DNA from: Streptomyces drozdowiczii
Lineage (GTDB): Bacteria; Actinomycetota; Actinomycetes; Streptomycetales; Streptomycetaceae
Direction of reading: 5' to 3'
Assembly (NCBI RefSeq): GCF_026167665.1
Contig: NZ_CP098740.1
Location: 5,146,001-5,210,000 of the forward strand
Length of the DNA: 64,000 nt
This document shows positions 1-64,000 of this stretch, piece after piece. The notes under the pieces are model-generated. The model was not told where the DNA came from, ran no database searches, and worked only from the letters and a program-made list of their open reading frames with translations. The position numbers and the translations under genes are program-made. The first letter of the stretch is position 1, and every line of letters starts with the position of its first letter.

Positions 1-216
1 GAGGTGACCCCCACCGAGGAGGGCACCTTCCTCGGCAAGTGCGCCGAGCTCTGCGGCGTCGACCACTCCCGCATGCTCTTCAACGTCAAGGTCGTCTCCC
101 CGGCGCAGTATCAGGCGCACCTCAAGGAGCTGGCGAAGAAGGGCCAGACGGGTTACGTGCCGGCCGGCATCGAGCAGACTGACCCGGCCAGGAATGCGGA
201 GACGAACAAACTGTGA
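1..216 (+). CDS. ctaC: Cytochrome c oxidase subunit II, C-terminal fragment
   Basis: Only the last 71 residues are in the window; the gene begins upstream. The fragment carries the CuA-binding signature C-x3-C-x3-H-x2-M ([12 protein letters not shown]), which holds the binuclear copper centre that accepts electrons from cytochrome c. In actinobacteria the donor is the attached dihaem QcrC rather than a soluble cytochrome. The protein is expected at the outer face of the membrane. Its stop codon overlaps the ctaD start (GTGA), so the two are translationally coupled. Identity is secure from the motif and the following ctaD. Confidence 0.95.
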
Positions 217-1949
217 GCATCCTCAACGAACCTCAGGGTGCCGCGGCAGCAGACGACTCGTACGAGGACGAGCTGCCGGTCCGGCGCAAGCAGCCGGGAA
301 ACGTCGTCATCAAGTGGCTGACCACCACTGACCACAAGACGATCGGCACGATGTACCTGGTCACATCGTTCGCCTTCTTCTGCATCGGCGGCCTGATGGC
401 GCTCTTCATGCGCGCCGAGCTGGCCCGGCCGGGCACGCAGATCATGTCGAACGAGCAGTTCAACCAGGCGTTCACGATGCACGGCACGATCATGCTGCTG
501 ATGTTCGCGACGCCGCTGTTCGCCGGTTTCGCGAACTGGATCATGCCGCTGCAGATCGGCGCGCCCGACGTGGCGTTCCCGCGGCTGAACATGTTCGCGT
601 ACTGGCTGTACCTCTTCGGCTCGATCATCGCGGTGGCCGGCTTCATCACCCCGCAGGGTGCTGCCGACTTCGGCTGGTTCGCCTACTCCCCGCTCTCGGA
701 CGCCGTCCGTTCGCCGGGTGTCGGCGCCGACATGTGGATCATGGGTCTGGCCTTCTCCGGCTTCGGCACGATCCTCGGGTCGGTCAACTTCATCACCACG
801 ATCATCTGCATGCGCGCGCCCGGCATGACGATGTTCCGCATGCCGATCTTCACCTGGAACGTCCTGCTGACCGGTGTGCTGGTCCTGCTGGCCTTCCCGG
901 TCCTGGCGGCCGCGCTGTTCGCCCTGGAGGCGGACCGCAAGTTCGGTGCCCATGTATTCGACGCGGCCAACGGCGGCGCGTTGCTATGGCAACACCTCTT
1001 CTGGTTCTTCGGGCATCCAGAGGTGTACATCATCGCCTTGCCGTTCTTCGGGATCATTTCCGAAGTGATCCCTGTCTTCAGCCGCAAGCCGATGTTCGGT
1101 TACATCGGCCTGGTGGCCGCGACGATCTCCATCGCCGGCCTCTCGGTGACCGTGTGGGCCCACCACATGTACGTCACCGGCGGTGTGCTCCTGCCGTTCT
1201 TCTCCTTCATGACGTTCCTCATCGCGGTGCCCACCGGGGTGAAGTTCTTCAACTGGATCGGCACGATGTGGAAGGGCTCGTTGTCCTTCGAGACACCGAT
1301 GCTCTGGGCGATCGGCTTCCTGATCACCTTCACCTTCGGTGGTCTGACCGGCGTCATCCTGGCCTCGCCGCCGATGGACTTCCACGTCTCCGACTCGTAC
1401 TTCGTGGTCGCGCACTTCCACTACGTCGTCTTCGGCACCGTGGTGTTCGCGATGTTCTCCGGCTTCCACTTCTGGTGGCCGAAGTTCACCGGCAAGATGC
1501 TGGACGAGCGGCTCGGCAAGATCACCTTCTGGACGCTGTTCGTGGGCTTCCACGGCACGTTCCTGGTGCAGCACTGGCTGGGCGCGGAGGGCATGCCGCG
1601 GCGTTACGCGGACTACCTCGCCGCGGACGGCTTCACCGCGCTGAACACCATCTCGACCATCTCGTCGTTCCTGCTCGGCCTGTCGATCCTGCCGTTCTTC
1701 TACAACGTCTGGAAGACCGCCAAGTACGGCAAGAAGATCGAGGTGGACGACCCGTGGGGCTACGGCCGTTCGCTGGAGTGGGCGACCTCCTGCCCGCCGC
1801 CCCGGCACAACTTCCTCACGCTGCCCCGTATCCGCTCGGAATCCCCGGCGTTCGACCTGCACCACCCGGAGATCACCGCGCTGGAGCAGCTGGACCACGC
1901 CGCCGAGGGTGACAAGGCCCTCGCCGGCGGCAAGGAGGCCGGCAAGTGA
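213..1949 (+). CDS. ctaD: Cytochrome c oxidase subunit I (aa3-type)
   Basis: This 578-residue catalytic subunit of the haem-copper oxidase reduces O2 to water and pumps protons. A roughly 40-residue cytoplasmic N-terminus precedes about 12 membrane helices. The haem a ligand lies in TMHGT (His near 90). The CuB site is the HPEVY motif (about 268-272, with the Tyr that crosslinks to His in this family) and HH (about 317-318). HFHYV (about 401-405) supplies the haem a3 and second haem a ligands. Length and motif order are normal for A-family oxidases. The GTG start overlaps the ctaC stop, and the end overlaps ctaF in the same way, so ctaC-ctaD-ctaF form one operon. Confidence 0.98.
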
Positions 1950-2344
1950 AGATCCAGGGCAAGATGTTCCTCGGTCTGGCGGTGTTCATCCTGATCATGG
2001 CCATCACGTACGGCGTGTGGTCGAAGGAGCCCGTCGGCACCACCGCGCTGCTCCTGGCCTTCGGCCTGAGCGTGATGATCGGCTTCTACCTGGCCTTCAC
2101 GGCCCGGCGGGTCGACGCGATGGCGCAGGACAACAAGGAGGCCGACGTCGCGGACGAGGCCGGCGAGGTGGGGTTCTTCTCCCCGCACAGCTGGCAGCCG
2201 CTCTCGCTGGCGATCGGCGGTGCCTTCGCCTTCATGGGCGTCGTCTTCGGCTGGTGGCTGCTGTTCTTCTCGGCGCCGCTCCTCCTGGTCGGCCTGTTCG
2301 GCTGGGTATTCGAGTACTACCGCGGTGAGAACCGCACCCAGTGA
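1946..2344 (+). CDS. ctaF: Cytochrome c oxidase subunit IV (actinobacterial)
   Basis: A 132-residue protein with four hydrophobic stretches: two near the N-terminus (about 5-25 and 31-52) and two after a short acidic loop (about 86-125). This is the shape of the small actinobacterial subunit IV of the aa3 oxidase, which stabilises the bc1-aa3 supercomplex. It starts at GTG overlapping the ctaD stop by 4 bp and is followed by a strong hairpin terminator, so it is the last gene of this cox operon. Identification rests on size, topology and position; the family has no catalytic residues. Confidence 0.92.
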
Positions 2345-2379
2345 GACCGGTCCGCCGGTAGCACACCGCTCCACCTGAA

Positions 2380-2418
2380 GGGGGCCGACACTTCGACACG
2401 AAGTGGTCGGCCCCCGTT
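2380..2418 (+). terminator. Intrinsic terminator after ctaF
   Basis: A GC-rich hairpin about 35 bases after the ctaF stop. GGGGGCCGA-CACTTCG pairs with CGAAGTG-TCGGCCCCC with a single bulged G, and the 3' arm is followed by a short T run. It ends the ctaC-ctaD-ctaF transcript. Confidence 0.8.
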
Positions 2419-2467
2419 TGCAGTCGTCCCGCGCGCTGAAACGGACGAATGTTCTTAGCGTGAGTCC

Positions 2468-3724
2468 ATGAACCAGACGCCGCGCTTCCGTCCCGTAGTG
2501 AGCTGCACTCTGCTGGCCGCGACCTTGGTCGCCGGGGCGGCAGCCTGCGGGGACTCCGATGGTCACCCCCTGTCGGCCCAGCCGTTCGACGCCGCCGACG
2601 AGGTCTCCTTCAACACGCCCGACGGCGGCAAGAAGGTCGACCCCGACAAGCCCCTGGAGGTCCGGGTCGACGCCGACGACGGCCGGATCACCGACGTATC
2701 GGCCGTGGACGCCGCAGGGCGCCATCTGGCGGGCGAACTCGACGCCGACGGACACCGGTGGCACTCCACCGCCCCGCTGGCCGCAGGGACCCGTTACACC
2801 GTCAAGGTCCGTATGGAGGACGACGACGGGGCCCCCGGCACCCGCACGATGTCCTTCGACACCGCCAAGGCCACCAAGTTCCTCAAGGTCACCTTCGGCC
2901 CCCAGGCGGGCACCTACGGCGTCGGCCAGCCCCTCGTGGCCACGCTCAGCGCCCCCGTCACGGACAACGCCTCACGCGCCACCGTCGAGCGCGGCCTGCG
3001 CGTCCGCTCCACGCCCTCGGTCACCGGCTCCTGGTACTGGGTCGACGACAAGACGCTGCACTACCGGCCCAAGGAGTACTGGCCGGCGAAGGCCGACATC
3101 GAAGTCAGCTCCAACCTGACCGGCATAAAGGTCACCAACTCGCTCTACGGGGCGCCCGCCAAGGCGCTCAAGATCACCACGGGGGACCGCATCGAGGCCA
3201 TCACGGACGCCTCGGAACACTCCATGACGGTGCTCCGCAACGGTGAGGTGATCAACACCATCCCAGTCACCACGGGCAAACCCGGGTTCGACACGCGCAA
3301 CGGCGTCAAGGTGGTGCTCGGGAAGGAACAGTACGTACGTATGCGCGGGGAATCCATCGGGATCGCCGCCGGCTCCTCCGACTCGTACGACCTCGACGTC
3401 TACTGGGCCACCCGGGTGACATGGAGCGGCGAATACGTGCACGCGGCGCCCTGGTCCACCGGCTCGCAGGGGTACGCCAACGTCAGCCACGGCTGCACCG
3501 GCATGAGCACCAGCGAGGCCGAGTGGTTCTTCAACACCGTGCGCGAGGGCGACATCGTCAGCGTCGTCGGCAGCGACGGCGAGACGATGACGCCCTTCGA
3601 CAACGGCTACGGCGACTGGAACCTGTCCTGGGCCAAGTGGCAGCAGGGCAGCGCGCTGAACAACGACACCACCGCACCGAAGGTCGACAAGGTCAGCACG
3701 GCGCGGCTGCGCCCCCAGGTCTGA
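2468..3724 (+). CDS. L,D-transpeptidase lipoprotein with Ig-like domain
   Basis: A 418-residue exported protein. A signal sequence ends in a weak lipobox (GAAAC, Cys near 27). Ig-like beta domains (about 40-235) resemble those of mycobacterial LdtMt2. A YkuD catalytic domain follows (about 245-375). The active site is visible: His325 in VHAAPW and the SHGCTGMS motif with His341 and nucleophile Cys343. These enzymes make 3-3 crosslinks in peptidoglycan from tetrapeptide stems at the outer membrane face. The gene has its own upstream region after the ctaF terminator and is not in the cox operon, although it sits inside the cox/bc1 cluster. Its end shares a bidirectional hairpin with the convergent receiver-like gene. 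Confidence 0.95.
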   Translation: MNQTPRFRPVVSCTLLAATLVAGAAACGDSDGHPLSAQPFDAADEVSFNTPDGGKKVDPDKPLEVRVDADDGRITDVSAVDAAGRHLAGELDADGHRWHSTAPLAAGTRYTVKVRMEDDDGAPGTRTMSFDTAKATKFLKVTFGPQAGTYGVGQPLVATLSAPVTDNASRATVERGLRVRSTPSVTGSWYWVDDKTLHYRPKEYWPAKADIEVSSNLTGIKVTNSLYGAPAKALKITTGDRIEAITDASEHSMTVLRNGEVINTIPVTTGKPGFDTRNGVKVVLGKEQYVRMRGESIGIAAGSSDSYDLDVYWATRVTWSGEYVHAAPWSTGSQGYANVSHGCTGMSTSEAEWFFNTVREGDIVSVVGSDGETMTPFDNGYGDWNLSWAKWQQGSALNNDTTAPKVDKVSTARLRPQV

Positions 3725-3735
3725 CCGTGCGACCC

Positions 3736-3763
3736 GTCCGTGGGGGCTCAGGCCCCCACGGAC
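3736..3763. terminator. Bidirectional terminator between L,D-transpeptidase and receiver-like gene
   Basis: A perfect 12-bp stem (GTCCGTGGGGGC with its complement) around the loop TCAG. It begins 12 bases after the transpeptidase stop and includes the last codons of the convergent minus-strand gene, so it can act on both transcripts. Confidence 0.75.
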
Positions 3764-4149
3764 AGCCGCGTACGCAGCAGGGCGGCCAGGGAGTCCGCGA
3801 ACTCCACCGGCTCCACCGGCAGCGTCACCGCGGCGTCCGCACGGCTCCAGGTGGCCAGCCAGGCGTCCTGCGGGCGCCCGATGAGGACCAGGACCGGCGG
3901 GCAGCGGAAGATCTCGTCCTTGATCTGCCGGCAGACGCCCATACCGCCCGCCGGAGCGGTCTCGCCGTCCAGCACGCAGACGTCGATCCCCCCGTGCTCC
4001 AGGGCGTCCAGGACGGCCGGCAGGGTGGCGCACTCCAGGAACTCCACCGGCGGCACGTCCGCAGCGGGCCTGCGCCCTGCTGCCAGCCTCACCTGCTCAC
4101 GGGTGTGCGCGTTGTCGCTGTAGACCAGGACCGTGGCGGTCGGCTGCAT
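3748..4149 (-). CDS. Receiver-domain-like protein, degenerate
   Basis: A 133-residue single-domain protein with the fold pattern of a response-regulator receiver and no output domain. The acidic position (LVYSD) and the likely phosphoacceptor Asp (VCVLDGE) are present. The switch Ser/Thr position is replaced (VLVLIGRP), and the invariant Lys of the usual TKP motif is Leu (VTLPVEP). It may therefore not be phosphorylated normally and may serve as a partner protein. The start at 4149 is chosen over longer upstream frames because GGAGG lies 6 bases before this ATG. It stands alone on the minus strand between the two cox blocks, divergent from ctaE. Target unknown. Confidence 0.85.
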   Translation of the reverse strand: MQPTATVLVYSDNAHTREQVRLAAGRRPAADVPPVEFLECATLPAVLDALEHGGIDVCVLDGETAPAGGMGVCRQIKDEIFRCPPVLVLIGRPQDAWLATWSRADAAVTLPVEPVEFADSLAALLRTRLSVGA

Positions 4150-4340
4150 GGTTCCTCCGTGACATCCGTGTCTTCGGGGCACTCGGGGCCCCCGGGGAAC
4201 GGGAGCCGTCCGATGCGCGGATCGTACTCCGCCCGACAGCGTGTCAGTACCGGTTCGCACAGCCCTTCCATGGGCCGTTCGGGCAGGACACACCCCTCTG
4301 ACACACCGAACGGCACCCCCCGGAGTGAGGGCGGGATAAG

Positions 4341-4361
4341 CGACCGACATAATGTCGGTCG
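4341..4361. promoter_or_regulatory. Perfect palindrome over the ctaE start codon
   Basis: CGACCGACAT-A-ATGTCGGTCG is a perfect 10+1+10 inverted repeat whose right arm begins with the ctaE ATG at 4352. It could be a repressor site or, in mRNA, a hairpin hiding the start codon. No ribosome binding site precedes this ATG. Confidence 0.55.
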
Positions 4362-4972
4362 TGGCGACAGCAACGACAGTAGAAACCGGGCACGCGCACC
4401 CGTCGGTCAATCGGCCGAACCTCACCAGCGTCGGAACCATCATCTGGTTGAGCTCCGAGCTGATGTTCTTCGCGGCCCTCTTCGCGATGTACTTCACCCT
4501 GCGATCGGTGACCGGACCGGAACACTGGAAGGAAATGGCGTCCGCCCTGAACTTCCCGTTCTCGGCGACGAACACCACGATCCTGGTGCTCTCCTCACTC
4601 ACCTGCCAGCTCGGCGTCTTCGCCGCGGAGCGGGGCGATGTGAAGAAGCTCCGTGCGTGGTTCGTGATCACTTTCGTGATGGGTTCGATCTTCATCGGAG
4701 GCCAGGTCTTCGAGTACACCGAGCTGGTGAAGAAGGACGGCCTCTCGCTGTCCTCCGACCCGTACGGCTCGGTGTTCTACCTGACCACCGGCTTCCACGG
4801 TCTGCATGTGACGGGCGGTCTCATCGCCTTCCTGCTCGTTCTGGGCAGGACGTACGCGGCCAAGAGGTTCACCCATGAACAGGCGACCGCCGCCATCGTC
4901 GTGTCCTATTACTGGCACTTCGTCGATGTCGTGTGGATCGGCCTCTTCGCCACGATCTACATGATCAAGTAA
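4352..4972 (+). CDS. ctaE: Cytochrome c oxidase subunit III
   Basis: This 206-residue membrane protein has five predicted helices, the short form typical of actinobacteria, without the two N-terminal helices of mitochondrial COX3. [11 protein letters not shown] near residue 35 contains the conserved membrane Glu of the family (the DCCD-sensitive position). The last helices contain [12 protein letters not shown], a strong family signature. It is a structural subunit of the aa3 oxidase. The start lies in a palindrome and lacks a ribosome binding site, so the transcript may be leaderless. The gene is 62 bases upstream of qcrC and probably co-transcribed with the bc1 genes. Confidence 0.97.
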
Positions 4973-5034
4973 CCGGGCCCGAGCCCGAACCACATCCAGC
5001 ATCGACGCAGAAGATCCTGACACCGGGGTAATCC

Positions 5035-5844
5035 GTGAAAAAGCTCTCCGCACGACGACGCCATCCGTTGGCGGCGGTCGTCGTACTACTCCTCGCGCTG
5101 GCGGCCACCGGGGGGCTGTACGCCGCGTTCGCGCCCGCGAGTAAGGCGCAGGCCGACGACACCGCCCAGTCCCTCGCCATCAACGAGGGCAAGAAGCTGT
5201 ACTCCGTCGGTTGCGCCAGCTGCCACGGAACCGGCGGTCAGGGCACCTCCGACGGGCCGCAGCTTGTCGGCGTGGGCTCCGCCGCCGTGGACTTCCAGGT
5301 CGGTACGGGCCGCATGCCCGCGCAGCAGCCGGGCGCCCAGGTACCGAAGAAGAAGGTCATCTACAGCCAGGCCGAGATCGACCAGCTCGCGGCCTACGTC
5401 GCGTCGCTCGGCGCCGGTCCGGTCGTCCCGACCAAGAGCCAGGTCAGCCCTGAGGGTGCGGACATCGCCAAGGGTGGCGACCTGTTCCGTACCAACTGCG
5501 CGCAGTGCCACAACTTCACCGGCAAGGGCGGCGCGCTGACGAACGGCAAGTACGCGCCGGACCTGGACGGCGTGAGCCCGAAGCACATCTACGAGGCCAT
5601 GCTGACCGGCCCGCAGAGCATGCCGTCCTTCCCCGACTCGACGATGCCCGAGAAGCAGAAGCGGGACATCATCGCCTACGTCAAGACCGTGAACGGCTCC
5701 GAAGCCGAGTCCCCCGGCGGCCTCGCTCTCGGCGGCCTGGGTCCGGTCAGCGAGGGCCTGTTCGGCTGGATCTTCGGTCTGGGCGGTCTGATCGCAGTTG
5801 CCATTTGGGTCGCGGCCCACACCGCTAAGGCCAAGAAGTCATGA
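5035..5844 (+). CDS. qcrC: Dihaem cytochrome c subunit of the bc1 complex
   Basis: A 269-residue protein with an N-terminal membrane anchor (about 10-32), two cytochrome c domains and a C-terminal helix (about 244-263). Haem sites are CASCH (Cys60, Cys63, His64) and CAQCH (Cys155, Cys158, His159); downstream Met residues can act as sixth ligands. In actinobacteria this dihaem subunit replaces both cytochrome c1 and soluble cytochrome c, passing electrons from the Rieske protein to CuA of CtaC. It starts at GTG and its stop overlaps qcrA by 4 bp, so qcrC-qcrA-qcrB are coupled. Confidence 0.97.
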   Translation: MKKLSARRRHPLAAVVVLLLALAATGGLYAAFAPASKAQADDTAQSLAINEGKKLYSVGCASCHGTGGQGTSDGPQLVGVGSAAVDFQVGTGRMPAQQPGAQVPKKKVIYSQAEIDQLAAYVASLGAGPVVPTKSQVSPEGADIAKGGDLFRTNCAQCHNFTGKGGALTNGKYAPDLDGVSPKHIYEAMLTGPQSMPSFPDSTMPEKQKRDIIAYVKTVNGSEAESPGGLALGGLGPVSEGLFGWIFGLGGLIAVAIWVAAHTAKAKKS

Positions 5845-6896
5845 GTAGCCAAGAGATTCCAGAAGAGAACCTGCCCGACGAGCAGGCCGCCGCGCACGGC
5901 GCGGTAGAACCGGCGCACGACGACCCGTTCGCCGACCCGGGGCTGCCGGCCCACAAGCCGCGCATCCAGGACATCGACGAGCGGGCCGCGAAGCGCTCCG
6001 AGCGCACCGTCGCGACCATGTTCCTGTTGTCCATGCTGGCGACGGTGGGCTTCATCGCCTCCTACGTCATCTTCCCGGTCGACAAGATCGTCTTCATCTT
6101 CCCGTTCGGTCATGTCAGCGCGCTCAACTTCTCCCTGGGTCTGACTCTGGGGCTGGCGCTCTTCCTGATCGGCGCGGGCGCCGTCCACTGGGCGCGCACC
6201 CTGATGTCCGACGTCGAGGTCGCCGACGACCGGCACGCCATCGAGGCGACGCCCGAGGTCAAGGCGAAGGTCCTGTCGGACTTCGCGGACGGCGCCCGGG
6301 AGTCCGCGCTCGGCCGTCGCAAGCTGATCCGCAACACCATGTTCGGCGCGCTGGCCCTGGTGCCGCTCTCCGGCGTGATGCTGCTGCGCGACCTCGGTCC
6401 GCTGCCGGAGAAGAAGCTCCGCAAGACCCTGTGGGCCGAGGGCAAGCAGCTCGTCAACATGAACACGATGGAGCCGCTGCGTCCCGAGGACGTGGTCGTC
6501 GGTTCGCTGACCTTCGCCATGCCCGAGGGCCTGGAGGAGCACGACGAGGACTTCCAGACGCAGATCGCCAAGGCCGCCCTGATGATCATCCGCATCGAGC
6601 CGGACGACATCAAGGACAAGCGCGAGCGCGAGTGGGCGCACGAGGGCATCGTCGCCTTCTCGAAGATCTGCACGCACGTCGGCTGCCCGATCAGCCTGTA
6701 CGAGCAGCAGACGCACCACGTGCTCTGCCCGTGCCACCAGTCCACCTTCGACCTCTCCGACGGCGCCCGCGTCATCTTCGGTCCGGCCGGCCACGCCCTC
6801 CCGCAGCTGCGGATCGGCGTGAACAGCGAGGGCAACCTCCAGGCGCTCGGTGACTTCGAAGAGCCCGTCGGTCCTGCATTCTGGGAGCGCGGATGA
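5841..6896 (+). CDS. qcrA: Rieske iron-sulfur subunit of the bc1 complex
   Basis: A 351-residue Rieske protein of the actinobacterial type, with a long acidic N-terminal extension and three predicted helices (about 55-75, 90-112, 166-185) before the extracytoplasmic [2Fe-2S] domain. The cluster ligands are C277-T-H279 with the disulfide Cys282, and C296-P-C298-H299. It moves electrons from menaquinol at the Qo site of QcrB to QcrC. ATGA overlaps join it to qcrC upstream and qcrB downstream. Confidence 0.97.
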   Translation: MSSQEIPEENLPDEQAAAHGAVEPAHDDPFADPGLPAHKPRIQDIDERAAKRSERTVATMFLLSMLATVGFIASYVIFPVDKIVFIFPFGHVSALNFSLGLTLGLALFLIGAGAVHWARTLMSDVEVADDRHAIEATPEVKAKVLSDFADGARESALGRRKLIRNTMFGALALVPLSGVMLLRDLGPLPEKKLRKTLWAEGKQLVNMNTMEPLRPEDVVVGSLTFAMPEGLEEHDEDFQTQIAKAALMIIRIEPDDIKDKREREWAHEGIVAFSKICTHVGCPISLYEQQTHHVLCPCHQSTFDLSDGARVIFGPAGHALPQLRIGVNSEGNLQALGDFEEPVGPAFWERG

Positions 6897-8539
6897 GTAC
6901 TGCGACGAACACACCCGGCGCAGCGGCGCCGGGCAACCGCAAGGCGCCCGCCGGTGAGCGGGTGGCCGACTGGGCGGACGGCCGGCTGGGGATCTACTCC
7001 CTCGCCAAGGCCAACATGCGCAAGATCTTCCCGGACCACTGGTCCTTCATGCTCGGTGAGATCTGCCTCTACAGCTTCATCATCATCATCCTCACGGGTG
7101 TGTACCTGACGCTGTTCTTCCACCCGAGCATGAACGAGGTCGTCTACCACGGCCCGTACGAGCCCATGCAGGGCATCCGGATGTCGGAGGCGTACGCCTC
7201 GACGCTGGACATCAGCTTCGACGTCCGCGGTGGTCTGCTGGTCCGGCAGATCCACCACTGGGCCGCGGTCATCTTCCTGGCCGGCATGTTCGTGCACATG
7301 ATGCGCGTCTTCTTCACCGGCGCGTACCGCAAGCCGCGCGAGATCAACTGGCTCTTCGGCTTCCTGCTGTTCGTCCTCGGCATGTTCACCGGTTTCACCG
7401 GTTACTCGCTGCCGGACGACCTGCTCTCCGGTACCGGTGTCCGCTTCACCCAGGGCGCGATCCTGTCGACGCCGATCGTCGGTACGTACATCTCGATGTT
7501 CCTGTTCGGCGGGGAGTTCCCCGGCGGCGACATCATCGCGAGGTTCTACTCGATCCACATCCTGCTGCTGCCGGGCATCATGCTCGGGCTCGTGGTCGGC
7601 CACCTCATCCTGGTCTTCTACCACAAGCACACCCAGTTCGCGGGTCCCGGCAAGACGAACAAGAACGTCGTCGGCATGCCCCTGCTGCCGGTGTACATGG
7701 CGAAGGCCGGCGGGTTCTTCTTCCTGGTCTTCGGCTTCATCGCGATCATCGCGGCGATCGCCTCGATCAACCCGATCTGGGCACTCGGCCCGTACCGCCC
7801 CGACCAGGTGTCCACGGGCGCCCAGCCGGACTGGTACATGGGCTTCGCCGAAGGCTTCGTCCGTGTGATGCCGGGCTGGGAGATCAACCTCTGGGGCCAC
7901 ACGCTGGTCCTGGGTGTCTTCATCCCGCTCGTCCTGTTCGGTGTGGTGCTCGGTGCGCTGGCCCTGTGGCCGTTCATCGAGTCCTGGATCACCGGCGACA
8001 AGCGCGAGCACCACATCCTGGACAAGCCGCGCAACGCGCCGACCCGGACGGCCCTGGGCGTCGCCTGGGTGACGATCTACTTCGTCATGCTGATCGGCGG
8101 CGGCAACGACATCTGGGCGACGCACTTCAGCCTCTCGCTCAACTCGATCAGCTGGTTCGTCCGTATCGCCTTCTTCGTCGGCCCGGTCATCGCGTTCGTC
8201 GCGACCCGGCGGATCTGCCTCGGCCTCCAGCGCCGCGACAAGGAGAAGGTGCTGCACGGCCGCGAGTCGGGTCTCATCAAGCGCCTGCCGCACGGTGAGT
8301 TCGTCGAGGTGCACGAGCCGCTGTCGCCGGAGGCCCGGTACGCGCTCACCGCGCACGAGCAGTACAAGCCGCTCGAGATCGGCCCGACGGTCGACGAGAA
8401 CGGGGTCGAGCGCAAGGTCTCCAGGATCACCAAGGTCCGGGCGCGGCTCAGCAAGAGCCTGTACGGCGAGAGCAGCCAGATCGCCAAGCCCACCGCCGAG
8501 GAGTACAAGGAGATCACCAGCGGCCACGGCCACCACTGA
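6893..8539 (+). CDS. qcrB: Cytochrome b subunit of the bc1 complex
   Basis: A 548-residue menaquinol:cytochrome c reductase subunit. The N-terminal cytochrome b domain carries the paired haem histidines (HHWAAVIFLAGMFVH and the helix ending in LVVGHLILVFYHKH), followed by the PDW-type Qo motif (QPDWYMGF) and a C-terminal helical region. A hydrophilic tail of over 100 residues is typical of actinobacterial QcrB. This protein is the known target of Q203-type inhibitors in mycobacteria. It is the last gene of the qcr operon and is followed by a perfect hairpin terminator. Confidence 0.98.
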   Translation: MSTATNTPGAAAPGNRKAPAGERVADWADGRLGIYSLAKANMRKIFPDHWSFMLGEICLYSFIIIILTGVYLTLFFHPSMNEVVYHGPYEPMQGIRMSEAYASTLDISFDVRGGLLVRQIHHWAAVIFLAGMFVHMMRVFFTGAYRKPREINWLFGFLLFVLGMFTGFTGYSLPDDLLSGTGVRFTQGAILSTPIVGTYISMFLFGGEFPGGDIIARFYSIHILLLPGIMLGLVVGHLILVFYHKHTQFAGPGKTNKNVVGMPLLPVYMAKAGGFFFLVFGFIAIIAAIASINPIWALGPYRPDQVSTGAQPDWYMGFAEGFVRVMPGWEINLWGHTLVLGVFIPLVLFGVVLGALALWPFIESWITGDKREHHILDKPRNAPTRTALGVAWVTIYFVMLIGGGNDIWATHFSLSLNSISWFVRIAFFVGPVIAFVATRRICLGLQRRDKEKVLHGRESGLIKRLPHGEFVEVHEPLSPEARYALTAHEQYKPLEIGPTVDENGVERKVSRITKVRARLSKSLYGESSQIAKPTAEEYKEITSGHGHH

Positions 8540-8563
8540 TCACCCGTTCTGATCGCCACGGCG

Positions 8564-8597
8564 AGAGCCCCGTCCATTCGCTGGACGGGGCTCTTTG
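8564..8597 (+). terminator. Intrinsic terminator after qcrB
   Basis: A perfect 13-bp stem (AGAGCCCCGTCCA and complement) with a TTCGC loop, followed by TTT, 24 bases after the qcrB stop. It closes the ctaE-qcrCAB transcript. Confidence 0.85.
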
Positions 8598-8662
8598 CCG
8601 TCCCCGGGGGCTCGATAGGGTGGAGCCGATCCCTTATCGGCTGTGGACCCCAGGAGCGGACC

Positions 8663-9727
8663 ATGAACGTTGTGACCCCGGACGGCGGCGACAGCGTGGC
8701 GGCCTTCTCCTGGCCCGGCGTGCTGACCCCCCTGCTGCGCGGCGAGGACCTGGACTCCGACGCCACCGCGTGGGCCATGGACCGCATCATGAGCGGCGAG
8801 GCGACCGACGTGCAGATCGCCGGATTCGCGGTCGCCCTGCGTGCCAAGGGAGAGACGGTCACCGAGGTCTCCGGCCTGGTCCGCGCGATGTACGAGCACG
8901 CGACGACCATCGAGGTCCCCGGCCGCACCGTCGACATCGTCGGCACCGGCGGCGACATGGCCAAGACCGTCAACATCTCCACGATGTCCGCGATCGTCGT
9001 GGCCGGCACCGGCGCGAAGGTCGTCAAGCACGGCAGCCGCGCCTCCTCGTCGGCCAGCGGCTCGTCCGACGTGCTCGGGAAGCTCGGCGTCAACCTGGAG
9101 CTGACTCCCCGGCGCGTAGTGGAGGTGGCCGAGGAGGCGGGCATCACCTTCTGCTTCGCGGTGAAGTTCCACCCCGCCCTGCGCCACGCGGCCAAGGCGC
9201 GTGCGGAGCTGGGCGCGCCCACCACGTTCAACATCCTGGGCCCGCTCACCAACCCGGCCCGGGTGCGCTCCCAGGCGATCGGGGTGGCCGATCCGCGGAT
9301 GGCCCCCATCGTCGCGGGCGTCCTCGCCGAGCGCGGCAACTCCGCCCTGGTCTTCCGGGGCGACGACGGCCTGGACGAGCTGACCACCACGGCGACCTCG
9401 CGGGTCTGGGTGGCCCGGGACGGCGTGGTCCGCGAGGAGACCTTCGACCCACGCGACGTGGGCGTCGAGCTGGTCCCGGTGGAGGCGCTGCGCGGCGCCG
9501 ACGCCTCGTACAACGCGGATGTGGCGCGCCGGCTGCTGGCCGGGGAGACCGGTCCGGTACGGGACGCCGTACTGCTCAACTCGGCGGCGGCGCTGGTCGC
9601 GCTGGACCCGGGCGAGGGGCCGCTGACCGAGCAGATCCGGGCCGGTATGGCGAAGGCCGCCGAGTCCATCGACTCGGGTGCGGCCGGGCGGGCGCTGGAG
9701 AGATGGGTCGTCGCCAGCAACGCGTGA
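8663..9727 (+). CDS. trpD: Anthranilate phosphoribosyltransferase
   Basis: A 354-residue enzyme of tryptophan synthesis that joins anthranilate to PRPP. The helical N-terminal domain is followed by the phosphoribosyl site: GTGGD near 94-98, NISTMSA, and KHGSRASSS, all standard for Trp[13 protein letters not shown] is the conserved anthranilate-side motif. The start ATG has AGGAG about 5 bases upstream. The gene is monocistronic here, between the qcrB terminator and its own terminator. Streptomyces often carry a second trpD elsewhere, so this may not be the only copy. Confidence 0.96.
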
Positions 9728-9746
9728 GCGCGTCGATGTGAGGCGG

Positions 9747-9776
9747 GGCGCAGTCCGGATCGCGGACTGCGCCTTG
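9747..9776 (+). terminator. Intrinsic terminator after trpD
   Basis: GGCGCAGTCCG pairs perfectly with CGGACTGCGCC across the loop GATCG, followed by TT, 20 bases after the trpD stop. Confidence 0.75.
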
Positions 9777-9802
9777 CGCGTTCCCGTACGTATGGCAAGA
9801 TG
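9774..9802 (+). promoter_or_regulatory. Candidate promoter of the SAM-IV riboswitch transcript
   Basis: TTGCGC (9774-9779) lies 17 bases from AAGATG (9797-9802; CAAGAT one base earlier is an alternative). This puts the transcription start about at 9810, the first G of the riboswitch aptamer. The -10 match is weak; the support is mainly positional. Confidence 0.4.
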
Positions 9803-9809
9803 CTGCGCA

Positions 9810-9932
9810 GGTCATGAGTGACAGCGACTACGGCCCCGGCCCGCTGTCCGGCAACCCTCCGTCCGTGGCGGGGTGCCCCGGGTGAAGACCAGGCCGCAGG
9901 CAGCGAGGTCTGCGGCAAGCGCGGACCCCTCG
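9810..9932 (+). ncRNA. SAM-IV riboswitch
   Basis: The sequence follows the actinobacterial SAM-IV aptamer: GGTCATGAGTG at the 5' side of P1, a GCCCCGGCCCGCTG..CCGGCAACCCTCC segment, then GGTGCCCCGGGTGAAGACC closing the core, and a GC-rich pseudoknot segment (about 9891-9930). It binds S-adenosylmethionine and lowers expression of the downstream gene. It precedes the class V aminotransferase at 10104 with about 170 bases between, enough for an expression platform. The class is called from remembered consensus; the 3' boundary is approximate. Confidence 0.88.
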
Positions 9933-10103
9933 ACGTCGCGTGACGTCCACCCGTGGGGTCCTTGGTCCTCAGGGAGCCTCTTGTGAGCAAGCGAATGCGT
10001 TAGGGCCTCAGGCCCTGTTCCGCACACCCCCTCTTTCTTTCACTCCGTGCTGCCGCGTCTCTGCCGGCACGCGGAATTCGCCTGCCTGTTACGGGAGTTC
10101 GCC

Positions 10104-11480
10104 ATGTCTGTCTCCACCGCTGCCGCCGACCAGTCGCTCTGTGCCCCGCTGCCGGTTCTGGGCGAGGACGTCCTCGTCCCGCTGGTCACCGGTGGGGAGG
10201 TCGGCTACGCGGCCCTGGACTACGCGGCGAGCGCCCCGGCCCTGAAGCGGGTCTGGGACGACGTGGCCGCCTACGCCCCGTACTACGGCAGCGTGCACCG
10301 GGGCGCCGGGTACCTCTCGCAGCTGTCCACGGACCTCTTCGAGTCCAGCCGGGCCACCGTGGCGGAGTTCCTGGGCTGCCGCCCCGAGGACCAGGTGGTC
10401 TTCACCCGGTCCACCACGGACTCGCTGAACCTGCTGGCCGCCGCGCTGCCCGCCGACTGCCAGGTCTTCGTCTTCGAGACCGAGCACCACGCCTCGCTGC
10501 TGCCCTGGCGCGACGCCCACGTCACCTACCTGAACGCCCCGCGCACCCCCGCCGAGGCCGTCGCCACGCTGGAGGCGGCCCTCGCCGGCCGTGAGCCCCA
10601 CGGCCCCGCCCTGGTCTGCGTCACCGGCGCCTCCAACGTGACCGGCGAGCTGTGGCCCGTACGGGAGCTGGCCGCCGCCGCGCACGCCCACGGCGCCCGG
10701 ATCGTCCTGGACGCCGCCCAGCTCGCCCCGCACCACCCCGTGGACATCGCCGAGCTGGACGTCGACTGGGTCGCCTTCTCCGGGCACAAGCTGTACGCCC
10801 CGTTCGGCTCGGGCGTCCTGGCCGGCCGGGCCGACTGGCTGCGCGAGGCCGAGCCGTACCTGGCCGGCGGCGGCGCGTCCCGCACGGTGGCCCGGCGCGC
10901 GGACGGCGGCGTGGACGTCGAGTGGCACACCACGGCCGCCCGGCACGAGGCCGGCTCGCCCAACGTCATCGGCGTCTACTCCATCGCCTCCGCCTGCAAG
11001 GCGCTCACCGAGGCCGGATTCGACCGGCTGGTCGCCCGCGAGCAGCACCTCGTCGCCGAGGTCCTGACGGGTCTTGCCGAGGTCCCCGAGGTGAAGGTGC
11101 TCTCGCTGTTCGGCGACGAGGCGCCGAGGGTCGGCGTAATCTCGTTCGTGGTGGAGGGCTGGAACAGCTCCCACTTCGCCGCCGCCCTCTCCGCCGAGTA
11201 CGGCATCGGGGTGCGCGACGGCCTCTTCTGCGCGCACCCGCTCGTGCGCACCCTGCTCGGCAGCGACCCGGGCGAGGCGGGGGAGTGCGGCGCGCCCGAG
11301 GCGGAGCCGGGGGAGCGGTCCCTGAACGCGATCCGGGTCAGCTTCGGCGCCGGGACCCCGGACGAGCACGTCGAGCGCTTCCTGCGCGCGGTCCGGGAGC
11401 TGGTGAGCGACGGGGCACGCTGGAAGTACCGCACCGAGGACGGCCGCTGCGTGCCGGACCGGGGCGCCGCCCAGATCTGA
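10104..11480 (+). CDS. Class V aminotransferase (PLP-dependent), SAM-riboswitch controlled
   Basis: A 458-residue fold-type I PLP enzyme of the cysteine desulfurase/class V aminotransferase group. SGHKLYAPFGSG contains the PLP-binding lysine (about K229), preceded by the pyridine-N Asp region (VLDAAQLAPH). An in-frame GTG at 10047 would lengthen it, but GGGAG lies 6 bases before ATG 10104 and homology-like sequence begins there. Control by a SAM-IV riboswitch implies a role in sulfur amino acid metabolism, such as cysteine or methionine supply. The exact substrate cannot be told from sequence. It is not an IscS partner, since no isc/suf genes are nearby. Confidence 0.9.
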   Translation: MSVSTAAADQSLCAPLPVLGEDVLVPLVTGGEVGYAALDYAASAPALKRVWDDVAAYAPYYGSVHRGAGYLSQLSTDLFESSRATVAEFLGCRPEDQVVFTRSTTDSLNLLAAALPADCQVFVFETEHHASLLPWRDAHVTYLNAPRTPAEAVATLEAALAGREPHGPALVCVTGASNVTGELWPVRELAAAAHAHGARIVLDAAQLAPHHPVDIAELDVDWVAFSGHKLYAPFGSGVLAGRADWLREAEPYLAGGGASRTVARRADGGVDVEWHTTAARHEAGSPNVIGVYSIASACKALTEAGFDRLVAREQHLVAEVLTGLAEVPEVKVLSLFGDEAPRVGVISFVVEGWNSSHFAAALSAEYGIGVRDGLFCAHPLVRTLLGSDPGEAGECGAPEAEPGERSLNAIRVSFGAGTPDEHVERFLRAVRELVSDGARWKYRTEDGRCVPDRGAAQI

Positions 11481-11499
11481 GGGCCGGGCGGCGCGAGCC

Positions 11500-11781
11500 C
11501 TAGGCGTCCAGGCCGATGGAGAACGCGGCCTCCAGGTCGTGCTGCGAGTACGTGCGGAAGGCGACGTGGGTGTCGGTCGCCTCGACGCCCGGGATCTTGC
11601 TGATCCGGCCGGGGATGACCTCGGCCAGGTCGTCGTGCTTGGCCACCCGGACCATGGCGATCAGGTCGTAGGTGCCGGTGACCGAGAAGACCTCGCTGAC
11701 GCTGTCCAGCGCGGCGATGGCCTCGGCGATCTCGGGAATCCGGTCCACGCTGGTTTTGATGAGCACGATCGCGGTGATCAC
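11500..11781 (-). CDS. Stand-alone Lrp/AsnC ligand-binding (RAM) domain protein
   Basis: A 93-residue protein that is only the alpha-beta ligand-sensing domain of Lrp/AsnC regulators (ITAIVLIKT..., VTGTYDLIAMVRV, and the IPGVEATDTHVAF segment). There is no helix-turn-helix, so it cannot bind DNA alone. Such proteins can bind amino acids or join full-length Lrp oligomers. Its GTG start overlaps the stop of the upstream rhomboid gene (GTGA), so both are co-translated from the minus strand. The convergent aminotransferase ends only 19 bases away. The ligand is unknown. Confidence 0.92.
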   Translation of the reverse strand: MITAIVLIKTSVDRIPEIAEAIAALDSVSEVFSVTGTYDLIAMVRVAKHDDLAEVIPGRISKIPGVEATDTHVAFRTYSQHDLEAAFSIGLDA

Positions 11782-12541
11782 GGCTGTGTTTCTCCCTCGG
11801 TGGCCGTGGCTGGAGCTTTCACTCTAGGGCCTCCGCCGTCGCGCCTGTAGCGGCCCCAGGCGTACAGGAAGCCGGTCGCGAAGCCGACGACGTGGGCCAG
11901 GTACGCCACGCCCGGGCCGCTCCCCGCGCCCTCGGCGGCCAGCCACTGGAGCACGAACCAGAAGATCAGCACCACCCACGCGGGAAAGCGCAGCGGCAGG
12001 AACAGCAGGAACGGGAAGACGCTGGTCACCCGGGCCCGGGGAAGAGGTAGAGGAACGCCCCGAGCACCGCCGAGATCGCCCCCGAAGCGCCGACGAGCGT
12101 CTGGTCGGACGTGGCGTGCGCGGCGGCGTACGCGAGCAGCGCGAGGTAGCCGCAGCCCAGGTAGAACAGGGCGAACTCGGTGTGCCCCATGCGTTCCTCG
12201 GCCATCGCGCCGAACACGTAGAGGAACAGCATGTTCCCCAGCAGGTGCAGCCAGCTGCCGTGCACGAACAGCGCGGTGAACGGGGTGAACAGCGCGTGCG
12301 CCGAGCCGTCCCACAGCTCGCTCGGGATCACACCCCACCGCTCGAAGTAGCCCGCCTGCGCGGCGAGCAGCGCGTCGGCCCCGCCGCGCACCGGGACGAA
12401 GCCGGAGAGCGGGCTGATCACGAAGACCGCGCAGCACAGGGCGATGAGGGCGTACGTCACCGGCGGCCCGCCCGAAGTGGCCGCCCGAAGGAGCCTGCCC
12501 GCGGCGGCCCGCCGATCGATCATGAACAGAGCATGACGCAA
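11778..12541 (-). pseudogene. Rhomboid intramembrane serine protease, frame broken by one base
   Basis: The sequence encodes a six-helix rhomboid. HGSWLHLLGNMLFLYVFG, the catalytic Ser motif GASGAIS, and the later helix with catalytic His (AYLAHVVGFATGF) are all present, but in two frames. The first frame runs from 12541 to a stop at 12026. The second resumes with RARVTSVFPFLL and ends at 11778. Adding one base to the four-base run at 12038-12041 restores one 254-residue frame. Neither half alone has the full catalytic dyad. Start choice is uncertain: ATG at 12541 or 12523, neither with a good ribosome site. It is probably a sequencing error rather than gene decay. Confidence 0.85.
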
Positions 12542-12682
12542 ACGGAGCGAACGGGACAGACCGCCTCGCCGTGCCGGGCGGACGCACCGAGGCCGTAGGG
12601 TGACGGGTGGACATCCGCAGTTCGACGGCGCACCGCGAGACCCTTGTCCGGCAGCTCACGGCTCGACGAAAGAGGACGCACG

Positions 12683-12925
12683 ATGACGACCGTTCCCCAG
12701 CCGACCGACACGACCCGCTGGCGCTGCACGCTCTGCGGGAACCTCACGCGGTTCGACGTGACGCGGTCCTCGAAGGTCGTGGAGTACGTGCACCTCGACC
12801 TGGCCGGTGAGTCGAGCGTCGAGGAACGCGAGGTGGTCAGTGAGACCATCGAGTCGGTCCGTTGTCGTTGGTGCAACGCGGTGGACCAGATCGAGCTCGT
12901 CGACAGGCCGGGTGCCGACTCCTGA
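12683..12925 (+). CDS. Small zinc-ribbon-like protein
   Basis: An 80-residue acidic protein with two CxxC pairs, CTLCG (near 15-18) and CRWCN (near 63-66), spaced as in a zinc ribbon. The segment between them is strand-rich (KVVEYVHLDLAGE). The start at 12683 is preferred over the upstream ATG at 12644 because AGAGGA lies 8 bases before it. It stands 35 bases upstream of the NYN-domain gene in the same direction and is probably co-transcribed. It resembles conserved actinobacterial hypotheticals; no function is known to me. Confidence 0.85.
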   Translation: MTTVPQPTDTTRWRCTLCGNLTRFDVTRSSKVVEYVHLDLAGESSVEEREVVSETIESVRCRWCNAVDQIELVDRPGADS

Positions 12926-12960
12926 CGGGGCCGTGCGGAGACAACACAATGGGGTGACGG

Positions 12961-14325
12961 ATGGTGGAGCAGCCCGAGGGCGGCGCCGCGTCGGCCGACG
13001 GGGCCGACGACGCCGTGGAGGCGCTCGACCGCCCGCTGCCCGAAGGGGTACGGCGCCGGGTCGTGGCGCTGGTGTCCGACGCGTTCGGCGGTCTCACGGT
13101 CGCCGAACTGCCCGCCCAGCTGAGGCAGTACGCCCGCTTCACGGCCTCCCGGCGCGCCAAGTTCGCCGGGAACGCCATGGCGGCCGCCGTGGCGAACGAC
13201 GAACGGTTCCGCCGCCGCATCGCCGACCGGCTGAGGGAGGCCCAGCCGGAGCTGGCGGGTGCCCTGGAGTCCGGCGCGCCGCCCGCCGCGGCCGATCCGG
13301 TGGACGTGGCGGCGGCGGCGTACGTGCTGCGCCCGGACGGCTGGGTGAAGCTCGTCGCCGCGGCCGGCGAGGAGGTCCAGCGCGCGGACGCCGAGCGGGC
13401 CGGCGAGGAGAGCCGGCGCGAAGTGGCGCGGCTGCGCGAGGAGCTGGCCGAGGCCCGGGCGCACACGAAGACTGAGACGGAACGGCTCCGCGTCGAGCTG
13501 GACGCCGCCCGCAAGGAGGCGGACTCCCTCCAGCGCAAGCTGCGCAGCGCGCTCAGCGAGGTCAAGCGCGGTGAGGCGGCGCTGCGCAGGTCCAAGGCCG
13601 AGACCGAGAACGTACGCGCCGAGGCGGCCGCGCAGGTGTCCGCCGCCGAGAGCGAGACCCGGCGGCTGAGGGCGCGGCTCGGGGAGGCGGAGGCGTCCGT
13701 CGAGGCGAGTCGCAGGGCGGCCCGGGAGGGGCGCTCGGTCGAGGACATGCGGCTGCGGCTGCTGCTCGACACGGTGCTCGAAGCGGCCGGCGGACTGCGG
13801 CGCGAACTGGCGCTGCCGCCGTCCTCGATGCGGCCCGCGGACAGTGTGGACGCGGTGGAGCCCGGCCGGATGTCGCCCAAGGACATCGCGGCCAGGGCCC
13901 TTTCGGAGACCGACCCGGCCCTGCTCGACCAGCTCCTGGAGCTGCCGCAGGCCCATCTGATCGTGGACGGCTACAACGTCACCAAGACGGGTTATCCGCA
14001 GATGCCGTTGGAGAAGCAGCGGCTGCGGCTGCTCGGCGGGCTCTCGGTCCTCGCGGCCCGCACGGGCGCGGAGATGACGTGTGTGTTCGACGGGGCGGAG
14101 CTGGCCGCCCCGGTGCTCCTCGCGCCGCCGCGCGGGGTGCGGGTGCTGTTCAGCAAGCCGGGGGTCACCGCCGACGAGCTGATCCGCCAACTGGCGCGCG
14201 CGGAGCCGCCGGGGCGGCCCGTGGTGGTGGTCTCCACCGACCGCGAGGTGGCCGACGGAGTGGCGAAGGCGGGGGCCAGGCCCGTTGCGTCCGCCTTGCT
14301 CCTGAAGCGGCTTTCGCGGGTTTAG
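12961..14325 (+). CDS. NYN-domain (PIN-like) RNA-processing protein with coiled coil
   Basis: A 454-residue protein in three parts: an N-terminal helical region (1-150) with no clear family, a long charged coiled coil (about 155-280, heptads of E/R/A), and a C-terminal NYN/YacP-type domain (about 325-454). The nuclease-like acidic residues are visible in LIVDGYNV (about 334), CVFDGAE, and VVVSTDREVADGV. The family includes Rae1/YacP endoribonucleases that act on ribosome-associated mRNA. RNA cleavage is therefore a reasonable inference, but the substrate is unknown. It follows the zinc-ribbon gene closely. Confidence 0.88.
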   Translation: MVEQPEGGAASADGADDAVEALDRPLPEGVRRRVVALVSDAFGGLTVAELPAQLRQYARFTASRRAKFAGNAMAAAVANDERFRRRIADRLREAQPELAGALESGAPPAAADPVDVAAAAYVLRPDGWVKLVAAAGEEVQRADAERAGEESRREVARLREELAEARAHTKTETERLRVELDAARKEADSLQRKLRSALSEVKRGEAALRRSKAETENVRAEAAAQVSAAESETRRLRARLGEAEASVEASRRAAREGRSVEDMRLRLLLDTVLEAAGGLRRELALPPSSMRPADSVDAVEPGRMSPKDIAARALSETDPALLDQLLELPQAHLIVDGYNVTKTGYPQMPLEKQRLRLLGGLSVLAARTGAEMTCVFDGAELAAPVLLAPPRGVRVLFSKPGVTADELIRQLARAEPPGRPVVVVSTDREVADGVAKAGARPVASALLLKRLSRV

Positions 14326-14440
14326 CGCCCCTTGCGGGGAGTTCGGCCGAGATCAGGGAACGGACCGTCAAGTCACCGCTACACGCCGTGGGGTGTGGGT
14401 AAAGAAGTGCCGTGTGTGACGAGATTTTTCCTGTGAGGAT

Positions 14441-14470
14441 TTGAACTGATCACAAGATGGTCACTAGGGT
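14441..14470 (+). promoter_or_regulatory. Candidate vegetative promoter for the NlpC/P60 leader
   Basis: TTGAAC (14441-14446), an 18-base spacer, and TAGGGT (14465-14470). The predicted transcription start is within a few bases of the structured leader that begins at 14475. Confidence 0.55.
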
Positions 14471-14474
14471 CGGG

Positions 14475-14593
14475 CCTCGAACCTTCGCGCGGTCGATCAC
14501 CCACCCGGGGTGGCGGCGAAGGAACCGCCGAGTCCGTGACGTGCACGGAGCCGGGGATCCCCTCCCCCCACAGATCCGGTAGGCGGCTCGAGG
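14475..14593 (+). ncRNA. Probable ydaO-type (c-di-AMP) riboswitch
   Basis: A structured leader closed by CCTCGA (14475) with TCGAGG (14593). Inside is a stem CCTTCGC/GCGAAGG, then the segment GAAGGAACCGCC, a TCCGTG..CACGGA hairpin, GGGGATCCCC, and AGATCCGGTAGGC. The order GGAACCGC, hairpin, GGGAT-CC, CCGgaGGC matches what I recall of the T. tengcongensis ydaO aptamer. In Streptomyces ydaO elements precede cell-wall hydrolase and resuscitation-factor genes, which fits the NlpC/P60 gene here. Not checked against a covariance model. Confidence 0.7.
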
Positions 14594-14595
14594 AA

Positions 14596-14611
14596 GAAGG
14601 AGCTCGCCTTC
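14596..14611 (+). promoter_or_regulatory. Hairpin that can hide the ribosome binding site
   Basis: GAAGG (14596-14600) pairs with CCTTC (14607-14611) across AGCTCG, directly before the GTG start at 14612. The ribosome site AAGGAG (14597-14602) is inside this stem, so the leader may control translation. Confidence 0.5.
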
Positions 14612-15637
14612 GTGGCGTCCCACCGTCGTCCCAAGCAGCCGAGCCGCACTCGTGTGACCGTGCTCACCGCGACCGCAGCCGCGGCCGTCGCCCTGTCCTC
14701 CCAGGCCGCTCACGCCGACCCCAAGCCGACCAAGAACGAGGTCAAGGCGAAGGTCGACAAGCTCTACCACGAGGCCGGAGCGGCCACCGAGCAGTACAAC
14801 GGGGCGAAGGAGAAGCAGGAGAAGCTCGAGAAGCAGATCGGCGCGATCCAGGACAAGGTGGCCCGCGGCCAGGAGGAGCTCAACCAGCTCCGGTCCGGCC
14901 TCGGTTCCCTCGCCGCCGCGCAGTACCGCTCCGGAGGCATCGACCCCTCCGTACAGCTGTTCCTCTCCTCCGACCCGGACAGCTTCCTCGACCAGGCGTC
15001 CGCGCTCGACCAGCTGACGGCCAAGCAGACCGAGGCCCTGTCGAAGGTCCAGGAGAAGCAGCGGGCCCTCGCGCAGCAGCGCAAGGAGGCCCAGGACAAG
15101 CTGAGCGACCTCGCCGCCGTCCGCAAGACGCTCGGTGAGAAGAAGAAGCAGCAGCAGGCCAAGCTCACCGAGGCGCGCCAGCTGCTCAACACCCTCACCG
15201 CCGCCGAGCGCGAGAAGATGCGCCAGGACGAGGCCCGCGCGAGCCGCGCCGCCGGCACCCGGGTCGAACTCGGCAACGAGGTCGCCGCCTCCGGTCTCGG
15301 GAAGGCCGCCCTCAACGCCGCCGCCACCCGCCTGGGCAAGCCGTACGTGCCCGCGGCCACCGGCCCCAACTCCTTCGACTGCTCGGGCCTGACCATGTGG
15401 GCGTACGCCCAGGCCGGCGTCAACATCACCCGCACCACGTACACCCAGGTCAACCAGGGTCACCGGATCGGCGTCAGCCAGCTGGCCCCCGGCGACCTGG
15501 TCTTCTTCAACGGCAACGAGCACGTCGGCCTCTACGCGGGCAACGGCCAGGTCCTGCACGCCCCGTACCCCGGCGCCTACGTCCGCTACGAGTCGATGAG
15601 CACCATCGGCAGCATCTACGCCGCCGTGCGCATCTGA
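14612..15637 (+). CDS. NlpC/P60 peptidoglycan endopeptidase with coiled coil
   Basis: A 341-residue secreted cell-wall hydrolase. The signal peptide (about 1-36) ends at SQAAHA. A long coiled coil (about 45-215) resembles the regulatory helices of RipA and FtsX-linked hydrolases, and an NlpC/P60 domain follows (about 230-341). Catalytic Cys257 is in FDCSGL and His304 is in NEHVGLY. It cuts between D-Glu and the diamino acid in peptidoglycan stems. It starts at GTG behind AAGGAG, downstream of a probable c-di-AMP riboswitch. The next gene is a close paralogue. Confidence 0.95.
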   Translation: MASHRRPKQPSRTRVTVLTATAAAAVALSSQAAHADPKPTKNEVKAKVDKLYHEAGAATEQYNGAKEKQEKLEKQIGAIQDKVARGQEELNQLRSGLGSLAAAQYRSGGIDPSVQLFLSSDPDSFLDQASALDQLTAKQTEALSKVQEKQRALAQQRKEAQDKLSDLAAVRKTLGEKKKQQQAKLTEARQLLNTLTAAEREKMRQDEARASRAAGTRVELGNEVAASGLGKAALNAAATRLGKPYVPAATGPNSFDCSGLTMWAYAQAGVNITRTTYTQVNQGHRIGVSQLAPGDLVFFNGNEHVGLYAGNGQVLHAPYPGAYVRYESMSTIGSIYAAVRI

Positions 15638-15680
15638 ACCGCGCCCGAACGGGCGAATTCCCGCGCCCCGTACTGACGCC

Positions 15681-15719
15681 CGCCCCGCCGGAGACCACAG
15701 GTCACCGGCGGGGCGTCAC
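15681..15719 (+). terminator. Intrinsic terminator after the first NlpC/P60 gene
   Basis: CGCCCCGCCGG (15681-15691) pairs with CCGGCGGGGCG (15705-15715), leaving a 13-base loop. It separates the two NlpC/P60 paralogues into different transcripts. Confidence 0.65.
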
Positions 15720-15750
15720 TGTGTGTGGCCCCCACCGGTCCGGCGCGTCT

Positions 15751-15780
15751 TTGTCCGCTCCGTGATCACGCGGCTACTGT
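15751..15780 (+). promoter_or_regulatory. Candidate promoter of the second NlpC/P60 gene
   Basis: TTGTCC (15751-15756), an 18-base spacer and TACTGT (15775-15780). This would give a leader of about 90 bases, which has hairpins but no recognised riboswitch. Confidence 0.4.
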
Positions 15781-15874
15781 CTGCCTGCTGTCACGGCTCC
15801 CGTACGTCGGTCCGCCCGCCCGGGCGGCAGGGGCCGCGCGCGTCTGCGGACAGCGGAAGGGAGTGCGGCGTCCT

Positions 15875-16906
15875 GTGGGATCCCATCGCCGTTCCACACA
15901 GCCAGGTACCGGCCGCGGTGCCCGGGCCACGGTCCTGACGGCGGCGGCCGCGACCGCGGCCGCCACGCTCGGCGCCGCCACCGCGCACGCCGAGCCGCAG
16001 GACACCCCGCAGTCCGCCGGGGCCCGCGTCGACCACCTGTACGCCGAGGCCGAGCGCGCCACCGAGCGGTACAACAGGGCCGGCGAGGACGTGACCCGGC
16101 TGCGCGGCGAGTTCAGCCGGGCCCAGGACCGGGCGGCCCGGGGCCAGGAACGCATCAACCGGATGCGCGAGGAGCTGGGTTCGGCGGCCCGGGCGGAGTA
16201 CCGCGCGGGCGGCATCGACCCCTCGCTGGCCCTGCTGCTCACCTCGGACCCCGACAGCTACCTCGACCGGGCCTCCGCCGTCACCATGGCCGACGCCCAC
16301 CGGGCCACCGCCCTCGCCGAGCTGCGCAAGGCCCAGCGGGCGCTCGCCCAGACCCGGGCCGAGGCGGCCCGCTCACTGGCCGGCCTGGAGCGCCGCCGGG
16401 AGGCCGTCAGCCGCCACAAGCGGACCGTCGAGGGCAAGCTCGCCCGGGCCAGGCAGCTGCTGAAGTCGCTGCCGGCCTCCGAGCGGGCCGCCCTGGCCCG
16501 CGCCTCCCGCGACGGCCGCGATCCGGGCGCCGGGCTCCTGGCCGGGCTCCCCGCGGGCTCGTCCCGCGCCGCGGCGGCCGTCCTGGCCGCCCAGCAGGCG
16601 CTCGGCCGGCCCTATGTGTGGGGCGCCAACGGGCCCTCCGGCTTCGACTGCTCCGGGCTGATGCAGTGGGCCTGGGCCCGGGCCGGGGTGAGCCTGCCCC
16701 GGACCTCGCAGGCCCAGCGGTACGCCGGGCACCTGGTGCCGCTCTCCGAGGCCCGCCCCGGAGACCTCGTCGCCTACCGGGCGGACGCCAGCCACATCGC
16801 GATGTACGTCGGGAACGGCCAGGTCATCCACGCCCCGTACCCGGGCGCCCCGGTCCGCTACGACCCCGTCGGGATGATGCCCGTCTCCTCGGTCACCCGG
16901 GTCTGA
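15875..16906 (+). CDS. Second NlpC/P60 endopeptidase, paralogue of the preceding gene
   Basis: A 343-residue secreted hydrolase with the same plan as its neighbour: signal peptide ending ATAHA, coiled coil (about 45-210), and a C-terminal NlpC/P60 domain with FDCSGL (catalytic Cys) and ASHIAMYVGNGQVIHAP (catalytic His). I place the start at GTG 15875 because the first codons (V-G-S-H-R-R) mirror the neighbour's V-A-S-H-R-R and GGAAGGGA lies upstream. The open frame itself reaches back to 15725. Differences in the linker and a separate promoter suggest an old tandem duplication that now has its own control. Confidence 0.93.
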   Translation: MGSHRRSTQPGTGRGARATVLTAAAATAAATLGAATAHAEPQDTPQSAGARVDHLYAEAERATERYNRAGEDVTRLRGEFSRAQDRAARGQERINRMREELGSAARAEYRAGGIDPSLALLLTSDPDSYLDRASAVTMADAHRATALAELRKAQRALAQTRAEAARSLAGLERRREAVSRHKRTVEGKLARARQLLKSLPASERAALARASRDGRDPGAGLLAGLPAGSSRAAAAVLAAQQALGRPYVWGANGPSGFDCSGLMQWAWARAGVSLPRTSQAQRYAGHLVPLSEARPGDLVAYRADASHIAMYVGNGQVIHAPYPGAPVRYDPVGMMPVSSVTRV

Positions 16907-16934
16907 GCCCGGCGACAGCCCGTACGCTCGTCAT

Positions 16935-18173
16935 GTGGTCGAACAGGTGCGCATACGTGGTGGGCGGCGGGCGGCGGGTGCCGTCCTCGCCGCACTGCTG
17001 TGCGCCGCCGGCTGCTCCGCCCCGGCCGACAGGGCGCCCGACAGCACCTCCCGGGGCGTCCGCGCCACCCTGGACCGGCGCGCCGCGGCCGTGCTGCACC
17101 ACGACCCGGCCGCCTACGCCGCCGCCGTCGACCCGGACGCCACCGCGCTGCGCACCGCCCAGCGCCGGGAGATCGCCCGGCTGGCGGAGGTGCCGCTCGG
17201 CTCCTGGGCGTACCGGCTGACCCACCTCACCCCGCACGGGGCGGACCGGGTCACCGCCGACGTCACGCTCGGCTACCGGATAGCGGGCTACGACAGCGCC
17301 CCGGTCTCCGTCGACCGGGTCGTCGACCTGGCCCGGGACCCGGCGGACGGCCGCTGGTACGTCACCGCGGACCGGGCCGCCGACGGCAGCGCCGGGCAGC
17401 TGTGGGAGCAGGGCGACGTCGAGGTGGTGCGCGGCAGGCACAGCCTGGTCCTGGGCGTCGGCCGCACCCGGGACGAGCTGGACGCCATCGCGGCGACGGC
17501 GGACGAGGCGGTGCCCGCGGTCTCCGCCGCCTGGCCGGAGCGGTGGGCGGGGCGCGTCGTGGTGCTGGTGCCGGACAGCGTGACGGAGATGGGCCGGCTG
17601 CTCGGGTCACCTGCCTCGAACTACAAGGGCATAGCGGCCGTCACCACCGGCGAGACCGGCACCACCGGAAAGGCCCCCGCCGACCGGGTGATCGTCAACC
17701 CGGAGGCGTACGCCCTGCTCGGCGACTTCGGGCAGCGCGTCGTCCTCACCCACGAGACCGCCCATGTGGCCACCCGCAAACGGACCTCGTCCGCCACTCC
17801 GACCTGGCTCTCCGAGGGCTTCGCGGACTGGGCGGCCTACCGGGACCAGGACCGCACCGCCGAGGAGATCGCCCCCGAGCTGGCCGACGCGGTGCGGGCC
17901 GGGGACCTGCCGGCCGGGCTGCCCGACGACGAGGACTTCGCCTTCGCCGGGGACGCGGACCGGCTGGCGAAGGCGTACGAGGGCTCCTGGCTGGCCTGCG
18001 AGCTGATCGCGGACCGCTGGGGCGAGGAGAAGCTGTTCGCCTTCTACCGGGCCGTGGGCGCCCACCACGGGCGCGACGGGGCGATCGAGGACGCCCTGCA
18101 CGAGGTGCTGGGCACCACCCCGCAGGACTTCACGGCGCGCTGGCGGGTGTATCTGCGCGACCGGCTCGGCTGA
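16935..18173 (+). CDS. Lipoprotein zinc metallopeptidase, HExxH type
   Basis: A 412-residue exported lipoprotein; the signal ends in the lipobox CAAGC (Cys near 27). An N-terminal NTF2-like region (about 40-160) precedes a peptidase region with HETAH (His273, Glu274, His277) and the downstream Glu in WLSEGFADW, the gluzincin arrangement. Substrate unknown; it would act outside the cell. No ribosome site precedes the GTG, and TACGCT ends 6 bases before it, so the mRNA is probably leaderless. The 3' end overlaps the convergent GT87 gene by 44 bp. Confidence 0.85.
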   Translation: MVEQVRIRGGRRAAGAVLAALLCAAGCSAPADRAPDSTSRGVRATLDRRAAAVLHHDPAAYAAAVDPDATALRTAQRREIARLAEVPLGSWAYRLTHLTPHGADRVTADVTLGYRIAGYDSAPVSVDRVVDLARDPADGRWYVTADRAADGSAGQLWEQGDVEVVRGRHSLVLGVGRTRDELDAIAATADEAVPAVSAAWPERWAGRVVVLVPDSVTEMGRLLGSPASNYKGIAAVTTGETGTTGKAPADRVIVNPEAYALLGDFGQRVVLTHETAHVATRKRTSSATPTWLSEGFADWAAYRDQDRTAEEIAPELADAVRAGDLPAGLPDDEDFAFAGDADRLAKAYEGSWLACELIADRWGEEKLFAFYRAVGAHHGRDGAIEDALHEVLGTTPQDFTARWRVYLRDRLG

Positions 18174-19392
18174 GCGCGGGCTCCGCCGCCTCCCGGACCG
18201 CCTCGCGGCTCGGGGCCCGTACCGTGTCCCGCCACAGCCGCACGGCCGCCAGCACACACGCGGCGACCAGCAGCCCGTTGCGCAGGAACATCAGGGTCAG
18301 GCCGTGCGCGTCGCTCGTCACCACATGGACGAAGCCGATCGGGAACTCCAGCTGCGTCACGCCCGTGGCCGCCACCACCAGCACGGCCGGCCACCCCATC
18401 CGGCTCTCCCGCAGCACCAGGCAGACCGCCGCGAGGCCGACCAGCCACAGCATGTACTGCGGGCTGATCACCCGGCTCGTCGTGGTGAACAGCAGCACCG
18501 CCGTGAACGCCGCGTCCGCCGGCGTACTCACCCCGAAGGTCCGCGCCTTCAGCCGCCACACCAGCAGCCAGCCGAACGCGGCGACGCTCAGCCCCAGCGC
18601 CAGGGTGCTCACCAGCGGCACATGCGGGCCCAGGAACTCCAGCGAGCCGTAGTGCAGCTCCACCCGGCCCTCCCAGCCGAACTGCCGCCACACATGGAAG
18701 ACCAGCGCCCCCAGCGACTCGACCTCGGTGCCCCGGTCCCGCTGGAAGCCGAGGAACGCCAGCGCGCCCGGCGCCGCCGCCACGCACACCAGCAGCAGCC
18801 CGGCCGCCACCGCCGCCGCCGTCCCCCAGGCCAGCCGGGTCGCGCGCCCCCGGGCCGTCCCGGCCAGCACCAGCGCCGGCCACACCTTCAGCAGCGCCCC
18901 GAACGCGGCCAGCGCCCCCAGCACCCGGGGGTGCCGCAGCCCGGCCAGCAGCGCCGCCACCGCCACCGCCGTCACCATCACGTCGTACCGGGCGTACGCG
19001 GTCGTGCCGAGCAGCGGGACGCCCGCCACCCACACCCACACCCCGGCCGCCCGGCGCCCCGGACCGTCGCTCGCGCGCAGCAGCATCCCCAGGACCAGCG
19101 CGTCGCACAGGAACGCCAGCACGTAGAAGGCGGTGGCGTAGTCCAGGAACGGCAGCAGGGCGGGGGAGAGGACCGCCAGGGCCGCCACCGGCGGGTACTG
19201 CCAGGTGACGTCGGACTGCGGGTAGCTGCCGGAGCGCAGCACCTCGGACCAGCCGTGGTAGATCACCGACACGTCGCTCGTCACGTCGAGCCCCGGCGGG
19301 GTGACCACCTTGGTCACCCAGAGCAGCAGCACCGCCCTGGTGAGCGCCCACACCACGAAGGCCGCCGGACGCGTGCCGCTGGAACCCGTCAT
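18130..19392 (-). CDS. GT87-type polyprenol-sugar glycosyltransferase, multi-pass membrane protein
   Basis: A 420-residue integral membrane protein with about ten helices and the layout of GT-C fold mannosyltransferases of family 87: an early extracytoplasmic loop with acidic residues (LDVTSDVSVIYHGW), followed by WQYPPVAALAV. Family members transfer mannose or related sugars from polyprenyl phosphates in lipoarabinomannan- and PIM-like pathways. This fits the divergent PimB-like GT4 gene 108 bases away. The C-terminus overlaps the metallopeptidase gene on the other strand. The substrate is inferred from family only. Confidence 0.85.
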   Translation of the reverse strand: MTGSSGTRPAAFVVWALTRAVLLLWVTKVVTPPGLDVTSDVSVIYHGWSEVLRSGSYPQSDVTWQYPPVAALAVLSPALLPFLDYATAFYVLAFLCDALVLGMLLRASDGPGRRAAGVWVWVAGVPLLGTTAYARYDVMVTAVAVAALLAGLRHPRVLGALAAFGALLKVWPALVLAGTARGRATRLAWGTAAAVAAGLLLVCVAAAPGALAFLGFQRDRGTEVESLGALVFHVWRQFGWEGRVELHYGSLEFLGPHVPLVSTLALGLSVAAFGWLLVWRLKARTFGVSTPADAAFTAVLLFTTTSRVISPQYMLWLVGLAAVCLVLRESRMGWPAVLVVAATGVTQLEFPIGFVHVVTSDAHGLTLMFLRNGLLVAACVLAAVRLWRDTVRAPSREAVREAAEPALSRAGRADTPASAP

Positions 19393-19500
19393 GACCTGCC
19401 CTCACCCGTCCTGTACGCCGTACGAAACAGCCATGATGCCCGTACGCCCTGTGCGCGGGCCATCAGGCACGGCCGCCGGGGCCCGGTACTGTCGGCGGCG

Positions 19501-20643
19501 ATGGACAAGACCTTGATCGTGACCAACGACTTCCCGCCCCGCCCGGGAGGCATCCAGGCGTTCCTGCACAACATGGCGCTGCGGCTCGACCCCGACCGGG
19601 TCGTCGTCTACGCCTCCACCTGGAAGCGCGGGGCCGAGGGCGCGGCCGCCACCGCCGCCTTCGACGCCGAGCAGCCGTTCACCGTCGTCCGCGACCGTAC
19701 GACGATGCTGCTGCCGACCCCGCGGGTGACCCGGCGCGCCACGGAGCTGCTGCGCGCGCACGGCTGCTCGTCCGTCTGGTTCGGCGCCGCCGCCCCGCTC
19801 GGCCTGATGGGCCCGGCGCTGCGCGAGGCGGGCGCCCGGCGGCTCGTCGCCACGACGCACGGCCACGAGGCGGCCTGGGCGCAGCTGCCCGCCTCCCGGC
19901 AGCTGCTGCGCCGGATCGGCGAGGGCACCGACACGCTGACCTACCTCGGCGAGTACACCCGCTCCCGGATCGCCGCCGCGCTGAGCCCGGCCGCCGCCCG
20001 CCGCATGGTGCAGCTGCCCCCCGGCGTGGACGAGAAGACGTTCCGCCCGGACTCCGGCGGCGACGAGGTCCGGGCCCGGCTCGGGCTCACCGAACGGCCG
20101 GTCGTGGTCTGCGTGTCCCGGCTGGTGCCCCGCAAGGGCCAGGACACCCTGATCCTCGCGATGCCCGCGATCCTGGCCGCCCAGCCGGACGCGGTCCTGC
20201 TGATCGTGGGCGGCGGGCCCTACGAGGACGACCTGCGGCGGCTCGCCGCGCGCACCGGGGTGGCGGACTCCGTGCGGTTCACCGGGCCGGTGCCCTGGTC
20301 GGAGCTGCCCGCGCACTACGGGGCCGGGGACGTCTTCGCGATGCCCTGCCGGACCCGGCGCGGCGGCCTCGACGTGGAGGGCCTGGGCATCGTGTACCTG
20401 GAGGCGTCCGCGACCGGGCTGCCGGTGGTGGCCGGCGACTCGGGCGGCGCCCCGGACGCGGTGCTGGACGGCGAGAGCGGCTGGGTGGTGCGCGGCGGTG
20501 AGCCCGGCGAGGCGGCGGACCGGATCACCGCGCTGCTGGGCGACGCGGAGCTGCGGCGGCGCATGGGGGAGCGGGGCCGGGCCTGGGTCGAGGAGAAGTG
20601 GCGCTGGGACCTGCTCGCGGAGCGGCTGCGCGAACTGCTCTGA
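19501..20643 (+). CDS. pimB: GT4 glycosyltransferase, PimB-like mannosyltransferase
   Basis: A 380-residue GT-B enzyme. The N-terminal acceptor domain has the glycine loop DFPPRPGGIQ near 10-19. The C-terminal nucleotide-sugar domain has VSRLVPRKGQD (about 201) and the EGLGIVYLEASATGLPVVAGDSGG signature, containing the E-x7-E pair. The sequence fits GDP-mannose-dependent alpha-1,6-phosphatidylinositol monomannoside mannosyltransferase (PimB'), acting at the cytoplasmic membrane face. TACTGT ends 8 bases before the ATG and there is no ribosome site, so translation is probably leaderless. A terminator follows. Confidence 0.9.
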   Translation: MDKTLIVTNDFPPRPGGIQAFLHNMALRLDPDRVVVYASTWKRGAEGAAATAAFDAEQPFTVVRDRTTMLLPTPRVTRRATELLRAHGCSSVWFGAAAPLGLMGPALREAGARRLVATTHGHEAAWAQLPASRQLLRRIGEGTDTLTYLGEYTRSRIAAALSPAAARRMVQLPPGVDEKTFRPDSGGDEVRARLGLTERPVVVCVSRLVPRKGQDTLILAMPAILAAQPDAVLLIVGGGPYEDDLRRLAARTGVADSVRFTGPVPWSELPAHYGAGDVFAMPCRTRRGGLDVEGLGIVYLEASATGLPVVAGDSGGAPDAVLDGESGWVVRGGEPGEAADRITALLGDAELRRRMGERGRAWVEEKWRWDLLAERLRELL

Positions 20644-20650
20644 TACGCGG

Positions 20651-20692
20651 ACGAGGGGGCCCGCACCACACCGGTGCGGGCCCCCTCGTCGT
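20651..20692. terminator. Bidirectional terminator between pimB and fadD
   Basis: A perfect 17-bp stem (ACGAGGGGGCCCGCACC and complement) with loop ACACC. It lies between two convergent genes, 8 bases after the pimB stop and about 18 before the end of the minus-strand fadD. Confidence 0.85.
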
Positions 20693-20708
20693 CGTACGCC
20701 GCACGCGC

Positions 20709-22505
20709 TCACGAGCGGTAGATCGACTCCACCTCGTCCGCGAAGTCCTTCGCCACCACGTTCCGCTTCAGCTTCAGCGAGGGCGTGATGTGGCCCGCCT
20801 CCTCGGTGAACTGGGCGCCCAGGATGCGGAACTTGCGTACGGACTCGGCCTTGGAGACCGCCGCGTTGCCGTCGTCCACCGCGCGCTGCACCTCGGCGAT
20901 CAGCTCCGGGTCGTCGCGCAGCGACAGCGCGGTCGAGCCGGCCGGCTTGCCGTGCTCCTCGGCCCAGCGGCCCAGGAACTCCTCGTCCAGCGTCACCAGC
21001 GCGCCCACGAAGGGCCGCCCGTCGCCGACCACCATGCACTCCGCCACCAGGGCGTGGCCGCGGATGCGGTCCTCGATGACGGCGGGCGCGACGTTCTTGC
21101 CGCCGGCCGTGACGATGATCTCCTTCTTGCGGCCGGTGATCGCGAGGTAGCCGTCCTCGTCCAGCGTGCCGATGTCCCCGGTGTGGAACCAGCCGTCCGC
21201 CAGCGCCTCGGCCGTCGCCGCCTCGTTGTTCCAGTAGCCGGAGAACAGGTGCTCGCCGTGGAGCAGCACCTCGCCGTCGTCCGCGATGCGCACCACGGAA
21301 CCGGGGAGCGGCTGGCCGACCGTGCCGATCTTCTGCCGGTCCCAGGGGTTGAAGGCGGTGGCCGCGCAGGACTCGGTGAGGCCGTAGCCCTCCAGGACGG
21401 TGAAGCCGATGCCCCGGTAGAAGTGGCCGAGCCGCTCGCCGAGCGGGGCGCCGCCGGAGATCGCGTGCTCGCCGCGCCCGCCGAGCACCGCGCGCAGCTT
21501 GCCGTAGACCAGGCGGTCGAAGACCTTGTGCCGGAACTTCAGGCCCAGCGAGGGGCCCTGCGGGGTGCCCAGCGCGCGGCTGTAGGCGATCGCGGTGTCG
21601 GCGGCCCTGTCGAAGATCTTGCCCTTGCCGTCGGCCTGCGCCTTGGCGCGCGCGGCGTTGTAGACCTTCTCGAAGACGCGCGGCACGCCGAGGATCAGCG
21701 TCGGGCGGAACGCGGCCAGCTCGTCGGTGAGGTTCTTGATGTCCGGGACGCAGCCGAGCTTGATCGGCGCCATCACCGAGGCGACCTCGACCAGCCGTCC
21801 GAAGACGTGGGCGGCGGGCAGGAAGAGCAGGACCGAGCACTCGCCGGTACGGAAGAGGGGCTTGAGGCGCTCCACCACGTTCCCGCACTCCGCGAAGAAG
21901 CTGCGGTGCGTCAGGACGCAGCCCTTGGGGCGGCCCGTGGTGCCGGAGGTGTAGACGATGGTGGCGGGGTCGTCGGCGCGGGCCGACGCGCTGCGCAGGT
22001 CGACGGTCTCCTCGGAGACCTCCTCGCCCTCGGCGCGGAGCGTGTCGACGGCGCCCTTCTCGATCTGCCAGACGTGGCGCAGCCCGGGGAGCCGGTCGCG
22101 CACGGAGGCGACGGCGGCGGCGTGGACGTCGCTCTCCACGAGGACCGCGACGGCCCCCGAGTCACCGAGGATCCACTGCACCTGCTCGGGCGAGCTGGTC
22201 TCGTACACCGGCACGGTGACCGCGCCCGCGCTCCAGATCGCGAAGTCCAGCAGCACCCACTCGTACCGGGTGCGCGACATCAGGGCGACCCGGTCGCCGG
22301 GCTCGACGCCCGCCGCGATCAGGCCCTTGGCGGCCGACCGGACCTCGGCCAGGAACCGCGTGGCGGTGACGTCCGTCCAGACGCCCGCCACTTTGCGGCT
22401 CATCACCGCGACATCGGGATGCTGAGCGGCATTGCGGCGGATGAGATCCGTCAGGTTGCCGTCCGAGGGGACCTCGTACAGGGCCGGAAGGCTGAACTCG
22501 CGCAA
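20709..22505 (-). CDS. fadD: Long-chain fatty-acid-CoA ligase
   Basis: A 598-residue AMP-forming acyl-CoA synthetase of the FadD15 type. The AMP-binding P-loop is TIVYTSGTTGRPKGC (about 180-194). The adenine motif GYGLTESCAATAFN lies in the middle, and the C-terminal hinge ITGRKKEIIVTAGGKNVAP contains the conserved DR/GR-K region. It activates fatty acids with ATP and CoA. It is monocistronic, divergent from the metallophosphoesterase gene across about 265 bases, in which I see no confident promoter or operator. Confidence 0.95.
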   Translation of the reverse strand: MREFSLPALYEVPSDGNLTDLIRRNAAQHPDVAVMSRKVAGVWTDVTATRFLAEVRSAAKGLIAAGVEPGDRVALMSRTRYEWVLLDFAIWSAGAVTVPVYETSSPEQVQWILGDSGAVAVLVESDVHAAAVASVRDRLPGLRHVWQIEKGAVDTLRAEGEEVSEETVDLRSASARADDPATIVYTSGTTGRPKGCVLTHRSFFAECGNVVERLKPLFRTGECSVLLFLPAAHVFGRLVEVASVMAPIKLGCVPDIKNLTDELAAFRPTLILGVPRVFEKVYNAARAKAQADGKGKIFDRAADTAIAYSRALGTPQGPSLGLKFRHKVFDRLVYGKLRAVLGGRGEHAISGGAPLGERLGHFYRGIGFTVLEGYGLTESCAATAFNPWDRQKIGTVGQPLPGSVVRIADDGEVLLHGEHLFSGYWNNEAATAEALADGWFHTGDIGTLDEDGYLAITGRKKEIIVTAGGKNVAPAVIEDRIRGHALVAECMVVGDGRPFVGALVTLDEEFLGRWAEEHGKPAGSTALSLRDDPELIAEVQRAVDDGNAAVSKAESVRKFRILGAQFTEEAGHITPSLKLKRNVVAKDFADEVESIYRS

Positions 22506-22770
22506 GACTGCTGCTCCTCATCGGGCTCCGGTGCCACGGCTCTGTGTGACGCACCGGCGCGGTCCAAGATGGCGGGTGCTCAGTGGGGTGAGCACGACTG
22601 GACTGCCCGGACGTTACCCACCAGTACTCGGTTCCGGATAGGGGGTCCCGGCCAGATGTCTTATGCGTCACACATATCGGGACGTCCTTTCGCGCACAGT
22701 AGTCCACCCGTCCGCACACCAGGAAGTAACCGCAGGTCCGGGGCCTCTGCGCAGGCTCTACGCTGTTTTC

Positions 22771-23550
22771 ATGCGAGCAGGAGCGAACACCCGCGTCCAT
22801 GTGGTCAGCGACGTGCACGGCAACACCGAGGCGCTGGCCCGCGCCGGGGACGGTGCCGACGCCCTGATCTGCCTCGGTGACCTGGTCCTCTTCCTCGACT
22901 ACGCCGACCACTCGCGCGGCATCTTCCCCGACCTCTTCGGCGTCGAGAACGCCGACCGGATCGTCGCCCTGCGCACCGCCCGCCGCTTCGACGAGGCCCG
23001 CGACTTCGGCCGGCAGCTCTGGCAGGGCATGGACCGCAACGCCGCGATCACCGAAGCGGTCCGCCGGCAGTACGCCGAGATGTTCGCCGCGCTGCCCACC
23101 CCGACGTACGCCACCTACGGCAACGTCGACATCCCCGCCCTCTGGCCCGAGTACGCCGCCCCCGGCACCACCGTCCTGGACGGCGAGCGGGTCGAGATCG
23201 GCGGCCGCGTCTTCGGCTTCGTCGGCGGCGGCCTGCGGACGCCGATGCGCACCCCGTACGAGATCGGCGACGAGGAGTACGCCGCCAAGATCGAGGCGGT
23301 CGGCGAGGTCGACGTGCTCTGCACCCACATCCCGCCCGAGGTGCCCGAGCTGGTCTACGACACCGTGGCGCGCCGCTTCGAGCGCGGCAGCCGGGCCCTG
23401 CTCGACGCCATCCGGCGCACCCGCCCCCGCTACTCCCTCTTCGGCCACGTCCACCAGCCACTGGCCCGCCGGATGCGGATCGGTGCCACCGAGTGCGTGA
23501 ACGTCGGCCACTTCGCCTCCACCGGCCGGCCCTGGGCACTGGAGTGGTGA
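22771..23550 (+). CDS. Calcineurin-like metallophosphoesterase
   Basis: A 259-residue cytoplasmic enzyme with the family motifs in order: SDVHGN (about 11-16), GDLVLF (about 37), YGNVD (about 113, GNHD variant), THIPPE and GHVHQP near the end. These ligate two metal ions. The substrate may be a phosphodiester or protein phosphate. The open frame extends upstream to 22663, but homology starts at ATG 22771, where TACGCT lies 6 bases before the codon, so it is probably leaderless. It is followed at 100 bases by the SRPBCC gene. Confidence 0.9.
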   Translation: MRAGANTRVHVVSDVHGNTEALARAGDGADALICLGDLVLFLDYADHSRGIFPDLFGVENADRIVALRTARRFDEARDFGRQLWQGMDRNAAITEAVRRQYAEMFAALPTPTYATYGNVDIPALWPEYAAPGTTVLDGERVEIGGRVFGFVGGGLRTPMRTPYEIGDEEYAAKIEAVGEVDVLCTHIPPEVPELVYDTVARRFERGSRALLDAIRRTRPRYSLFGHVHQPLARRMRIGATECVNVGHFASTGRPWALEW

Positions 23551-23649
23551 ACCGCCCCACCCTGGGACGGGCCGCCGGGCGCACGCGATAGCCTTCTGGC
23601 GGCAGGCTCCTGCCGACGGACCGGTACACCGCACTGGAGGGCCACAGCG

Positions 23650-24099
23650 ATGGCTGAACACACCAGCTCGAGCATCACGATCGAGGCGGCGCCGGCCGAC
23701 GTCATGGGTGTGATCGCCGACTTCGAGCGCTATCCGGAGTGGACCGGCGAGGTCAAGGAGGCCGAGGTCCTCGGCACCGACGAGCACGGCCGCGCCGAGA
23801 AGGTCCGCCTCGTCCTGGACGCCGGCGCCATCAAGGACGACCACACCCTCGCCTACACCTGGATCGGCGACTACGAGGTCAGCTGGACCCTGGTCAAGTC
23901 CCAGATGCTCCGCGCCATCGACGGCTCCTACGCGCTCGCGCCGCTCGGCGACGGCGACCGCACCGAGGTCACCTACCGGCTGACCGTCGACGTCAAGATC
24001 CCCATGCTCGGCATGATCAAGCGCAAGGCGGAGAAGGTCATCATCGACCGCGCCCTCGCCGGCCTGAAGAAGCGCGTCGAGTCCGTCCCGAAGGGCTGA
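23650..24099 (+). CDS. SRPBCC (START-like) family protein
   Basis: A 149-residue protein with the helix-grip fold of polyketide cyclase/START relatives: an N-terminal strand, ADVMGVIADFERYPEWTGEVKEAEV, and a long C-terminal helix. It probably binds a hydrophobic ligand or lipid. GGAGG sits 9 bases before the ATG. It is 4 bases upstream of the ArsA-like gene, so the two form an operon and may work together. Confidence 0.9.
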   Translation: MAEHTSSSITIEAAPADVMGVIADFERYPEWTGEVKEAEVLGTDEHGRAEKVRLVLDAGAIKDDHTLAYTWIGDYEVSWTLVKSQMLRAIDGSYALAPLGDGDRTEVTYRLTVDVKIPMLGMIKRKAEKVIIDRALAGLKKRVESVPKG

Positions 24100-24103
24100 G
24101 CGC

Positions 24104-25312
24104 GTGCGTACGGTCCTGGTCACCGGACCCGGCGGAGCAGGCCGTACGACCGTCGCGGCGGCCACCGCGCTCGCCGCGGCCCGCGACGGCGCCCGCACCC
24201 TGCTGATCTCCGCCGACCCGATACCCGGCTTCCCCGACGCCACCGCCCCCACCCCGGTCACCGCCGGGCTGCGGTCCGTCCGGATCGACTCCGCCGCCCA
24301 CTTCCGCGACGAACTCCTGTCCCTCCAGGAGCAGTTGTCGTCCGTCCTCGAACTGCTCGGCGGCAACCCGCTGGACGGCGAGGAGCTGACCGAACTCCCC
24401 GGCAGCGGCGAACTCGCCCTGCTCCACGCGCTGCGCCGGGCCGCCCGCGGCGACTGGTCCGCCGAGGCGTACGACCTCCTCGTCGTGGACCTCCCGCCCC
24501 TGCGCGACGCCCTCCGCCTGCTCGCCCTCCCCGAACAGCTGCGCCGCTATCTGCGCCGGCTGCTGCCCCAGGAGCGCCAGGCCGCCCGCGCCCTGCGCCC
24601 GATGCTCGCCCAGCTGGCCGGGGTGCCCATGCCCGCCCAGTGGCTGTACGAGGCCGCAGCCCGGCACGACGCCGAACTGGCCCAGGTCCAGGCGCTGATC
24701 GAGGACCGGTCCACCACCCTCCGGCTCGTCGCCGAGCCCGGGCCCGCCGCCGACGAGGCCCTGCGCACCGCCCGCACCGGCCTCGCCCTGCACGGGCTGC
24801 GCGCCGAGGCACCGGTCGCCAACCGGCTGCTGCCCGGCCACTCCCCGGACCCCTTCTTCGCCGCGCTCGCCGCCCAGCAGGAGAAGTCCCTCGGCCACTG
24901 GGCGGACGAGGGGGCGGCCCCGGTCCGCGTCGCCCACCTCGGCCGCGACCCGCAGGGCCCCGACGACCTCCTGGCCCTGGCCGGCGCGGACGGCGACGGC
25001 AACGCGCTCGCCGTGTCCGGCATCGGCGAGGCGGGCGGCCGGGCCCCGGACCCCTGGTGGACCGAGGAGGCCGGCGGCCCCGAAGGCGACGGGATACTCG
25101 TCTGGTGCCTGCGGCTCCCCGGCGCCGTCAAGAAGGACCTCCAGCTCGTCCGGCGCGGCGGCGAACTCCTCCTGACCGTCGGCCCGTTCCACCGCATCGT
25201 GCCCCTGGAGCCCGCCCTGCGCCGCTGCACCGTCTCCGGCGCGGCCCTCACCGACGGGGTGCTCCGGGTCCGCTTCACGCCCGATCCCGCGCTCTGGCCC
25301 CGGACGGGCTGA
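24104..25312 (+). CDS. ArsA/GET3-like ATPase with altered P-loop
   Basis: A 402-residue protein of the anion-transporting ATPase family. The start resembles a deviant Walker A, TGPGGAGRTT, in which the signature Lys and the P-loop Lys are Pro and Arg. The DLPPL region matches the switch II area. The C-terminal part (about 330-402) looks like the small Hsp20-like domain common in actinobacterial members (LRLPGAVKKDLQLVRRGGELLLTVG). ATP hydrolysis is therefore doubtful. Co-translation with the SRPBCC gene 4 bases upstream suggests a lipid- or client-handling pair. The start is GTG 24104. Confidence 0.88.
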   Translation: MRTVLVTGPGGAGRTTVAAATALAAARDGARTLLISADPIPGFPDATAPTPVTAGLRSVRIDSAAHFRDELLSLQEQLSSVLELLGGNPLDGEELTELPGSGELALLHALRRAARGDWSAEAYDLLVVDLPPLRDALRLLALPEQLRRYLRRLLPQERQAARALRPMLAQLAGVPMPAQWLYEAAARHDAELAQVQALIEDRSTTLRLVAEPGPAADEALRTARTGLALHGLRAEAPVANRLLPGHSPDPFFAALAAQQEKSLGHWADEGAAPVRVAHLGRDPQGPDDLLALAGADGDGNALAVSGIGEAGGRAPDPWWTEEAGGPEGDGILVWCLRLPGAVKKDLQLVRRGGELLLTVGPFHRIVPLEPALRRCTVSGAALTDGVLRVRFTPDPALWPRTG

Positions 25313-25395
25313 ACGGCCCACCGCCGTTCGGGTACCGTCGAAGGTACGTGTCCGGTATGCCGGGCCGCCGGCCACGATGCCCCCTGGAGTCCGCC

Positions 25396-25853
25396 ATGAG
25401 CGAAGCCACCGATCGCCCCGCCGACGAGGACGCCTGGGCCGACGCGTGCGCCGAGGACCTCGCCGCCGAGCAGGCCCGCCGCCGCGCCGCCTACGGGCCG
25501 CCGCCCGGCACCGCCGCCGAGGAGCTGCGCAAGCTGGTCGACGCGGTGGCCGACAAGCTCGGCTCGTTCCAGGCGCCGCTGCTCGGCATGGCCGCGCAGG
25601 GGGCCGTGCAGCAGGTCATCCAGCAGGCCAAGGCGGCCGTGGAGCCCGTCATCGAACGCAATCCGGACGTTTTCGATCACATCGCGGCGGCCGGTAACGA
25701 ACTGCTCGCCGCCTACCGCTCCGCGGTCCAGGGCCAGGAAGGCCGCTGGACCCGGGGGCGGGGGACCCCGCGGGCACCGAAAAGAAGGCGGAAGGCCCCG
25801 AAGGCCCCCGGGACGAGGGGTCCGGCGCCGGCGAACACATCGACCTCGACTGA
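25396..25853 (+). CDS. DUF5304 protein upstream of glucokinase, frame probably broken near its end
   Basis: The N-terminal 117 residues (MSEATDRPADEDAWADAC..., ending AYRSAVQGQEGRW) match the small acidic actinobacterial DUF5304 protein that usually precedes glkA (SCO2127 in S. coelicolor, as I recall, linked with carbon catabolite repression). As written, the frame then turns basic (TPRAPKRRRKAPKAP) and runs to 25920. Adding one G at 25754-25764 gives an acidic tail ending in GEHIDLD with a stop at 25851-25853, total 152 residues. That end fits the family and avoids overlap with the glucokinase leader. Glucokinase starts 75 bases later. Confidence 0.75.
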
Positions 25854-25927
25854 CCGGCGCCGGAGAGGGCGGGCCCCGGCCTCGGGTACGGTTGCCTCAG
25901 CGGGGCTCGACCGGAACTGAGGGATTC

Positions 25928-26869
25928 ATGGGACTCACCATCGGCGTCGATATCGGCGGCACGAAGATCGCAGCTGGAGTGGTCGACGAAGAGGGCCACA
26001 TCCTCTCGACCTTCAAGGTGCCGACCCCGCCGACGGCCGAAGCCATCGTGGACGCCATCGCGGCGGCGGTCTCCGGCGCGAGCGCCGGGCACCAGGTCGA
26101 CGCCGTCGGCATCGGCGCGGCCGGATACGTGGACGACAAGCGGGCCACCGTGCTGTTCGCGCCCAACATCAACTGGCGCCACGAACCGCTCAAGGACAAG
26201 GTCGAGCAGCGCGTCGGCCTCCCCGTCGTCGTGGAGAACGACGCCAACGCCGCCGCCTGGGGCGAATACCGCTTCGGCGCCGGCCAGGGCCACGACGACG
26301 TCATCTGCATCACGCTGGGCACCGGCCTCGGCGGCGGCATCATCATCGGCAACAAGCTGCGCCGCGGACGGTTCGGCGTGGCCGCCGAGTTCGGCCACAT
26401 CCGGGTCGTCCCGGACGGTCTGCTCTGCGGCTGCGGCAGCCAGGGCTGCTGGGAGCAGTACGCCTCCGGCCGCGCCCTCGTGCGGTACGCGAAGCAGCGT
26501 GCCAACGCCACCCCGGAGAACGCCCCGATCCTCCTGGGGCTCGGCGACGGCACCGTGGACGGCATCGAGGGCAAGCACATCAGCGAGGCCGCCCGCCAGG
26601 GCTGCCCGGTGGCCGTCGACTCGTTCCGCGAGCTGGCCCGCTGGGCCGGCGCCGGACTCGCCGACTTGGCCTCGCTGTTCGACCCGTCGGCCTTCATCGT
26701 CGGCGGCGGCGTCTCGGACGAGGGCGAGCTCGTCCTCGACCCGATCCGCAAGTCGTTCCGGCGCTGGCTGATCGGCGGCGAATGGCGCCCGCACGCCCAG
26801 GTGCTCGCCGCCCAACTCGGCGGCAAGGCAGGTCTCGTGGGCGCGGCGGACCTGGCCCGCCAGGGCTGA
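25928..26869 (+). CDS. glkA: ROK-family glucokinase
   Basis: A 313-residue ATP-dependent glucokinase. The phosphate loop DIGGTKIAAGVV is at the start, VVENDANAAAWGEYRFGAG contains the catalytic Asp, and the ROK zinc/cysteine motif CGCGSQGCWEQYASG is near 170. In S. coelicolor GlkA phosphorylates glucose and is needed for carbon catabolite repression. The ATG at 25928 follows a GAGGG ribosome site. It comes directly after the DUF5304 gene. A 166-bp inverted-repeat element begins 45 bases after its stop. Confidence 0.96.
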   Translation: MGLTIGVDIGGTKIAAGVVDEEGHILSTFKVPTPPTAEAIVDAIAAAVSGASAGHQVDAVGIGAAGYVDDKRATVLFAPNINWRHEPLKDKVEQRVGLPVVVENDANAAAWGEYRFGAGQGHDDVICITLGTGLGGGIIIGNKLRRGRFGVAAEFGHIRVVPDGLLCGCGSQGCWEQYASGRALVRYAKQRANATPENAPILLGLGDGTVDGIEGKHISEAARQGCPVAVDSFRELARWAGAGLADLASLFDPSAFIVGGGVSDEGELVLDPIRKSFRRWLIGGEWRPHAQVLAAQLGGKAGLVGAADLARQG

Positions 26870-26914
26870 GCCCACCCGCGCATCCGAACGCCGGACGCCC
26901 GTCGCGCCCCGGGA

Positions 26915-27080
26915 GTGTCCGCGAAGTGGCGTCGTCCGCCCGAAGGGCGGGGCCTGCGGCGTCTGGTGCGTGCTCTCGCAAGGCGCCGGGGTGTCCTCGT
27001 AGCGGAGCTACTTGGGCACCCCGGCAACGCCGCGAGAGTGCGTGCCAGGCGTCGTGGGCCGGACGACACTTCGCGGACAC
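26915..27080. repeat. 166-bp imperfect inverted-repeat element
   Basis: Two arms of about 80 bases run from GTGTCCGCGAAGTG at the left end to its exact complement CACTTCGCGGACAC at the right end. They meet at GTAGC-GGA-GCTAC in the centre. Inner matches include CTCTCGC/GCGAGAG and CCGGGGTG/CACCCCGG. The left arm has an extra local hairpin (CCGCCC-GAA-GGGCGG). It encodes no plausible protein. It may be a miniature mobile element, a strong bidirectional terminator or a structured RNA. It fills nearly all of the glkA to next-gene gap. Confidence 0.8.
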
Positions 27081-27118
27081 GACCTGGGAGCGGCGGGCGT
27101 CCGCCGTATCGTGAGGGC

Positions 27119-27876
27119 ATGGCCACGATGTCGCTGCCCGATTCGTGCACCGAGCCGGACGGCTCGGCCGTCATCCGCGTGCTCAGCTACAACATCCGCT
27201 CGATGCGCGACGACCGCGGCGCCCTCGCCCGGGTCATCCGCGCCTGCGCCCCCGATCTGGTCCTCGTCCAGGAGGCGCCGCGCTTCTTCCGCTGGCGCAA
27301 GTACGCCGCCCGGCTCGCCGCCGCCACCGACCTGGTGATCCTGGGCGGGGCGCCACCGCCGCCGGGCCGCTGCTGCTGTGCTCGCTGCGCGCCACCGTCG
27401 AGCGCACCGAGGACATCCTGCTGCCGCGCACCCCGGGGCTGCACCGCCGGGGCTTCGCCACCGCCGTCGTCCGGTTCGCGGGCGCCCGGGTCGGCGTGGT
27501 CAGCTGCCACCTCAGCCTCCAGCGGCAGGAGCGGCTGGCCCAGGCCGAGCGGCTGACGGAGACCGTGGACGCGCTGGGCGTGCGGCACGCCGTCGTCGCC
27601 GGCGACCTCAACGACGTACCGAGCGGGCGGGCCTTCCGGCGGCTGGCCGGGCGCTACCAGGACTGCTGGGAGGTGAAGCCGCAGGGCGGCGAGTACACCT
27701 TCCCGGCGCACGAACCGCGCCGCCGGATCGACGCCGTCTTCGCCACCGGCGGCATCGAGGTCCTCGGCTGCGGGGTCCCGGACGGACTGCCCGGGGTGCG
27801 CGAGGCCGACCTGCGGGCGGCGACCGACCACCGCCCGGTACTGGCCGCACTCCGGGTGCCCGCAGACACCCCCTAG
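27119..27876 (+). pseudogene. Endonuclease/exonuclease/phosphatase family protein, frame broken by one base
   Basis: Motifs of a DNase I-like phosphoesterase are split over two frames. VLSYNIRSMRDDRGALARVI and VLVQEAP (frame from 27119) hold the metal-binding Asn and Glu. After the run at 27347-27350 the second frame has VVSCHLSLQ, AGDLNDVPSG and TDHRPVLAAL with the catalytic His/Asp residues. One added G rejoins them (VILGGGATAAGPLLLC) into about 252 residues. The second half lacks its own start. The stop overlaps the stop of the convergent gene in a shared CTAG. A sequencing error is the likeliest cause. Confidence 0.85.
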
Positions 27877-28529
27877 ACCACCGCGCCCCGCCCCGGGTCG
27901 TCGTCGCCGTCCTCGTCGGAGTCCATCCGGGCCACCAGCGTCACGAAACCGCCCAGGAAGCCGCCGACGCAGACCGTCGTCAGCCACCAGGTCATCTCCC
28001 AGGACAGCAGCACCGCGAGCAGCATCAGCACCGGCCCGCCGACCACCGCGAGCCAGGCGAACTTCGCCGTGACGTCGGCCTCCGGCAGCGGCGGCGGCTC
28101 CGGCGGCACGAAGTGCCCCTCGTCGTCGTCCCCGCCGCCCGGGGCGGCCGCGTCCGGGTCGGCCGGCTCGTAGTCGCGCGGGCCCACGCCCGGAGCGAAG
28201 ACCACGGAGCCGCCCAGCGGCCGGTCCTCCTCCGGCTTCGGCTTGGGCGGCCGCTTGCCGAGCCCCTTGTCCGCGGCCGGGGCGGTCAGCGGACCGTCGT
28301 CCGGCAGCGCCAGATCCTCGATCGACCGGAAGGGCCGCGCGCCCGGCGGGTCCGGCGGCTCCTCCCCGTAACCCTCCACGATGGCCCGCCAGACGGCCTC
28401 CTCGTCCAGCGCTCCGTCACCCGCACCGGCCACCGGGGCGCCGGCCTCGTCGGCGACGGCCGCCCCCTCCACGGGGAGCGGCTCGCGCTCCTCCTCGCTG
28501 CCCGCGCGCTCCGCGTCGTGCTCAGCCAT
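27873..28529 (-). CDS. Acidic protein with two C-terminal membrane helices
   Basis: A 218-residue protein with a disordered, acidic, proline-rich N-terminal region (about 1-155) and two helices at the end (about 157-180 and 184-204), followed by an acidic tail. As written it is fused in frame to the preceding hydrolase. However, AGGAGGGGG lies about 9 bases before ATG 28529, so it starts independently. No family with known function is recognised. It probably forms an operon with the alpha/beta hydrolase. Confidence 0.75.
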   Translation of the reverse strand: MAEHDAERAGSEEEREPLPVEGAAVADEAGAPVAGAGDGALDEEAVWRAIVEGYGEEPPDPPGARPFRSIEDLALPDDGPLTAPAADKGLGKRPPKPKPEEDRPLGGSVVFAPGVGPRDYEPADPDAAAPGGGDDDEGHFVPPEPPPLPEADVTAKFAWLAVVGGPVLMLLAVLLSWEMTWWLTTVCVGGFLGGFVTLVARMDSDEDGDDDPGRGAVV

Positions 28530-29303
28530 CGGACGTACCCCCTCCTGATTCTTCTCGCTCGGAGCGAGGCGGCCGATGAACGCATGACTCTCGTCGAAGA
28601 TCCGCTTCGCATCATGGTCCAACGTCGCGACGTGATAGCTCTGTTCCAGCAGGACCTCCCGGACATCCGTCGAGGAGACCCGGCTCAGGATGCGGGCCGT
28701 GTCGGCGGGCGGCACGACGTGGTCCTGCGGGCTGTGCAGCAGCAGGAGCGGCTGGGTGACCTGGGGGAGGTCGCCGTCGACCAGCCGGAAGAACCGGCGC
28801 ACCGAATGCGCCGCGTGCAGCGGCACCCGTTCGTACCCCACCTCCGCGACACCCTCCAGGGCGATGTCGCTGACCAGGCCCTTCGTCGTCGGCACCAGAT
28901 GGCGGACCACCGGCAGCGCGTGCGCCGCGAGGCCGTGCACCTTGTTGGCCGGATTGACGAGCACCAGACCGCTCACCGCGTCCCCGTGCTTCGCGGCCAG
29001 CCGCAGCGCCAGCGCACCGCCCATCGAGAGCCCGAAGACGAACACCCGCTCGCAGCGCTCCAGCAGCCCGCGGAGCTCCCGGTCCACCTCCGCGTACCAG
29101 TCCTGCCAGCCGGTCACCTGCATGTCCTGCCAGCGCGTGCCGTGCCCGGGGAGCAGCGGCAGCGACACCGTCAGGCCGCGCTCGGCCAGATACTCGGCCC
29201 AGGGGCGCAGCGACTGCGGGGAACCGGTGAATCCGTGACAGAGGAGGACGCCGACCGCTCCGCCCTCGTGGCGGAACGGCTCGGCTCCGGGAAGGACCGG
29301 CAC
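28522..29303 (-). CDS. Alpha/beta hydrolase (esterase or monoacylglycerol lipase type)
   Basis: A hydrolase of about 260 residues with CHGFTGSP (oxyanion region), the nucleophile elbow GLSMGG, the acid in HSPQDHVVPP and the catalytic His in SYHVATLDHD. This is the order of bacterial esterases such as Est30 and monoacylglycerol lipases. The start at GTG 29303 is favoured by CAGGAG seven bases upstream; an in-frame GTG at 29336 is possible. As written, the frame reads into the next gene. Adding one base in the run at 28538-28542 gives a natural end EGGTSDG and a stop at 28522-28524 that overlaps the next start. Confidence 0.82.
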
Positions 29304-29523
29304 CGGGGTCTCCTGTTCATGAGGCTCGCGGGGCACGAGCGGGGAGCGGAAGGGGTTCGGAAAGATGTACGGGACGCGCGAGGATTACTTCACCGTACGC
29401 GACCGGGCCGACACCGACCAGGGCCGTCGCGGCCCGGGCCTCGGACACCCGTCCGCGCCAGGCGGGAGGAAGGGGGACACGGCGGGTTAAGGTCTGTCGG
29501 ACAGCACACAGGAGGCATCCGAG

Positions 29524-30258
29524 TTGATCTACGGCGCTATGAAGTTCTCCATCGGCGGGTCGCTGAAGCTCGCCTTCAGGCCGTGGGTGGAGGGCCTGGA
29601 GAACATCCCCGCGCGCGGGCCCGCGATCCTCGCCAGCAACCACCTGTCGTTCTCCGACTCCTTCTTCCTGCCGGCCGTCCTGGACCGGAAGGTGACCTTC
29701 ATCGCGAAGGCCGAGTACTTCACGGCCCCCGGTGTGAAGGGCAAGCTCACCGCCGCGTTCTTCAAGGGCGTCGGCCAGCTCCCCGTCGACCGCTCCGGCG
29801 CGCGCGGCGCCGGTGAGGCGGCGATCCGGGCGGGCATCCAGGTCATCGAGAGCGGCGGCCTCTTCGGCATCTACCCCGAGGGCACCCGGTCGCCCGACGG
29901 GCGGCTCTACCGGGGCAAGCCCGGCGGCCTGGCCCGCGTCGCGCTGGCCACCGGGGCGCCGGTCATCCCCGTCGCCATGATCGACACGGAGAAGATCCAG
30001 CCGCCCGGCCAGGTGATCCCCAAGCTGATGCGGCCCGGCATCCGCATCGGCAAGCCGCTCGACTTCAGCCGCTACCACGGCATGGACGGCGACCGCTTCA
30101 TCCTGCGCTCGGTCACCGACGAGGTGATGTACGAGATCATGAAGCTCTCGGGCCAGGAGTACGTCGACATCTACGCGACCGCCGCCAAGCGGCAGCTCGC
30201 CGACGAGGCCAAGCGCCGGTCCGAGGCCGCGAAGAAGACGGACGGCGACAGCGCCTGA
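29524..30258 (+). CDS. 1-acyl-sn-glycerol-3-phosphate acyltransferase family protein
   Basis: A 244-residue PlsC-type acyltransferase with NHLSFSDS (NHx4D catalytic motif, about 39-45), the glycerol-phosphate site YPEGTRSPDG (about 119) and PVIPVAMI. It acylates lysophosphatidate or a related lipid at the inner membrane face. The start is TTG at 29524: AGGAGG lies exactly 8 bases before it, while the ATG five codons later has no site. It is divergent from the hydrolase gene and 37 bases upstream of the sensor kinase. Confidence 0.93.
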   Translation: MIYGAMKFSIGGSLKLAFRPWVEGLENIPARGPAILASNHLSFSDSFFLPAVLDRKVTFIAKAEYFTAPGVKGKLTAAFFKGVGQLPVDRSGARGAGEAAIRAGIQVIESGGLFGIYPEGTRSPDGRLYRGKPGGLARVALATGAPVIPVAMIDTEKIQPPGQVIPKLMRPGIRIGKPLDFSRYHGMDGDRFILRSVTDEVMYEIMKLSGQEYVDIYATAAKRQLADEAKRRSEAAKKTDGDSA

Positions 30259-30295
30259 CGGCGCGGCGGTCCGCCGGGGGACGGGGGAGAACAGC

Positions 30296-31521
30296 ATGGT
30301 CAAACGCGTACGCGTGGTCCGGATGTCCGTGGAGCAGCCGCTGTGGCGCGCCCTGACGGCGTACCGCGTGCTGACGATGGCCTATGCGGTCCTGCTCGCC
30401 GCCTTCGCCCGGCACGACTACGAGCGGCCCTGGATAGCGATCACCTTCCTGTCGCTGATGGCGGTCTGGACGCTCGCCACCCTGCCGAAGGTGGGCAGCG
30501 CCGCCGCCTGCACCAGGCGCTTCCTGGGCGCGGACCTGGCCCTCGCCCTCATCGGGATCCTGGTCACCCCGCTCGCCGACCTCCAGGCGCAGCACGTCGA
30601 CGGGCCGACCCTGCCGTCCATCTGGACCGCCGGTTCCGTGCTGGCCTTCGCGATCAAGGGCGGCTGGCGCTGGGCGGGCTTCGCCTCCAGCCTGGTCGCC
30701 GTCGCCAACCTCATCGAGCGCGGCGAGCCCAGCCGCGACACCCTGCACAACGTGATGCTGGTCTGGGTCGCCTCCATCGCCATCGGTTACGTGGTGGAGG
30801 TCGCCCGGGCCAGTGAGCGCACCCTCGCCCGCGCCCTGGAGATCGAGGCCGCCACCCGCGAACGGGAACGCCTCGCCCGGGACATCCACGACGGCGTGCT
30901 CCAGGTCCTCGCGATGGTCCAGCGGCGCGGCGCCGCGATCGGCGGCGAGGCGGCGGAGCTCGGCCGGATGGCCGGGGAACAGGAGGTCGCCCTGCGCACC
31001 CTGGTCTCCAGCGGCCTGGTGCCGCCCACCCGGCTCTCCGAGGACGCCTCCGAGGGCGCCGTCGTCCGGACCGTCGAGACGGACGAGGACGAACCGGCCG
31101 ACGGCGGCGAGACCGACCTGCGGACGCTCCTCGCCCCGCACGCCGGATCCCGGACCAGCTTCGCGGAGCCGGGCGCCCCGGTGCTGCTGCCCTCCGCCGC
31201 CGCGGCGGAACTGGCGGCCGCGGTCGGCGCGGCGCTGGACAATGTCCGGGTGCACGCGGGCGAGGGCGCCCAGGCGTGGATCCTGCTGGAGGACTGGCCG
31301 GACGAGGTCGTCGTCACGGTCCGGGACGACGGGCCCGGCATCCCCGAGGGGCGGCTCGCGCAGGCCGAGGGGGAGGGGCGGCTCGGGGTCGCCCTGTCGA
31401 TCCGCGGCCGGCTGCGCGACCTGGGCGGTACGGCAGAGCTGATCTCGGTGCCCGGACAGGGCACCGAGGTGGAATTGAAGGTTCCCAAGGTTTCACGGGG
31501 AAGGCGGGATCGGTCCGATGA
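30296..31521 (+). CDS. macS: Sensor histidine kinase, MacS type
   Basis: A kinase of about 408 residues. The N-terminal region holds about five membrane helices (about 20-165). The HisKA_3 dimer/phosphoacceptor segment is ERERLARDIHDGVLQVLAMV (His near 200). An HATPase domain follows (N-box around LDNVRVH, G-box DDGPGIPEGR). Position and partner match MacRS (SCO2120/2121, as I recall, controlling morphology and actinorhodin). As written the frame has no stop until 33295. One added G at 31497-31500 gives an end SRGKAGSVR with TGA at 31519-31521, overlapping the regulator's ATG. Confidence 0.85.
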
Positions 31522-32210
31522 ACGCGACACACGAAGAGGGCACCGGGCAGCCGGCGATCAGAGTGATGGTGGTGGACGACCACCCGATGTGGCGGGACGC
31601 GGTGGCCCGCGACCTCACCGAGGCCGGGTTCGACGTGGTGGCCACCGCGGGCGACGGGCCCCAGGCCGTCCGCCGGGCCGGCGCCGTCACCCCGGACGTC
31701 CTGGTCCTCGACCTCAATCTGCCCGGCATGCCCGGGGTGCAGGTCTGCAAGGAACTCGTCGGCAGCCAGCCCGGGCTGCGGGTCCTCGTGCTCTCCGCCA
31801 GCGGCGAGCACGCCGACGTCCTGGAGGCCGTCAAGTCCGGTGCCACCGGCTACCTGATGAAGTCGGCGAGCACCCAGGAGCTGACCGAGGCCGTCCGCCG
31901 CACCGCCGCCGGAGACGCCGTCTTCACCCCGGGCCTGGCGGGCCTGGTCCTCGGCGAGTACCGCAGGCTGGCCTCGGAGCCCGCACCGGCCGCGTCCGAC
32001 GAGCCCAAGGCGCCGGAGCTGACCGACCGGGAGACCGAGGTGCTGCGGCTCGTGGCCAAGGGGCTCTCGTACAAGCAGATCGCGGAGCGGCTCGTCATCT
32101 CGCACCGGACCGTGCAGAACCACGTCCAGAACACCCTGGGCAAGCTCCAGCTGCACAACCGGGTCGAGCTGGTGCGCTACGCCATAGAGCGCGGACTCGA
32201 CGACGTCTAG
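31518..32210 (+). CDS. macR: NarL/LuxR-family response regulator, MacR type
   Basis: A 230-residue two-component regulator. The receiver (about 14-130) has VVDDHPMW with acidic residues, phosphoacceptor Asp in VLDLNLPGMPG, switch Ser in VLVLSASGEH, and Lys in GYLMKSAST. The C-terminal LuxR helix-turn-helix (about 165-225) contains LTDRETEVLRLVAKGLSYKQIA. It is coupled to macS by an ATGA overlap if the kinase frame is corrected. S. coelicolor MacR is the likely orthologue on the basis of synteny. Confidence 0.93.
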   Translation: MNATHEEGTGQPAIRVMVVDDHPMWRDAVARDLTEAGFDVVATAGDGPQAVRRAGAVTPDVLVLDLNLPGMPGVQVCKELVGSQPGLRVLVLSASGEHADVLEAVKSGATGYLMKSASTQELTEAVRRTAAGDAVFTPGLAGLVLGEYRRLASEPAPAASDEPKAPELTDRETEVLRLVAKGLSYKQIAERLVISHRTVQNHVQNTLGKLQLHNRVELVRYAIERGLDDV

Positions 32211-32290
32211 GGCCTGTCCGGCGCGGCGGGGCCGGTCGCCGTATATTCGCGGGGACCGGCCGCGCCCAGCACGCAGACAGGGGAGACGTC

Positions 32291-33295
<1,005 letters not shown>

Positions 33296-33318
33296 GACCC
33301 CGGGGCCCGGGCAGCCCC

Positions 33319-35186
33319 TCAGCCGCGCACCGGCAGCCCCGCCAGCAGCTCGGAGACGATCGCCGCCCCGCGCAGCGTCAGCACCGACTCCGGGTGGAAC
33401 TGCACCGAGGCGAACCCGGCCCCGCGCAGCGCGTGCAGCTCCCCGGACACCTCGTCCCGGCTCGCCTCGATGCCGTGCGCCGCGAGCTCCGCCGCCCCGG
33501 AGTCGTCGCAGCGCGCGGTGTAGCTGTTGTAGAAGCCGACCGTCTCGGGCCGCCCGAACAGATCGATACGGGTCTGCGCCCCCTGGTACGGCACCGCTTT
33601 GCGGACGATCTCCAGGCCCAGTTCGGCCGCGATCAGCTCATGGCCGAGGCACACCCCGAGCAGCCCGTGCCGGTGGTCCCGGACCAGCTCGGCGGCCATC
33701 GCGCGGAGGAACCGCATCTTCGGGTCGGCCGCGTCCGCCGGATTCCCCGGGCCGGGCCCGAGCACCACGGGCCCCTCGTGCGCCCGCACCGCCTCGCGCA
33801 GCCCCGGCTCGTCGTAGCGGCGCACGGTGACGTCGAGCCCCGAGGCGCGCAGCAGGTGCCCGAGCATCGCGGTGAACGTGTCCTCGCCGTCCACCACCAG
33901 GGCGTGGCCGGTGCGGTCGGCGGCGCGCTCCTGCATCCGCAGCCAGAACGGGGCGAGCCCGTCCCGCCGGGCGTCCAGGGCCGCCCGCACCCGGGGGTCG
34001 GCGGCCAGCCGGGGCCGCTCCCGCTCCGCCTCGGGGCGGGCCGGGCGGACGCCGAGGGCGGCGAGGACGCCGGCCGCCTTGGCGTGGGTCTCGGCGACCT
34101 CGCTCTCCGGGTCCGAGTGGCGGACCAGGGTGGCCCCGACCGGCACCCGCAGCGTGCCGTCCGCGTCGATGTCGGCGGTCCGGATCAGGATCGGCGAGTC
34201 CAGGGTCTGGCCGCCGTCGCCCTCGCGGCGCAGCAGGGCCAGCGCGCCCGCGTAGTAGCCGCGCCCGCCGTCCTCGTACCGCTCGATGACCCGGCAGGCG
34301 TTCTGCACGGGGGAGCCGGTGACGGTCGCCGCGAACATGGTCTCCCTCAGCACCTCCCGTACGTCCAGCGAGGAGCGTCCGCGCAACTCGTACTCGGTGT
34401 GCGCGAGATGGGCCATCTCCTTGAGGCGCGGGCCGATCACCACACCGCCCATGTCGCCGACCGTGCACATCATCTTCAGCTCCTCGTCGACCACCATGGA
34501 GAGCTCCTCGGTCTCCTTGCGGTCGCCGAGGAAGGCGAGCAGGCTCTCGGGGTCGGCCCCTCGGCGGGGTAGCGGTAGGTGCCGCTGATGGGGTTCATCA
34601 CGACGGTCCCGCCGGACATCCGCACATGCACCTCGGGGCTGGCGCCGACGAGTACACGGTCGCCGGTGTGCACGACGAACGTCCAGTACGCGCCCCGCTC
34701 GCCCGCCAGCAGCCGCCGGAACAGGGCCAGCGCGTCCGCCCGGCCGAAGCCGTCGATCCGGCCCCGGAACGTCCGCCGGATCACGAAGTTGGCGCCCTCG
34801 CCCCGGCCGATCTCGTCCTCGATCACCCGCCGCACGGTGTCGGCGTACTCCTCGTCGCTGACGTCGAACTCCCCGTCGTCCACGCGGACTTCGTGGCGGG
34901 GGAGCGCTTCCAGCGCCTCGGTCAGGGACAGCGTGTACGCCTCGTCCGCGACCAGGACGGACAGCGGAGTGCCGTCGTCGCGTACGTCGAAGCCGCGTTC
35001 CGCGATCTGCCGGAACGGCACCAGCGCCAGCGACGGCAGCTCGCCCACGGGGATGCCGGCGAGGCGGTCCGCCTCGTGCACCCGGCCGATCAGCACCTCG
35101 ACGGTGTCGTGGTCGTGGCCGGGGGTGCGGCGGCGCAGCAGGGCGAACGGCGGGCAGTCGTCGCGCAGGAGTCGGTCGAAGCTCAT
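33319..35186 (-). pseudogene. trpE: Fused anthranilate synthase TrpE-TrpG, frame broken by one base
   Basis: This is a large fused anthranilate synthase. The chorismate-binding part (MSFDRLLRDDCPPFALL... SGTYRYPAEG, then ESLLAFLGDRKETEELSMVVDEELKMM... FAATVTGSPV) is joined to a class I glutamine amidotransferase with nucleophile motif GVCLGHE and FHPES near the end. Adding one base in the run at 34557-34560 joins the frames at PAEGADPESLL and restores about 622 residues. It makes anthranilate from chorismate and glutamine. A leader peptide with three Trp codons and an attenuator lie directly upstream. The enzyme should be essential for Trp prototrophy, so the break is likely a sequencing error. 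Confidence 0.9.
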
Positions 35187-35236
35187 GGGTCGGTTCCTTC
35201 CAGGGAATCAGCTGGGAGGAACGGCCCGTGGACACG

Positions 35237-35262
35237 GAAAAGGCCGCCCCTCGGGCGGCCTC
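35237..35262 (-). terminator. Trp attenuator terminator
   Basis: On the minus strand AGGCCGCCC pairs with GGGCGGCCT around a 3-base loop, followed by TTTTC. It lies between trpL and trpE, where a transcription attenuator is expected. Confidence 0.8.
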
Positions 35263-35283
35263 TGCGTCAGTGTGTACGCGCGA

Positions 35284-35340
35284 TCAGCGGGCCGCCGGAT
35301 GAGCGGTCCACCACCAGTTACGGGTCGAGTGCGCGAACAT
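35284..35340 (-). CDS. trpL: Trp operon leader peptide
   Basis: An 18-residue peptide, MFAHSTRNWWWTAHPAAR, with three consecutive Trp codons. When charged tRNA-Trp is scarce the ribosome stalls on them and the attenuator hairpin at 35237-35262 does not form, allowing trpE expression. TAGGGT (35348-35353 on the minus strand) ends 7 bases before the ATG and there is no ribosome site, so the leader mRNA is probably itself leaderless. Similar leaders are known for Streptomyces trpE genes. Confidence 0.9.
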   Translation of the reverse strand: MFAHSTRNWWWTAHPAAR

Positions 35341-35370
35341 GCCCCGTACCCTAACCCACGCCTGACGGCG

Positions 35371-35412
35371 GCGGGGCCCTTTCCCACCCGGCCGGATGGG
35401 AAAGGGCCCCGC
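35371..35412 (-). terminator. Terminator after the amidase gene
   Basis: A perfect 16-bp stem (GCGGGGCCCTTTCCCA and complement) with a 10-base loop, 21 bases beyond the end of the amidase gene. It is symmetrical and also lies just upstream of the trpL promoter region. Confidence 0.8.
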
Positions 35413-35433
35413 GCGCACGAGACGTCCTGTCGG

Positions 35434-38234
35434 CTAGAACAGGGTGTCGTAGATCTGCCAGCCGTCCCCGACCTGCGACTTCGTCGCGAACGGGGCCGTC
35501 ACCTTGCCGGTGGAGTGGTAGAACCAGAAATCTCCGGCCGAGTCCACGCCGACCAGGTCGCCCCGGCCGTCACGGTCCAGGTCGCTCGGGCCGAGCAGCA
35601 GCTTGTACTTGCCCCAGCCGGTACCGATCTTGACCCGCTTGTCGTACGGGGCGGAGGCCGAGCCGGTGCCCGTGTAGATCCACAGGGTCCCGGACTTGTC
35701 CCGGGCCACGAAGTCGGCCTTGCCGTCGCCGTTGAGGTCGCCGGTGGAGACGATCTGGTCGTAGATCTGCCAGCCGTACCCGATCTTCACCTTGGGGGCG
35801 AAGGGCTTCTCCGGGGTGCCGGTGCCCTTGTAGAAGTAGATGTCCCCGGCGGCGTTGCGGGCGATCATGTCGGCCTTGCCGTCCGCGTCCAGGTCGCGCA
35901 TGCCGTTGAGGCTGCTGTACTGGTTCCAGCCGCTGCCGACCTTGAGCCGGGCCATGTACGGCTTGTCCGGGTTGCCGCTGCCCCGGTAGTACCAGAGGAC
36001 GCCGTCCTTGTCCCGGGCCACGAAGTCGCCCGTACCGTCCGCGCGCAGCGCGGTCATGGCGGTCATCACGGTGTAGCCGCCCCAGCCGTAGCCCGCCTGG
36101 TAGCGGCGGTAGTACGGGGAGGAGGCGCTACCGGTGCCCTGGTACTGCCAGATCCGGCCGGCGCTGTCGCGGCCGATCATGTTGTAGCGGTCGGTGGCGG
36201 AGACCGGCGCGACGCTCGTGGAGGTCTGGACGTCGCTCGCCTTCACCCACGCCTGGCGGTGGTTGTAGTTGATCGGCAGATAGGACGTGGAACCGATGAC
36301 GTCCGTCTGGGCCGAGCCGAACCAGTCGTCGCCCTTCGCCTCGGCACCGGCCAGCGTGTACCCCTGGCCCGAAGGCAGCGTGTACTTGGTCAGGTAGTCC
36401 GGGTTGTCCGTCGGCGCCTCCAGGCCCGCGGCCTCATAGGCGGCGGTCTCCGGGTAGGCCCGCCCGTAGATCCGGACGGTCACCCCGGCCTTGGCCTTCA
36501 CCACGCGCGGGGCCGCGGCGAGCGGCACGGTGTACTGGCCGCCCGGGTTGTAGAACCACGCCTTCTTGCCGCCGTACCAGATCGCCGTCCAGTCGGCCTT
36601 GGCCTCGGCGACGACATAGGTGTCGCCGGCGCGGACCTTGTTCGACCAGTTGGAGCCCTCGCTCCACAGCGCCGAGAAGTACGGATCGCTGAGCGTGGTC
36701 GCGCTGGTGGACGCCGAGGTGTACAGGTAGCCGAAGTTCGCCGGCTGCGTGGTGACCGCCTTGGAGCCGGAGGTCAGCTTCGGCTGGTTGGCCGTGGTGA
36801 ACGGCGGCACCACGCGCACCAGCTGCCCCGCCTTGACCGGGCCGCCGGCGCCGCTCGCGCCCGTCGGGGCGCCCATCAGGCCCATGAAGTGGTTCCAGTC
36901 CCAGAACGGGCCCGGGTCCCAGTGGGCCCCGCGAACTTGTCGTTCAGAGCGACGGGCACCGCGTCGTGGCCGATGATGTGCTCACGGTCGATCGGGACGC
37001 CGTACTTGTCCGCCAGGAACTTCACCAGGGCCGAGGAGGACTCGTACTGCGGCTCCGTGTACCACTTGCCCTCCTTGATCGCGTAGCCCTCGTGCTCCAC
37101 GCCGATCGAGTGCATGTTCAGGGTCCAGTTGCCCGCGTGCCACGCCAGGTCCTTGTTCTCGACCATCTGCGTGACCAGGCCGTCCGACGCGCGGATCAGG
37201 TAGTTAGCGCTGGCGGCCGCACTCGGGCTGGTGAGCGTGGCGAGCGAGCTCGCGTAGTCGCCCTCGGTGTCGTGGATCACGATCTGCCGGATGTCGACGC
37301 CCTTGTCGGGGCGCACGGCGGGCGTGTAGGCGCGCTGGCCCGTGCTCGACGTCTTGGCCTGCACGAAGTTGCAGTTCAGACCGGACGGGCACTCCGGGGT
37401 GGGGGTCGCGGCCGTGCTCGCGAAGGACGCGGCCAGCGGCACCTTCGCCGGCTTGACCGGCTGGACCGACGGGTCGGCGGGCAGCGAGACCTGCTGGCCG
37501 TCCTGGGTGACCGCGCTCTCGCCCGTACGGATCGAGTCGAAGACGCGCTTCGCGAAGAGGTCGGCCCCCTTCTTGTCCGGCGACTGGCTGAACCGCGCCA
37601 CCGCCGGATACCACTGCGCGGCGTCGTCCGACAGGGAGCCCTTGGCGTCGCGCTGGTACTCGGCGAGGAGGGCCGCGCCCGCGCGGATGCTGTCCTCGGT
37701 GTCGTCGCGTACCGAAGCCGTGTCCGTGTCGATCAGCCCGGCGGCCTCGTCCAGCGTGTGCAGCCGGGGGTCGGTGGTGTCGACCGTCTTCTTCGGCAGG
37801 TCGCGCAGCGCCTTCGCGGCGTCGAAGGTCTTCTCGATCTCCGGCCGGCCGGACATGTTCATGTGCGCCAGACGCTCCGCGTCCGTCGGCTGCTCCACGT
37901 CCCCGGCCGCCACGCTGGTGAGCCCCATGACGTTGTACGCACCCGTCGTGCTCGGCTCCCCGTCGTGGCTCTCCCACCGCGTCTGCCGGTACGAGACCGC
38001 CATCAGCACGCTCTGCGGTACGTCGAACTCACGGGCCGCGTCCTCGAACTGGGCCTGGAGCACGGCGGACGGCGAGGCGGCCTTGGCGGTCCCCGGGTCC
38101 GGGTCCTGCGCGGCCATGGCCAGGGTGCCGATCGTCGCGGTCGCGACCACGGCGGCACCCGCCCCGATCAGCAGCCGTCTCTTCTTGAGGTCCTTACGGT
38201 GATTCCGCTTCAAGTCCCCACCCTCGATGTCCAC
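35434..38234 (-). pseudogene. Secreted N-acetylmuramoyl-L-alanine amidase with VCBS/FG-GAP repeats, frame broken by one base
   Basis: This is a large secreted hydrolase. A basic, hydrophobic export signal (KKRRLLIGAGAAVVATATIG) is followed by a helical region and an amidase_2 domain with zinc-type motifs IVIHDTEG, IGVEHEGYA and HIIGHDAVP. A bacterial beta-propeller of about five FG-GAP/VCBS repeats (DLNGDGKADFVARD-like) ends the protein. The frames split at 36924-36930. One added base gives FAGPHWDPGPFWDWNHFMG and joins both parts into about 933 residues. GTG 38234 is given as the start; TTG 38213, directly behind GGGTGGGG, is equally plausible. Likely a sequencing error. Confidence 0.88.
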
Positions 38235-38375
38235 TTGTCCAACGTTGTGCAACGCTGAAAGTCGCGAGGTTAGCAGGCCGCTCGGACACCCCCGGCACCG
38301 GCCGTGGCGAGACGTCCGTCTCAGTGACTGGGCAACCGGGAAATGGAGCGGTCGCGACCCCGTAATGTGGACGCC

Positions 38376-39728
38376 GTGACCGTGAACGCCAATACCTCCG
38401 TCGCCGGTGGCAACACCTGGCGAGACCTTCCCGCGGCGCAGCAGCCCGAGTACCCCGACTCCGAGGCCCTGCGCGATGTACTCGCGGACCTCGCGTCGTA
38501 TCCGCCGCTCGTCTTCGCGGGCGAGTGCGACCAGCTGCGTGCCCGTATGGGAGCCGTCGCCAAGGGCGAGGCGTTCCTGTTGCAGGGCGGAGACTGCGCC
38601 GAGGCCTTCGACGCCGTGTCGGCCGAGCACATCCGCGCCAAGCTGAAGACGCTGCTCCAGATGAGCGCCGTCCTCACCTACGCGGCCTCCGTGCCCGTCG
38701 TCAAGGTCGGCCGGATCGCCGGCCAGTACTCCAAGCCGCGCTCCAAGCCGACCGAGACCCGCGACGGCGTGACCCTGCCGACCTACCGCGGCGACTCCGT
38801 CAACGGCTTCGCCTTCACCGAGGCCGACCGCGTCCCCGACCCCGAGCGCCTGAAGCGGATGTACCACGCGTCCGCCTCCACGCTGAACCTCGTGCGCGCC
38901 TTCACCACCGGCGGCTACGCCGACCTGCGCCAGGTCCACGCCTGGAACCAGGACTTCGTGAAGTCGTCCCCGTCCGGCCAGCGCTACGAGGCCCTGGCCC
39001 GCGAGATCGACAACGCGCTGAACTTCATGAAGGCGTGCGGGACCGACCCCGCCGAGTTCAAGGCCGTCGAGTTCTACGCCTCGCACGAGGCCCTGCTCCT
39101 CGACTACGAGACCGCGCTGACCCGCACCGACTCGCGCACCGGCCACCTGTACGACACCTCGGGCCACATGGTGTGGATCGGTGAGCGCACCCGCCAGATG
39201 GACGGCGCGCACATCGAGTTCGCCTCCAAGGTGCGCAACCCGATCGGGATCAAGCTCGGCCCGACGACCACCGTCGACGAGGCCCTGGGCTACATCGAGC
39301 GCCTCGACCCCGAGCGCGAGCCCGGCCGGCTGACGTTCATCGTCCGCATGGGCGCCGACAAGGTCCGGGACAAGCTGCCCGAGCTGGTCGAGAAGGTCAC
39401 CGCCTCCGGCGCCACCGTCGCCTGGGTGACCGACCCGATGCACGGCAACACCTTCGAGGCGGCCTCCGGCCACAAGACGCGTCGCTTCGACGACGTCCTG
39501 GACGAGGTCAAGGGCTTCTTCGAGGTGCACAAGGGCCTCGGCACGCACCCCGGCGGCATCCACGTCGAGCTGACCGGCGACGACGTCACCGAGTGCGTCG
39601 GCGGCGGCCACGAGATCTTCGTGGACGACCTCCACCAGCGCTACGAGACGGCCTGCGACCCCCGGCTCAACCGCAGCCAGTCGCTCGACCTGGCCTTCCT
39701 CGTCGCCGAGATGTACCGCGACCAGTAA
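38376..39728 (+). CDS. aroH: Class II 3-deoxy-7-phosphoheptulonate synthase
   Basis: A 450-residue plant-type DAHP synthase, the first step of the shikimate pathway (erythrose 4-phosphate plus PEP). Conserved segments include the metal/PEP residues in LLQGGDCAEAF, AGQYSKPRSKP, SHEALLLDYE, and DPMHGNTFEAASGHKTR near the end. GTG 38376 is chosen because TAATGT (38363-38368) ends 7 bases before it and no ribosome site exists, which indicates a leaderless mRNA. Placement between trpE and other metabolic genes fits aromatic amino acid supply. A terminator follows. Confidence 0.95.
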   Translation: MTVNANTSVAGGNTWRDLPAAQQPEYPDSEALRDVLADLASYPPLVFAGECDQLRARMGAVAKGEAFLLQGGDCAEAFDAVSAEHIRAKLKTLLQMSAVLTYAASVPVVKVGRIAGQYSKPRSKPTETRDGVTLPTYRGDSVNGFAFTEADRVPDPERLKRMYHASASTLNLVRAFTTGGYADLRQVHAWNQDFVKSSPSGQRYEALAREIDNALNFMKACGTDPAEFKAVEFYASHEALLLDYETALTRTDSRTGHLYDTSGHMVWIGERTRQMDGAHIEFASKVRNPIGIKLGPTTTVDEALGYIERLDPEREPGRLTFIVRMGADKVRDKLPELVEKVTASGATVAWVTDPMHGNTFEAASGHKTRRFDDVLDEVKGFFEVHKGLGTHPGGIHVELTGDDVTECVGGGHEIFVDDLHQRYETACDPRLNRSQSLDLAFLVAEMYRDQ

Positions 39729-39756
39729 GGGCCGCGGCAGGCGGCACCGTACGACT

Positions 39757-39789
39757 GTGGGGCACGGATCGATGTGATCCGTGCCCCAC
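39757..39789 (+). terminator. Intrinsic terminator after aroH
   Basis: GTGGGGCACGGATC pairs perfectly with GATCCGTGCCCCAC around the loop GATGT, 28 bases after the aroH stop. Confidence 0.8.
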
Positions 39790-39831
39790 GGGCATTCCCG
39801 GGCTTTTGCCGCCCGCGCGCGGCGGGTAAGG

Positions 39832-39850
39832 TTAGGTTAGCCTCACCGAT
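39832..39850 (+). promoter_or_regulatory. Iron box (DmdR1/IdeR/DtxR-type operator) before bfd
   Basis: TTAGGTTAGCCTCACCGAT matches 16 of 19 positions of the DtxR-family consensus TTAGGTTAGGCTCACCTAA. It is centred about 57 bases before the bfd start, where it would cover the promoter. DmdR1 is the Streptomyces iron regulator that binds such boxes. Confidence 0.75.
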
Positions 39851-39897
39851 CATCGGGGCGGCGCCCACGACCCGTCCCCGCCCGGGAGGTGAACCGC

Positions 39898-40140
39898 ATG
39901 TACGTCTGCTCGTGCTTCGGCGTTACGGAGCAGCAGGTCAGGGATCATGCGGCGGCCGGGGCGTGCACGCCCCGCCAGATCGCCTCCGCCTCCAAGGCAG
40001 GCACGGACTGCGGCGGCTGTGTCCGCACCATCCAGGCGATGCTCGGCCGGGGTGCCTGCCCGCGCCGCGAGCTCCTGGAGCGGAAGCAGACGCCCGCCAC
40101 CGCCACCGCTCCGGTGGAGGGGCTTCCCGAGGCCGCCTGA
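39898..40140 (+). CDS. bfd: Bacterioferritin-associated ferredoxin
   Basis: An 80-residue [2Fe-2S] protein with cluster ligands C4, C6, C38 and C41 (CSC...CGGC), the BFD-like fold signature. It docks on bacterioferritin and delivers the electrons that release stored iron. The ATG at 39898 has GGAGG 9 bases upstream; a GTG three codons earlier is possible. An iron box precedes it, so expression should rise in low iron. It converges on bfr with only 6 bases between the stop codons. Confidence 0.93.
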   Translation: MYVCSCFGVTEQQVRDHAAAGACTPRQIASASKAGTDCGGCVRTIQAMLGRGACPRRELLERKQTPATATAPVEGLPEAA

Positions 40141-40146
40141 GCGCGG

Positions 40147-40626
40147 TCAGCTCTCCGGCTGCTCGATCAGCTGCGCGATGTACAGCGGCTCGCCCAGCTT
40201 CTCGACGAGATCGAGCTGGGTGTCGAGATAGTCGATGTGGTGCTCCTCGTCCGCGAGGATCGACTCGAAGATGTTCGCCGACGTGATGTCGCCCTTGCCG
40301 CGCATCAGCTCGATCCCGCGCTTGAGGCGGTCGATCGCCTCGACCTCGATCTGCCGGTCCGCCTGGAACATCTCGGTGACCGTCTGGCCGACCCGTACGT
40401 GGAACAGCCGCTGGTAGTTCGGCAGACCGTCGAGGAAGAGAATGCGGTCGGTCAGGATCTCCGCGTGCTTCATCTCGTCGAAGGACTCGGCGCGCGTGTA
40501 TTTCGCCAGCTTGGTCCAGCCGAAGTTGTCCTGCATCTTCGCGTGCAGGAAGTACTGGTTGATGGCAGTCAATTCGGCGGTCAGCTGTTCATTCAGGAAC
40601 TCGATGACCTCGGGGTCGCCCTGCAT
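40147..40626 (-). CDS. bfr: Bacterioferritin
   Basis: A 159-residue iron-storage protein with all ferroxidase residues at the positions numbered as in E. coli: Glu18, Glu51, His54, Glu94, Glu127 and His130. Met52 is the haem ligand. Twenty-four subunits form an iron-filled shell. The ATG at 40626 has AAGGAG upstream; longer frames to 40707 are not supported. Bfd on the opposite strand would supply electrons for iron release. The 150-base gap to the divergent molybdopterin gene holds a TAAGTGCATGCTTA sequence near 40698 of unknown meaning. Confidence 0.97.
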   Translation of the reverse strand: MQGDPEVIEFLNEQLTAELTAINQYFLHAKMQDNFGWTKLAKYTRAESFDEMKHAEILTDRILFLDGLPNYQRLFHVRVGQTVTEMFQADRQIEVEAIDRLKRGIELMRGKGDITSANIFESILADEEHHIDYLDTQLDLVEKLGEPLYIAQLIEQPES

Positions 40627-40779
40627 CGCAGAGGCTCCTTCCAACGGTGAACCGGGCACGTTGGCGGCATCCTCGCACCGGACCCGGTGACCGTCCAGTA
40701 AGTGCATGCTTAGTACGAGTTGCCCGAATGGGCTCCGCCCTGGTCACGACCACCCCCGCCTGTCTGTCACCATGGAGAC

Positions 40780-41412
40780 ATGGGTCAGCCGGAAAGCCGG
40801 GAACACCGCGCGTCAGAGCAGTCCGAGCTTCCGCCGGGCCAGCGGTTGCAGCGTGGGTGGCCGGTCACCCACTACGGGCCCGTCCCCAAGTTCAAACCGG
40901 AACGCTGGGAATTCCGCGTCTTCGGCGCGACCGCCGACGGTGAGAAGCACTGCTGGAACCACGAGGAATTCTCGGCCCTGCCGTTCTCCTCGGTCGTCGC
41001 CGATCTCCACTGCGTCACCAAATTCAGCATGCTGGGCGCCGAGTGGGGCGGTGTGCTCGCCCGCGACGTGGTCGCCCTCGCGCCGCCCGCCCCCCAGGTC
41101 ACGCATGTGATGGTCTGGGCCGAATACGGCTTCAGCTCCAACCTCAGGCTGGACGACTTCCTCTCCGACCGGACCCTGTTCGCCACCCACAAGGGCGGCG
41201 AACTGCTCACCGCCGAACACGGCTTCCCGCTCCGGCTCGTCGTCCCCCACCTGTACGCCTGGAAAGGGCCCAAGTGGGTCCGGGGCATCGAGTACATGAC
41301 CGCCGACCGCCGCGGCTTCTGGGAGGAGCGCGGCTACCACAACATCGGCGACCCCTGGAAGGAACAGCGCTACTCCTACCAGGAGGAGCCCGGGGACGGC
41401 CCCGAACTCTGA
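40780..41412 (+). CDS. Sulfite oxidase-like molybdopterin oxidoreductase
   Basis: A 210-residue protein containing the molybdopterin domain of the sulfite oxidase/YedY superfamily. The single Cys in ADLHCVTKFSM matches the molybdenum-ligand Cys, followed by VWAEYGFSSNLRLDDFL and HLYAWKGPKWVRGIEYM. There is no export signal, unlike MsrP/YedY, so it should be cytoplasmic. Substrate unknown. GGAG lies 2 bases from the ATG, so the ribosome site is poor. Confidence 0.9.
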   Translation: MGQPESREHRASEQSELPPGQRLQRGWPVTHYGPVPKFKPERWEFRVFGATADGEKHCWNHEEFSALPFSSVVADLHCVTKFSMLGAEWGGVLARDVVALAPPAPQVTHVMVWAEYGFSSNLRLDDFLSDRTLFATHKGGELLTAEHGFPLRLVVPHLYAWKGPKWVRGIEYMTADRRGFWEERGYHNIGDPWKEQRYSYQEEPGDGPEL

Positions 41413-41434
41413 ACCGGGCTCCGACCGGCCCGCG

Positions 41435-42292
41435 TCACCCGCCGTCGCGCAGCGCCTGGAGCCGGGCCACGTCCGCCGCGTGGCCCTCCTTGCCGCCCGG
41501 TGTCTCGATGACCAGCGGCACGCCCTCGGTGGCCGGGTGCGCGAACAGCTCGCGGAACGGCTCCTCGCCGATGTGGCCCGAGCCGATGTTCTCGTGCCGG
41601 TCCTTGTGGGCGCCGGAGACGTCCTTGGAGTCATTGGCGTGGATGAGCTTCAGCCGGCCCTCGCCGACCGTCCCCACCAGCAGGTCCAGCGTCTCCTTCA
41701 TCCCGCCCGGCCCGGCCAGGTCGTGCCCCGCCGCGAAGATGTGGCAGGTGTCCAGGCAGACCCCGAGCTTCGGATGGGCGTCCAGCGCCTCGAAGTACGG
41801 GCCGAAGTCCCAGGTCCGTGAGCAGAGCGAGGAGCCCTGCCCGGCGGTGGACTCCAGCAGCAGGAACGGGTCGTCGTCGTGCGTCAGCTCGTCCAGCAGC
41901 GGCCGCATGTGCGTCCGTACCTGGGCCAGCGCCTCCTCGCGGGGCCGCCCGCCGGTGGCCGACCCCGTGTGCACCACGACGCCCAGCGCCCCGATCTCCC
42001 GGGCCCGGCGCAGCGAGTGGCGCAGCGACTCCACGGACCGCTCCACCGTCGCCGGGGTGTGCGAGCCGAAGTTGATCAGATACGGGGCGTGCACGTACGC
42101 CGGTACGGACTCGGCGGCGCACTGGGCGCGGAACAGCTCGTCCTGCGCCGGGTTGCCGGCCGGGGTGGCCCAGCCGCGCGGGTTGGCGACGAAGACCTGG
42201 ACGGCCTCGGCGCCCATCTCGCGGGCATAGGGGAGGCCGACCTTGGCGAGGCCGCCGGCCACCGGTACATGGCCGCCGACTGGGTTGCGCAT
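41435..42292 (-). CDS. nfo: Deoxyribonuclease IV (AP endonuclease family 2)
   Basis: A 285-residue TIM-barrel enzyme that cuts DNA at abasic sites. The three-zinc site residues are visible in order: HAPYLINFGSHTP, HTGSATGG, LLESTAGQG (Glu), CLDTCHIFAAGHD, HANDSKDVSGAHKDRHENIGSGHIGEE and a late Glu in VIETPGG. The length is standard for Nfo. It is 8 bases after the kinase gene on the same strand and probably co-transcribed with it. Confidence 0.95.
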   Translation of the reverse strand: MRNPVGGHVPVAGGLAKVGLPYAREMGAEAVQVFVANPRGWATPAGNPAQDELFRAQCAAESVPAYVHAPYLINFGSHTPATVERSVESLRHSLRRAREIGALGVVVHTGSATGGRPREEALAQVRTHMRPLLDELTHDDDPFLLLESTAGQGSSLCSRTWDFGPYFEALDAHPKLGVCLDTCHIFAAGHDLAGPGGMKETLDLLVGTVGEGRLKLIHANDSKDVSGAHKDRHENIGSGHIGEEPFRELFAHPATEGVPLVIETPGGKEGHAADVARLQALRDGG

Positions 42293-42300
42293 ACGGATCT

Positions 42301-44244
42301 CTACAGTCCCTTGGTCTTGATGGTGATGGTGCTGCCCTCGGGGGCCCGGTCGCCGCCGTCCACGGACTGGCCTGCGACCTTGTCGCTGAAGGAGAGGAAC
42401 CCGTGGTCGACGTCGACCTCGAAGCCCGCCGCCTCCAGCTCGTCCCGGGCGTCGTCCACGTTCTTGCCGACCACGTCCGGCACGTCGATCATGCGCGGCC
42501 CGGCGGAGACCGTCAGCGTCACGGTGTCGCCCTCGGCGGCCTCGGCGCCCTCCTTCGGTGACTGGGCGGCGACATCGCCCTCGTCCTCCGGCGAGTGCAC
42601 CCGGCCGGGCTTCACCTTCACCTTCAGGCCCTCGTCGGCCAGCGTGTCGGTGGCGTCGTCGACGGAGAGCCCGGTGACGTCCGGGACGTCGACGGGGCTG
42701 CCCTTGGAGACGACGATCGCGACCGCCGAGTCCGGGTGGCGCTCGGTGCCCGCCCCGGGGTCCGTACGCACCACCTCGCCGGCCGCCACGTCGTCGTCGA
42801 ACTCCTTGGTGACCATGCCCGGGCGCAGGCCCGCCTTGGTCAGCCGCTGCTTGGCTTCGGCGAGCCGGTCGCCCGCGACATCGGGCACCCGGACGATCTC
42901 GGGGCCGCGCGAGACGACGAGCGAGACCGAGCCGTTGCCCCTGATCCGCGCGCCGGACCGGGGATCGCTGCTGATCACCTTGCCCCGGTCGACGGTGTCG
43001 CTGAAGGCCCGCTTCACGCCCTTCAGCTCCAGGCCCGCGTCGGAGAGCCGCTTCTCGGCCGCCTTCTCGGTCTGGCCCAGCAGCGAGGGGACCTTCGTGA
43101 ACTGCCCGGAGTTGATGTACCAGACGCCGCCGCCGACGCCCAGGACGACGAGCACCGCCAGGACCGCCGCGATCAGCCCGCGCCGGGGGCCGGCGAACGG
43201 CCCCCTCCGGCGCGGCGGCAGCGGGCGCCGCGGGGGCGCGGGCGGGGGCATCTCCAGCCGGCTGGTGTGGTGGGCGGTGCCCAGGTCCCTCGGCAGCACC
43301 CGGGGGATCACCGTCGTCCGCGCGTCGGACCCCTCCGTCCCGCCGTCCGGGCCGGGCTCCGGCCGGGCCTGCGGCGGTACGGCGTCGAGCTGCGCGTCCG
43401 TGAGGGCGGCGCGCGCCCGGCGGGCCACGGCGAGCAGCGCCACCGCGTCGAACGGGCGGGCCTCCGGGTCCCGGGCGGTCGCGCCCCCCACCAGCGCGTC
43501 CAGCTCGGGCGCCAGACCGGGGACGGCGGCGGACGGGGCCGGCACGTCCTCGTGCAGATGCTGGTAGATGACCTGGGCGGGGGACTCCCCGTCACGCGGC
43601 TTGGCGCCGGTCAGCATCTCGTACAGCACGACCCCGCAGGCGTACACGTCGGCGCGGGTGTCCGCCGTGCCGTGCTCGATCTGCTCCGGGGCCAGGTACG
43701 AGACGGTGCCGAGGATCGTCCCGGTGGTGTTCGTCACCGCGTCCACGGACCGGACCAGGCCGAAGTCGGCGACCTTGACCCGGCCGTCGTCCCCGATCAG
43801 CACGTTCTCCGGCTTCATGTCGCGGTGCACGAAGCCCGCGCGGTGCGCCGCGCCGAGGGCGGCGAGGACCGATTCCAGGATGTCCAGCGCGGCCCGCGGC
43901 CGGAGCGCCCCGCGCTCGCTCAGCACATCGCGCAGCGTGCACCCGGCGACGTACTCCATGGCCAGGTAGACGTACTGACCCTGGGCGCCCTGGTCGAAGA
44001 CCCCGACCACGTTGGGGTGGGCGAGGTGCGCCACCGACTTGGCCTCGCGGATGAAGCGCTCGACGAACGAGGCGTCGGTCGCCAGCGCCGGGTGCATCAC
44101 CTTGAGCGCGAGCACCCGGTCGAGCCGCATGTCCATGGCCCGGTAGACCGTGGCCATGCCGCCCACGGCGATGCGGGCATCGACGCGGTAGCGGCCGTCG
44201 AGCAGCTGCCCGACGAGGGGGTCCTGGAGGGTCGTATCCACCAT
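42301..44244 (-). CDS. pkaF: Ser/Thr protein kinase with four PASTA repeats
   Basis: A 647-residue membrane kinase. The cytoplasmic kinase domain (about 17-280) has the invariant Lys (ALKVMHP), HRDMKPEN, DFG (VADFGLVR) and APEQ. An acidic linker leads to one helix (about 357-377). Four PASTA repeats follow outside the cell (about 385-647), each with the VPDV-like opening. PASTA domains bind peptidoglycan fragments or lipid II, so this is a PknB/Stk1-type regulator of wall growth. Position matches S. coelicolor PkaF (SCO2110, from memory). Confidence 0.95.
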   Translation of the reverse strand: MVDTTLQDPLVGQLLDGRYRVDARIAVGGMATVYRAMDMRLDRVLALKVMHPALATDASFVERFIREAKSVAHLAHPNVVGVFDQGAQGQYVYLAMEYVAGCTLRDVLSERGALRPRAALDILESVLAALGAAHRAGFVHRDMKPENVLIGDDGRVKVADFGLVRSVDAVTNTTGTILGTVSYLAPEQIEHGTADTRADVYACGVVLYEMLTGAKPRDGESPAQVIYQHLHEDVPAPSAAVPGLAPELDALVGGATARDPEARPFDAVALLAVARRARAALTDAQLDAVPPQARPEPGPDGGTEGSDARTTVIPRVLPRDLGTAHHTSRLEMPPPAPPRRPLPPRRRGPFAGPRRGLIAAVLAVLVVLGVGGGVWYINSGQFTKVPSLLGQTEKAAEKRLSDAGLELKGVKRAFSDTVDRGKVISSDPRSGARIRGNGSVSLVVSRGPEIVRVPDVAGDRLAEAKQRLTKAGLRPGMVTKEFDDDVAAGEVVRTDPGAGTERHPDSAVAIVVSKGSPVDVPDVTGLSVDDATDTLADEGLKVKVKPGRVHSPEDEGDVAAQSPKEGAEAAEGDTVTLTVSAGPRMIDVPDVVGKNVDDARDELEAAGFEVDVDHGFLSFSDKVAGQSVDGGDRAPEGSTITIKTKGL

Positions 44245-44329
44245 GCGAGTCTACGAGCCGCCGCGGACAGGCCCGCCGCGGCGGAGCGAACCCGGCGCAG
44301 TACTGAAGCCGAGCCGTGACAGGCGCGTG

Positions 44330-46517
<2,188 letters not shown>

Positions 46518-46529
46518 GGGTGTCCAGCC

Positions 46530-46622
46530 CCTCCCTTCGCCGGCATGACCCGGATCAGGTTCGTACGGTCGGAGGCCGCCCAGCCTCCCTCTCAGCCCGG
46601 TGCGCCCGGGCTCCCGCGTGTC
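46530..46622 (-). ncRNA. TPP riboswitch (THI element)
   Basis: On the minus strand the element has GCACCGGGCTGAGAGGG, then ACCTGATCCGGGTCATGCCGGCGAAGGGAGG, the classic thi-box core. Thiamine pyrophosphate binding lowers thiOSG expression. The GGGAGG at the 3' end is the ribosome binding site of thiO, so control is likely translational. Confidence 0.95.
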
Positions 46623-46691
46623 TTACGGTGGCCACCCTAAACCCCGTCCGGCGGACCGGGTAGGGAGGGCCGGGGGAGGGGGCGCCCTTTC

Positions 46692-46706
46692 CTGATGGCT
46701 CGTCAG
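46692..46706 (+). promoter_or_regulatory. Imperfect palindrome before the ferredoxin reductase gene
   Basis: CTGATGGCTCGTCAG has CTGA..TCAG arms with partial inner matches. It lies 17 bases before the GTG start and just upstream of TACGTA (46708-46713), so it may be a TetR-type operator. Weak evidence. Confidence 0.35.
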
Positions 46707-46723
46707 CTACGTAAGGTGGACAG

Positions 46724-47956
46724 GTGAGCGAGCAGCAGCGGGCAGAGCGGACGGAACGCCGGGTCGTCGTCGCGGGCGCGGGCATGGCGGGTGTGCAGAC
46801 CGCCGTTGCCCTGCGGGAACAGGGCTTCACCGGCCCCGTCACGCTGATCGGCGCCGAACCCCACCAGCCCTACGACCGGCCCCCGCTGTCCAAGGCGGTG
46901 CTGCTGGGCAAGGCCGAGGAGTCCGCCTTCGACATCGACTTCGAGGGGCTGGACATCACCCTGCGCCTGGGCTGCGAGGTCACCGGCGTCCGCGCCGGCG
47001 CCCACGAACTCGACACCTCCGACGGCCCGGTCCGCTACGACGTCCTGGTCCTCGCCACCGGCGCCGAACCCGTCGCCCTGCCCGGCTCCGAAGGCGTTCC
47101 CGGCGTCCACCTGCTGCGCACCCTCGACGACGCGGCCCGGCTGCGCCCCGTCCTGGAGGCCGGGCACCCCGTCGTGGTCGTCGGCGCCGGCTGGATCGGC
47201 GCCGAGTTCGCCACCGCCGCCCGCGCCGCCGACTGCGAGGTCACCGTCGTGGAGGCCGCCGACCGCCCGCTGGCCGGCGCCCTGCCCGCCGAGGTCGCCG
47301 CCCCGATGGCCGCCTGGTACGAGGAGAGCGGCGCCCGGCTCCTCACCGGCACCCGGGTCGCCCGCGTCGAACCCGGCACGGTGGTCCTCGCCGACGGGCG
47401 CACCCTGCCGGCGGGCGCGGTCGTCGTCGGCATCGGCGCCCACCCCGCCACCGGCTGGCTCGCCGGCTCCGGCATCGCGCTCGGGCCCGAGGGCTCGGTG
47501 ACCGCCGACGCGGCGCTGCGCACCTCGCTGCCCGATGTGTACGCGGTCGGCGACTGCGCCTCCTTCCCCTCGGCCCGCTACCGCACCCGCCTGGTCGTGC
47601 ACCACTGGGACAACGCGCTCCAGGGGCCCAGGACCGCCGCCGCCCACATCGCGGCGGAGGGCGCCGACATCCCGCCGTACGACCCCGTGCCCTACTTCTG
47701 GTCCGAGCAGTTCGGCCGGTTCGTGCAGTACGCCGGACACCACGCGGACGCCGACACCCTGCTGTGGCGCGGCGACCCGGCCGATCCCGGCTGGTCGGTG
47801 TGCTGGCTGCGCGCAGGCGTCCTGGTCGCGGTGCTCGCGGTGAGCCGCCCGCGCGACCTGGCCCAGGGGCGCCGGCTCATCGAGGCGGGGAGCCGGCTCG
47901 ACGCGGACCGGGCCGGGGACCCCGCCGTGCCGCTGAAGTCGGCGGTCCTGCCGTAG
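46724..47956 (+). CDS. FAD-dependent ferredoxin reductase-type oxidoreductase
   Basis: A 410-residue pyridine nucleotide-disulfide oxidoreductase family protein. The FAD motif is VVAGAGMAGVQTAVALREQG near 10-29, and a second Rossmann motif VVVGAGWIGAEFATAAR binds NAD(P)H near 150. VYAVGDCASFP closes the FAD site, and a reductase C-terminal domain follows. Such enzymes pass electrons from NAD(P)H to ferredoxins or rubredoxins for P450s and dioxygenases. No partner is nearby. It is divergent from the thi operon. Confidence 0.93.
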   Translation: MSEQQRAERTERRVVVAGAGMAGVQTAVALREQGFTGPVTLIGAEPHQPYDRPPLSKAVLLGKAEESAFDIDFEGLDITLRLGCEVTGVRAGAHELDTSDGPVRYDVLVLATGAEPVALPGSEGVPGVHLLRTLDDAARLRPVLEAGHPVVVVGAGWIGAEFATAARAADCEVTVVEAADRPLAGALPAEVAAPMAAWYEESGARLLTGTRVARVEPGTVVLADGRTLPAGAVVVGIGAHPATGWLAGSGIALGPEGSVTADAALRTSLPDVYAVGDCASFPSARYRTRLVVHHWDNALQGPRTAAAHIAAEGADIPPYDPVPYFWSEQFGRFVQYAGHHADADTLLWRGDPADPGWSVCWLRAGVLVAVLAVSRPRDLAQGRRLIEAGSRLDADRAGDPAVPLKSAVLP

Positions 47957-48034
47957 AGGGTGTCGCGGAAGGCCCGGGCCCTGAAGGGCGGAGTCCGGGT
48001 TTCGGCTGTCAGTCCGGGATGGCAGGCTTGTCCC

Positions 48035-48400
48035 GTGACCGAGATTGACGCAAAGATCGATGCTCTCGTCCCTGCCTGGCTCCACCTGCCCGACATCGCG
48101 GAAATGCTCGATGTCGAGGTGACGCGTGTGCGGCAGCTGGTCAAGGAGGGCCAGCTCATCGCCGTACGCCGTGGGGAGAACCGGGCACTTCAGGTGCCCG
48201 CCGCCTTCATCGACGGCAACAAGGTGGTCAAGGGCCTCTCCGGGACCCTGACGCTCCTGAAGGACGACGGCTTCTCCGACGAGGAGATGCTCGAATGGCT
48301 CTTCACCCCCGACCCGACCCTGCCCGGCACCCCCGCGCAGGCATTGAGTGAGAATCGCGGCACGGAGGTGAAGCGCCGCGCCCAGGCGCTCGCCGTCTGA
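48035..48400 (+). CDS. Rv2175c-type DNA-binding protein
   Basis: A 121-residue protein with an N-terminal winged helix-turn-helix (LPDIAEMLDVEVTRVRQLVKEG) and a C-terminal helical part (GTLTLLKDDGFSDEEMLEWLF), the plan of M. tuberculosis Rv2175c, a DNA-binding substrate of a Ser/Thr kinase. The frame continues upstream to 47960, but GTG 48035 is where the conserved sequence begins. A PASTA kinase gene (pkaF) lies 4 kb away. The target is unknown. Confidence 0.88.
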   Translation: MTEIDAKIDALVPAWLHLPDIAEMLDVEVTRVRQLVKEGQLIAVRRGENRALQVPAAFIDGNKVVKGLSGTLTLLKDDGFSDEEMLEWLFTPDPTLPGTPAQALSENRGTEVKRRAQALAV

Positions 48401-48411
48401 ACCGCCCGGGT

Positions 48412-48446
48412 AAGCGGGCCGCACCGCGCGAGCGGGCGGCCCGCTT
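48412..48446 (+). terminator. Intrinsic terminator after the Rv2175c-type gene
   Basis: AAGCGGGCCGC pairs with GCGGCCCGCTT across a 13-base loop, 12 bases after the stop. Confidence 0.7.
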
Positions 48447-48494
48447 CCCCACGCCGCACCACCGATCCACCGTCACCGTCCCGGGGGAACCGCC

Positions 48495-49148
48495 ATGTCC
48501 ACGCCTCGCGCCCAGCTGTCCGACGCCCGGCTCTACCTGTGCACGGACGCCCGCAGGCGCCAGGGAGACCTGCCCGACTTCCTCGACGCGGTCCTCGCCG
48601 GCGGGGTGGACATCGTCCAGCTCCGCGACAAGGGCATGGAGGCCGGTGAGGAGCTGGACCACCTCGCCGTCTTCGCGGACGCCTGCAAGCGGCACGGCAA
48701 GCTCCTCGCCGTCAACGACCGGGCGGACGTGGCCCACGCCATCGGCTCCGACGTGCTGCACCTGGGCCAGGGCGACCTGCCGGTGCCGGCGGCCCGCGCG
48801 ATCATCGGCGCCGAGCCGGTCATCGGCCGCTCCACGCACGCCGAGGCCGAGGTCGACGCCGCCGTCACCGAGCCCGGCGTGGACTACTTCTGCACCGGCC
48901 CCTGCTGGCCCACCCCCACCAAGCCCGGCCGCCACGCGCCCGGCCTGGACCTCGTCCGCTACGCCGCCTCGCTCGCCCCGGCCCGCCCCTGGTTCGCCAT
49001 CGGGGGCATCGACGCGGACAACCTCGACCAGGTGCTGGACGCCGGGGCCCGGCGGGTCGTGGTCGTACGGGCCGTTACGGAGGCGTCCGACCCGGGTGCC
49101 GCCGCCGCTGAGCTGGCACGACGGGTCCGCGAGCGCGCCGGGGCCTGA
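48495..49148 (+). CDS. thiE: Thiamine phosphate synthase
   Basis: A 217-residue TIM-barrel enzyme that joins thiazole phosphate and HMP pyrophosphate. Conserved segments are [44 protein letters not shown], a variant of the usual T-x-TK loop (CWPTPTKPG), and [14 protein letters not shown]. It is transcribed separately from thiOSG, and I see no TPP element in front of it. Confidence 0.95.
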
Positions 49149-49275
49149 CGGGGGCGGGTGCGCCAGGAGCGGCCGCGCGGGACCGGTCTGGGACGCATCT
49201 GTCCGAAGGATGGACAAGAATCAGTCAATTCCGGCAAATGTCTCCGGTTCGGTTGGGGGCCCGCCCCGCCCTGGT

Positions 49276-49287
49276 TAACCTGCCCGT
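49276..49287 (+). promoter_or_regulatory. Candidate -10 box for leaderless metF
   Basis: TAACCT (49276-49281) ends 6 bases before the metF ATG and no ribosome site is present, so transcription probably starts at the A of the start codon. Confidence 0.5.
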
Positions 49288-50205
49288 ATGGCCCTTGGCA
49301 CACCTTCCACCAGGACAGATCACGCGCGCACCGTGCGTGAGATGCTCGCGACCGGCGCGACCTCGTACTCGTTCGAGTTCTGGGCGCCCAAGACCGAGAA
49401 GGGCGAGCGCAACCTGTGGAACGCGCTGCGCCGGGTCGAGGCCGTCGCGCCGAGCTTCGTCTCGGTGACGTACGGAGCCGGCGGATCCACCCGCTCCGGC
49501 ACGGTGAAGGCCACCCAGGACATCGCCGCCGAGTCCACGCTCACCCCGGTCGCGCACCTCACGGCCGTCGACCACTCGGTCGCCGAACTGCGCAACATGG
49601 TCGGCCAGTTCGCGGACGTCGGCATCCGGAACATCCTCGCCCTGCGCGGCGACCCGCCGGGCGACCCGATGGGCCCCTGGGTCGAGCACCCGCAGGGCGT
49701 GAAGTACGCGGCGGACCTGGTCCGGCTGATCAAGGAGGCCGGTGACTTCTGCGTGGGCGTCGCGGCGTTCCCCGAGCGGCACCCGCGCTCCGAGGACTGG
49801 GACACCGACATCCGGCACTTCGTGGACAAGTGCCGCGCGGGCGCCGACTACGCGATCACCCAGATGTTCTTCGACCCCGAGGCATATCTCCGGATGCGTG
49901 ACCGGGTGGTCGCGGCAGGTTGCGACACCCCGATCATCCCCGAGGTCATGCCGGTCACCAACGTCCGGCAACTGGAGCGGTTCTCCCAGCTCAGCGACGC
50001 GAAGCTGCCCGACGACCTGAAAGAGCGCATCCTCGCCGCCAAGGACGACCCCGCCGCTGTACGCTCCATTGGCATCGACTTCGCAACGCGGTTCAGCGCG
50101 AAGCTGCTCTCCGAGGGCGTGCCCGGACTGCACTTCATCACGCTGAACAACTCGACTGCGACGCTCGAGATCTACGAGAATCTCGGACTGCACAAGCAGT
50201 CGTGA
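49288..50205 (+). CDS. metF: Methylenetetrahydrofolate reductase
   Basis: A 305-residue FAD-dependent TIM-barrel enzyme making 5-methyl-THF for methionine synthesis. Typical segments are [15 protein letters not shown] (the catalytic Glu of the family is in this N-terminal strand), [23 protein letters not shown] and [18 protein letters not shown]. It links to the SAM-controlled gene at 10 kb through methionine metabolism. There is no ribosome site. Confidence 0.96.
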
Positions 50206-50255
50206 CCGGCCGTACCCGCCACCATCCGGGGCGGTGGCCGTAGAAGGGGGCGGGC

Positions 50256-51119
50256 ATGGGCTGGACGGTCCTCTACATCGCGTTCGGTGTCGTCGCGCTG
50301 TGGCTGCTCGGCGAGGTGCTGCTGCAGTACAAGGCGCGGCTGCGCTGGCGCCTCCTCGCCTTCACCGGCTTCCTCGGCGTGGTGATCGGCGTCCTGCTGC
50401 CGTCCGTGCCCGTCATCGCCCTCGGCGCGGTCGCCTTCGCCACCGGCCAGACCTACGTCACGCTCTCGTTCCGCAAGGGCTTCTCCACCGGCTGGGCGAT
50501 CGGGGGCAAGCCCGGTGAGAGCCGCCGTCGGCGCGGCGCCGCCGGACGCAAGCCCACCCTGGAGGTCTCGGACCTGGAGGTGGAGTACGAGGGCGGCGCC
50601 CCCGAGGCCCCGGCCGCCCCGCCGTCCGCCCCTGCCCCCGCCGCCGTCTACGCGACCGAACCGATGGACGAGGACACCGGCCAGTACGGCGTCTACACCG
50701 ACCCTGCACCGCCCCGCCCGGCCCACGAGCCGCAGACCGCGCAGAGCCACGAGGCATACGACCCCTACGGCTATCCGGTCCAGCAGCCCCAGGCCCAGGA
50801 CACCTATGCCGGGGCCGGGCAGTACGACTACGGCACCGATCAGCAGAGCTACGCCGCCTACTCCGACCCGTACATCGGCACCACGGCGAGCACCCCGCAG
50901 TACGGCACGTACGAGGGCTACGGGAACTACGACGGCTACGGCGGCCAGCAGTACGCCGACCCGTACGCGCAGGGCGACGGCTACGGCTCGGAGACCCCGC
51001 CGGGCGGTGTCTGGGTGCCGCAGCAGCGCGAGGGCGACCAGCACCCGCAGCAGGCCGCCCAGCCGGCCCCGTACCCGAACGGCTACGACACCGGCTACGA
51101 CGAGCAGTACCGCTACTGA
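50256..51119 (+). CDS. Membrane protein with Tyr/Gln/Gly-rich tail
   Basis: A 287-residue protein with two or three N-terminal helices (about 3-23, 33-52, 54-70). A basic stretch (GESRRRRGAAGRKP) leads to a long low-complexity region (about 110-287) rich in Tyr, Gln, Gly, Pro and Asp with repeated Y-G/D-x-Y units (DPYGYP, QYDYGTD, GYGNYDGYGG). The tail looks intrinsically disordered. The N-terminal part may be a DUF456/TMEM-like membrane domain. It lies 50 bases after metF and may be co-transcribed. Function unknown. Confidence 0.85.
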   Translation: MGWTVLYIAFGVVALWLLGEVLLQYKARLRWRLLAFTGFLGVVIGVLLPSVPVIALGAVAFATGQTYVTLSFRKGFSTGWAIGGKPGESRRRRGAAGRKPTLEVSDLEVEYEGGAPEAPAAPPSAPAPAAVYATEPMDEDTGQYGVYTDPAPPRPAHEPQTAQSHEAYDPYGYPVQQPQAQDTYAGAGQYDYGTDQQSYAAYSDPYIGTTASTPQYGTYEGYGNYDGYGGQQYADPYAQGDGYGSETPPGGVWVPQQREGDQHPQQAAQPAPYPNGYDTGYDEQYRY

Positions 51120-51132
51120 GGCGCCCCCGGGC

Positions 51133-52641
51133 TCACTGGGAGCCGCGGAAGCCGTCCCCCTCCACCACGGTCCCCGCGACCAGCGCCCCGGACATGCCCG
51201 CGTGCGCGAGTCCGCCGCCCGGATGCGACCAGCCGCCGGCCAGCAACAGGCCCGGCAGCCGGGTCCGGTTGGCCGGGTGCAGGAACGCGCCCCCGGCACC
51301 GCCCAGCGCCGGCGGCGGCACCGCACCGCCCTCGGCGCCCGTGTCCGCGGCGGTCTCGGCGGGCGTCCGCACCCGGGTCCGCAGCACCCGCTCCCGCAGC
51401 CCCGGCACCGCCGTGCCCGCCGCCTCGGTCAGCGTCTCGGCGAACCGGGCCCGCAGGCCCTCGTCCGTCCAGTCCACCGGGCCGTGCGGGGCCACGGTCG
51501 CCACCAGCGTCACCGCCTCGTGCTCCGCGTCGGGGCGGGTCGAGGGGTCGTCGGGGCGCAGCACGGTCACCGTCGGGTGCGCGGCGATCCGGCCGCCGAA
51601 CACCGCCTCGCGCTCGGCCGCCCCGTCCGCCGGGTGCACCACGGTCCGGTGCACGGCGTCCGCGGGCCGCCCGCCGCGCAGCGACAGCATCACCACGAAG
51701 CGGCCTGCCCCCGCCCCGTCCGCACGCACCGTCACATCCCCGTCCGCCCACAGCTCCTGACCCGGCACCAGGCCGGGCCACGGCCGGGCCCCGAGCACCA
51801 CATGGGCGGCCTCCGCGACCGTCCCGTCCGCCAGCTCCACGCCCGCAGCGCGGCCGTCCTTCTCCACGACCCGGGCCACCTCGGCGCCGAAGACGAACTC
51901 CACCTTCCGGGCCAGGCACCGCTCGTACACGGCCCGGGCCAGCGCCCGCATGCCGCCGCTCACGTACCAGGTGCCGAACGTCTCCTCCATGTACGGCAGG
52001 AGGGCCGCGCCCGCCGGGGCGTGCGAGGGGTCGAGGCCGTACGCGAGGGCGTATCCGTCGAGGAGGGCCGCGAGCCGGGGGTCCGCCAGCTCCCACGCGC
52101 CGATCTCCGCCACCGTCCCGGCCCGCCGCGCCGGGCGCAGCAGCCGCCGGCGCTCCTCGGCCGGATACGGGTCACGGCCCAGCACCTGCCAGTCGGGGCG
52201 CAGGGGCTCCTCCAGGAGCGGCCGCCGCGAGCGGTCCCAGGCGTCCCTGGCCCGGTCGAGGAAGGCCCCCCACGTCGCGCCGGCGCCACCGCCGAGCGCG
52301 GTGTCCAGGGCGGCGACGGTCCCGGCGCGCGAGGCGTTCGGCAGGGAGACCGAGGTGCCGTCCGCGAAGAGGTGCCGGCTCGCCGGGTCCACCTGGGTCA
52401 GCTGGACGCACCGCTCCAGCGGCTCCTTGCCGGTCTTCACGAACAGGTCGCGGTAGACCGCGGGGAGATGAAGCAGACCCGGCCCGGTGTCGAACGCGAA
52501 GCCCTCCTCCGCGTACTGCCCGAGCGAGCCGCCGTACGTCTGCGCGCGCTCGTACACCGTCACCCGGTGCCCTGCCACGGCCAGCCGGGCCGCCGCCGCC
52601 ATCGCGCCCATCCCGGCGCCGATCACCGCAATTCGTGCCAT
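51133..52641 (-). CDS. Phytoene desaturase/CrtI-like FAD oxidoreductase
   Basis: A 502-residue flavoprotein with the N-terminal FAD motif IAVIGAGMGAMAAAARLAVAGH, the ERAQTYGGSLGQY extension and the C-terminal LLLAGGWSHPGGGLAHAGMSGALVAG motif of carotenoid desaturases and retinol saturases. No carotenoid genes are adjacent, so the substrate is open. ATG 52641 is taken as the start because the FAD motif begins there; the frame itself extends further. It converges on the Tyr-rich membrane protein gene. Confidence 0.9.
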   Translation of the reverse strand: MARIAVIGAGMGAMAAAARLAVAGHRVTVYERAQTYGGSLGQYAEEGFAFDTGPGLLHLPAVYRDLFVKTGKEPLERCVQLTQVDPASRHLFADGTSVSLPNASRAGTVAALDTALGGGAGATWGAFLDRARDAWDRSRRPLLEEPLRPDWQVLGRDPYPAEERRRLLRPARRAGTVAEIGAWELADPRLAALLDGYALAYGLDPSHAPAGAALLPYMEETFGTWYVSGGMRALARAVYERCLARKVEFVFGAEVARVVEKDGRAAGVELADGTVAEAAHVVLGARPWPGLVPGQELWADGDVTVRADGAGAGRFVVMLSLRGGRPADAVHRTVVHPADGAAEREAVFGGRIAAHPTVTVLRPDDPSTRPDAEHEAVTLVATVAPHGPVDWTDEGLRARFAETLTEAAGTAVPGLRERVLRTRVRTPAETAADTGAEGGAVPPPALGGAGGAFLHPANRTRLPGLLLAGGWSHPGGGLAHAGMSGALVAGTVVEGDGFRGSQ

Positions 52642-52679
52642 GCAGGCGACCTTAACGGCCGCCGCCGAAAGACCGGCCG

Positions 52680-53306
52680 TCAGCCCCAGGGAGGGTTGGC
52701 CGAGGGGAGGACGGCCTGCCCCCGGCGCCTCTCCGCACGGCGCTCCGCCCGGCGGCGCCAGAACCGGCGGATGCGGGAGGCCAGGAAGATCACGATCGCG
52801 AGGCCCGCGACGAGGAACGTCCCGGCGAGGGTGGCGGCGATCCACGGATGGAAGATCGCGAAGGTGACGACCCCCGCGACCCCCAGGTCCTCGACGGCGC
52901 TCAGCGCGATGTTGCTGAACGGCTCGGGTGAGGTGTTGACCGCCATCCGCGTCCCGGCCTTCACCAGATGGCTCACCAGGGCGGTCGAGCCCCCGATGGC
53001 ACCGGCCGCGATCTCCGGGAGCGAACCGCTCTCGCCGGCCAGCAGCGCCGCGACCACCGCGCCCGCCACCGGCCTGACGACCGTGTGCACCGCGTCCCAC
53101 GCGGTATCGACATAGGGGACCTTGTCCGCGACCGCCTCGAAGAGGAAGAGGACCGCGACGACGACGAGCACGTCGGTGCGCTGCAACGAGGCGGGCACCT
53201 CGTCGCTGACACCGGTCGCGCCGAATATGCCGAGCAGGAGGACCACCGCGTACGCGTTGATCCCGCTCGCCCAGCCGCTTGTGAACACCAGAGGGAGTAC
53301 CGACAC
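52680..53306 (-). CDS. DUF4126 membrane protein
   Basis: A 208-residue membrane protein with about five helices. The N-terminus LPLVFTSGWASGINAYAVVLLLG and the Gly-rich AAGAIGGSTALVSHLVKAGTR segment match DUF4126. The tail is strongly basic (RRRAERRAERRRG). Function unknown. It is 38 bases upstream of the CrtI-like gene on the same strand and may be in one operon. A perfect palindrome sits about 53 bases before its start. Confidence 0.88.
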   Translation of the reverse strand: MSVLPLVFTSGWASGINAYAVVLLLGIFGATGVSDEVPASLQRTDVLVVVAVLFLFEAVADKVPYVDTAWDAVHTVVRPVAGAVVAALLAGESGSLPEIAAGAIGGSTALVSHLVKAGTRMAVNTSPEPFSNIALSAVEDLGVAGVVTFAIFHPWIAATLAGTFLVAGLAIVIFLASRIRRFWRRRAERRAERRRGQAVLPSANPPWG

Positions 53307-53650
53307 GCAGGCGATCGTAGCCAGCGGGTCTGGCCCCCGGGCAGGGCGCGGAGACCCGGCTCTGAGTACCCGTACTCAGAGCGCGGGATGAGTAGCCGCA
53401 CGGATGGGCCGTGACCTGCCGGAACGGCAGAGTGGTGGCCACGGAAGGGGCGCCGTCCCGCCACCGCCGGCACGGGGCGGCGGGGCGGGGCGGCGGCTCC
53501 CTTCCGAACGGGGGTGCGCGGCGGAGGACTTCGGGACCACGGGGGACACGGGGTCACGGGGGATGGTCCTCCGGCAGCACGGAAGGCGCCGGTCGGGCGG
53601 GCTCGGGGGACGGGCCACGCGCGACCGGCGCCTTCGTGCGTACGGGGTGC
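53307..53650. other. Intergenic region of 344 bases
   Basis: Between the start of the DUF4126 gene and the end of the tetR gene. It holds one clear element, the palindrome at 53359-53382. Open frames on both strands here are composition artefacts rich in Arg, Gly and Pro, with no ribosome site worth calling. I see no gene. Confidence 0.6.
53359..53382. promoter_or_regulatory. Perfect 24-bp palindrome before the DUF4126 gene
   Basis: GCTCTGAGTAC-CC-GTACTCAGAGC has 11-bp arms and a 2-bp centre. It lies 53 bases upstream of the DUF4126 start codon and has no following T run, so an operator is more likely than a terminator. Confidence 0.6.
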
Positions 53651-54262
53651 TCAGTGCCCGCTGACGCGGCCGCGCAGCAGCAGGGACAGCGCCGAGTGCA
53701 CATCGTCGATCGAGCGCTCCGGCTGGAACGCCTGCCAGTCGAGCGCCGCCACCAGCACCATCCCGACGAGCGCCGCCGCCGTCAGCGGCACATCGATCTC
53801 CTCGCTCAGCTCGCCGTTGGTCACGCCCTCCGCGATGACGCCCTCCACCACGGCGACCGCCTCGCGGCGCACCACCAGCAGGGTGGACTGCCAGGCGCGG
53901 TTGGTGCGCCAGAGCTCGGCCACGTACAGCTGGGTGAAGGCCGGGTAGCGGTCGATGAAGACCAGACCGGCCCGGATCATGGCGTCCAGCGCCTCGACCC
54001 GGCTGCCGCCGCGGGCGCCGGTCTCCTCGGCCGCCGCGCGCAGCGAGGAGGTGAGCAGGCCGACGCCGTGGCGCAGCAGCTCCTCGAAAAGCTCGGTCTT
54101 GCTCTTGAAGTTGTAGTAGACCGTGCCCTTGGCGACCCCGGCCCGGTCGGCGATCTCGTCCACCGTGGTCGCCGAGAAGCCCTTCTCGGCGATGAGGGTG
54201 ACGGCTGCTTCGTAGAGCCTCTGCCGGGTGGCCTGGCGGCGCGCGCTGCTACTGCTTTCCAT
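53651..54262 (-). CDS. TetR/AcrR-family transcriptional regulator
   Basis: A 203-residue repressor. The N-terminal helix-turn-helix (about 12-58) includes AEKGFSATTVDEIADRAGVAKGTVYYNFKSKTELF, the classic TetR signature, with a helical ligand domain after it. It lies 29 bases downstream of the YhgE-like gene in the same direction, so the regulator is in the operon it probably controls. The perfect palindrome at 57131-57154 upstream of the ABC gene is its likely binding site. Ligand unknown; similar loci respond to hydrophobic or cationic compounds. Confidence 0.94.
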   Translation of the reverse strand: MESSSSARRQATRQRLYEAAVTLIAEKGFSATTVDEIADRAGVAKGTVYYNFKSKTELFEELLRHGVGLLTSSLRAAAEETGARGGSRVEALDAMIRAGLVFIDRYPAFTQLYVAELWRTNRAWQSTLLVVRREAVAVVEGVIAEGVTNGELSEEIDVPLTAAALVGMVLVAALDWQAFQPERSIDDVHSALSLLLRGRVSGH

Positions 54263-54291
54263 GGACCTGATTCTCACAGGTCCCGGCACGG

Positions 54292-56379
54292 TCACAGGCT
54301 CAGCTCCGGATGCAGCCGCTCCAGTGTCCACATCTGCTTGCGGCGGGCCGACAGGGCGGTCAGCGCGAGCGCCCCGGCGGTGAAGGCCACCAGCACCGCG
54401 CAGCCCTGCCAGACCGGGCCGAGCCCGCCGCCCGTGATGAGCCGGCGCAGCCCCTCCACGACGTAGCTCATCGGCAGGTACGGGTGGATCGCGTTGAAGA
54501 AACCGGGACTCGTCTGTACGGGGTAGGTGCCGCCCGCCGAGGTCAGCTGGAGCATCAGCAGCGCGAGGACGAGGATGCGCCCGGCCGCGCCGAAGCAGGC
54601 GTTCAGCCACTGCACGATCGCCGCGAAGCAGCAGGTGACCAGCGCCAGGAAGCCGAGCGTCCCGGCGGGGTGCGCCATGTCCAGGCCGGGGCCCCAGTGC
54701 AGGACGGCCATCAGCGCGGCCGTCTGGAGCAGCCCGATCCCGGCCACCGGCAGCCAGCCCGCGAGGGCGATCCGCCGGGCCGGCGCCCCGGCGGCCAGGG
54801 CGCGCCCGCTGAGCGGCTTGATCAGCATGTACGCCACCATGGCGCCGACCCAGAGGGACAGCGGGATGAAGTAGGGCGCGAAGCCGGTGCCGTAGTTCGG
54901 GGCGGAGTGCAGCGACTGCGAGGCCAGGCGTACCGGGTCGGCCATGACCTCCGTACGGGCGTCGCGGTCCTTCTTCCCGTAGTCGGGGATCTTGCCGACG
55001 CCGTCGCCGAGCCCCTGGGCGAGCGTGGTGGACCCGTCCTTCAGGCGGACCAGGCCCTTGTCGAGGCTGTCGGCGCCCTTCTTGAGCTTGCCGACGCCCG
55101 CGTCCAGGTCGGACGAGCCGGTCTTCGCCGTGCCGAGCCCGGTGTGCAGCCGGTCCGCGCCGGTGGCGACCTTGTGCGCGCCGGAGTTCAGCGCGTTGAT
55201 CTTCTTGACCGCGGCTTCCAGGTCCTCGTCCAGGTGCGGGGAGCGCGCGGCGAGGCTCTTCGCCTGCTTCTCCAGTGTGGTCAGTTGGGTGCGCAGCTTC
55301 TTCAGGTCCCCGTTCTGGTTCTTGACCAGGGTGTTCACGTCGTCGGCCACGGCGGCGACGTCGGCCGCCGCGGTCACGGCCCGCTTCAGCGGCGGGCAGA
55401 CGGTGGGGTCGGGGGCCGGCTGCTCCTCGCAGCGGGTGCGGTGGATCTCGGTGAGGTCGTCGGCGGCGGTGTGCGCGGCGGTGGCGGCGGTGGGCGCCGC
55501 CTTGACGAGCAGGTCCAGGTTGTCCCGTACGGTCTTCGAGGAGTCGGCGACCAGCCGGGCGGTGTCGCCGATGGCCTTGCCGTTGTCCTTCAGGAACGGG
55601 CGTACGTTGGCGGCGACCCCGTTGACCTTGTCGGCGAGGAGCTGGGTGCCGTCGGCGACCTGGCGCGAACCGGTCTCCAGATCGCCCGCGCCCTTGTCGA
55701 GCTTCACGATCCCGCCGGACAGCTTGCCGCTGCCCTTCTTGGCGTCCTTCAGCCCGTCCGCGAGGTCCTTCGAGCCCTTCTTCGCCTTGCCGATCCCGTC
55801 CTTGAGATCGGACGCGCCCTTCGCCGCCTTCGCCGTCCGGTCGTGCAGATCGGAGAAGCTGATGAAGATCCGGTCCAGGAACCCGCGCGAGGCGTTGGCC
55901 GACGCGGCCGTGCGGACCTCGGAGAACACCGTCCGCGATATCTGCCCGACGATGTAGTTGTTCGCGTCGTTGGTACGCACCTGGAGCGCGCCGGTCTCGG
56001 GGGAGTCACCGGCGCTGGAGGCGATGCGCGCGCTGAAGTCGGCGGGCATGCGCAGCGAGAGGTAGTAGGTGCCGTTCTCGACGCCCCGGTCCGCCTCCTC
56101 GGCGCTCACCTCGTGCCAGTCGAAGGTCTTCGAGTCGAGGAGCTTGCCGGTGATCTGGTCGCCCGCCGCGAGGCGCTTGCCGTCGGCGGTGGCGCCCTTG
56201 TCGTCGTTGACCAGGGCGACCGGGATGCGGTCCAGCCTGCCGTACGGGTCCCAGAAGGACCACAGGTACAGGGCGCCGTAGAGCAGGGGGAGCAGCAGGA
56301 GCGCGGCGAGGGCGGCGCGCGGCAGCCGGCCCCTTCCGAAGCGCCTCAGCTCAAGCGCGGCCAGTCTCGGCGAACGCAT
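54292..56379 (-). CDS. YhgE/Pip-family membrane protein
   Basis: A 695-residue protein of the YhgE/Pip (phage infection protein) group, related to ABC-2 permeases and ESAT-6 secretion components. One helix lies near residue 20-40, then a large extracytoplasmic region (about 45-480) with degenerate heptad repeats (KGASDLKDGIGKAKKGSKDL and similar, spaced coiled-coil). About five helices follow at the C-terminus (about 500-690). It overlaps the upstream ATPase gene by 29 bp, so the two probably form an exporter. The substrate cannot be told. Confidence 0.92.
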   Translation of the reverse strand: MRSPRLAALELRRFGRGRLPRAALAALLLLPLLYGALYLWSFWDPYGRLDRIPVALVNDDKGATADGKRLAAGDQITGKLLDSKTFDWHEVSAEEADRGVENGTYYLSLRMPADFSARIASSAGDSPETGALQVRTNDANNYIVGQISRTVFSEVRTAASANASRGFLDRIFISFSDLHDRTAKAAKGASDLKDGIGKAKKGSKDLADGLKDAKKGSGKLSGGIVKLDKGAGDLETGSRQVADGTQLLADKVNGVAANVRPFLKDNGKAIGDTARLVADSSKTVRDNLDLLVKAAPTAATAAHTAADDLTEIHRTRCEEQPAPDPTVCPPLKRAVTAAADVAAVADDVNTLVKNQNGDLKKLRTQLTTLEKQAKSLAARSPHLDEDLEAAVKKINALNSGAHKVATGADRLHTGLGTAKTGSSDLDAGVGKLKKGADSLDKGLVRLKDGSTTLAQGLGDGVGKIPDYGKKDRDARTEVMADPVRLASQSLHSAPNYGTGFAPYFIPLSLWVGAMVAYMLIKPLSGRALAAGAPARRIALAGWLPVAGIGLLQTAALMAVLHWGPGLDMAHPAGTLGFLALVTCCFAAIVQWLNACFGAAGRILVLALLMLQLTSAGGTYPVQTSPGFFNAIHPYLPMSYVVEGLRRLITGGGLGPVWQGCAVLVAFTAGALALTALSARRKQMWTLERLHPELSL

Positions 56380-57124
56380 CGGCCGGTTCCTCCTCGTGCG
56401 TGGTGGCGTGGGTTTCGGGGGCGGTGCCCGTGCGTACGGTGACGGCGTCCTCGGGGGCCTCGCTGCAGACGGCGAGGACGGTGGTGCCGTCGGCGGCCAC
56501 GGAGCGCAGCAGCTCCCAGACCTCGGCCCGCTCGTCGTCGGACAGCTTGAGATCGGTGTCGTCCACCGCGAGCAGCCGGGGCCGGCCCATCAGCGCGAGG
56601 GCCACGGACAGCCGCAGCGCCTCGGTCCGCTCCAGGTCCCGTACGGCGGTGCGCTCGGCCTTGGGCAGCGTGGCGAGGTCGAGCCCGGCGGCTTCCAGGG
56701 CGGCGTCGATCCGGGCGCGGGCGGCGGCGGCCCGGTCCCGGGGGCGGCGCAGCAGGGCGCGCGGGGAGCCGTCGTAGCGGCGCAGGAGCAGGGCCCGCTC
56801 GCGCAGGTGCTCGGCGACCGTGAACGCCGGGTCCAGCTCGCTGACCCCGGGCACCGGGCCCAGGGCCGCGAGGCGGCGGACGGCGGCGGCCCGGCGCGGC
56901 AGGGCCAGACCTGCGGTCGTGGCCTCGCCCTCGGTGGGACGCATACGGCCGGTGAGGGCGAGCAGAAGGCAGGTGCGGCCGGAGCCGGACGGGCCCTCGA
57001 CGGCGATCAGGGCGCCGGGCTCCGCGCGGAAGCCCACGCCCCGGAAGGCCCAGCCGCGCGGCCCTTCCAGGCCCAGGTCCTCGGCGGTGACGGCCGCCCC
57101 GTGCGGACTCTCCACGCACCCCAC
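56351..57124 (-). CDS. ABC-type ATPase partner of the YhgE-like protein
   Basis: A 257-residue nucleotide-binding protein. Walker A is GPSGSGRT (about 43), with Arg where Lys is usual. The signature region is weak (DLERTEALRLSVALALMGRPRLLAVDDTD), with DD at Walker B. The canonical LSGGQ is replaced by RTEALR. These departures suggest altered ATP turnover or a structural role. The start is GTG 57124 (another GTG at 57115 is equally possible). The promoter and a perfect operator lie directly upstream. Confidence 0.85.
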   Translation of the reverse strand: MGCVESPHGAAVTAEDLGLEGPRGWAFRGVGFRAEPGALIAVEGPSGSGRTCLLLALTGRMRPTEGEATTAGLALPRRAAAVRRLAALGPVPGVSELDPAFTVAEHLRERALLLRRYDGSPRALLRRPRDRAAAARARIDAALEAAGLDLATLPKAERTAVRDLERTEALRLSVALALMGRPRLLAVDDTDLKLSDDERAEVWELLRSVAADGTTVLAVCSEAPEDAVTVRTGTAPETHATTHEEEPADAFAETGRA

Positions 57125-57130
57125 CCCTCA

Positions 57131-57154
57131 TTTGAACTGACTGGTCAGTTCAAA
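57131..57154 (-). promoter_or_regulatory. Perfect TetR-type operator
   Basis: TTTGAACTGAC-TG-GTCAGTTCAAA: 11-bp arms and a 2-bp centre with no mismatch. It begins 6 bases from the ABC gene start and directly follows the -10 box. The ACTGAC..GTCAGT core is typical of TetR regulators of drug-efflux loci, and a TetR gene closes the same operon. Confidence 0.85.
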
Positions 57155-57182
57155 ACGTAGCCCGAACTCGCGATCGAAGCAA
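57154..57182 (-). promoter_or_regulatory. Promoter of the ABC-yhgE-tetR operon
   Basis: On the minus strand TTGCTT (57177-57182), a 17-base spacer and TACGTT (57154-57159). The -10 box touches the TetR operator, so a bound repressor would cover the transcription start. Confidence 0.6.
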
Positions 57183-57281
57183 AAGCCCAGGTCAGGGCAG
57201 TGCGGAGGTTAATTGTCAGTGGGGGCGGTCACGATGGATACAGACGGCCACAGAGTCGTCACCGAGACAGGAGGTTCTGTC

Positions 57282-57809
57282 ATGGCCCACTCGTCCGCAG
57301 CCGCCGCTCCGCGACGCCGCGCAGACGGCCCTGCTCCCTCACCGACCGGCCCGGCCCGCGATGTCCACCCCGTCGTCCGGCGCACCACCGCACCGCCCGC
57401 CGCCCTCGATCTCCTCACCCAGGCCCGTGCCGGCCTGGACGAGGCAGCTGTCCTCTCCGTGCCCAACGAGCGGTACGCCACCGCACACCTCGCCGCCCTG
57501 CGCACCGCGGCCGCCGTCCTCGCCGCCCGGGCCCGGCCCGAGCCCCCGCGCCGACGCCGGGAGCCGATCCGCAGCGCCTGGGAGATCCTTCCGGAGCTGG
57601 CGCCCGAACTCGCCGAGTGGAGCGCCCTCTTCGCCTCCGGCGCCGCTCGGCGGGCCCGCGCCGAGGCGGGCATACCGGGAGCGGCCAACCGGCGTCAGGC
57701 CGACGACCTGCTGCGCGACGCCGCCATGTTCCTGCGCCTCGTGGAACGGCTGCTCGCGCTCCAGCCGGTGCTCCCGCAGCCGCGCGGGGAGCGGCCCGAC
57801 GCGGGGTGA
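57282..57809 (+). CDS. SAV_6107-type HEPN-domain protein
   Basis: A 175-residue protein. A disordered N-terminus (about 1-40) precedes a helical HEPN-like domain: ALDLLTQARAGLDEAAVLSVPNERYATAHLAALRTAAAVLAARARPE, then WEILPELAPELAEWSALFASGA. The RxxxxH pattern of toxin-type HEPN RNases is not evident in the usual place, so RNase action is not claimed. The ATG 57282 has AGGAGG upstream; earlier in-frame starts are unsupported. It is divergent from the ABC operon and 97 bases before the methyltransferase. Confidence 0.88.
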   Translation: MAHSSAAAAPRRRADGPAPSPTGPARDVHPVVRRTTAPPAALDLLTQARAGLDEAAVLSVPNERYATAHLAALRTAAAVLAARARPEPPRRRREPIRSAWEILPELAPELAEWSALFASGAARRARAEAGIPGAANRRQADDLLRDAAMFLRLVERLLALQPVLPQPRGERPDAG

Positions 57810-57906
57810 CCGCGTGGGCGGCGCCAGGCAATAGGGTGGGCGGTACCTGTTACCTGCGCTGTTCACGCTCCGCCCCCGTGCGGCCCGTGCCGAGGAGTCA
57901 ACTGCC

Positions 57907-58665
57907 GTGTCGGACCCGCTGCGCCCCCGTGCCTCCCTCCGTACCGCCGTGGTCTGGGAGGTCCTGAAGGACGCCCTCGACCGCCGGGTCAAGGCGACCG
58001 GCCGGGACGCCCTGGACGTGCTGGACACCGGCGGCGGCACGGGCAACTTCGCGGTGCCCGCCGCCCGGCTCGGCCACCGGGTCACCGTCGTCGACCCCAG
58101 CCCCAACGCGCTCTTCGCGCTGGAGCGCCGCGCCGCCGAGGCCGGGGTCGCCGACCGGGTGCACGGCGTGCAGGGCGATATCCTCGGCCTGTTCGACGTG
58201 GTCGAGCGCGGGGGCTACGACGCGGTGCTCTGCCACGGCGTCCTGGAGTACGTGGACGACCCCGCCGAGGGTGTCCGGCACGCGGTGGAGGCCCTCCGTC
58301 CGGCCGGGGCGCTGAGCCTGCTCGCCGCCGGTCTCGGCGGTGCCGTCCTGGCCCGCGCGCTGGCCGGCCACTTCAACGAGGCGCGGCACGCGCTGGGCGA
58401 CCCGGAGGGCCGGTGGGGCGACGGGGACCCGATGCCCCGGCGGTACACCGCGGAGCAGCTGACCGAGCTGGTCACGGCCGCCGACGTCGAGGTGGGCGCC
58501 GTGCACGGGGTGCGGGTCTTCGCCGACCTTGTCCCCGGGGTCCTGGTGGACACCGAGCCGGGCGCGATGGAGGCCCTGCTCCGGCTGGAGGCCGCCGCCG
58601 CCGAACTGCCCGCGTTCCACTCCGTGGCCACCCAGCTGCACGTCCTGGGCACCAAGCGGGGCTGA
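57907..58665 (+). CDS. SAM-dependent class I methyltransferase
   Basis: A 252-residue Rossmann-fold methyltransferase with motif I LDTGGGTGNFAVPAARLG (about 37), the acidic end of strand 2 (VTVVDPSPNAL), motif IV around YDAVLCHGVLEYVDDP, and a C-terminal cap. Substrate unknown; the sequence resembles CmoA/UbiE-like enzymes of the methyltransferase-11/25 group. The start is GTG with GAGGAG nearby. Confidence 0.9.
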   Translation: MSDPLRPRASLRTAVVWEVLKDALDRRVKATGRDALDVLDTGGGTGNFAVPAARLGHRVTVVDPSPNALFALERRAAEAGVADRVHGVQGDILGLFDVVERGGYDAVLCHGVLEYVDDPAEGVRHAVEALRPAGALSLLAAGLGGAVLARALAGHFNEARHALGDPEGRWGDGDPMPRRYTAEQLTELVTAADVEVGAVHGVRVFADLVPGVLVDTEPGAMEALLRLEAAAAELPAFHSVATQLHVLGTKRG

Positions 58666-58944
58666 ACCCCCGGGGGTTACCGGCGAGAGCGCGGCTGATC
58701 AGCGACGCAGCGGCAGACGGAGTACGCACCGACCGCCCCGTTCGGCGCTCCGGCCCCGTATGATCGGGGGACACCATCCGGCATGACGGATCGGAGGTTG
58801 GGGAATCAACTCAGCAGCTGAGCCGTCGTGGCGGCCCGGACTGGCTGTTTGGCAATGAGGGCGGGTTTCACGGGGGCGATTCCCTGCCTATCCTGGAAGG
58901 GCCGCATACCGGCCGCCCCCGCGGCCGACGACGAGGAGGACTCC

Positions 58945-59343
58945 GTGCCGCTCTCGGAGCACGAGCAGCGAATGCTCGAGCAAATGGAGCGAGCGCTGTA
59001 CGCCGAAGATCCCAAGTTCGCGACAGCGCTCGAGGGAAGTGGGCTGCGTACGTACACCCGGCGACGGGTCTACCAGGCGGTCGCTGGCTTTCTGGTGGGT
59101 ATCGCGCTCCTCATGGCCGGAATGGTCGCTCAGCAGATCTGGATCAGCGTGGTGGGCTTCCTCGTCATGCTGGGCTGCGCGGTGCTCGCGGTCACGGGAT
59201 GGCGCAAGGCGCCCAAGCCGGGCGAGCAGCAGTCGGTGCGCGCGGGTGGCGCGGGCGACCGCAGGCAGTCCCGTCAGCGCCGGTCCGTGATGAACCGGAT
59301 CGAACAGCGGTGGCAGCGCCGCCGCGACGAGCAGGGACAGTAA
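58945..59343 (+). CDS. DUF3040 membrane protein
   Basis: A 132-residue protein with the DUF3040 signature at the N-terminus (PLSEHEQRMLEQMERALYAEDPKFATAL), two helices (about 46-66 and 70-88) and a basic tail. The start is GTG 58945 with GAGGAGGA 4 bases upstream; the frame extends to 58828, but the conserved domain starts here. In Streptomyces this gene is usually near the dcw cluster. Function unknown. A strong terminator follows. Confidence 0.92.
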   Translation: MPLSEHEQRMLEQMERALYAEDPKFATALEGSGLRTYTRRRVYQAVAGFLVGIALLMAGMVAQQIWISVVGFLVMLGCAVLAVTGWRKAPKPGEQQSVRAGGAGDRRQSRQRRSVMNRIEQRWQRRRDEQGQ

Positions 59344-59360
59344 CCACAGAACGCTTCAGC

Positions 59361-59397
59361 TGAAGGGGCGGCCGCCGACCGGGCGGCCGCCCCTTCA
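59361..59397. terminator. Bidirectional terminator after DUF3040
   Basis: TGAAGGGGCGGCCGC pairs perfectly with GCGGCCGCCCCTTCA (15 bp) around a 7-base loop, 17 bases after the DUF3040 stop. The 260 bases between it and the end of the transglutaminase gene contain no convincing gene. Confidence 0.75.
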
Positions 59398-59658
59398 CGC
59401 GTATGGCCGCCCCGGGCGGCCGACACCGTTGGCACGGGCCCGTCCGCGTGGTGGCGCGCGGCCCGGCGCGCTGCGCCTGCGCGGGGGTGCGTCCGGGCCG
59501 AGGCCCCCGACCCCCCTGGGCGTGGGGGACCAGCGCAGCCCCGTGCGGCGTCGGTCCGTACGGCGGCTGCCCTTCGGGGCCCCCGCCCGCGGGCGGCCGT
59601 CCCGGGCCGGGGCGCACACTGCCCGGCCGGCGCAGGCCCCGGGCCGCCCGCGGCCCCC

Positions 59659-62070
59659 TCAGCCTTCCTGGCGGGACGGGCGCCGGGTCCATGCCGGGCG
59701 CGGTGGCAGGTGGAAGCGGGCCGACAGGGCCGTTCGGCGCCTGGACAGGGCCCAGGCCACCCGTACGGACGAGCGGGGGGCGAGGAGCGCGCGGAGGCGG
59801 GCCGGGCGGCCGGCCGAGAGGGCCAGACCGGTCCGTACCGCCCGCGCGTCCTCGGCGAGGCCCGACGCCGGGCGCGGCTCGGGGGCGTAGAGCACCTGCT
59901 CCACCGCTCCCGCGACCCGGTGCACCGCGTCCGCCGCCTCCGTGTCCAGCCGGCCCAGCCGCACCAGCCGCTCGGCCGCCCGGCGCGGGGTCAGCGCCTC
60001 GTCCGGCGGAATGCCGTGGTCCCACGCCGTGTCGGTGACCTCCCGCCACACCGCCAGCGTCCGCGCGGTCGTGTCGGCGGGGGTGCGGCCGCCCGAGGAA
60101 CCCAGGCGGCGGGCCCGCGCCCGCAGGCGCCAGAACATCGGCAGCAGCGGCAGCAGCAGGACGACCACCACCGCGGCGGCCACGCCCAGCACGGTCCCGG
60201 TCGGCGCCCCCGGGTCGGTCGGCGCGGCGGCACCGGGCGCGGCGGACTGCCCGCACTCGCCCTGCTTGCGCATCTGCGCCGGGCAGCTCTCCGAGGCGGA
60301 CGGCGTGGCCGCGACCGGCGCCGAGGCGTCCGCCTCCGGCCGGGCCGGGTCCGCCGCGTCACCGGTCGGAGCGTCGGGCAGGGTGTACGACGGGACGGAG
60401 CCCCGCGTCGGCGTCGGCTCGAAGCGCGTCCAGCCGATCCCCTCGAAGTACAGCTCGGGCCAGGCGTGCGCGTCGCGCAGCCCCACCGAGTACGAACCGT
60501 CCGCCTGCGCGCTGCCCGGGGTGAAGCCCACCGCGACCCGGGCCGGGATGCCCAGCGTCCGGGCCATCGCCGCCATCGTGAAAGAGAAGTGGACGCAGAA
60601 GCCCTGCTTGTCCTTCAGGAAGCGGGCGATCGCCGCGCTGCCCGTACCGGAGTCGACCGAGGTGTCGTACCTGAACCCGCCGTCGGTGGAGAAGTAGTCC
60701 TGGAGCTTCACCGCCCGCTCGTAGGAGTTGGCGGCCCCCTTCGTGACCTCGTCGGCCGTCCGCGCGACCACCTTCGGCAGCGAGTCGGGCACCTGCGTGT
60801 ACTCGCGCAGGAGTTCCGGCGGCACCGCGCCCGCGCGGGCGAGCTGGTCGGACGTCGGCTGCACATCGAGGCTGGTCACCGTGTACTGCGCGCCGCCGGT
60901 GGTCTCCCCGTCGTCACCGACGAGGGTGCGTCCCTCCGGCTCGAAGCGCCACCGGCCGCCGATCCGCACCTCGGACGCCGGATAGGGCAGCGGCAGATAC
61001 GTCTGCTTGTAGGAGGCCGACGCCGAGACGGTCGACCTGATCTCCGCGACCGCGACGGACGAGGACAGCCCGGCCGGAGTCGGCAGCCGCTTCGGCACGT
61101 CCTGGAGCTTGCGCGTCGAGGCACGCCACTCGTTCCCGTTGAACTGGTCCAGGGCCAGGATGCGCAGATAGAAGTCGCCCGGACTGCTCGCGTCGGTGCG
61201 GTACGACATGACCTGCCGGTTCTCCGGCTGGTTGAGGTTGTCCTGGAGCGAGACCAGCGGGTTCACCGCGGAGATCGTGCCGCCCCCGCCACCCCTGCCG
61301 CCTCCGCCGCCCGCACCGGCCAGCAGGCCGCCGTCGAGCGCCGGCAGCGCCGCGGGCACCACGAGCGCGATCCCGAGGGCCACCGCCCCGATCCGGCGCC
61401 CCGTGCGGACCGGGGCCGCCGCCCGGCCGCCGCCCGTGGTGTCGAGCCCGGCGGACGAGCCCCGGGGCCGCGCGGCGCCCGCGAAGACCCGGCCCCACTG
61501 GGAGAGCCGGTCGCGCCCCTCGGCCAGCAGGAGCAGCAGATAGCCGCAGGCGGCCAGGAGGAACCACAGCCAGCCCGCACTCCCCTCCGCCAGCCCGGCG
61601 GCCACCGAATACAGCGCCAGCAGCGGCAGCCCGGCGGGCGCGGCGCTGCGGAACGTCACCGCCAGCGTGTCCACCAGAAGACCGACCAGCAGGACACCGC
61701 CCACCAGCATCAGCCGGATGCCCGGGGTCGCCGGTGCCGGGATCGCGTACCGCCCGACGTCTTCGCCGCCGGCCGTGAGCAGGTCCACCAGCTGCCGCAG
61801 GGCCTGCGGTCCGGGCAGCACGCCCGCCACCGCCTGCTCCCGGGCGAACGCCACGGTCAGCAGCACCACCATGACCAGCGCCTGGGCGGCGGCCGTCAGC
61901 AGCCGGGGCAACGGCACCCGGCGGCCCAGCACCCCCACCCCGCACTGCACGGCCAGCAGGAACGCCGCCTGCACGAGCCAGCTCACCGGGTCCACCAGCG
62001 GCAGCATCGAACAGGACGCCATCAGCGTCGCCGCGAAGGCGGCCAGCGCCAGCCGGCCCCGACCGCTCAT
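59659..62070 (-). CDS. TgpA-like transglutaminase membrane protein
   Basis: An 803-residue protein with several N-terminal helices (about 7-215, including LVQAAFLLAVQCGVGV and GIRLMLVGGVLLVGLLVD). A periplasmic-side transglutaminase-like domain (about 480-580) has catalytic Cys in QGFCVHFS, His in DAHAWPELYF and Asp in the EPTP region that follows. A helix (about 640-660) and a cytoplasmic DUF4129-like tail come next. The gene is part of the MoxR-DUF58-TgpA operon found in many bacteria and linked with envelope functions. It starts at ATG 62070 overlapping a short repeat-encoded frame. Confidence 0.92.
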   Translation of the reverse strand: MSGRGRLALAAFAATLMASCSMLPLVDPVSWLVQAAFLLAVQCGVGVLGRRVPLPRLLTAAAQALVMVVLLTVAFAREQAVAGVLPGPQALRQLVDLLTAGGEDVGRYAIPAPATPGIRLMLVGGVLLVGLLVDTLAVTFRSAAPAGLPLLALYSVAAGLAEGSAGWLWFLLAACGYLLLLLAEGRDRLSQWGRVFAGAARPRGSSAGLDTTGGGRAAAPVRTGRRIGAVALGIALVVPAALPALDGGLLAGAGGGGGRGGGGGTISAVNPLVSLQDNLNQPENRQVMSYRTDASSPGDFYLRILALDQFNGNEWRASTRKLQDVPKRLPTPAGLSSSVAVAEIRSTVSASASYKQTYLPLPYPASEVRIGGRWRFEPEGRTLVGDDGETTGGAQYTVTSLDVQPTSDQLARAGAVPPELLREYTQVPDSLPKVVARTADEVTKGAANSYERAVKLQDYFSTDGGFRYDTSVDSGTGSAAIARFLKDKQGFCVHFSFTMAAMARTLGIPARVAVGFTPGSAQADGSYSVGLRDAHAWPELYFEGIGWTRFEPTPTRGSVPSYTLPDAPTGDAADPARPEADASAPVAATPSASESCPAQMRKQGECGQSAAPGAAAPTDPGAPTGTVLGVAAAVVVVLLLPLLPMFWRLRARARRLGSSGGRTPADTTARTLAVWREVTDTAWDHGIPPDEALTPRRAAERLVRLGRLDTEAADAVHRVAGAVEQVLYAPEPRPASGLAEDARAVRTGLALSAGRPARLRALLAPRSSVRVAWALSRRRTALSARFHLPPRPAWTRRPSRQEG

Positions 62071-62129
62071 GACCGCCCCCTCAAGCCCAGCCCTCTCGGG
62101 CCCAGCCCCCTCAAGCCCAGCCCCCTCAT
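62067..62129 (-). CDS. 20-codon repeat-encoded frame between DUF58 and transglutaminase
   Basis: A possible peptide MRGLGLRGLGPRGLGLRGRS. Its ATG overlaps the DUF58 stop (ATGA), and its own TGA overlaps the transglutaminase start (ATGA). It is made of 15-bp tandem units. Whether it is a real protein is unknown; it could keep ribosomes moving between the two genes. Confidence 0.35.
   Translation of the reverse strand: MRGLGLRGLGPRGLGLRGRS
62071..62126. repeat. 15-bp tandem repeat in the DUF58-transglutaminase junction
   Basis: About four copies of a 15-bp unit (CCCTCAAGCCCAGCC and variants with CTCTCGGG or CCCTCATGA) lie end to end. The outermost copies contain the two stop/start overlaps, which suggests that expansion of a repeat split one ancestral ATGA overlap into two. 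Confidence 0.75.
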
Positions 62130-63495
62130 GACCAACCCCCGAAGCCCGCCGGGCCGGCCGCGGCGCCGGACCCGGCCACCGCACCGTGCCGGGCCGCCAG
62201 CCGCCACAGCTCGGCCAGCCGCGCGCCGGGCTCCGCCGAAACCACCGTCCACCCCGCCTCGCGCAGCACCCGCAGCCGCCGCTCCGCCGCCTCCCGGGAG
62301 GCGGGCGAATCGCCGTTCACCCAGGCGGCGCTGTCCAGGACGAAGGCCACGGCCCCGCCGCTGCGCTGCCGCATCCGGGCGGCCATCCCGGCCTGCTCCT
62401 CGTCCAGATCGCCGAGGAAGGCGATCAGCAGCCCCTCGCCGCCCCCGCGCAGCACGTCGTGGGCCCGGGAGAGACCGCCGCCGTCGGAGTGCCCGATCTC
62501 CGCGAGGGTGTCCATCATCAGCCCCGCCGCGTCCGCGGTGGCCTGCGTGGCACCGGCGAAACCGCCCTCGCCCTCGCCCGGCACCGCGTCCCCCGCGTCC
62601 GTCAACAGCCGGACCGCGAAGCCGCGCTCCAGCATGTGCACCAGCGCGGACGCCGCACCGGAGACGGCCCACTCGAACGCGGAGTCCGGCCCCGACCCCC
62701 GGTAGGCGGTCCGGCGGGTGTCCAGCAGGACCGTGCACCGGGCGCGCTGCGGCTGCTCCTCGCGGCGCACCATCAGCTCCCCGTAGCGCGCGGTGGAACG
62801 CCAGTGGACCCGGCGCAGATCGTCCCCGTAGCGGTAGCCGCGCGGGATCACGTCGTCGTCACCGGCCAGCGCCAGGGACCGCTGGCGCCCCTCGCCGTAT
62901 CCGGAGGACTCACCGGCCAGCGGCGCGGGGGCAGCGGTTCGGTGCGGGGGACCACGACCAGGGTGTCGTAGGCGCTGAACGAGCGGGTCAGCTCGCACAT
63001 GCCGAAGGGGTCGCTCAGCCGCAGTTGCAGCGGGCCGAGCGGATAGCGCCCGCGCAGGTCGGACCGGACCCGGTAGGACACCTCGCGGCGCCCGCCCGCC
63101 TCCACCCGGTCCAGCACGAAGCGGGGCCGCGGCCCGAGCACGTACGGCACCCGGTCCTGGAGCATCAGCAGCCCCGTGGGCAGCCGCGAGACGTTGTCCA
63201 TGCGCAGGTGGACGCGGGCCTCGGAGCCGGCCGGGACGCGCGAGGGGGAGAGCCTGCGGGTGCCCGTGACCCGGTAGCGGGTCCGGTGGAGCACGGTCAC
63301 GGAGACCAGCGGCAGCACCGCGAGCAGCAGCCCGACCCGCAGCAGGTCGCCCTGGCCCAGTACGTAGGCGCAGACCGCCGCCGCGATCCCGGCCGCGAGG
63401 AAGGACCGGCCACGGGTCGTCAGGCCGCCGAGCGCGGCCCGCAGGCCGCCCTTGTCGTCCCCGTCCACCGCCACGGGCCCCGACGCGGCCATCAC
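62126..63495 (-). pseudogene. DUF58 protein, frame broken by one base
   Basis: Two N-terminal helices (RSFLAAGIAAAVCAYVLG and LLLAVLPLVSVTVLH) precede a beta domain. The DUF58 signature is VHWRSTARYGELMVRREEQP, followed by a VWA-like region (VLLDTRRTAY). Helix and beta parts are in one frame from 63495; the signature is in another that ends at 62126. Adding one base in the five-base run at 62937-62941 joins them (EPLPPAPLAGESSGYGEG) into about 456 residues. Either half alone would lack needed parts. Usually paired with MoxR; likely a sequencing error. Confidence 0.88.
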
Positions 63496-64000
63496 GGACG
63501 CCGCGCGCCGGGCTGCTGCGGGCCGCCGTACGCCGGGCCCGCCGGATACGCGGGAGCCTGGGGGCCGGAGCCGCCCGAGGCCGTGGGCACCGGGGTCTGC
63601 TGAAGGATCTCCAGCACCACCTGCTCGGCGGTGCGCCGGTTGAGCTGGGCCTGAGCGGTGGGCAGCAGCCGGTGCGCGAGCACCGCGACGGCCAGGGCCT
63701 GCACGTCGTCCGGCAGGCAGTAGTCCCGGCCGGCCAGCGCGGCGGACGCCTTGGCGGCGCGCAGCAGGTGCAGCGTGGCGCGCGGCGAGGCGCCGAGCCG
63801 GAGGTCGAGGTGGCCGCGGGTGGCCGCGACGAGCTGGACCGCGTATCTGCGGACGGCCTCGGCGACATGGACCGCGCGCACCGCCTCGATCAGCTTCACG
63901 ATGTCGTGCGCGTGCGCCACGGGCTGGAGGTCGTCGAGCGGCGAGGGGCCGCCGTGCACGTCGAGCATCCGCAGCTCGGCCTCCGCGCTGGGATAGCCGA
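63492..64000 (-). CDS. MoxR-family AAA+ ATPase, C-terminal part
   Basis: The gene continues beyond the window; only about 169 C-terminal residues are present and the Walker motifs lie outside. Visible features are the lid-domain segment LIEAVRAVHVAEAVRRYAVQLVAATR and the sensor-type arginines in LGASPRATLHLLRAAKASAALAGRDYCLPDDVQA. A Pro/Gly-rich tail follows. It overlaps the DUF58 start by 4 bp, so the three genes are co-translated. MoxR proteins act as chaperone-like ATPases together with VWA or DUF58 proteins. Confidence 0.93.
   Translation of the reverse strand, partial: GYPSAEAELRMLDVHGGPSPLDDLQPVAHAHDIVKLIEAVRAVHVAEAVRRYAVQLVAATRGHLDLRLGASPRATLHLLRAAKASAALAGRDYCLPDDVQALAVAVLAHRLLPTAQAQLNRRTAEQVVLEILQQTPVPTASGGSGPQAPAYPAGPAYGGPQQPGARRP

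Follow-up and report, generated by a model that had tools for sequence, protein, structure and literature searches.

Eight genes in a 64,000-nucleotide stretch of Streptomyces drozdowiczii DNA (bases 5,146,001 to 5,210,000 of a 7,386,614-base single contig, referred to as the window; G+C 72.5%) are each interrupted by a change of reading frame in or beside a short run of G or C. The question raised by this locus is whether the organism carries eight mutations or the assembly carries eight errors. The breaks are almost certainly uncorrected consensus errors of the assembly, probably arising from homopolymer under-calling, and not mutations. The first-pass annotation had favoured this reading, and it was supported by the occurrence of losses only, the rise of the losses with G/C run length, the presence of breaks in genes that should be lethal to lose, and the near absence of such losses in a short-read relative.

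The consensus would under-count G or C runs of about five or more bases, an under-counted run would leave one base missing, and the missing base would shift the reading frame. The underlying data probably came from a long-read platform with homopolymer under-calling, followed by insufficient polishing.

Reading Frames at the Eight Sites

The affected genes and the positions of their breaks were as follows.

About 11778-12460, minus strand: rhomboid protease gene, split at a G4 run into two overlapping frames; break at 12038..12041
25396-25853 (frame model), plus strand: DUF5304 gene; break at 25754..25764, a G5-C-G5 stretch
27119-27876, plus strand: endonuclease/exonuclease/phosphatase (EEP) gene; break at 27347..27350, a G4 run
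From about 29303, minus strand: alpha/beta hydrolase gene, 3' end; break at 28538..28542, a C5 run
About 30314-31500, plus strand: MacS-type sensor kinase gene (macS), 3' end; break at 31497..31500, a G4 run
33319-35186, minus strand: trpEG-like gene; break at 34549..34552, a G4 run
35434-38234, minus strand: amidase gene, with Amidase_2 before the break and FG-GAP repeats after it (Pfam); break at 36924..36930
62126-63492, minus strand: DUF58 gene, with the DUF58 domain in the downstream piece; break beside the G5 run 62927..62931

The sequence stretches quoted in the first-pass annotation were found in the window at all eight sites. Each site was then compared with relatives by the net base count within 25 nt of the site, calculated as relative minus window, modulo 3. 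Control alignments, from 18 coding positions and 14 relatives, had a net count of 0 in 227 of 232 cases.

Nearly all aligned relatives had one base more than the window at six sites, namely rhomboid (19/19; 19 tried), EEP (41/42; 43 tried), hydrolase (22/24, modulo 3; 43 tried), trpEG (39/40, modulo 3; 43 tried), amidase (7/7, modulo 3; 43 tried, 36 without an alignment across the site) and DUF58 (19/19; 19 tried). At the DUF5304 and macS sites, the two nearest relatives (L006 and L007) both had one base more, and the frame model also called a loss at DUF5304. The counts over all relatives at DUF5304 (+1 in 13/34) and at macS (+1 in 11/37) were uninformative, because distant relatives differ in the variable linker at the former and the variable 3' end at the latter. 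The first-pass annotation had proposed that each gene lacks one base and had suggested a comparison with close relatives, by which every site was one base short.

Two of the eight positions assigned to the missing bases in that annotation, those in trpEG and DUF58, had been placed on a neighbouring run, about 8 and 10 bases off, respectively. With trpEG, most alignments shown placed the missing base at the G4 run 34549-34552 and not at CCCC 34557-34560. With DUF58, the alignments placed it just left of the G5 run 62927-62931 and not at GTTCG 62937-62941.

Matches to protein profiles were divided by the breaks. Rhomboid profile positions 5-87 and 97-142 were in separate frames, one on each side of the break, as were Chorismate_bind 2-91 and 107-257 around the trpEG break, and Exo_endo_phos 1-39 (weak, under the cut-off) and 96-225 around the EEP break. 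The DUF5304 profile was matched at positions 1-115 of 143 ahead of the break. The macS open frame in the window extended from 30296 to 33295, a run-on frame that contained both kinase and response-regulator Pfam domains.

The hydrolase frame, which had a hydrolase Pfam match, passed through the break in the window and was fused with the frame of the next gene into one long open frame. In 34 of 43 relatives, the upstream frame ended at a TGA inside GTGGCTGA (33 relatives) or ATGGCTGA (1 relative); the other 9 did not pass the upstream-frame test, and the upstream end differed in L007. This conserved overlap links the hydrolase stop with the start of the next gene, and the window has ATG there (about 28522-28533). 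Gene order settles the hydrolase break.

The closest named relative met was Streptomyces sp. A1277, with about 91% identity across the aligned part; it was taken as a short-read assembly from the NODE and coverage name in its record title. Its orthologues were single open frames without internal stops in all seven cases checked, its amidase orthologue being one frame of 933 aa; the hydrolase, apart from these seven, was checked by its stop alone.

A ninth break was not found in the window by the A1277 alignment plus the frame model, the latter alone covering the parts of the window without A1277 alignment. Single-base differences at 8647 and 58915 were rejected as breaks, both being upstream of likely starts. 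The EEP gene and the response-regulator gene that follows macS showed non-triplet indels of 7 bases relative to A1277 at their 3' ends (about 27867 and 32204, respectively), which were taken as natural end variation.

Direction and Run Length of Losses

The comparison with A1277 covered four stretches totalling about 382,000 alignment columns, with 215,781 of 244,000, 118,207 of 220,000, 17,632 of 60,000 and 30,350 of 40,000 bases aligned (as alignment columns). Gaps with a second gap within 25 columns, flanks with less than 80% identity, the 30 nt at gene ends, genes shorter than 240 nt, and BLAST pieces that were weak or overlapping were omitted from the indel counts. The macS and hydrolase breaks were absent from the coding-core losses because of these filters.

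Conserved coding cores (316,891 columns) had 30 isolated single-base losses and 0 gains relative to A1277, one of the 30 being less sure as the A1277 gene model there has internal stops. Outside the coding cores, there were 45 losses and 49 gains. Natural indels were thus balanced, whereas the excess in coding sequence was one-sided. The lack of an overall loss excess in non-coding sequence counts against consensus error, although at runs that are at least five bases long in the shorter genome, losses outside the cores numbered 7 and gains 2.

The loss rate increased with the inferred G/C run length: 1/9454, 3/2325, 14/532, 11/66 and 1/2 for lengths 3, 4, 5, 6 and 7, or about 0.01, 0.13, 2.6 and 17% for lengths 3, 4, 5 and 6. 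The slope is approximate, since the inferred length was the observed length plus one, and since the run chosen for a loss was the longest one of G or C no more than 2 nt from the gap, a choice that favours long runs. An inferred run length of five or more accounted for 26 of the 30 coding-core losses, and only part of the runs at each length was affected. By itself, the slope does not tell error from mutation, because mutation by slippage likewise becomes more frequent in longer runs.

Runs of six G or C were only slightly scarcer in this genome, with 23.8 and 22.8 per 100 kb against 31.7 in A1277 and 23.6 to 37.7 across the remaining larger sets. Overall run-length spectra differed little between genomes and would not alone reveal the problem.

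A run of C in the 16S rRNA genes had five bases in two of six copies and six in the other four. The same stretch had six in 34 of 35 copies of eight other genomes, the lone copy with five being in G063. This difference is weak by itself and only suggestive. The 23S rRNA copies were rejected as evidence of error: their internal indel co-varied with substitutions and looks natural.

The losses could also be artefacts governed mainly by their local surroundings, hairpins or DNA modification for example, rather than by run length alone, which is unlikely. Among affected runs of inferred length five or more, CCC within 8 nt was more frequent than among the others (14/26 vs. 124/574; Fisher P 0.0005), and four pyrimidines were present just upstream in 8/26 vs. 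8%; both comparisons were chosen after the sites had been seen, and neither is corrected for multiple tests. The loss rate depended steeply on run length, however, with just part of the runs being affected per length, and no fixed motif common to the 30 sites was seen by eye.

Distribution Along the Chromosome

The frame model is based on codon usage and allows single-base slips; calls that fell within 45 nt of a gene end were dropped. For the 244-kb region that contains the window, the model called 21 losses. Elsewhere on the chromosome, it called 29 losses in 18 stretches of 20 kb (360 kb) and 19 in 14 more (280 kb), for a total of 69 losses in 884 kb, or 7.8 per 100 kb. With the other genomes, there were 3 losses in A1277 (539,776 bases), 3 in G015 and 7 in G005 (200 kb each), the last two being single-contig genomes. 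One 20-kb stretch (L211, G005:C1:1200001-1220000) held four of the 7 in G005. From the calls in G005 and G015, either the background of the model or the errors of these genomes themselves are not zero, and genomes such as G005 and G063 may carry some like errors. Calls of an extra base numbered 11 in the 884 kb and 8 each in A1277 and G015, with none in G005.

An earlier tally with the same model, on partly shared stretches, had 50 losses in 604 kb vs. 3 in 566 kb of relatives; extra-base calls in that tally were 8 vs. 19, with many of those in relatives located at the hydrolase overlap.

The frame model rate scaled to the chromosome corresponded to 577 losses, and subtraction of the rates in the controls (0.6 to 3.5 per 100 kb) left roughly 320 to 530 breaks. 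By extrapolation, coding breaks would number a few hundred genome-wide. The window is not special, and the error extends well past it: the genome-wide count of frameshifts that had been suggested in the first-pass annotation, run on samples, returned like losses along the chromosome.

Essential-Type Genes and Selective Constraint

The NCBIfam scan covered 20 of the 30 A1277 orthologues of genes broken in coding cores. The orthologues scanned included a principal sigma factor of the HrdB type (NF004561; 844 bits against a cut-off of 582), a GyrB/ParE-like subunit (NF004189; 749.9 bits against 740) and FtsW (TIGR02614, above cut-off). They also included a DivIVA-domain protein, for which the domain exceeded its cut-off but the Wag31 model fell short, and a member of the RelA/SpoT family (TIGR00691, slightly below cut-off).

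In the genome of the window, the HrdB-like sigma factor (G000:C1:1689472-1690958) was split at about residue 376 of 495 into two frames, with residues 1-376 (98% identical) in one and 373-495 (99%) in the other. A second close copy was not found there, the next best sigma factor being 60% identical over part. Deletion of hrdB is described as lethal in one account (PMC6344877).

Substitutions fell at third codon positions in 992 of 1471 cases before the breaks and in 1196 of 1900 after them. A loss of selective constraint after the breaks was not seen, as the third-position coding pattern persisted; this bias by itself is still compatible with very recent mutation. Losses without gains, a rise with run length and a spread along the genome irrespective of gene function, all hallmarks of consensus error, were present. 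The breaks did not resemble those of pseudogenes: constraint was kept after them and essential-type genes were not spared.

Real and recent slippage mutations, whether as pseudogenes or as the outcome of a mutator state in a lineage that has no mismatch repair of the MutS/MutL type, are highly improbable. Actinobacteria are not known to have repair of this type. Although genuine slippage likewise prefers longer runs, as was found, and the break sites differ from those of the relatives in the DNA itself, mutation does not account for losses without any gains in coding cores while indels elsewhere were balanced. Nor does it agree with the disruption of the sole close copy of the principal sigma factor and of the GyrB/ParE-like subunit, with a third-position bias that continues past the breaks, or with about 7.8 calls per 100 kb throughout the sampled chromosome.

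A genuine deletion-biased slippage mutator is scarcely credible as an account of the strain; in it, G/C runs would be shortening across hundreds of genes, and products, including the principal sigma factor, would be kept by leaky transcriptional or translational slippage. Programmed frameshifting, which would join both frames and leave the genes intact as written, can practically be set aside: the breaks do lie at short G/C runs, but the shifts at macS and hydrolase merely remove a normal stop, and the two-frame arrangement is not conserved, since all seven A1277 orthologues checked were single open frames.

Comparison With Other Assemblies

Consensus error of this type has precedents in the genus. 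A Streptomyces genome before short-read correction is reported with 205 indels, almost every one of them in a G or C homopolymer (PMC4832174), and three further Streptomyces genomes with 70, 295 and 335 differences on correction, described as mostly single-base homopolymer insertions (PMC6923854). As far as those accounts go, the present genome is like these PacBio assemblies in having single bases missing at G/C homopolymers, and the number estimated here is of the same order or somewhat higher. Nanopore assemblies are described with homopolymer deletions, most of them after runs of four to five, and with many genes falsely frameshifted (PMC12007338). In that description A/T runs dominate, whereas the run-assigned coding losses in this genome were at G/C runs. 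The phenomenon is a data-quality problem of an already known kind.

Annotation, pangenome and pseudogene counts drawn from this genome would hold false broken or run-on genes, an estimated few hundred in all. The signature used here, which needs no reads and consists of coding-core losses only, a run-length slope and breaks in genes expected to be lethal when lost, could be used to flag public genomes.

Other Features of the Window

About 175 bases of the window, from 26911 to 27085, had no counterpart in A1277, OfavH-34-F or S. californicus. Nine other similar places were found in the genome (E 0.001 or better), and the predicted fold of the element was a long hairpin with near-perfect pairing (-154 kcal/mol over 185 nt). 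It is a dispersed palindromic repeat element.

Two riboswitches scored above the Rfam gathering score.

9810-9927, plus strand: SAM-IV riboswitch, 109 bits
46515-46627, minus strand: TPP riboswitch, 62.5 bits
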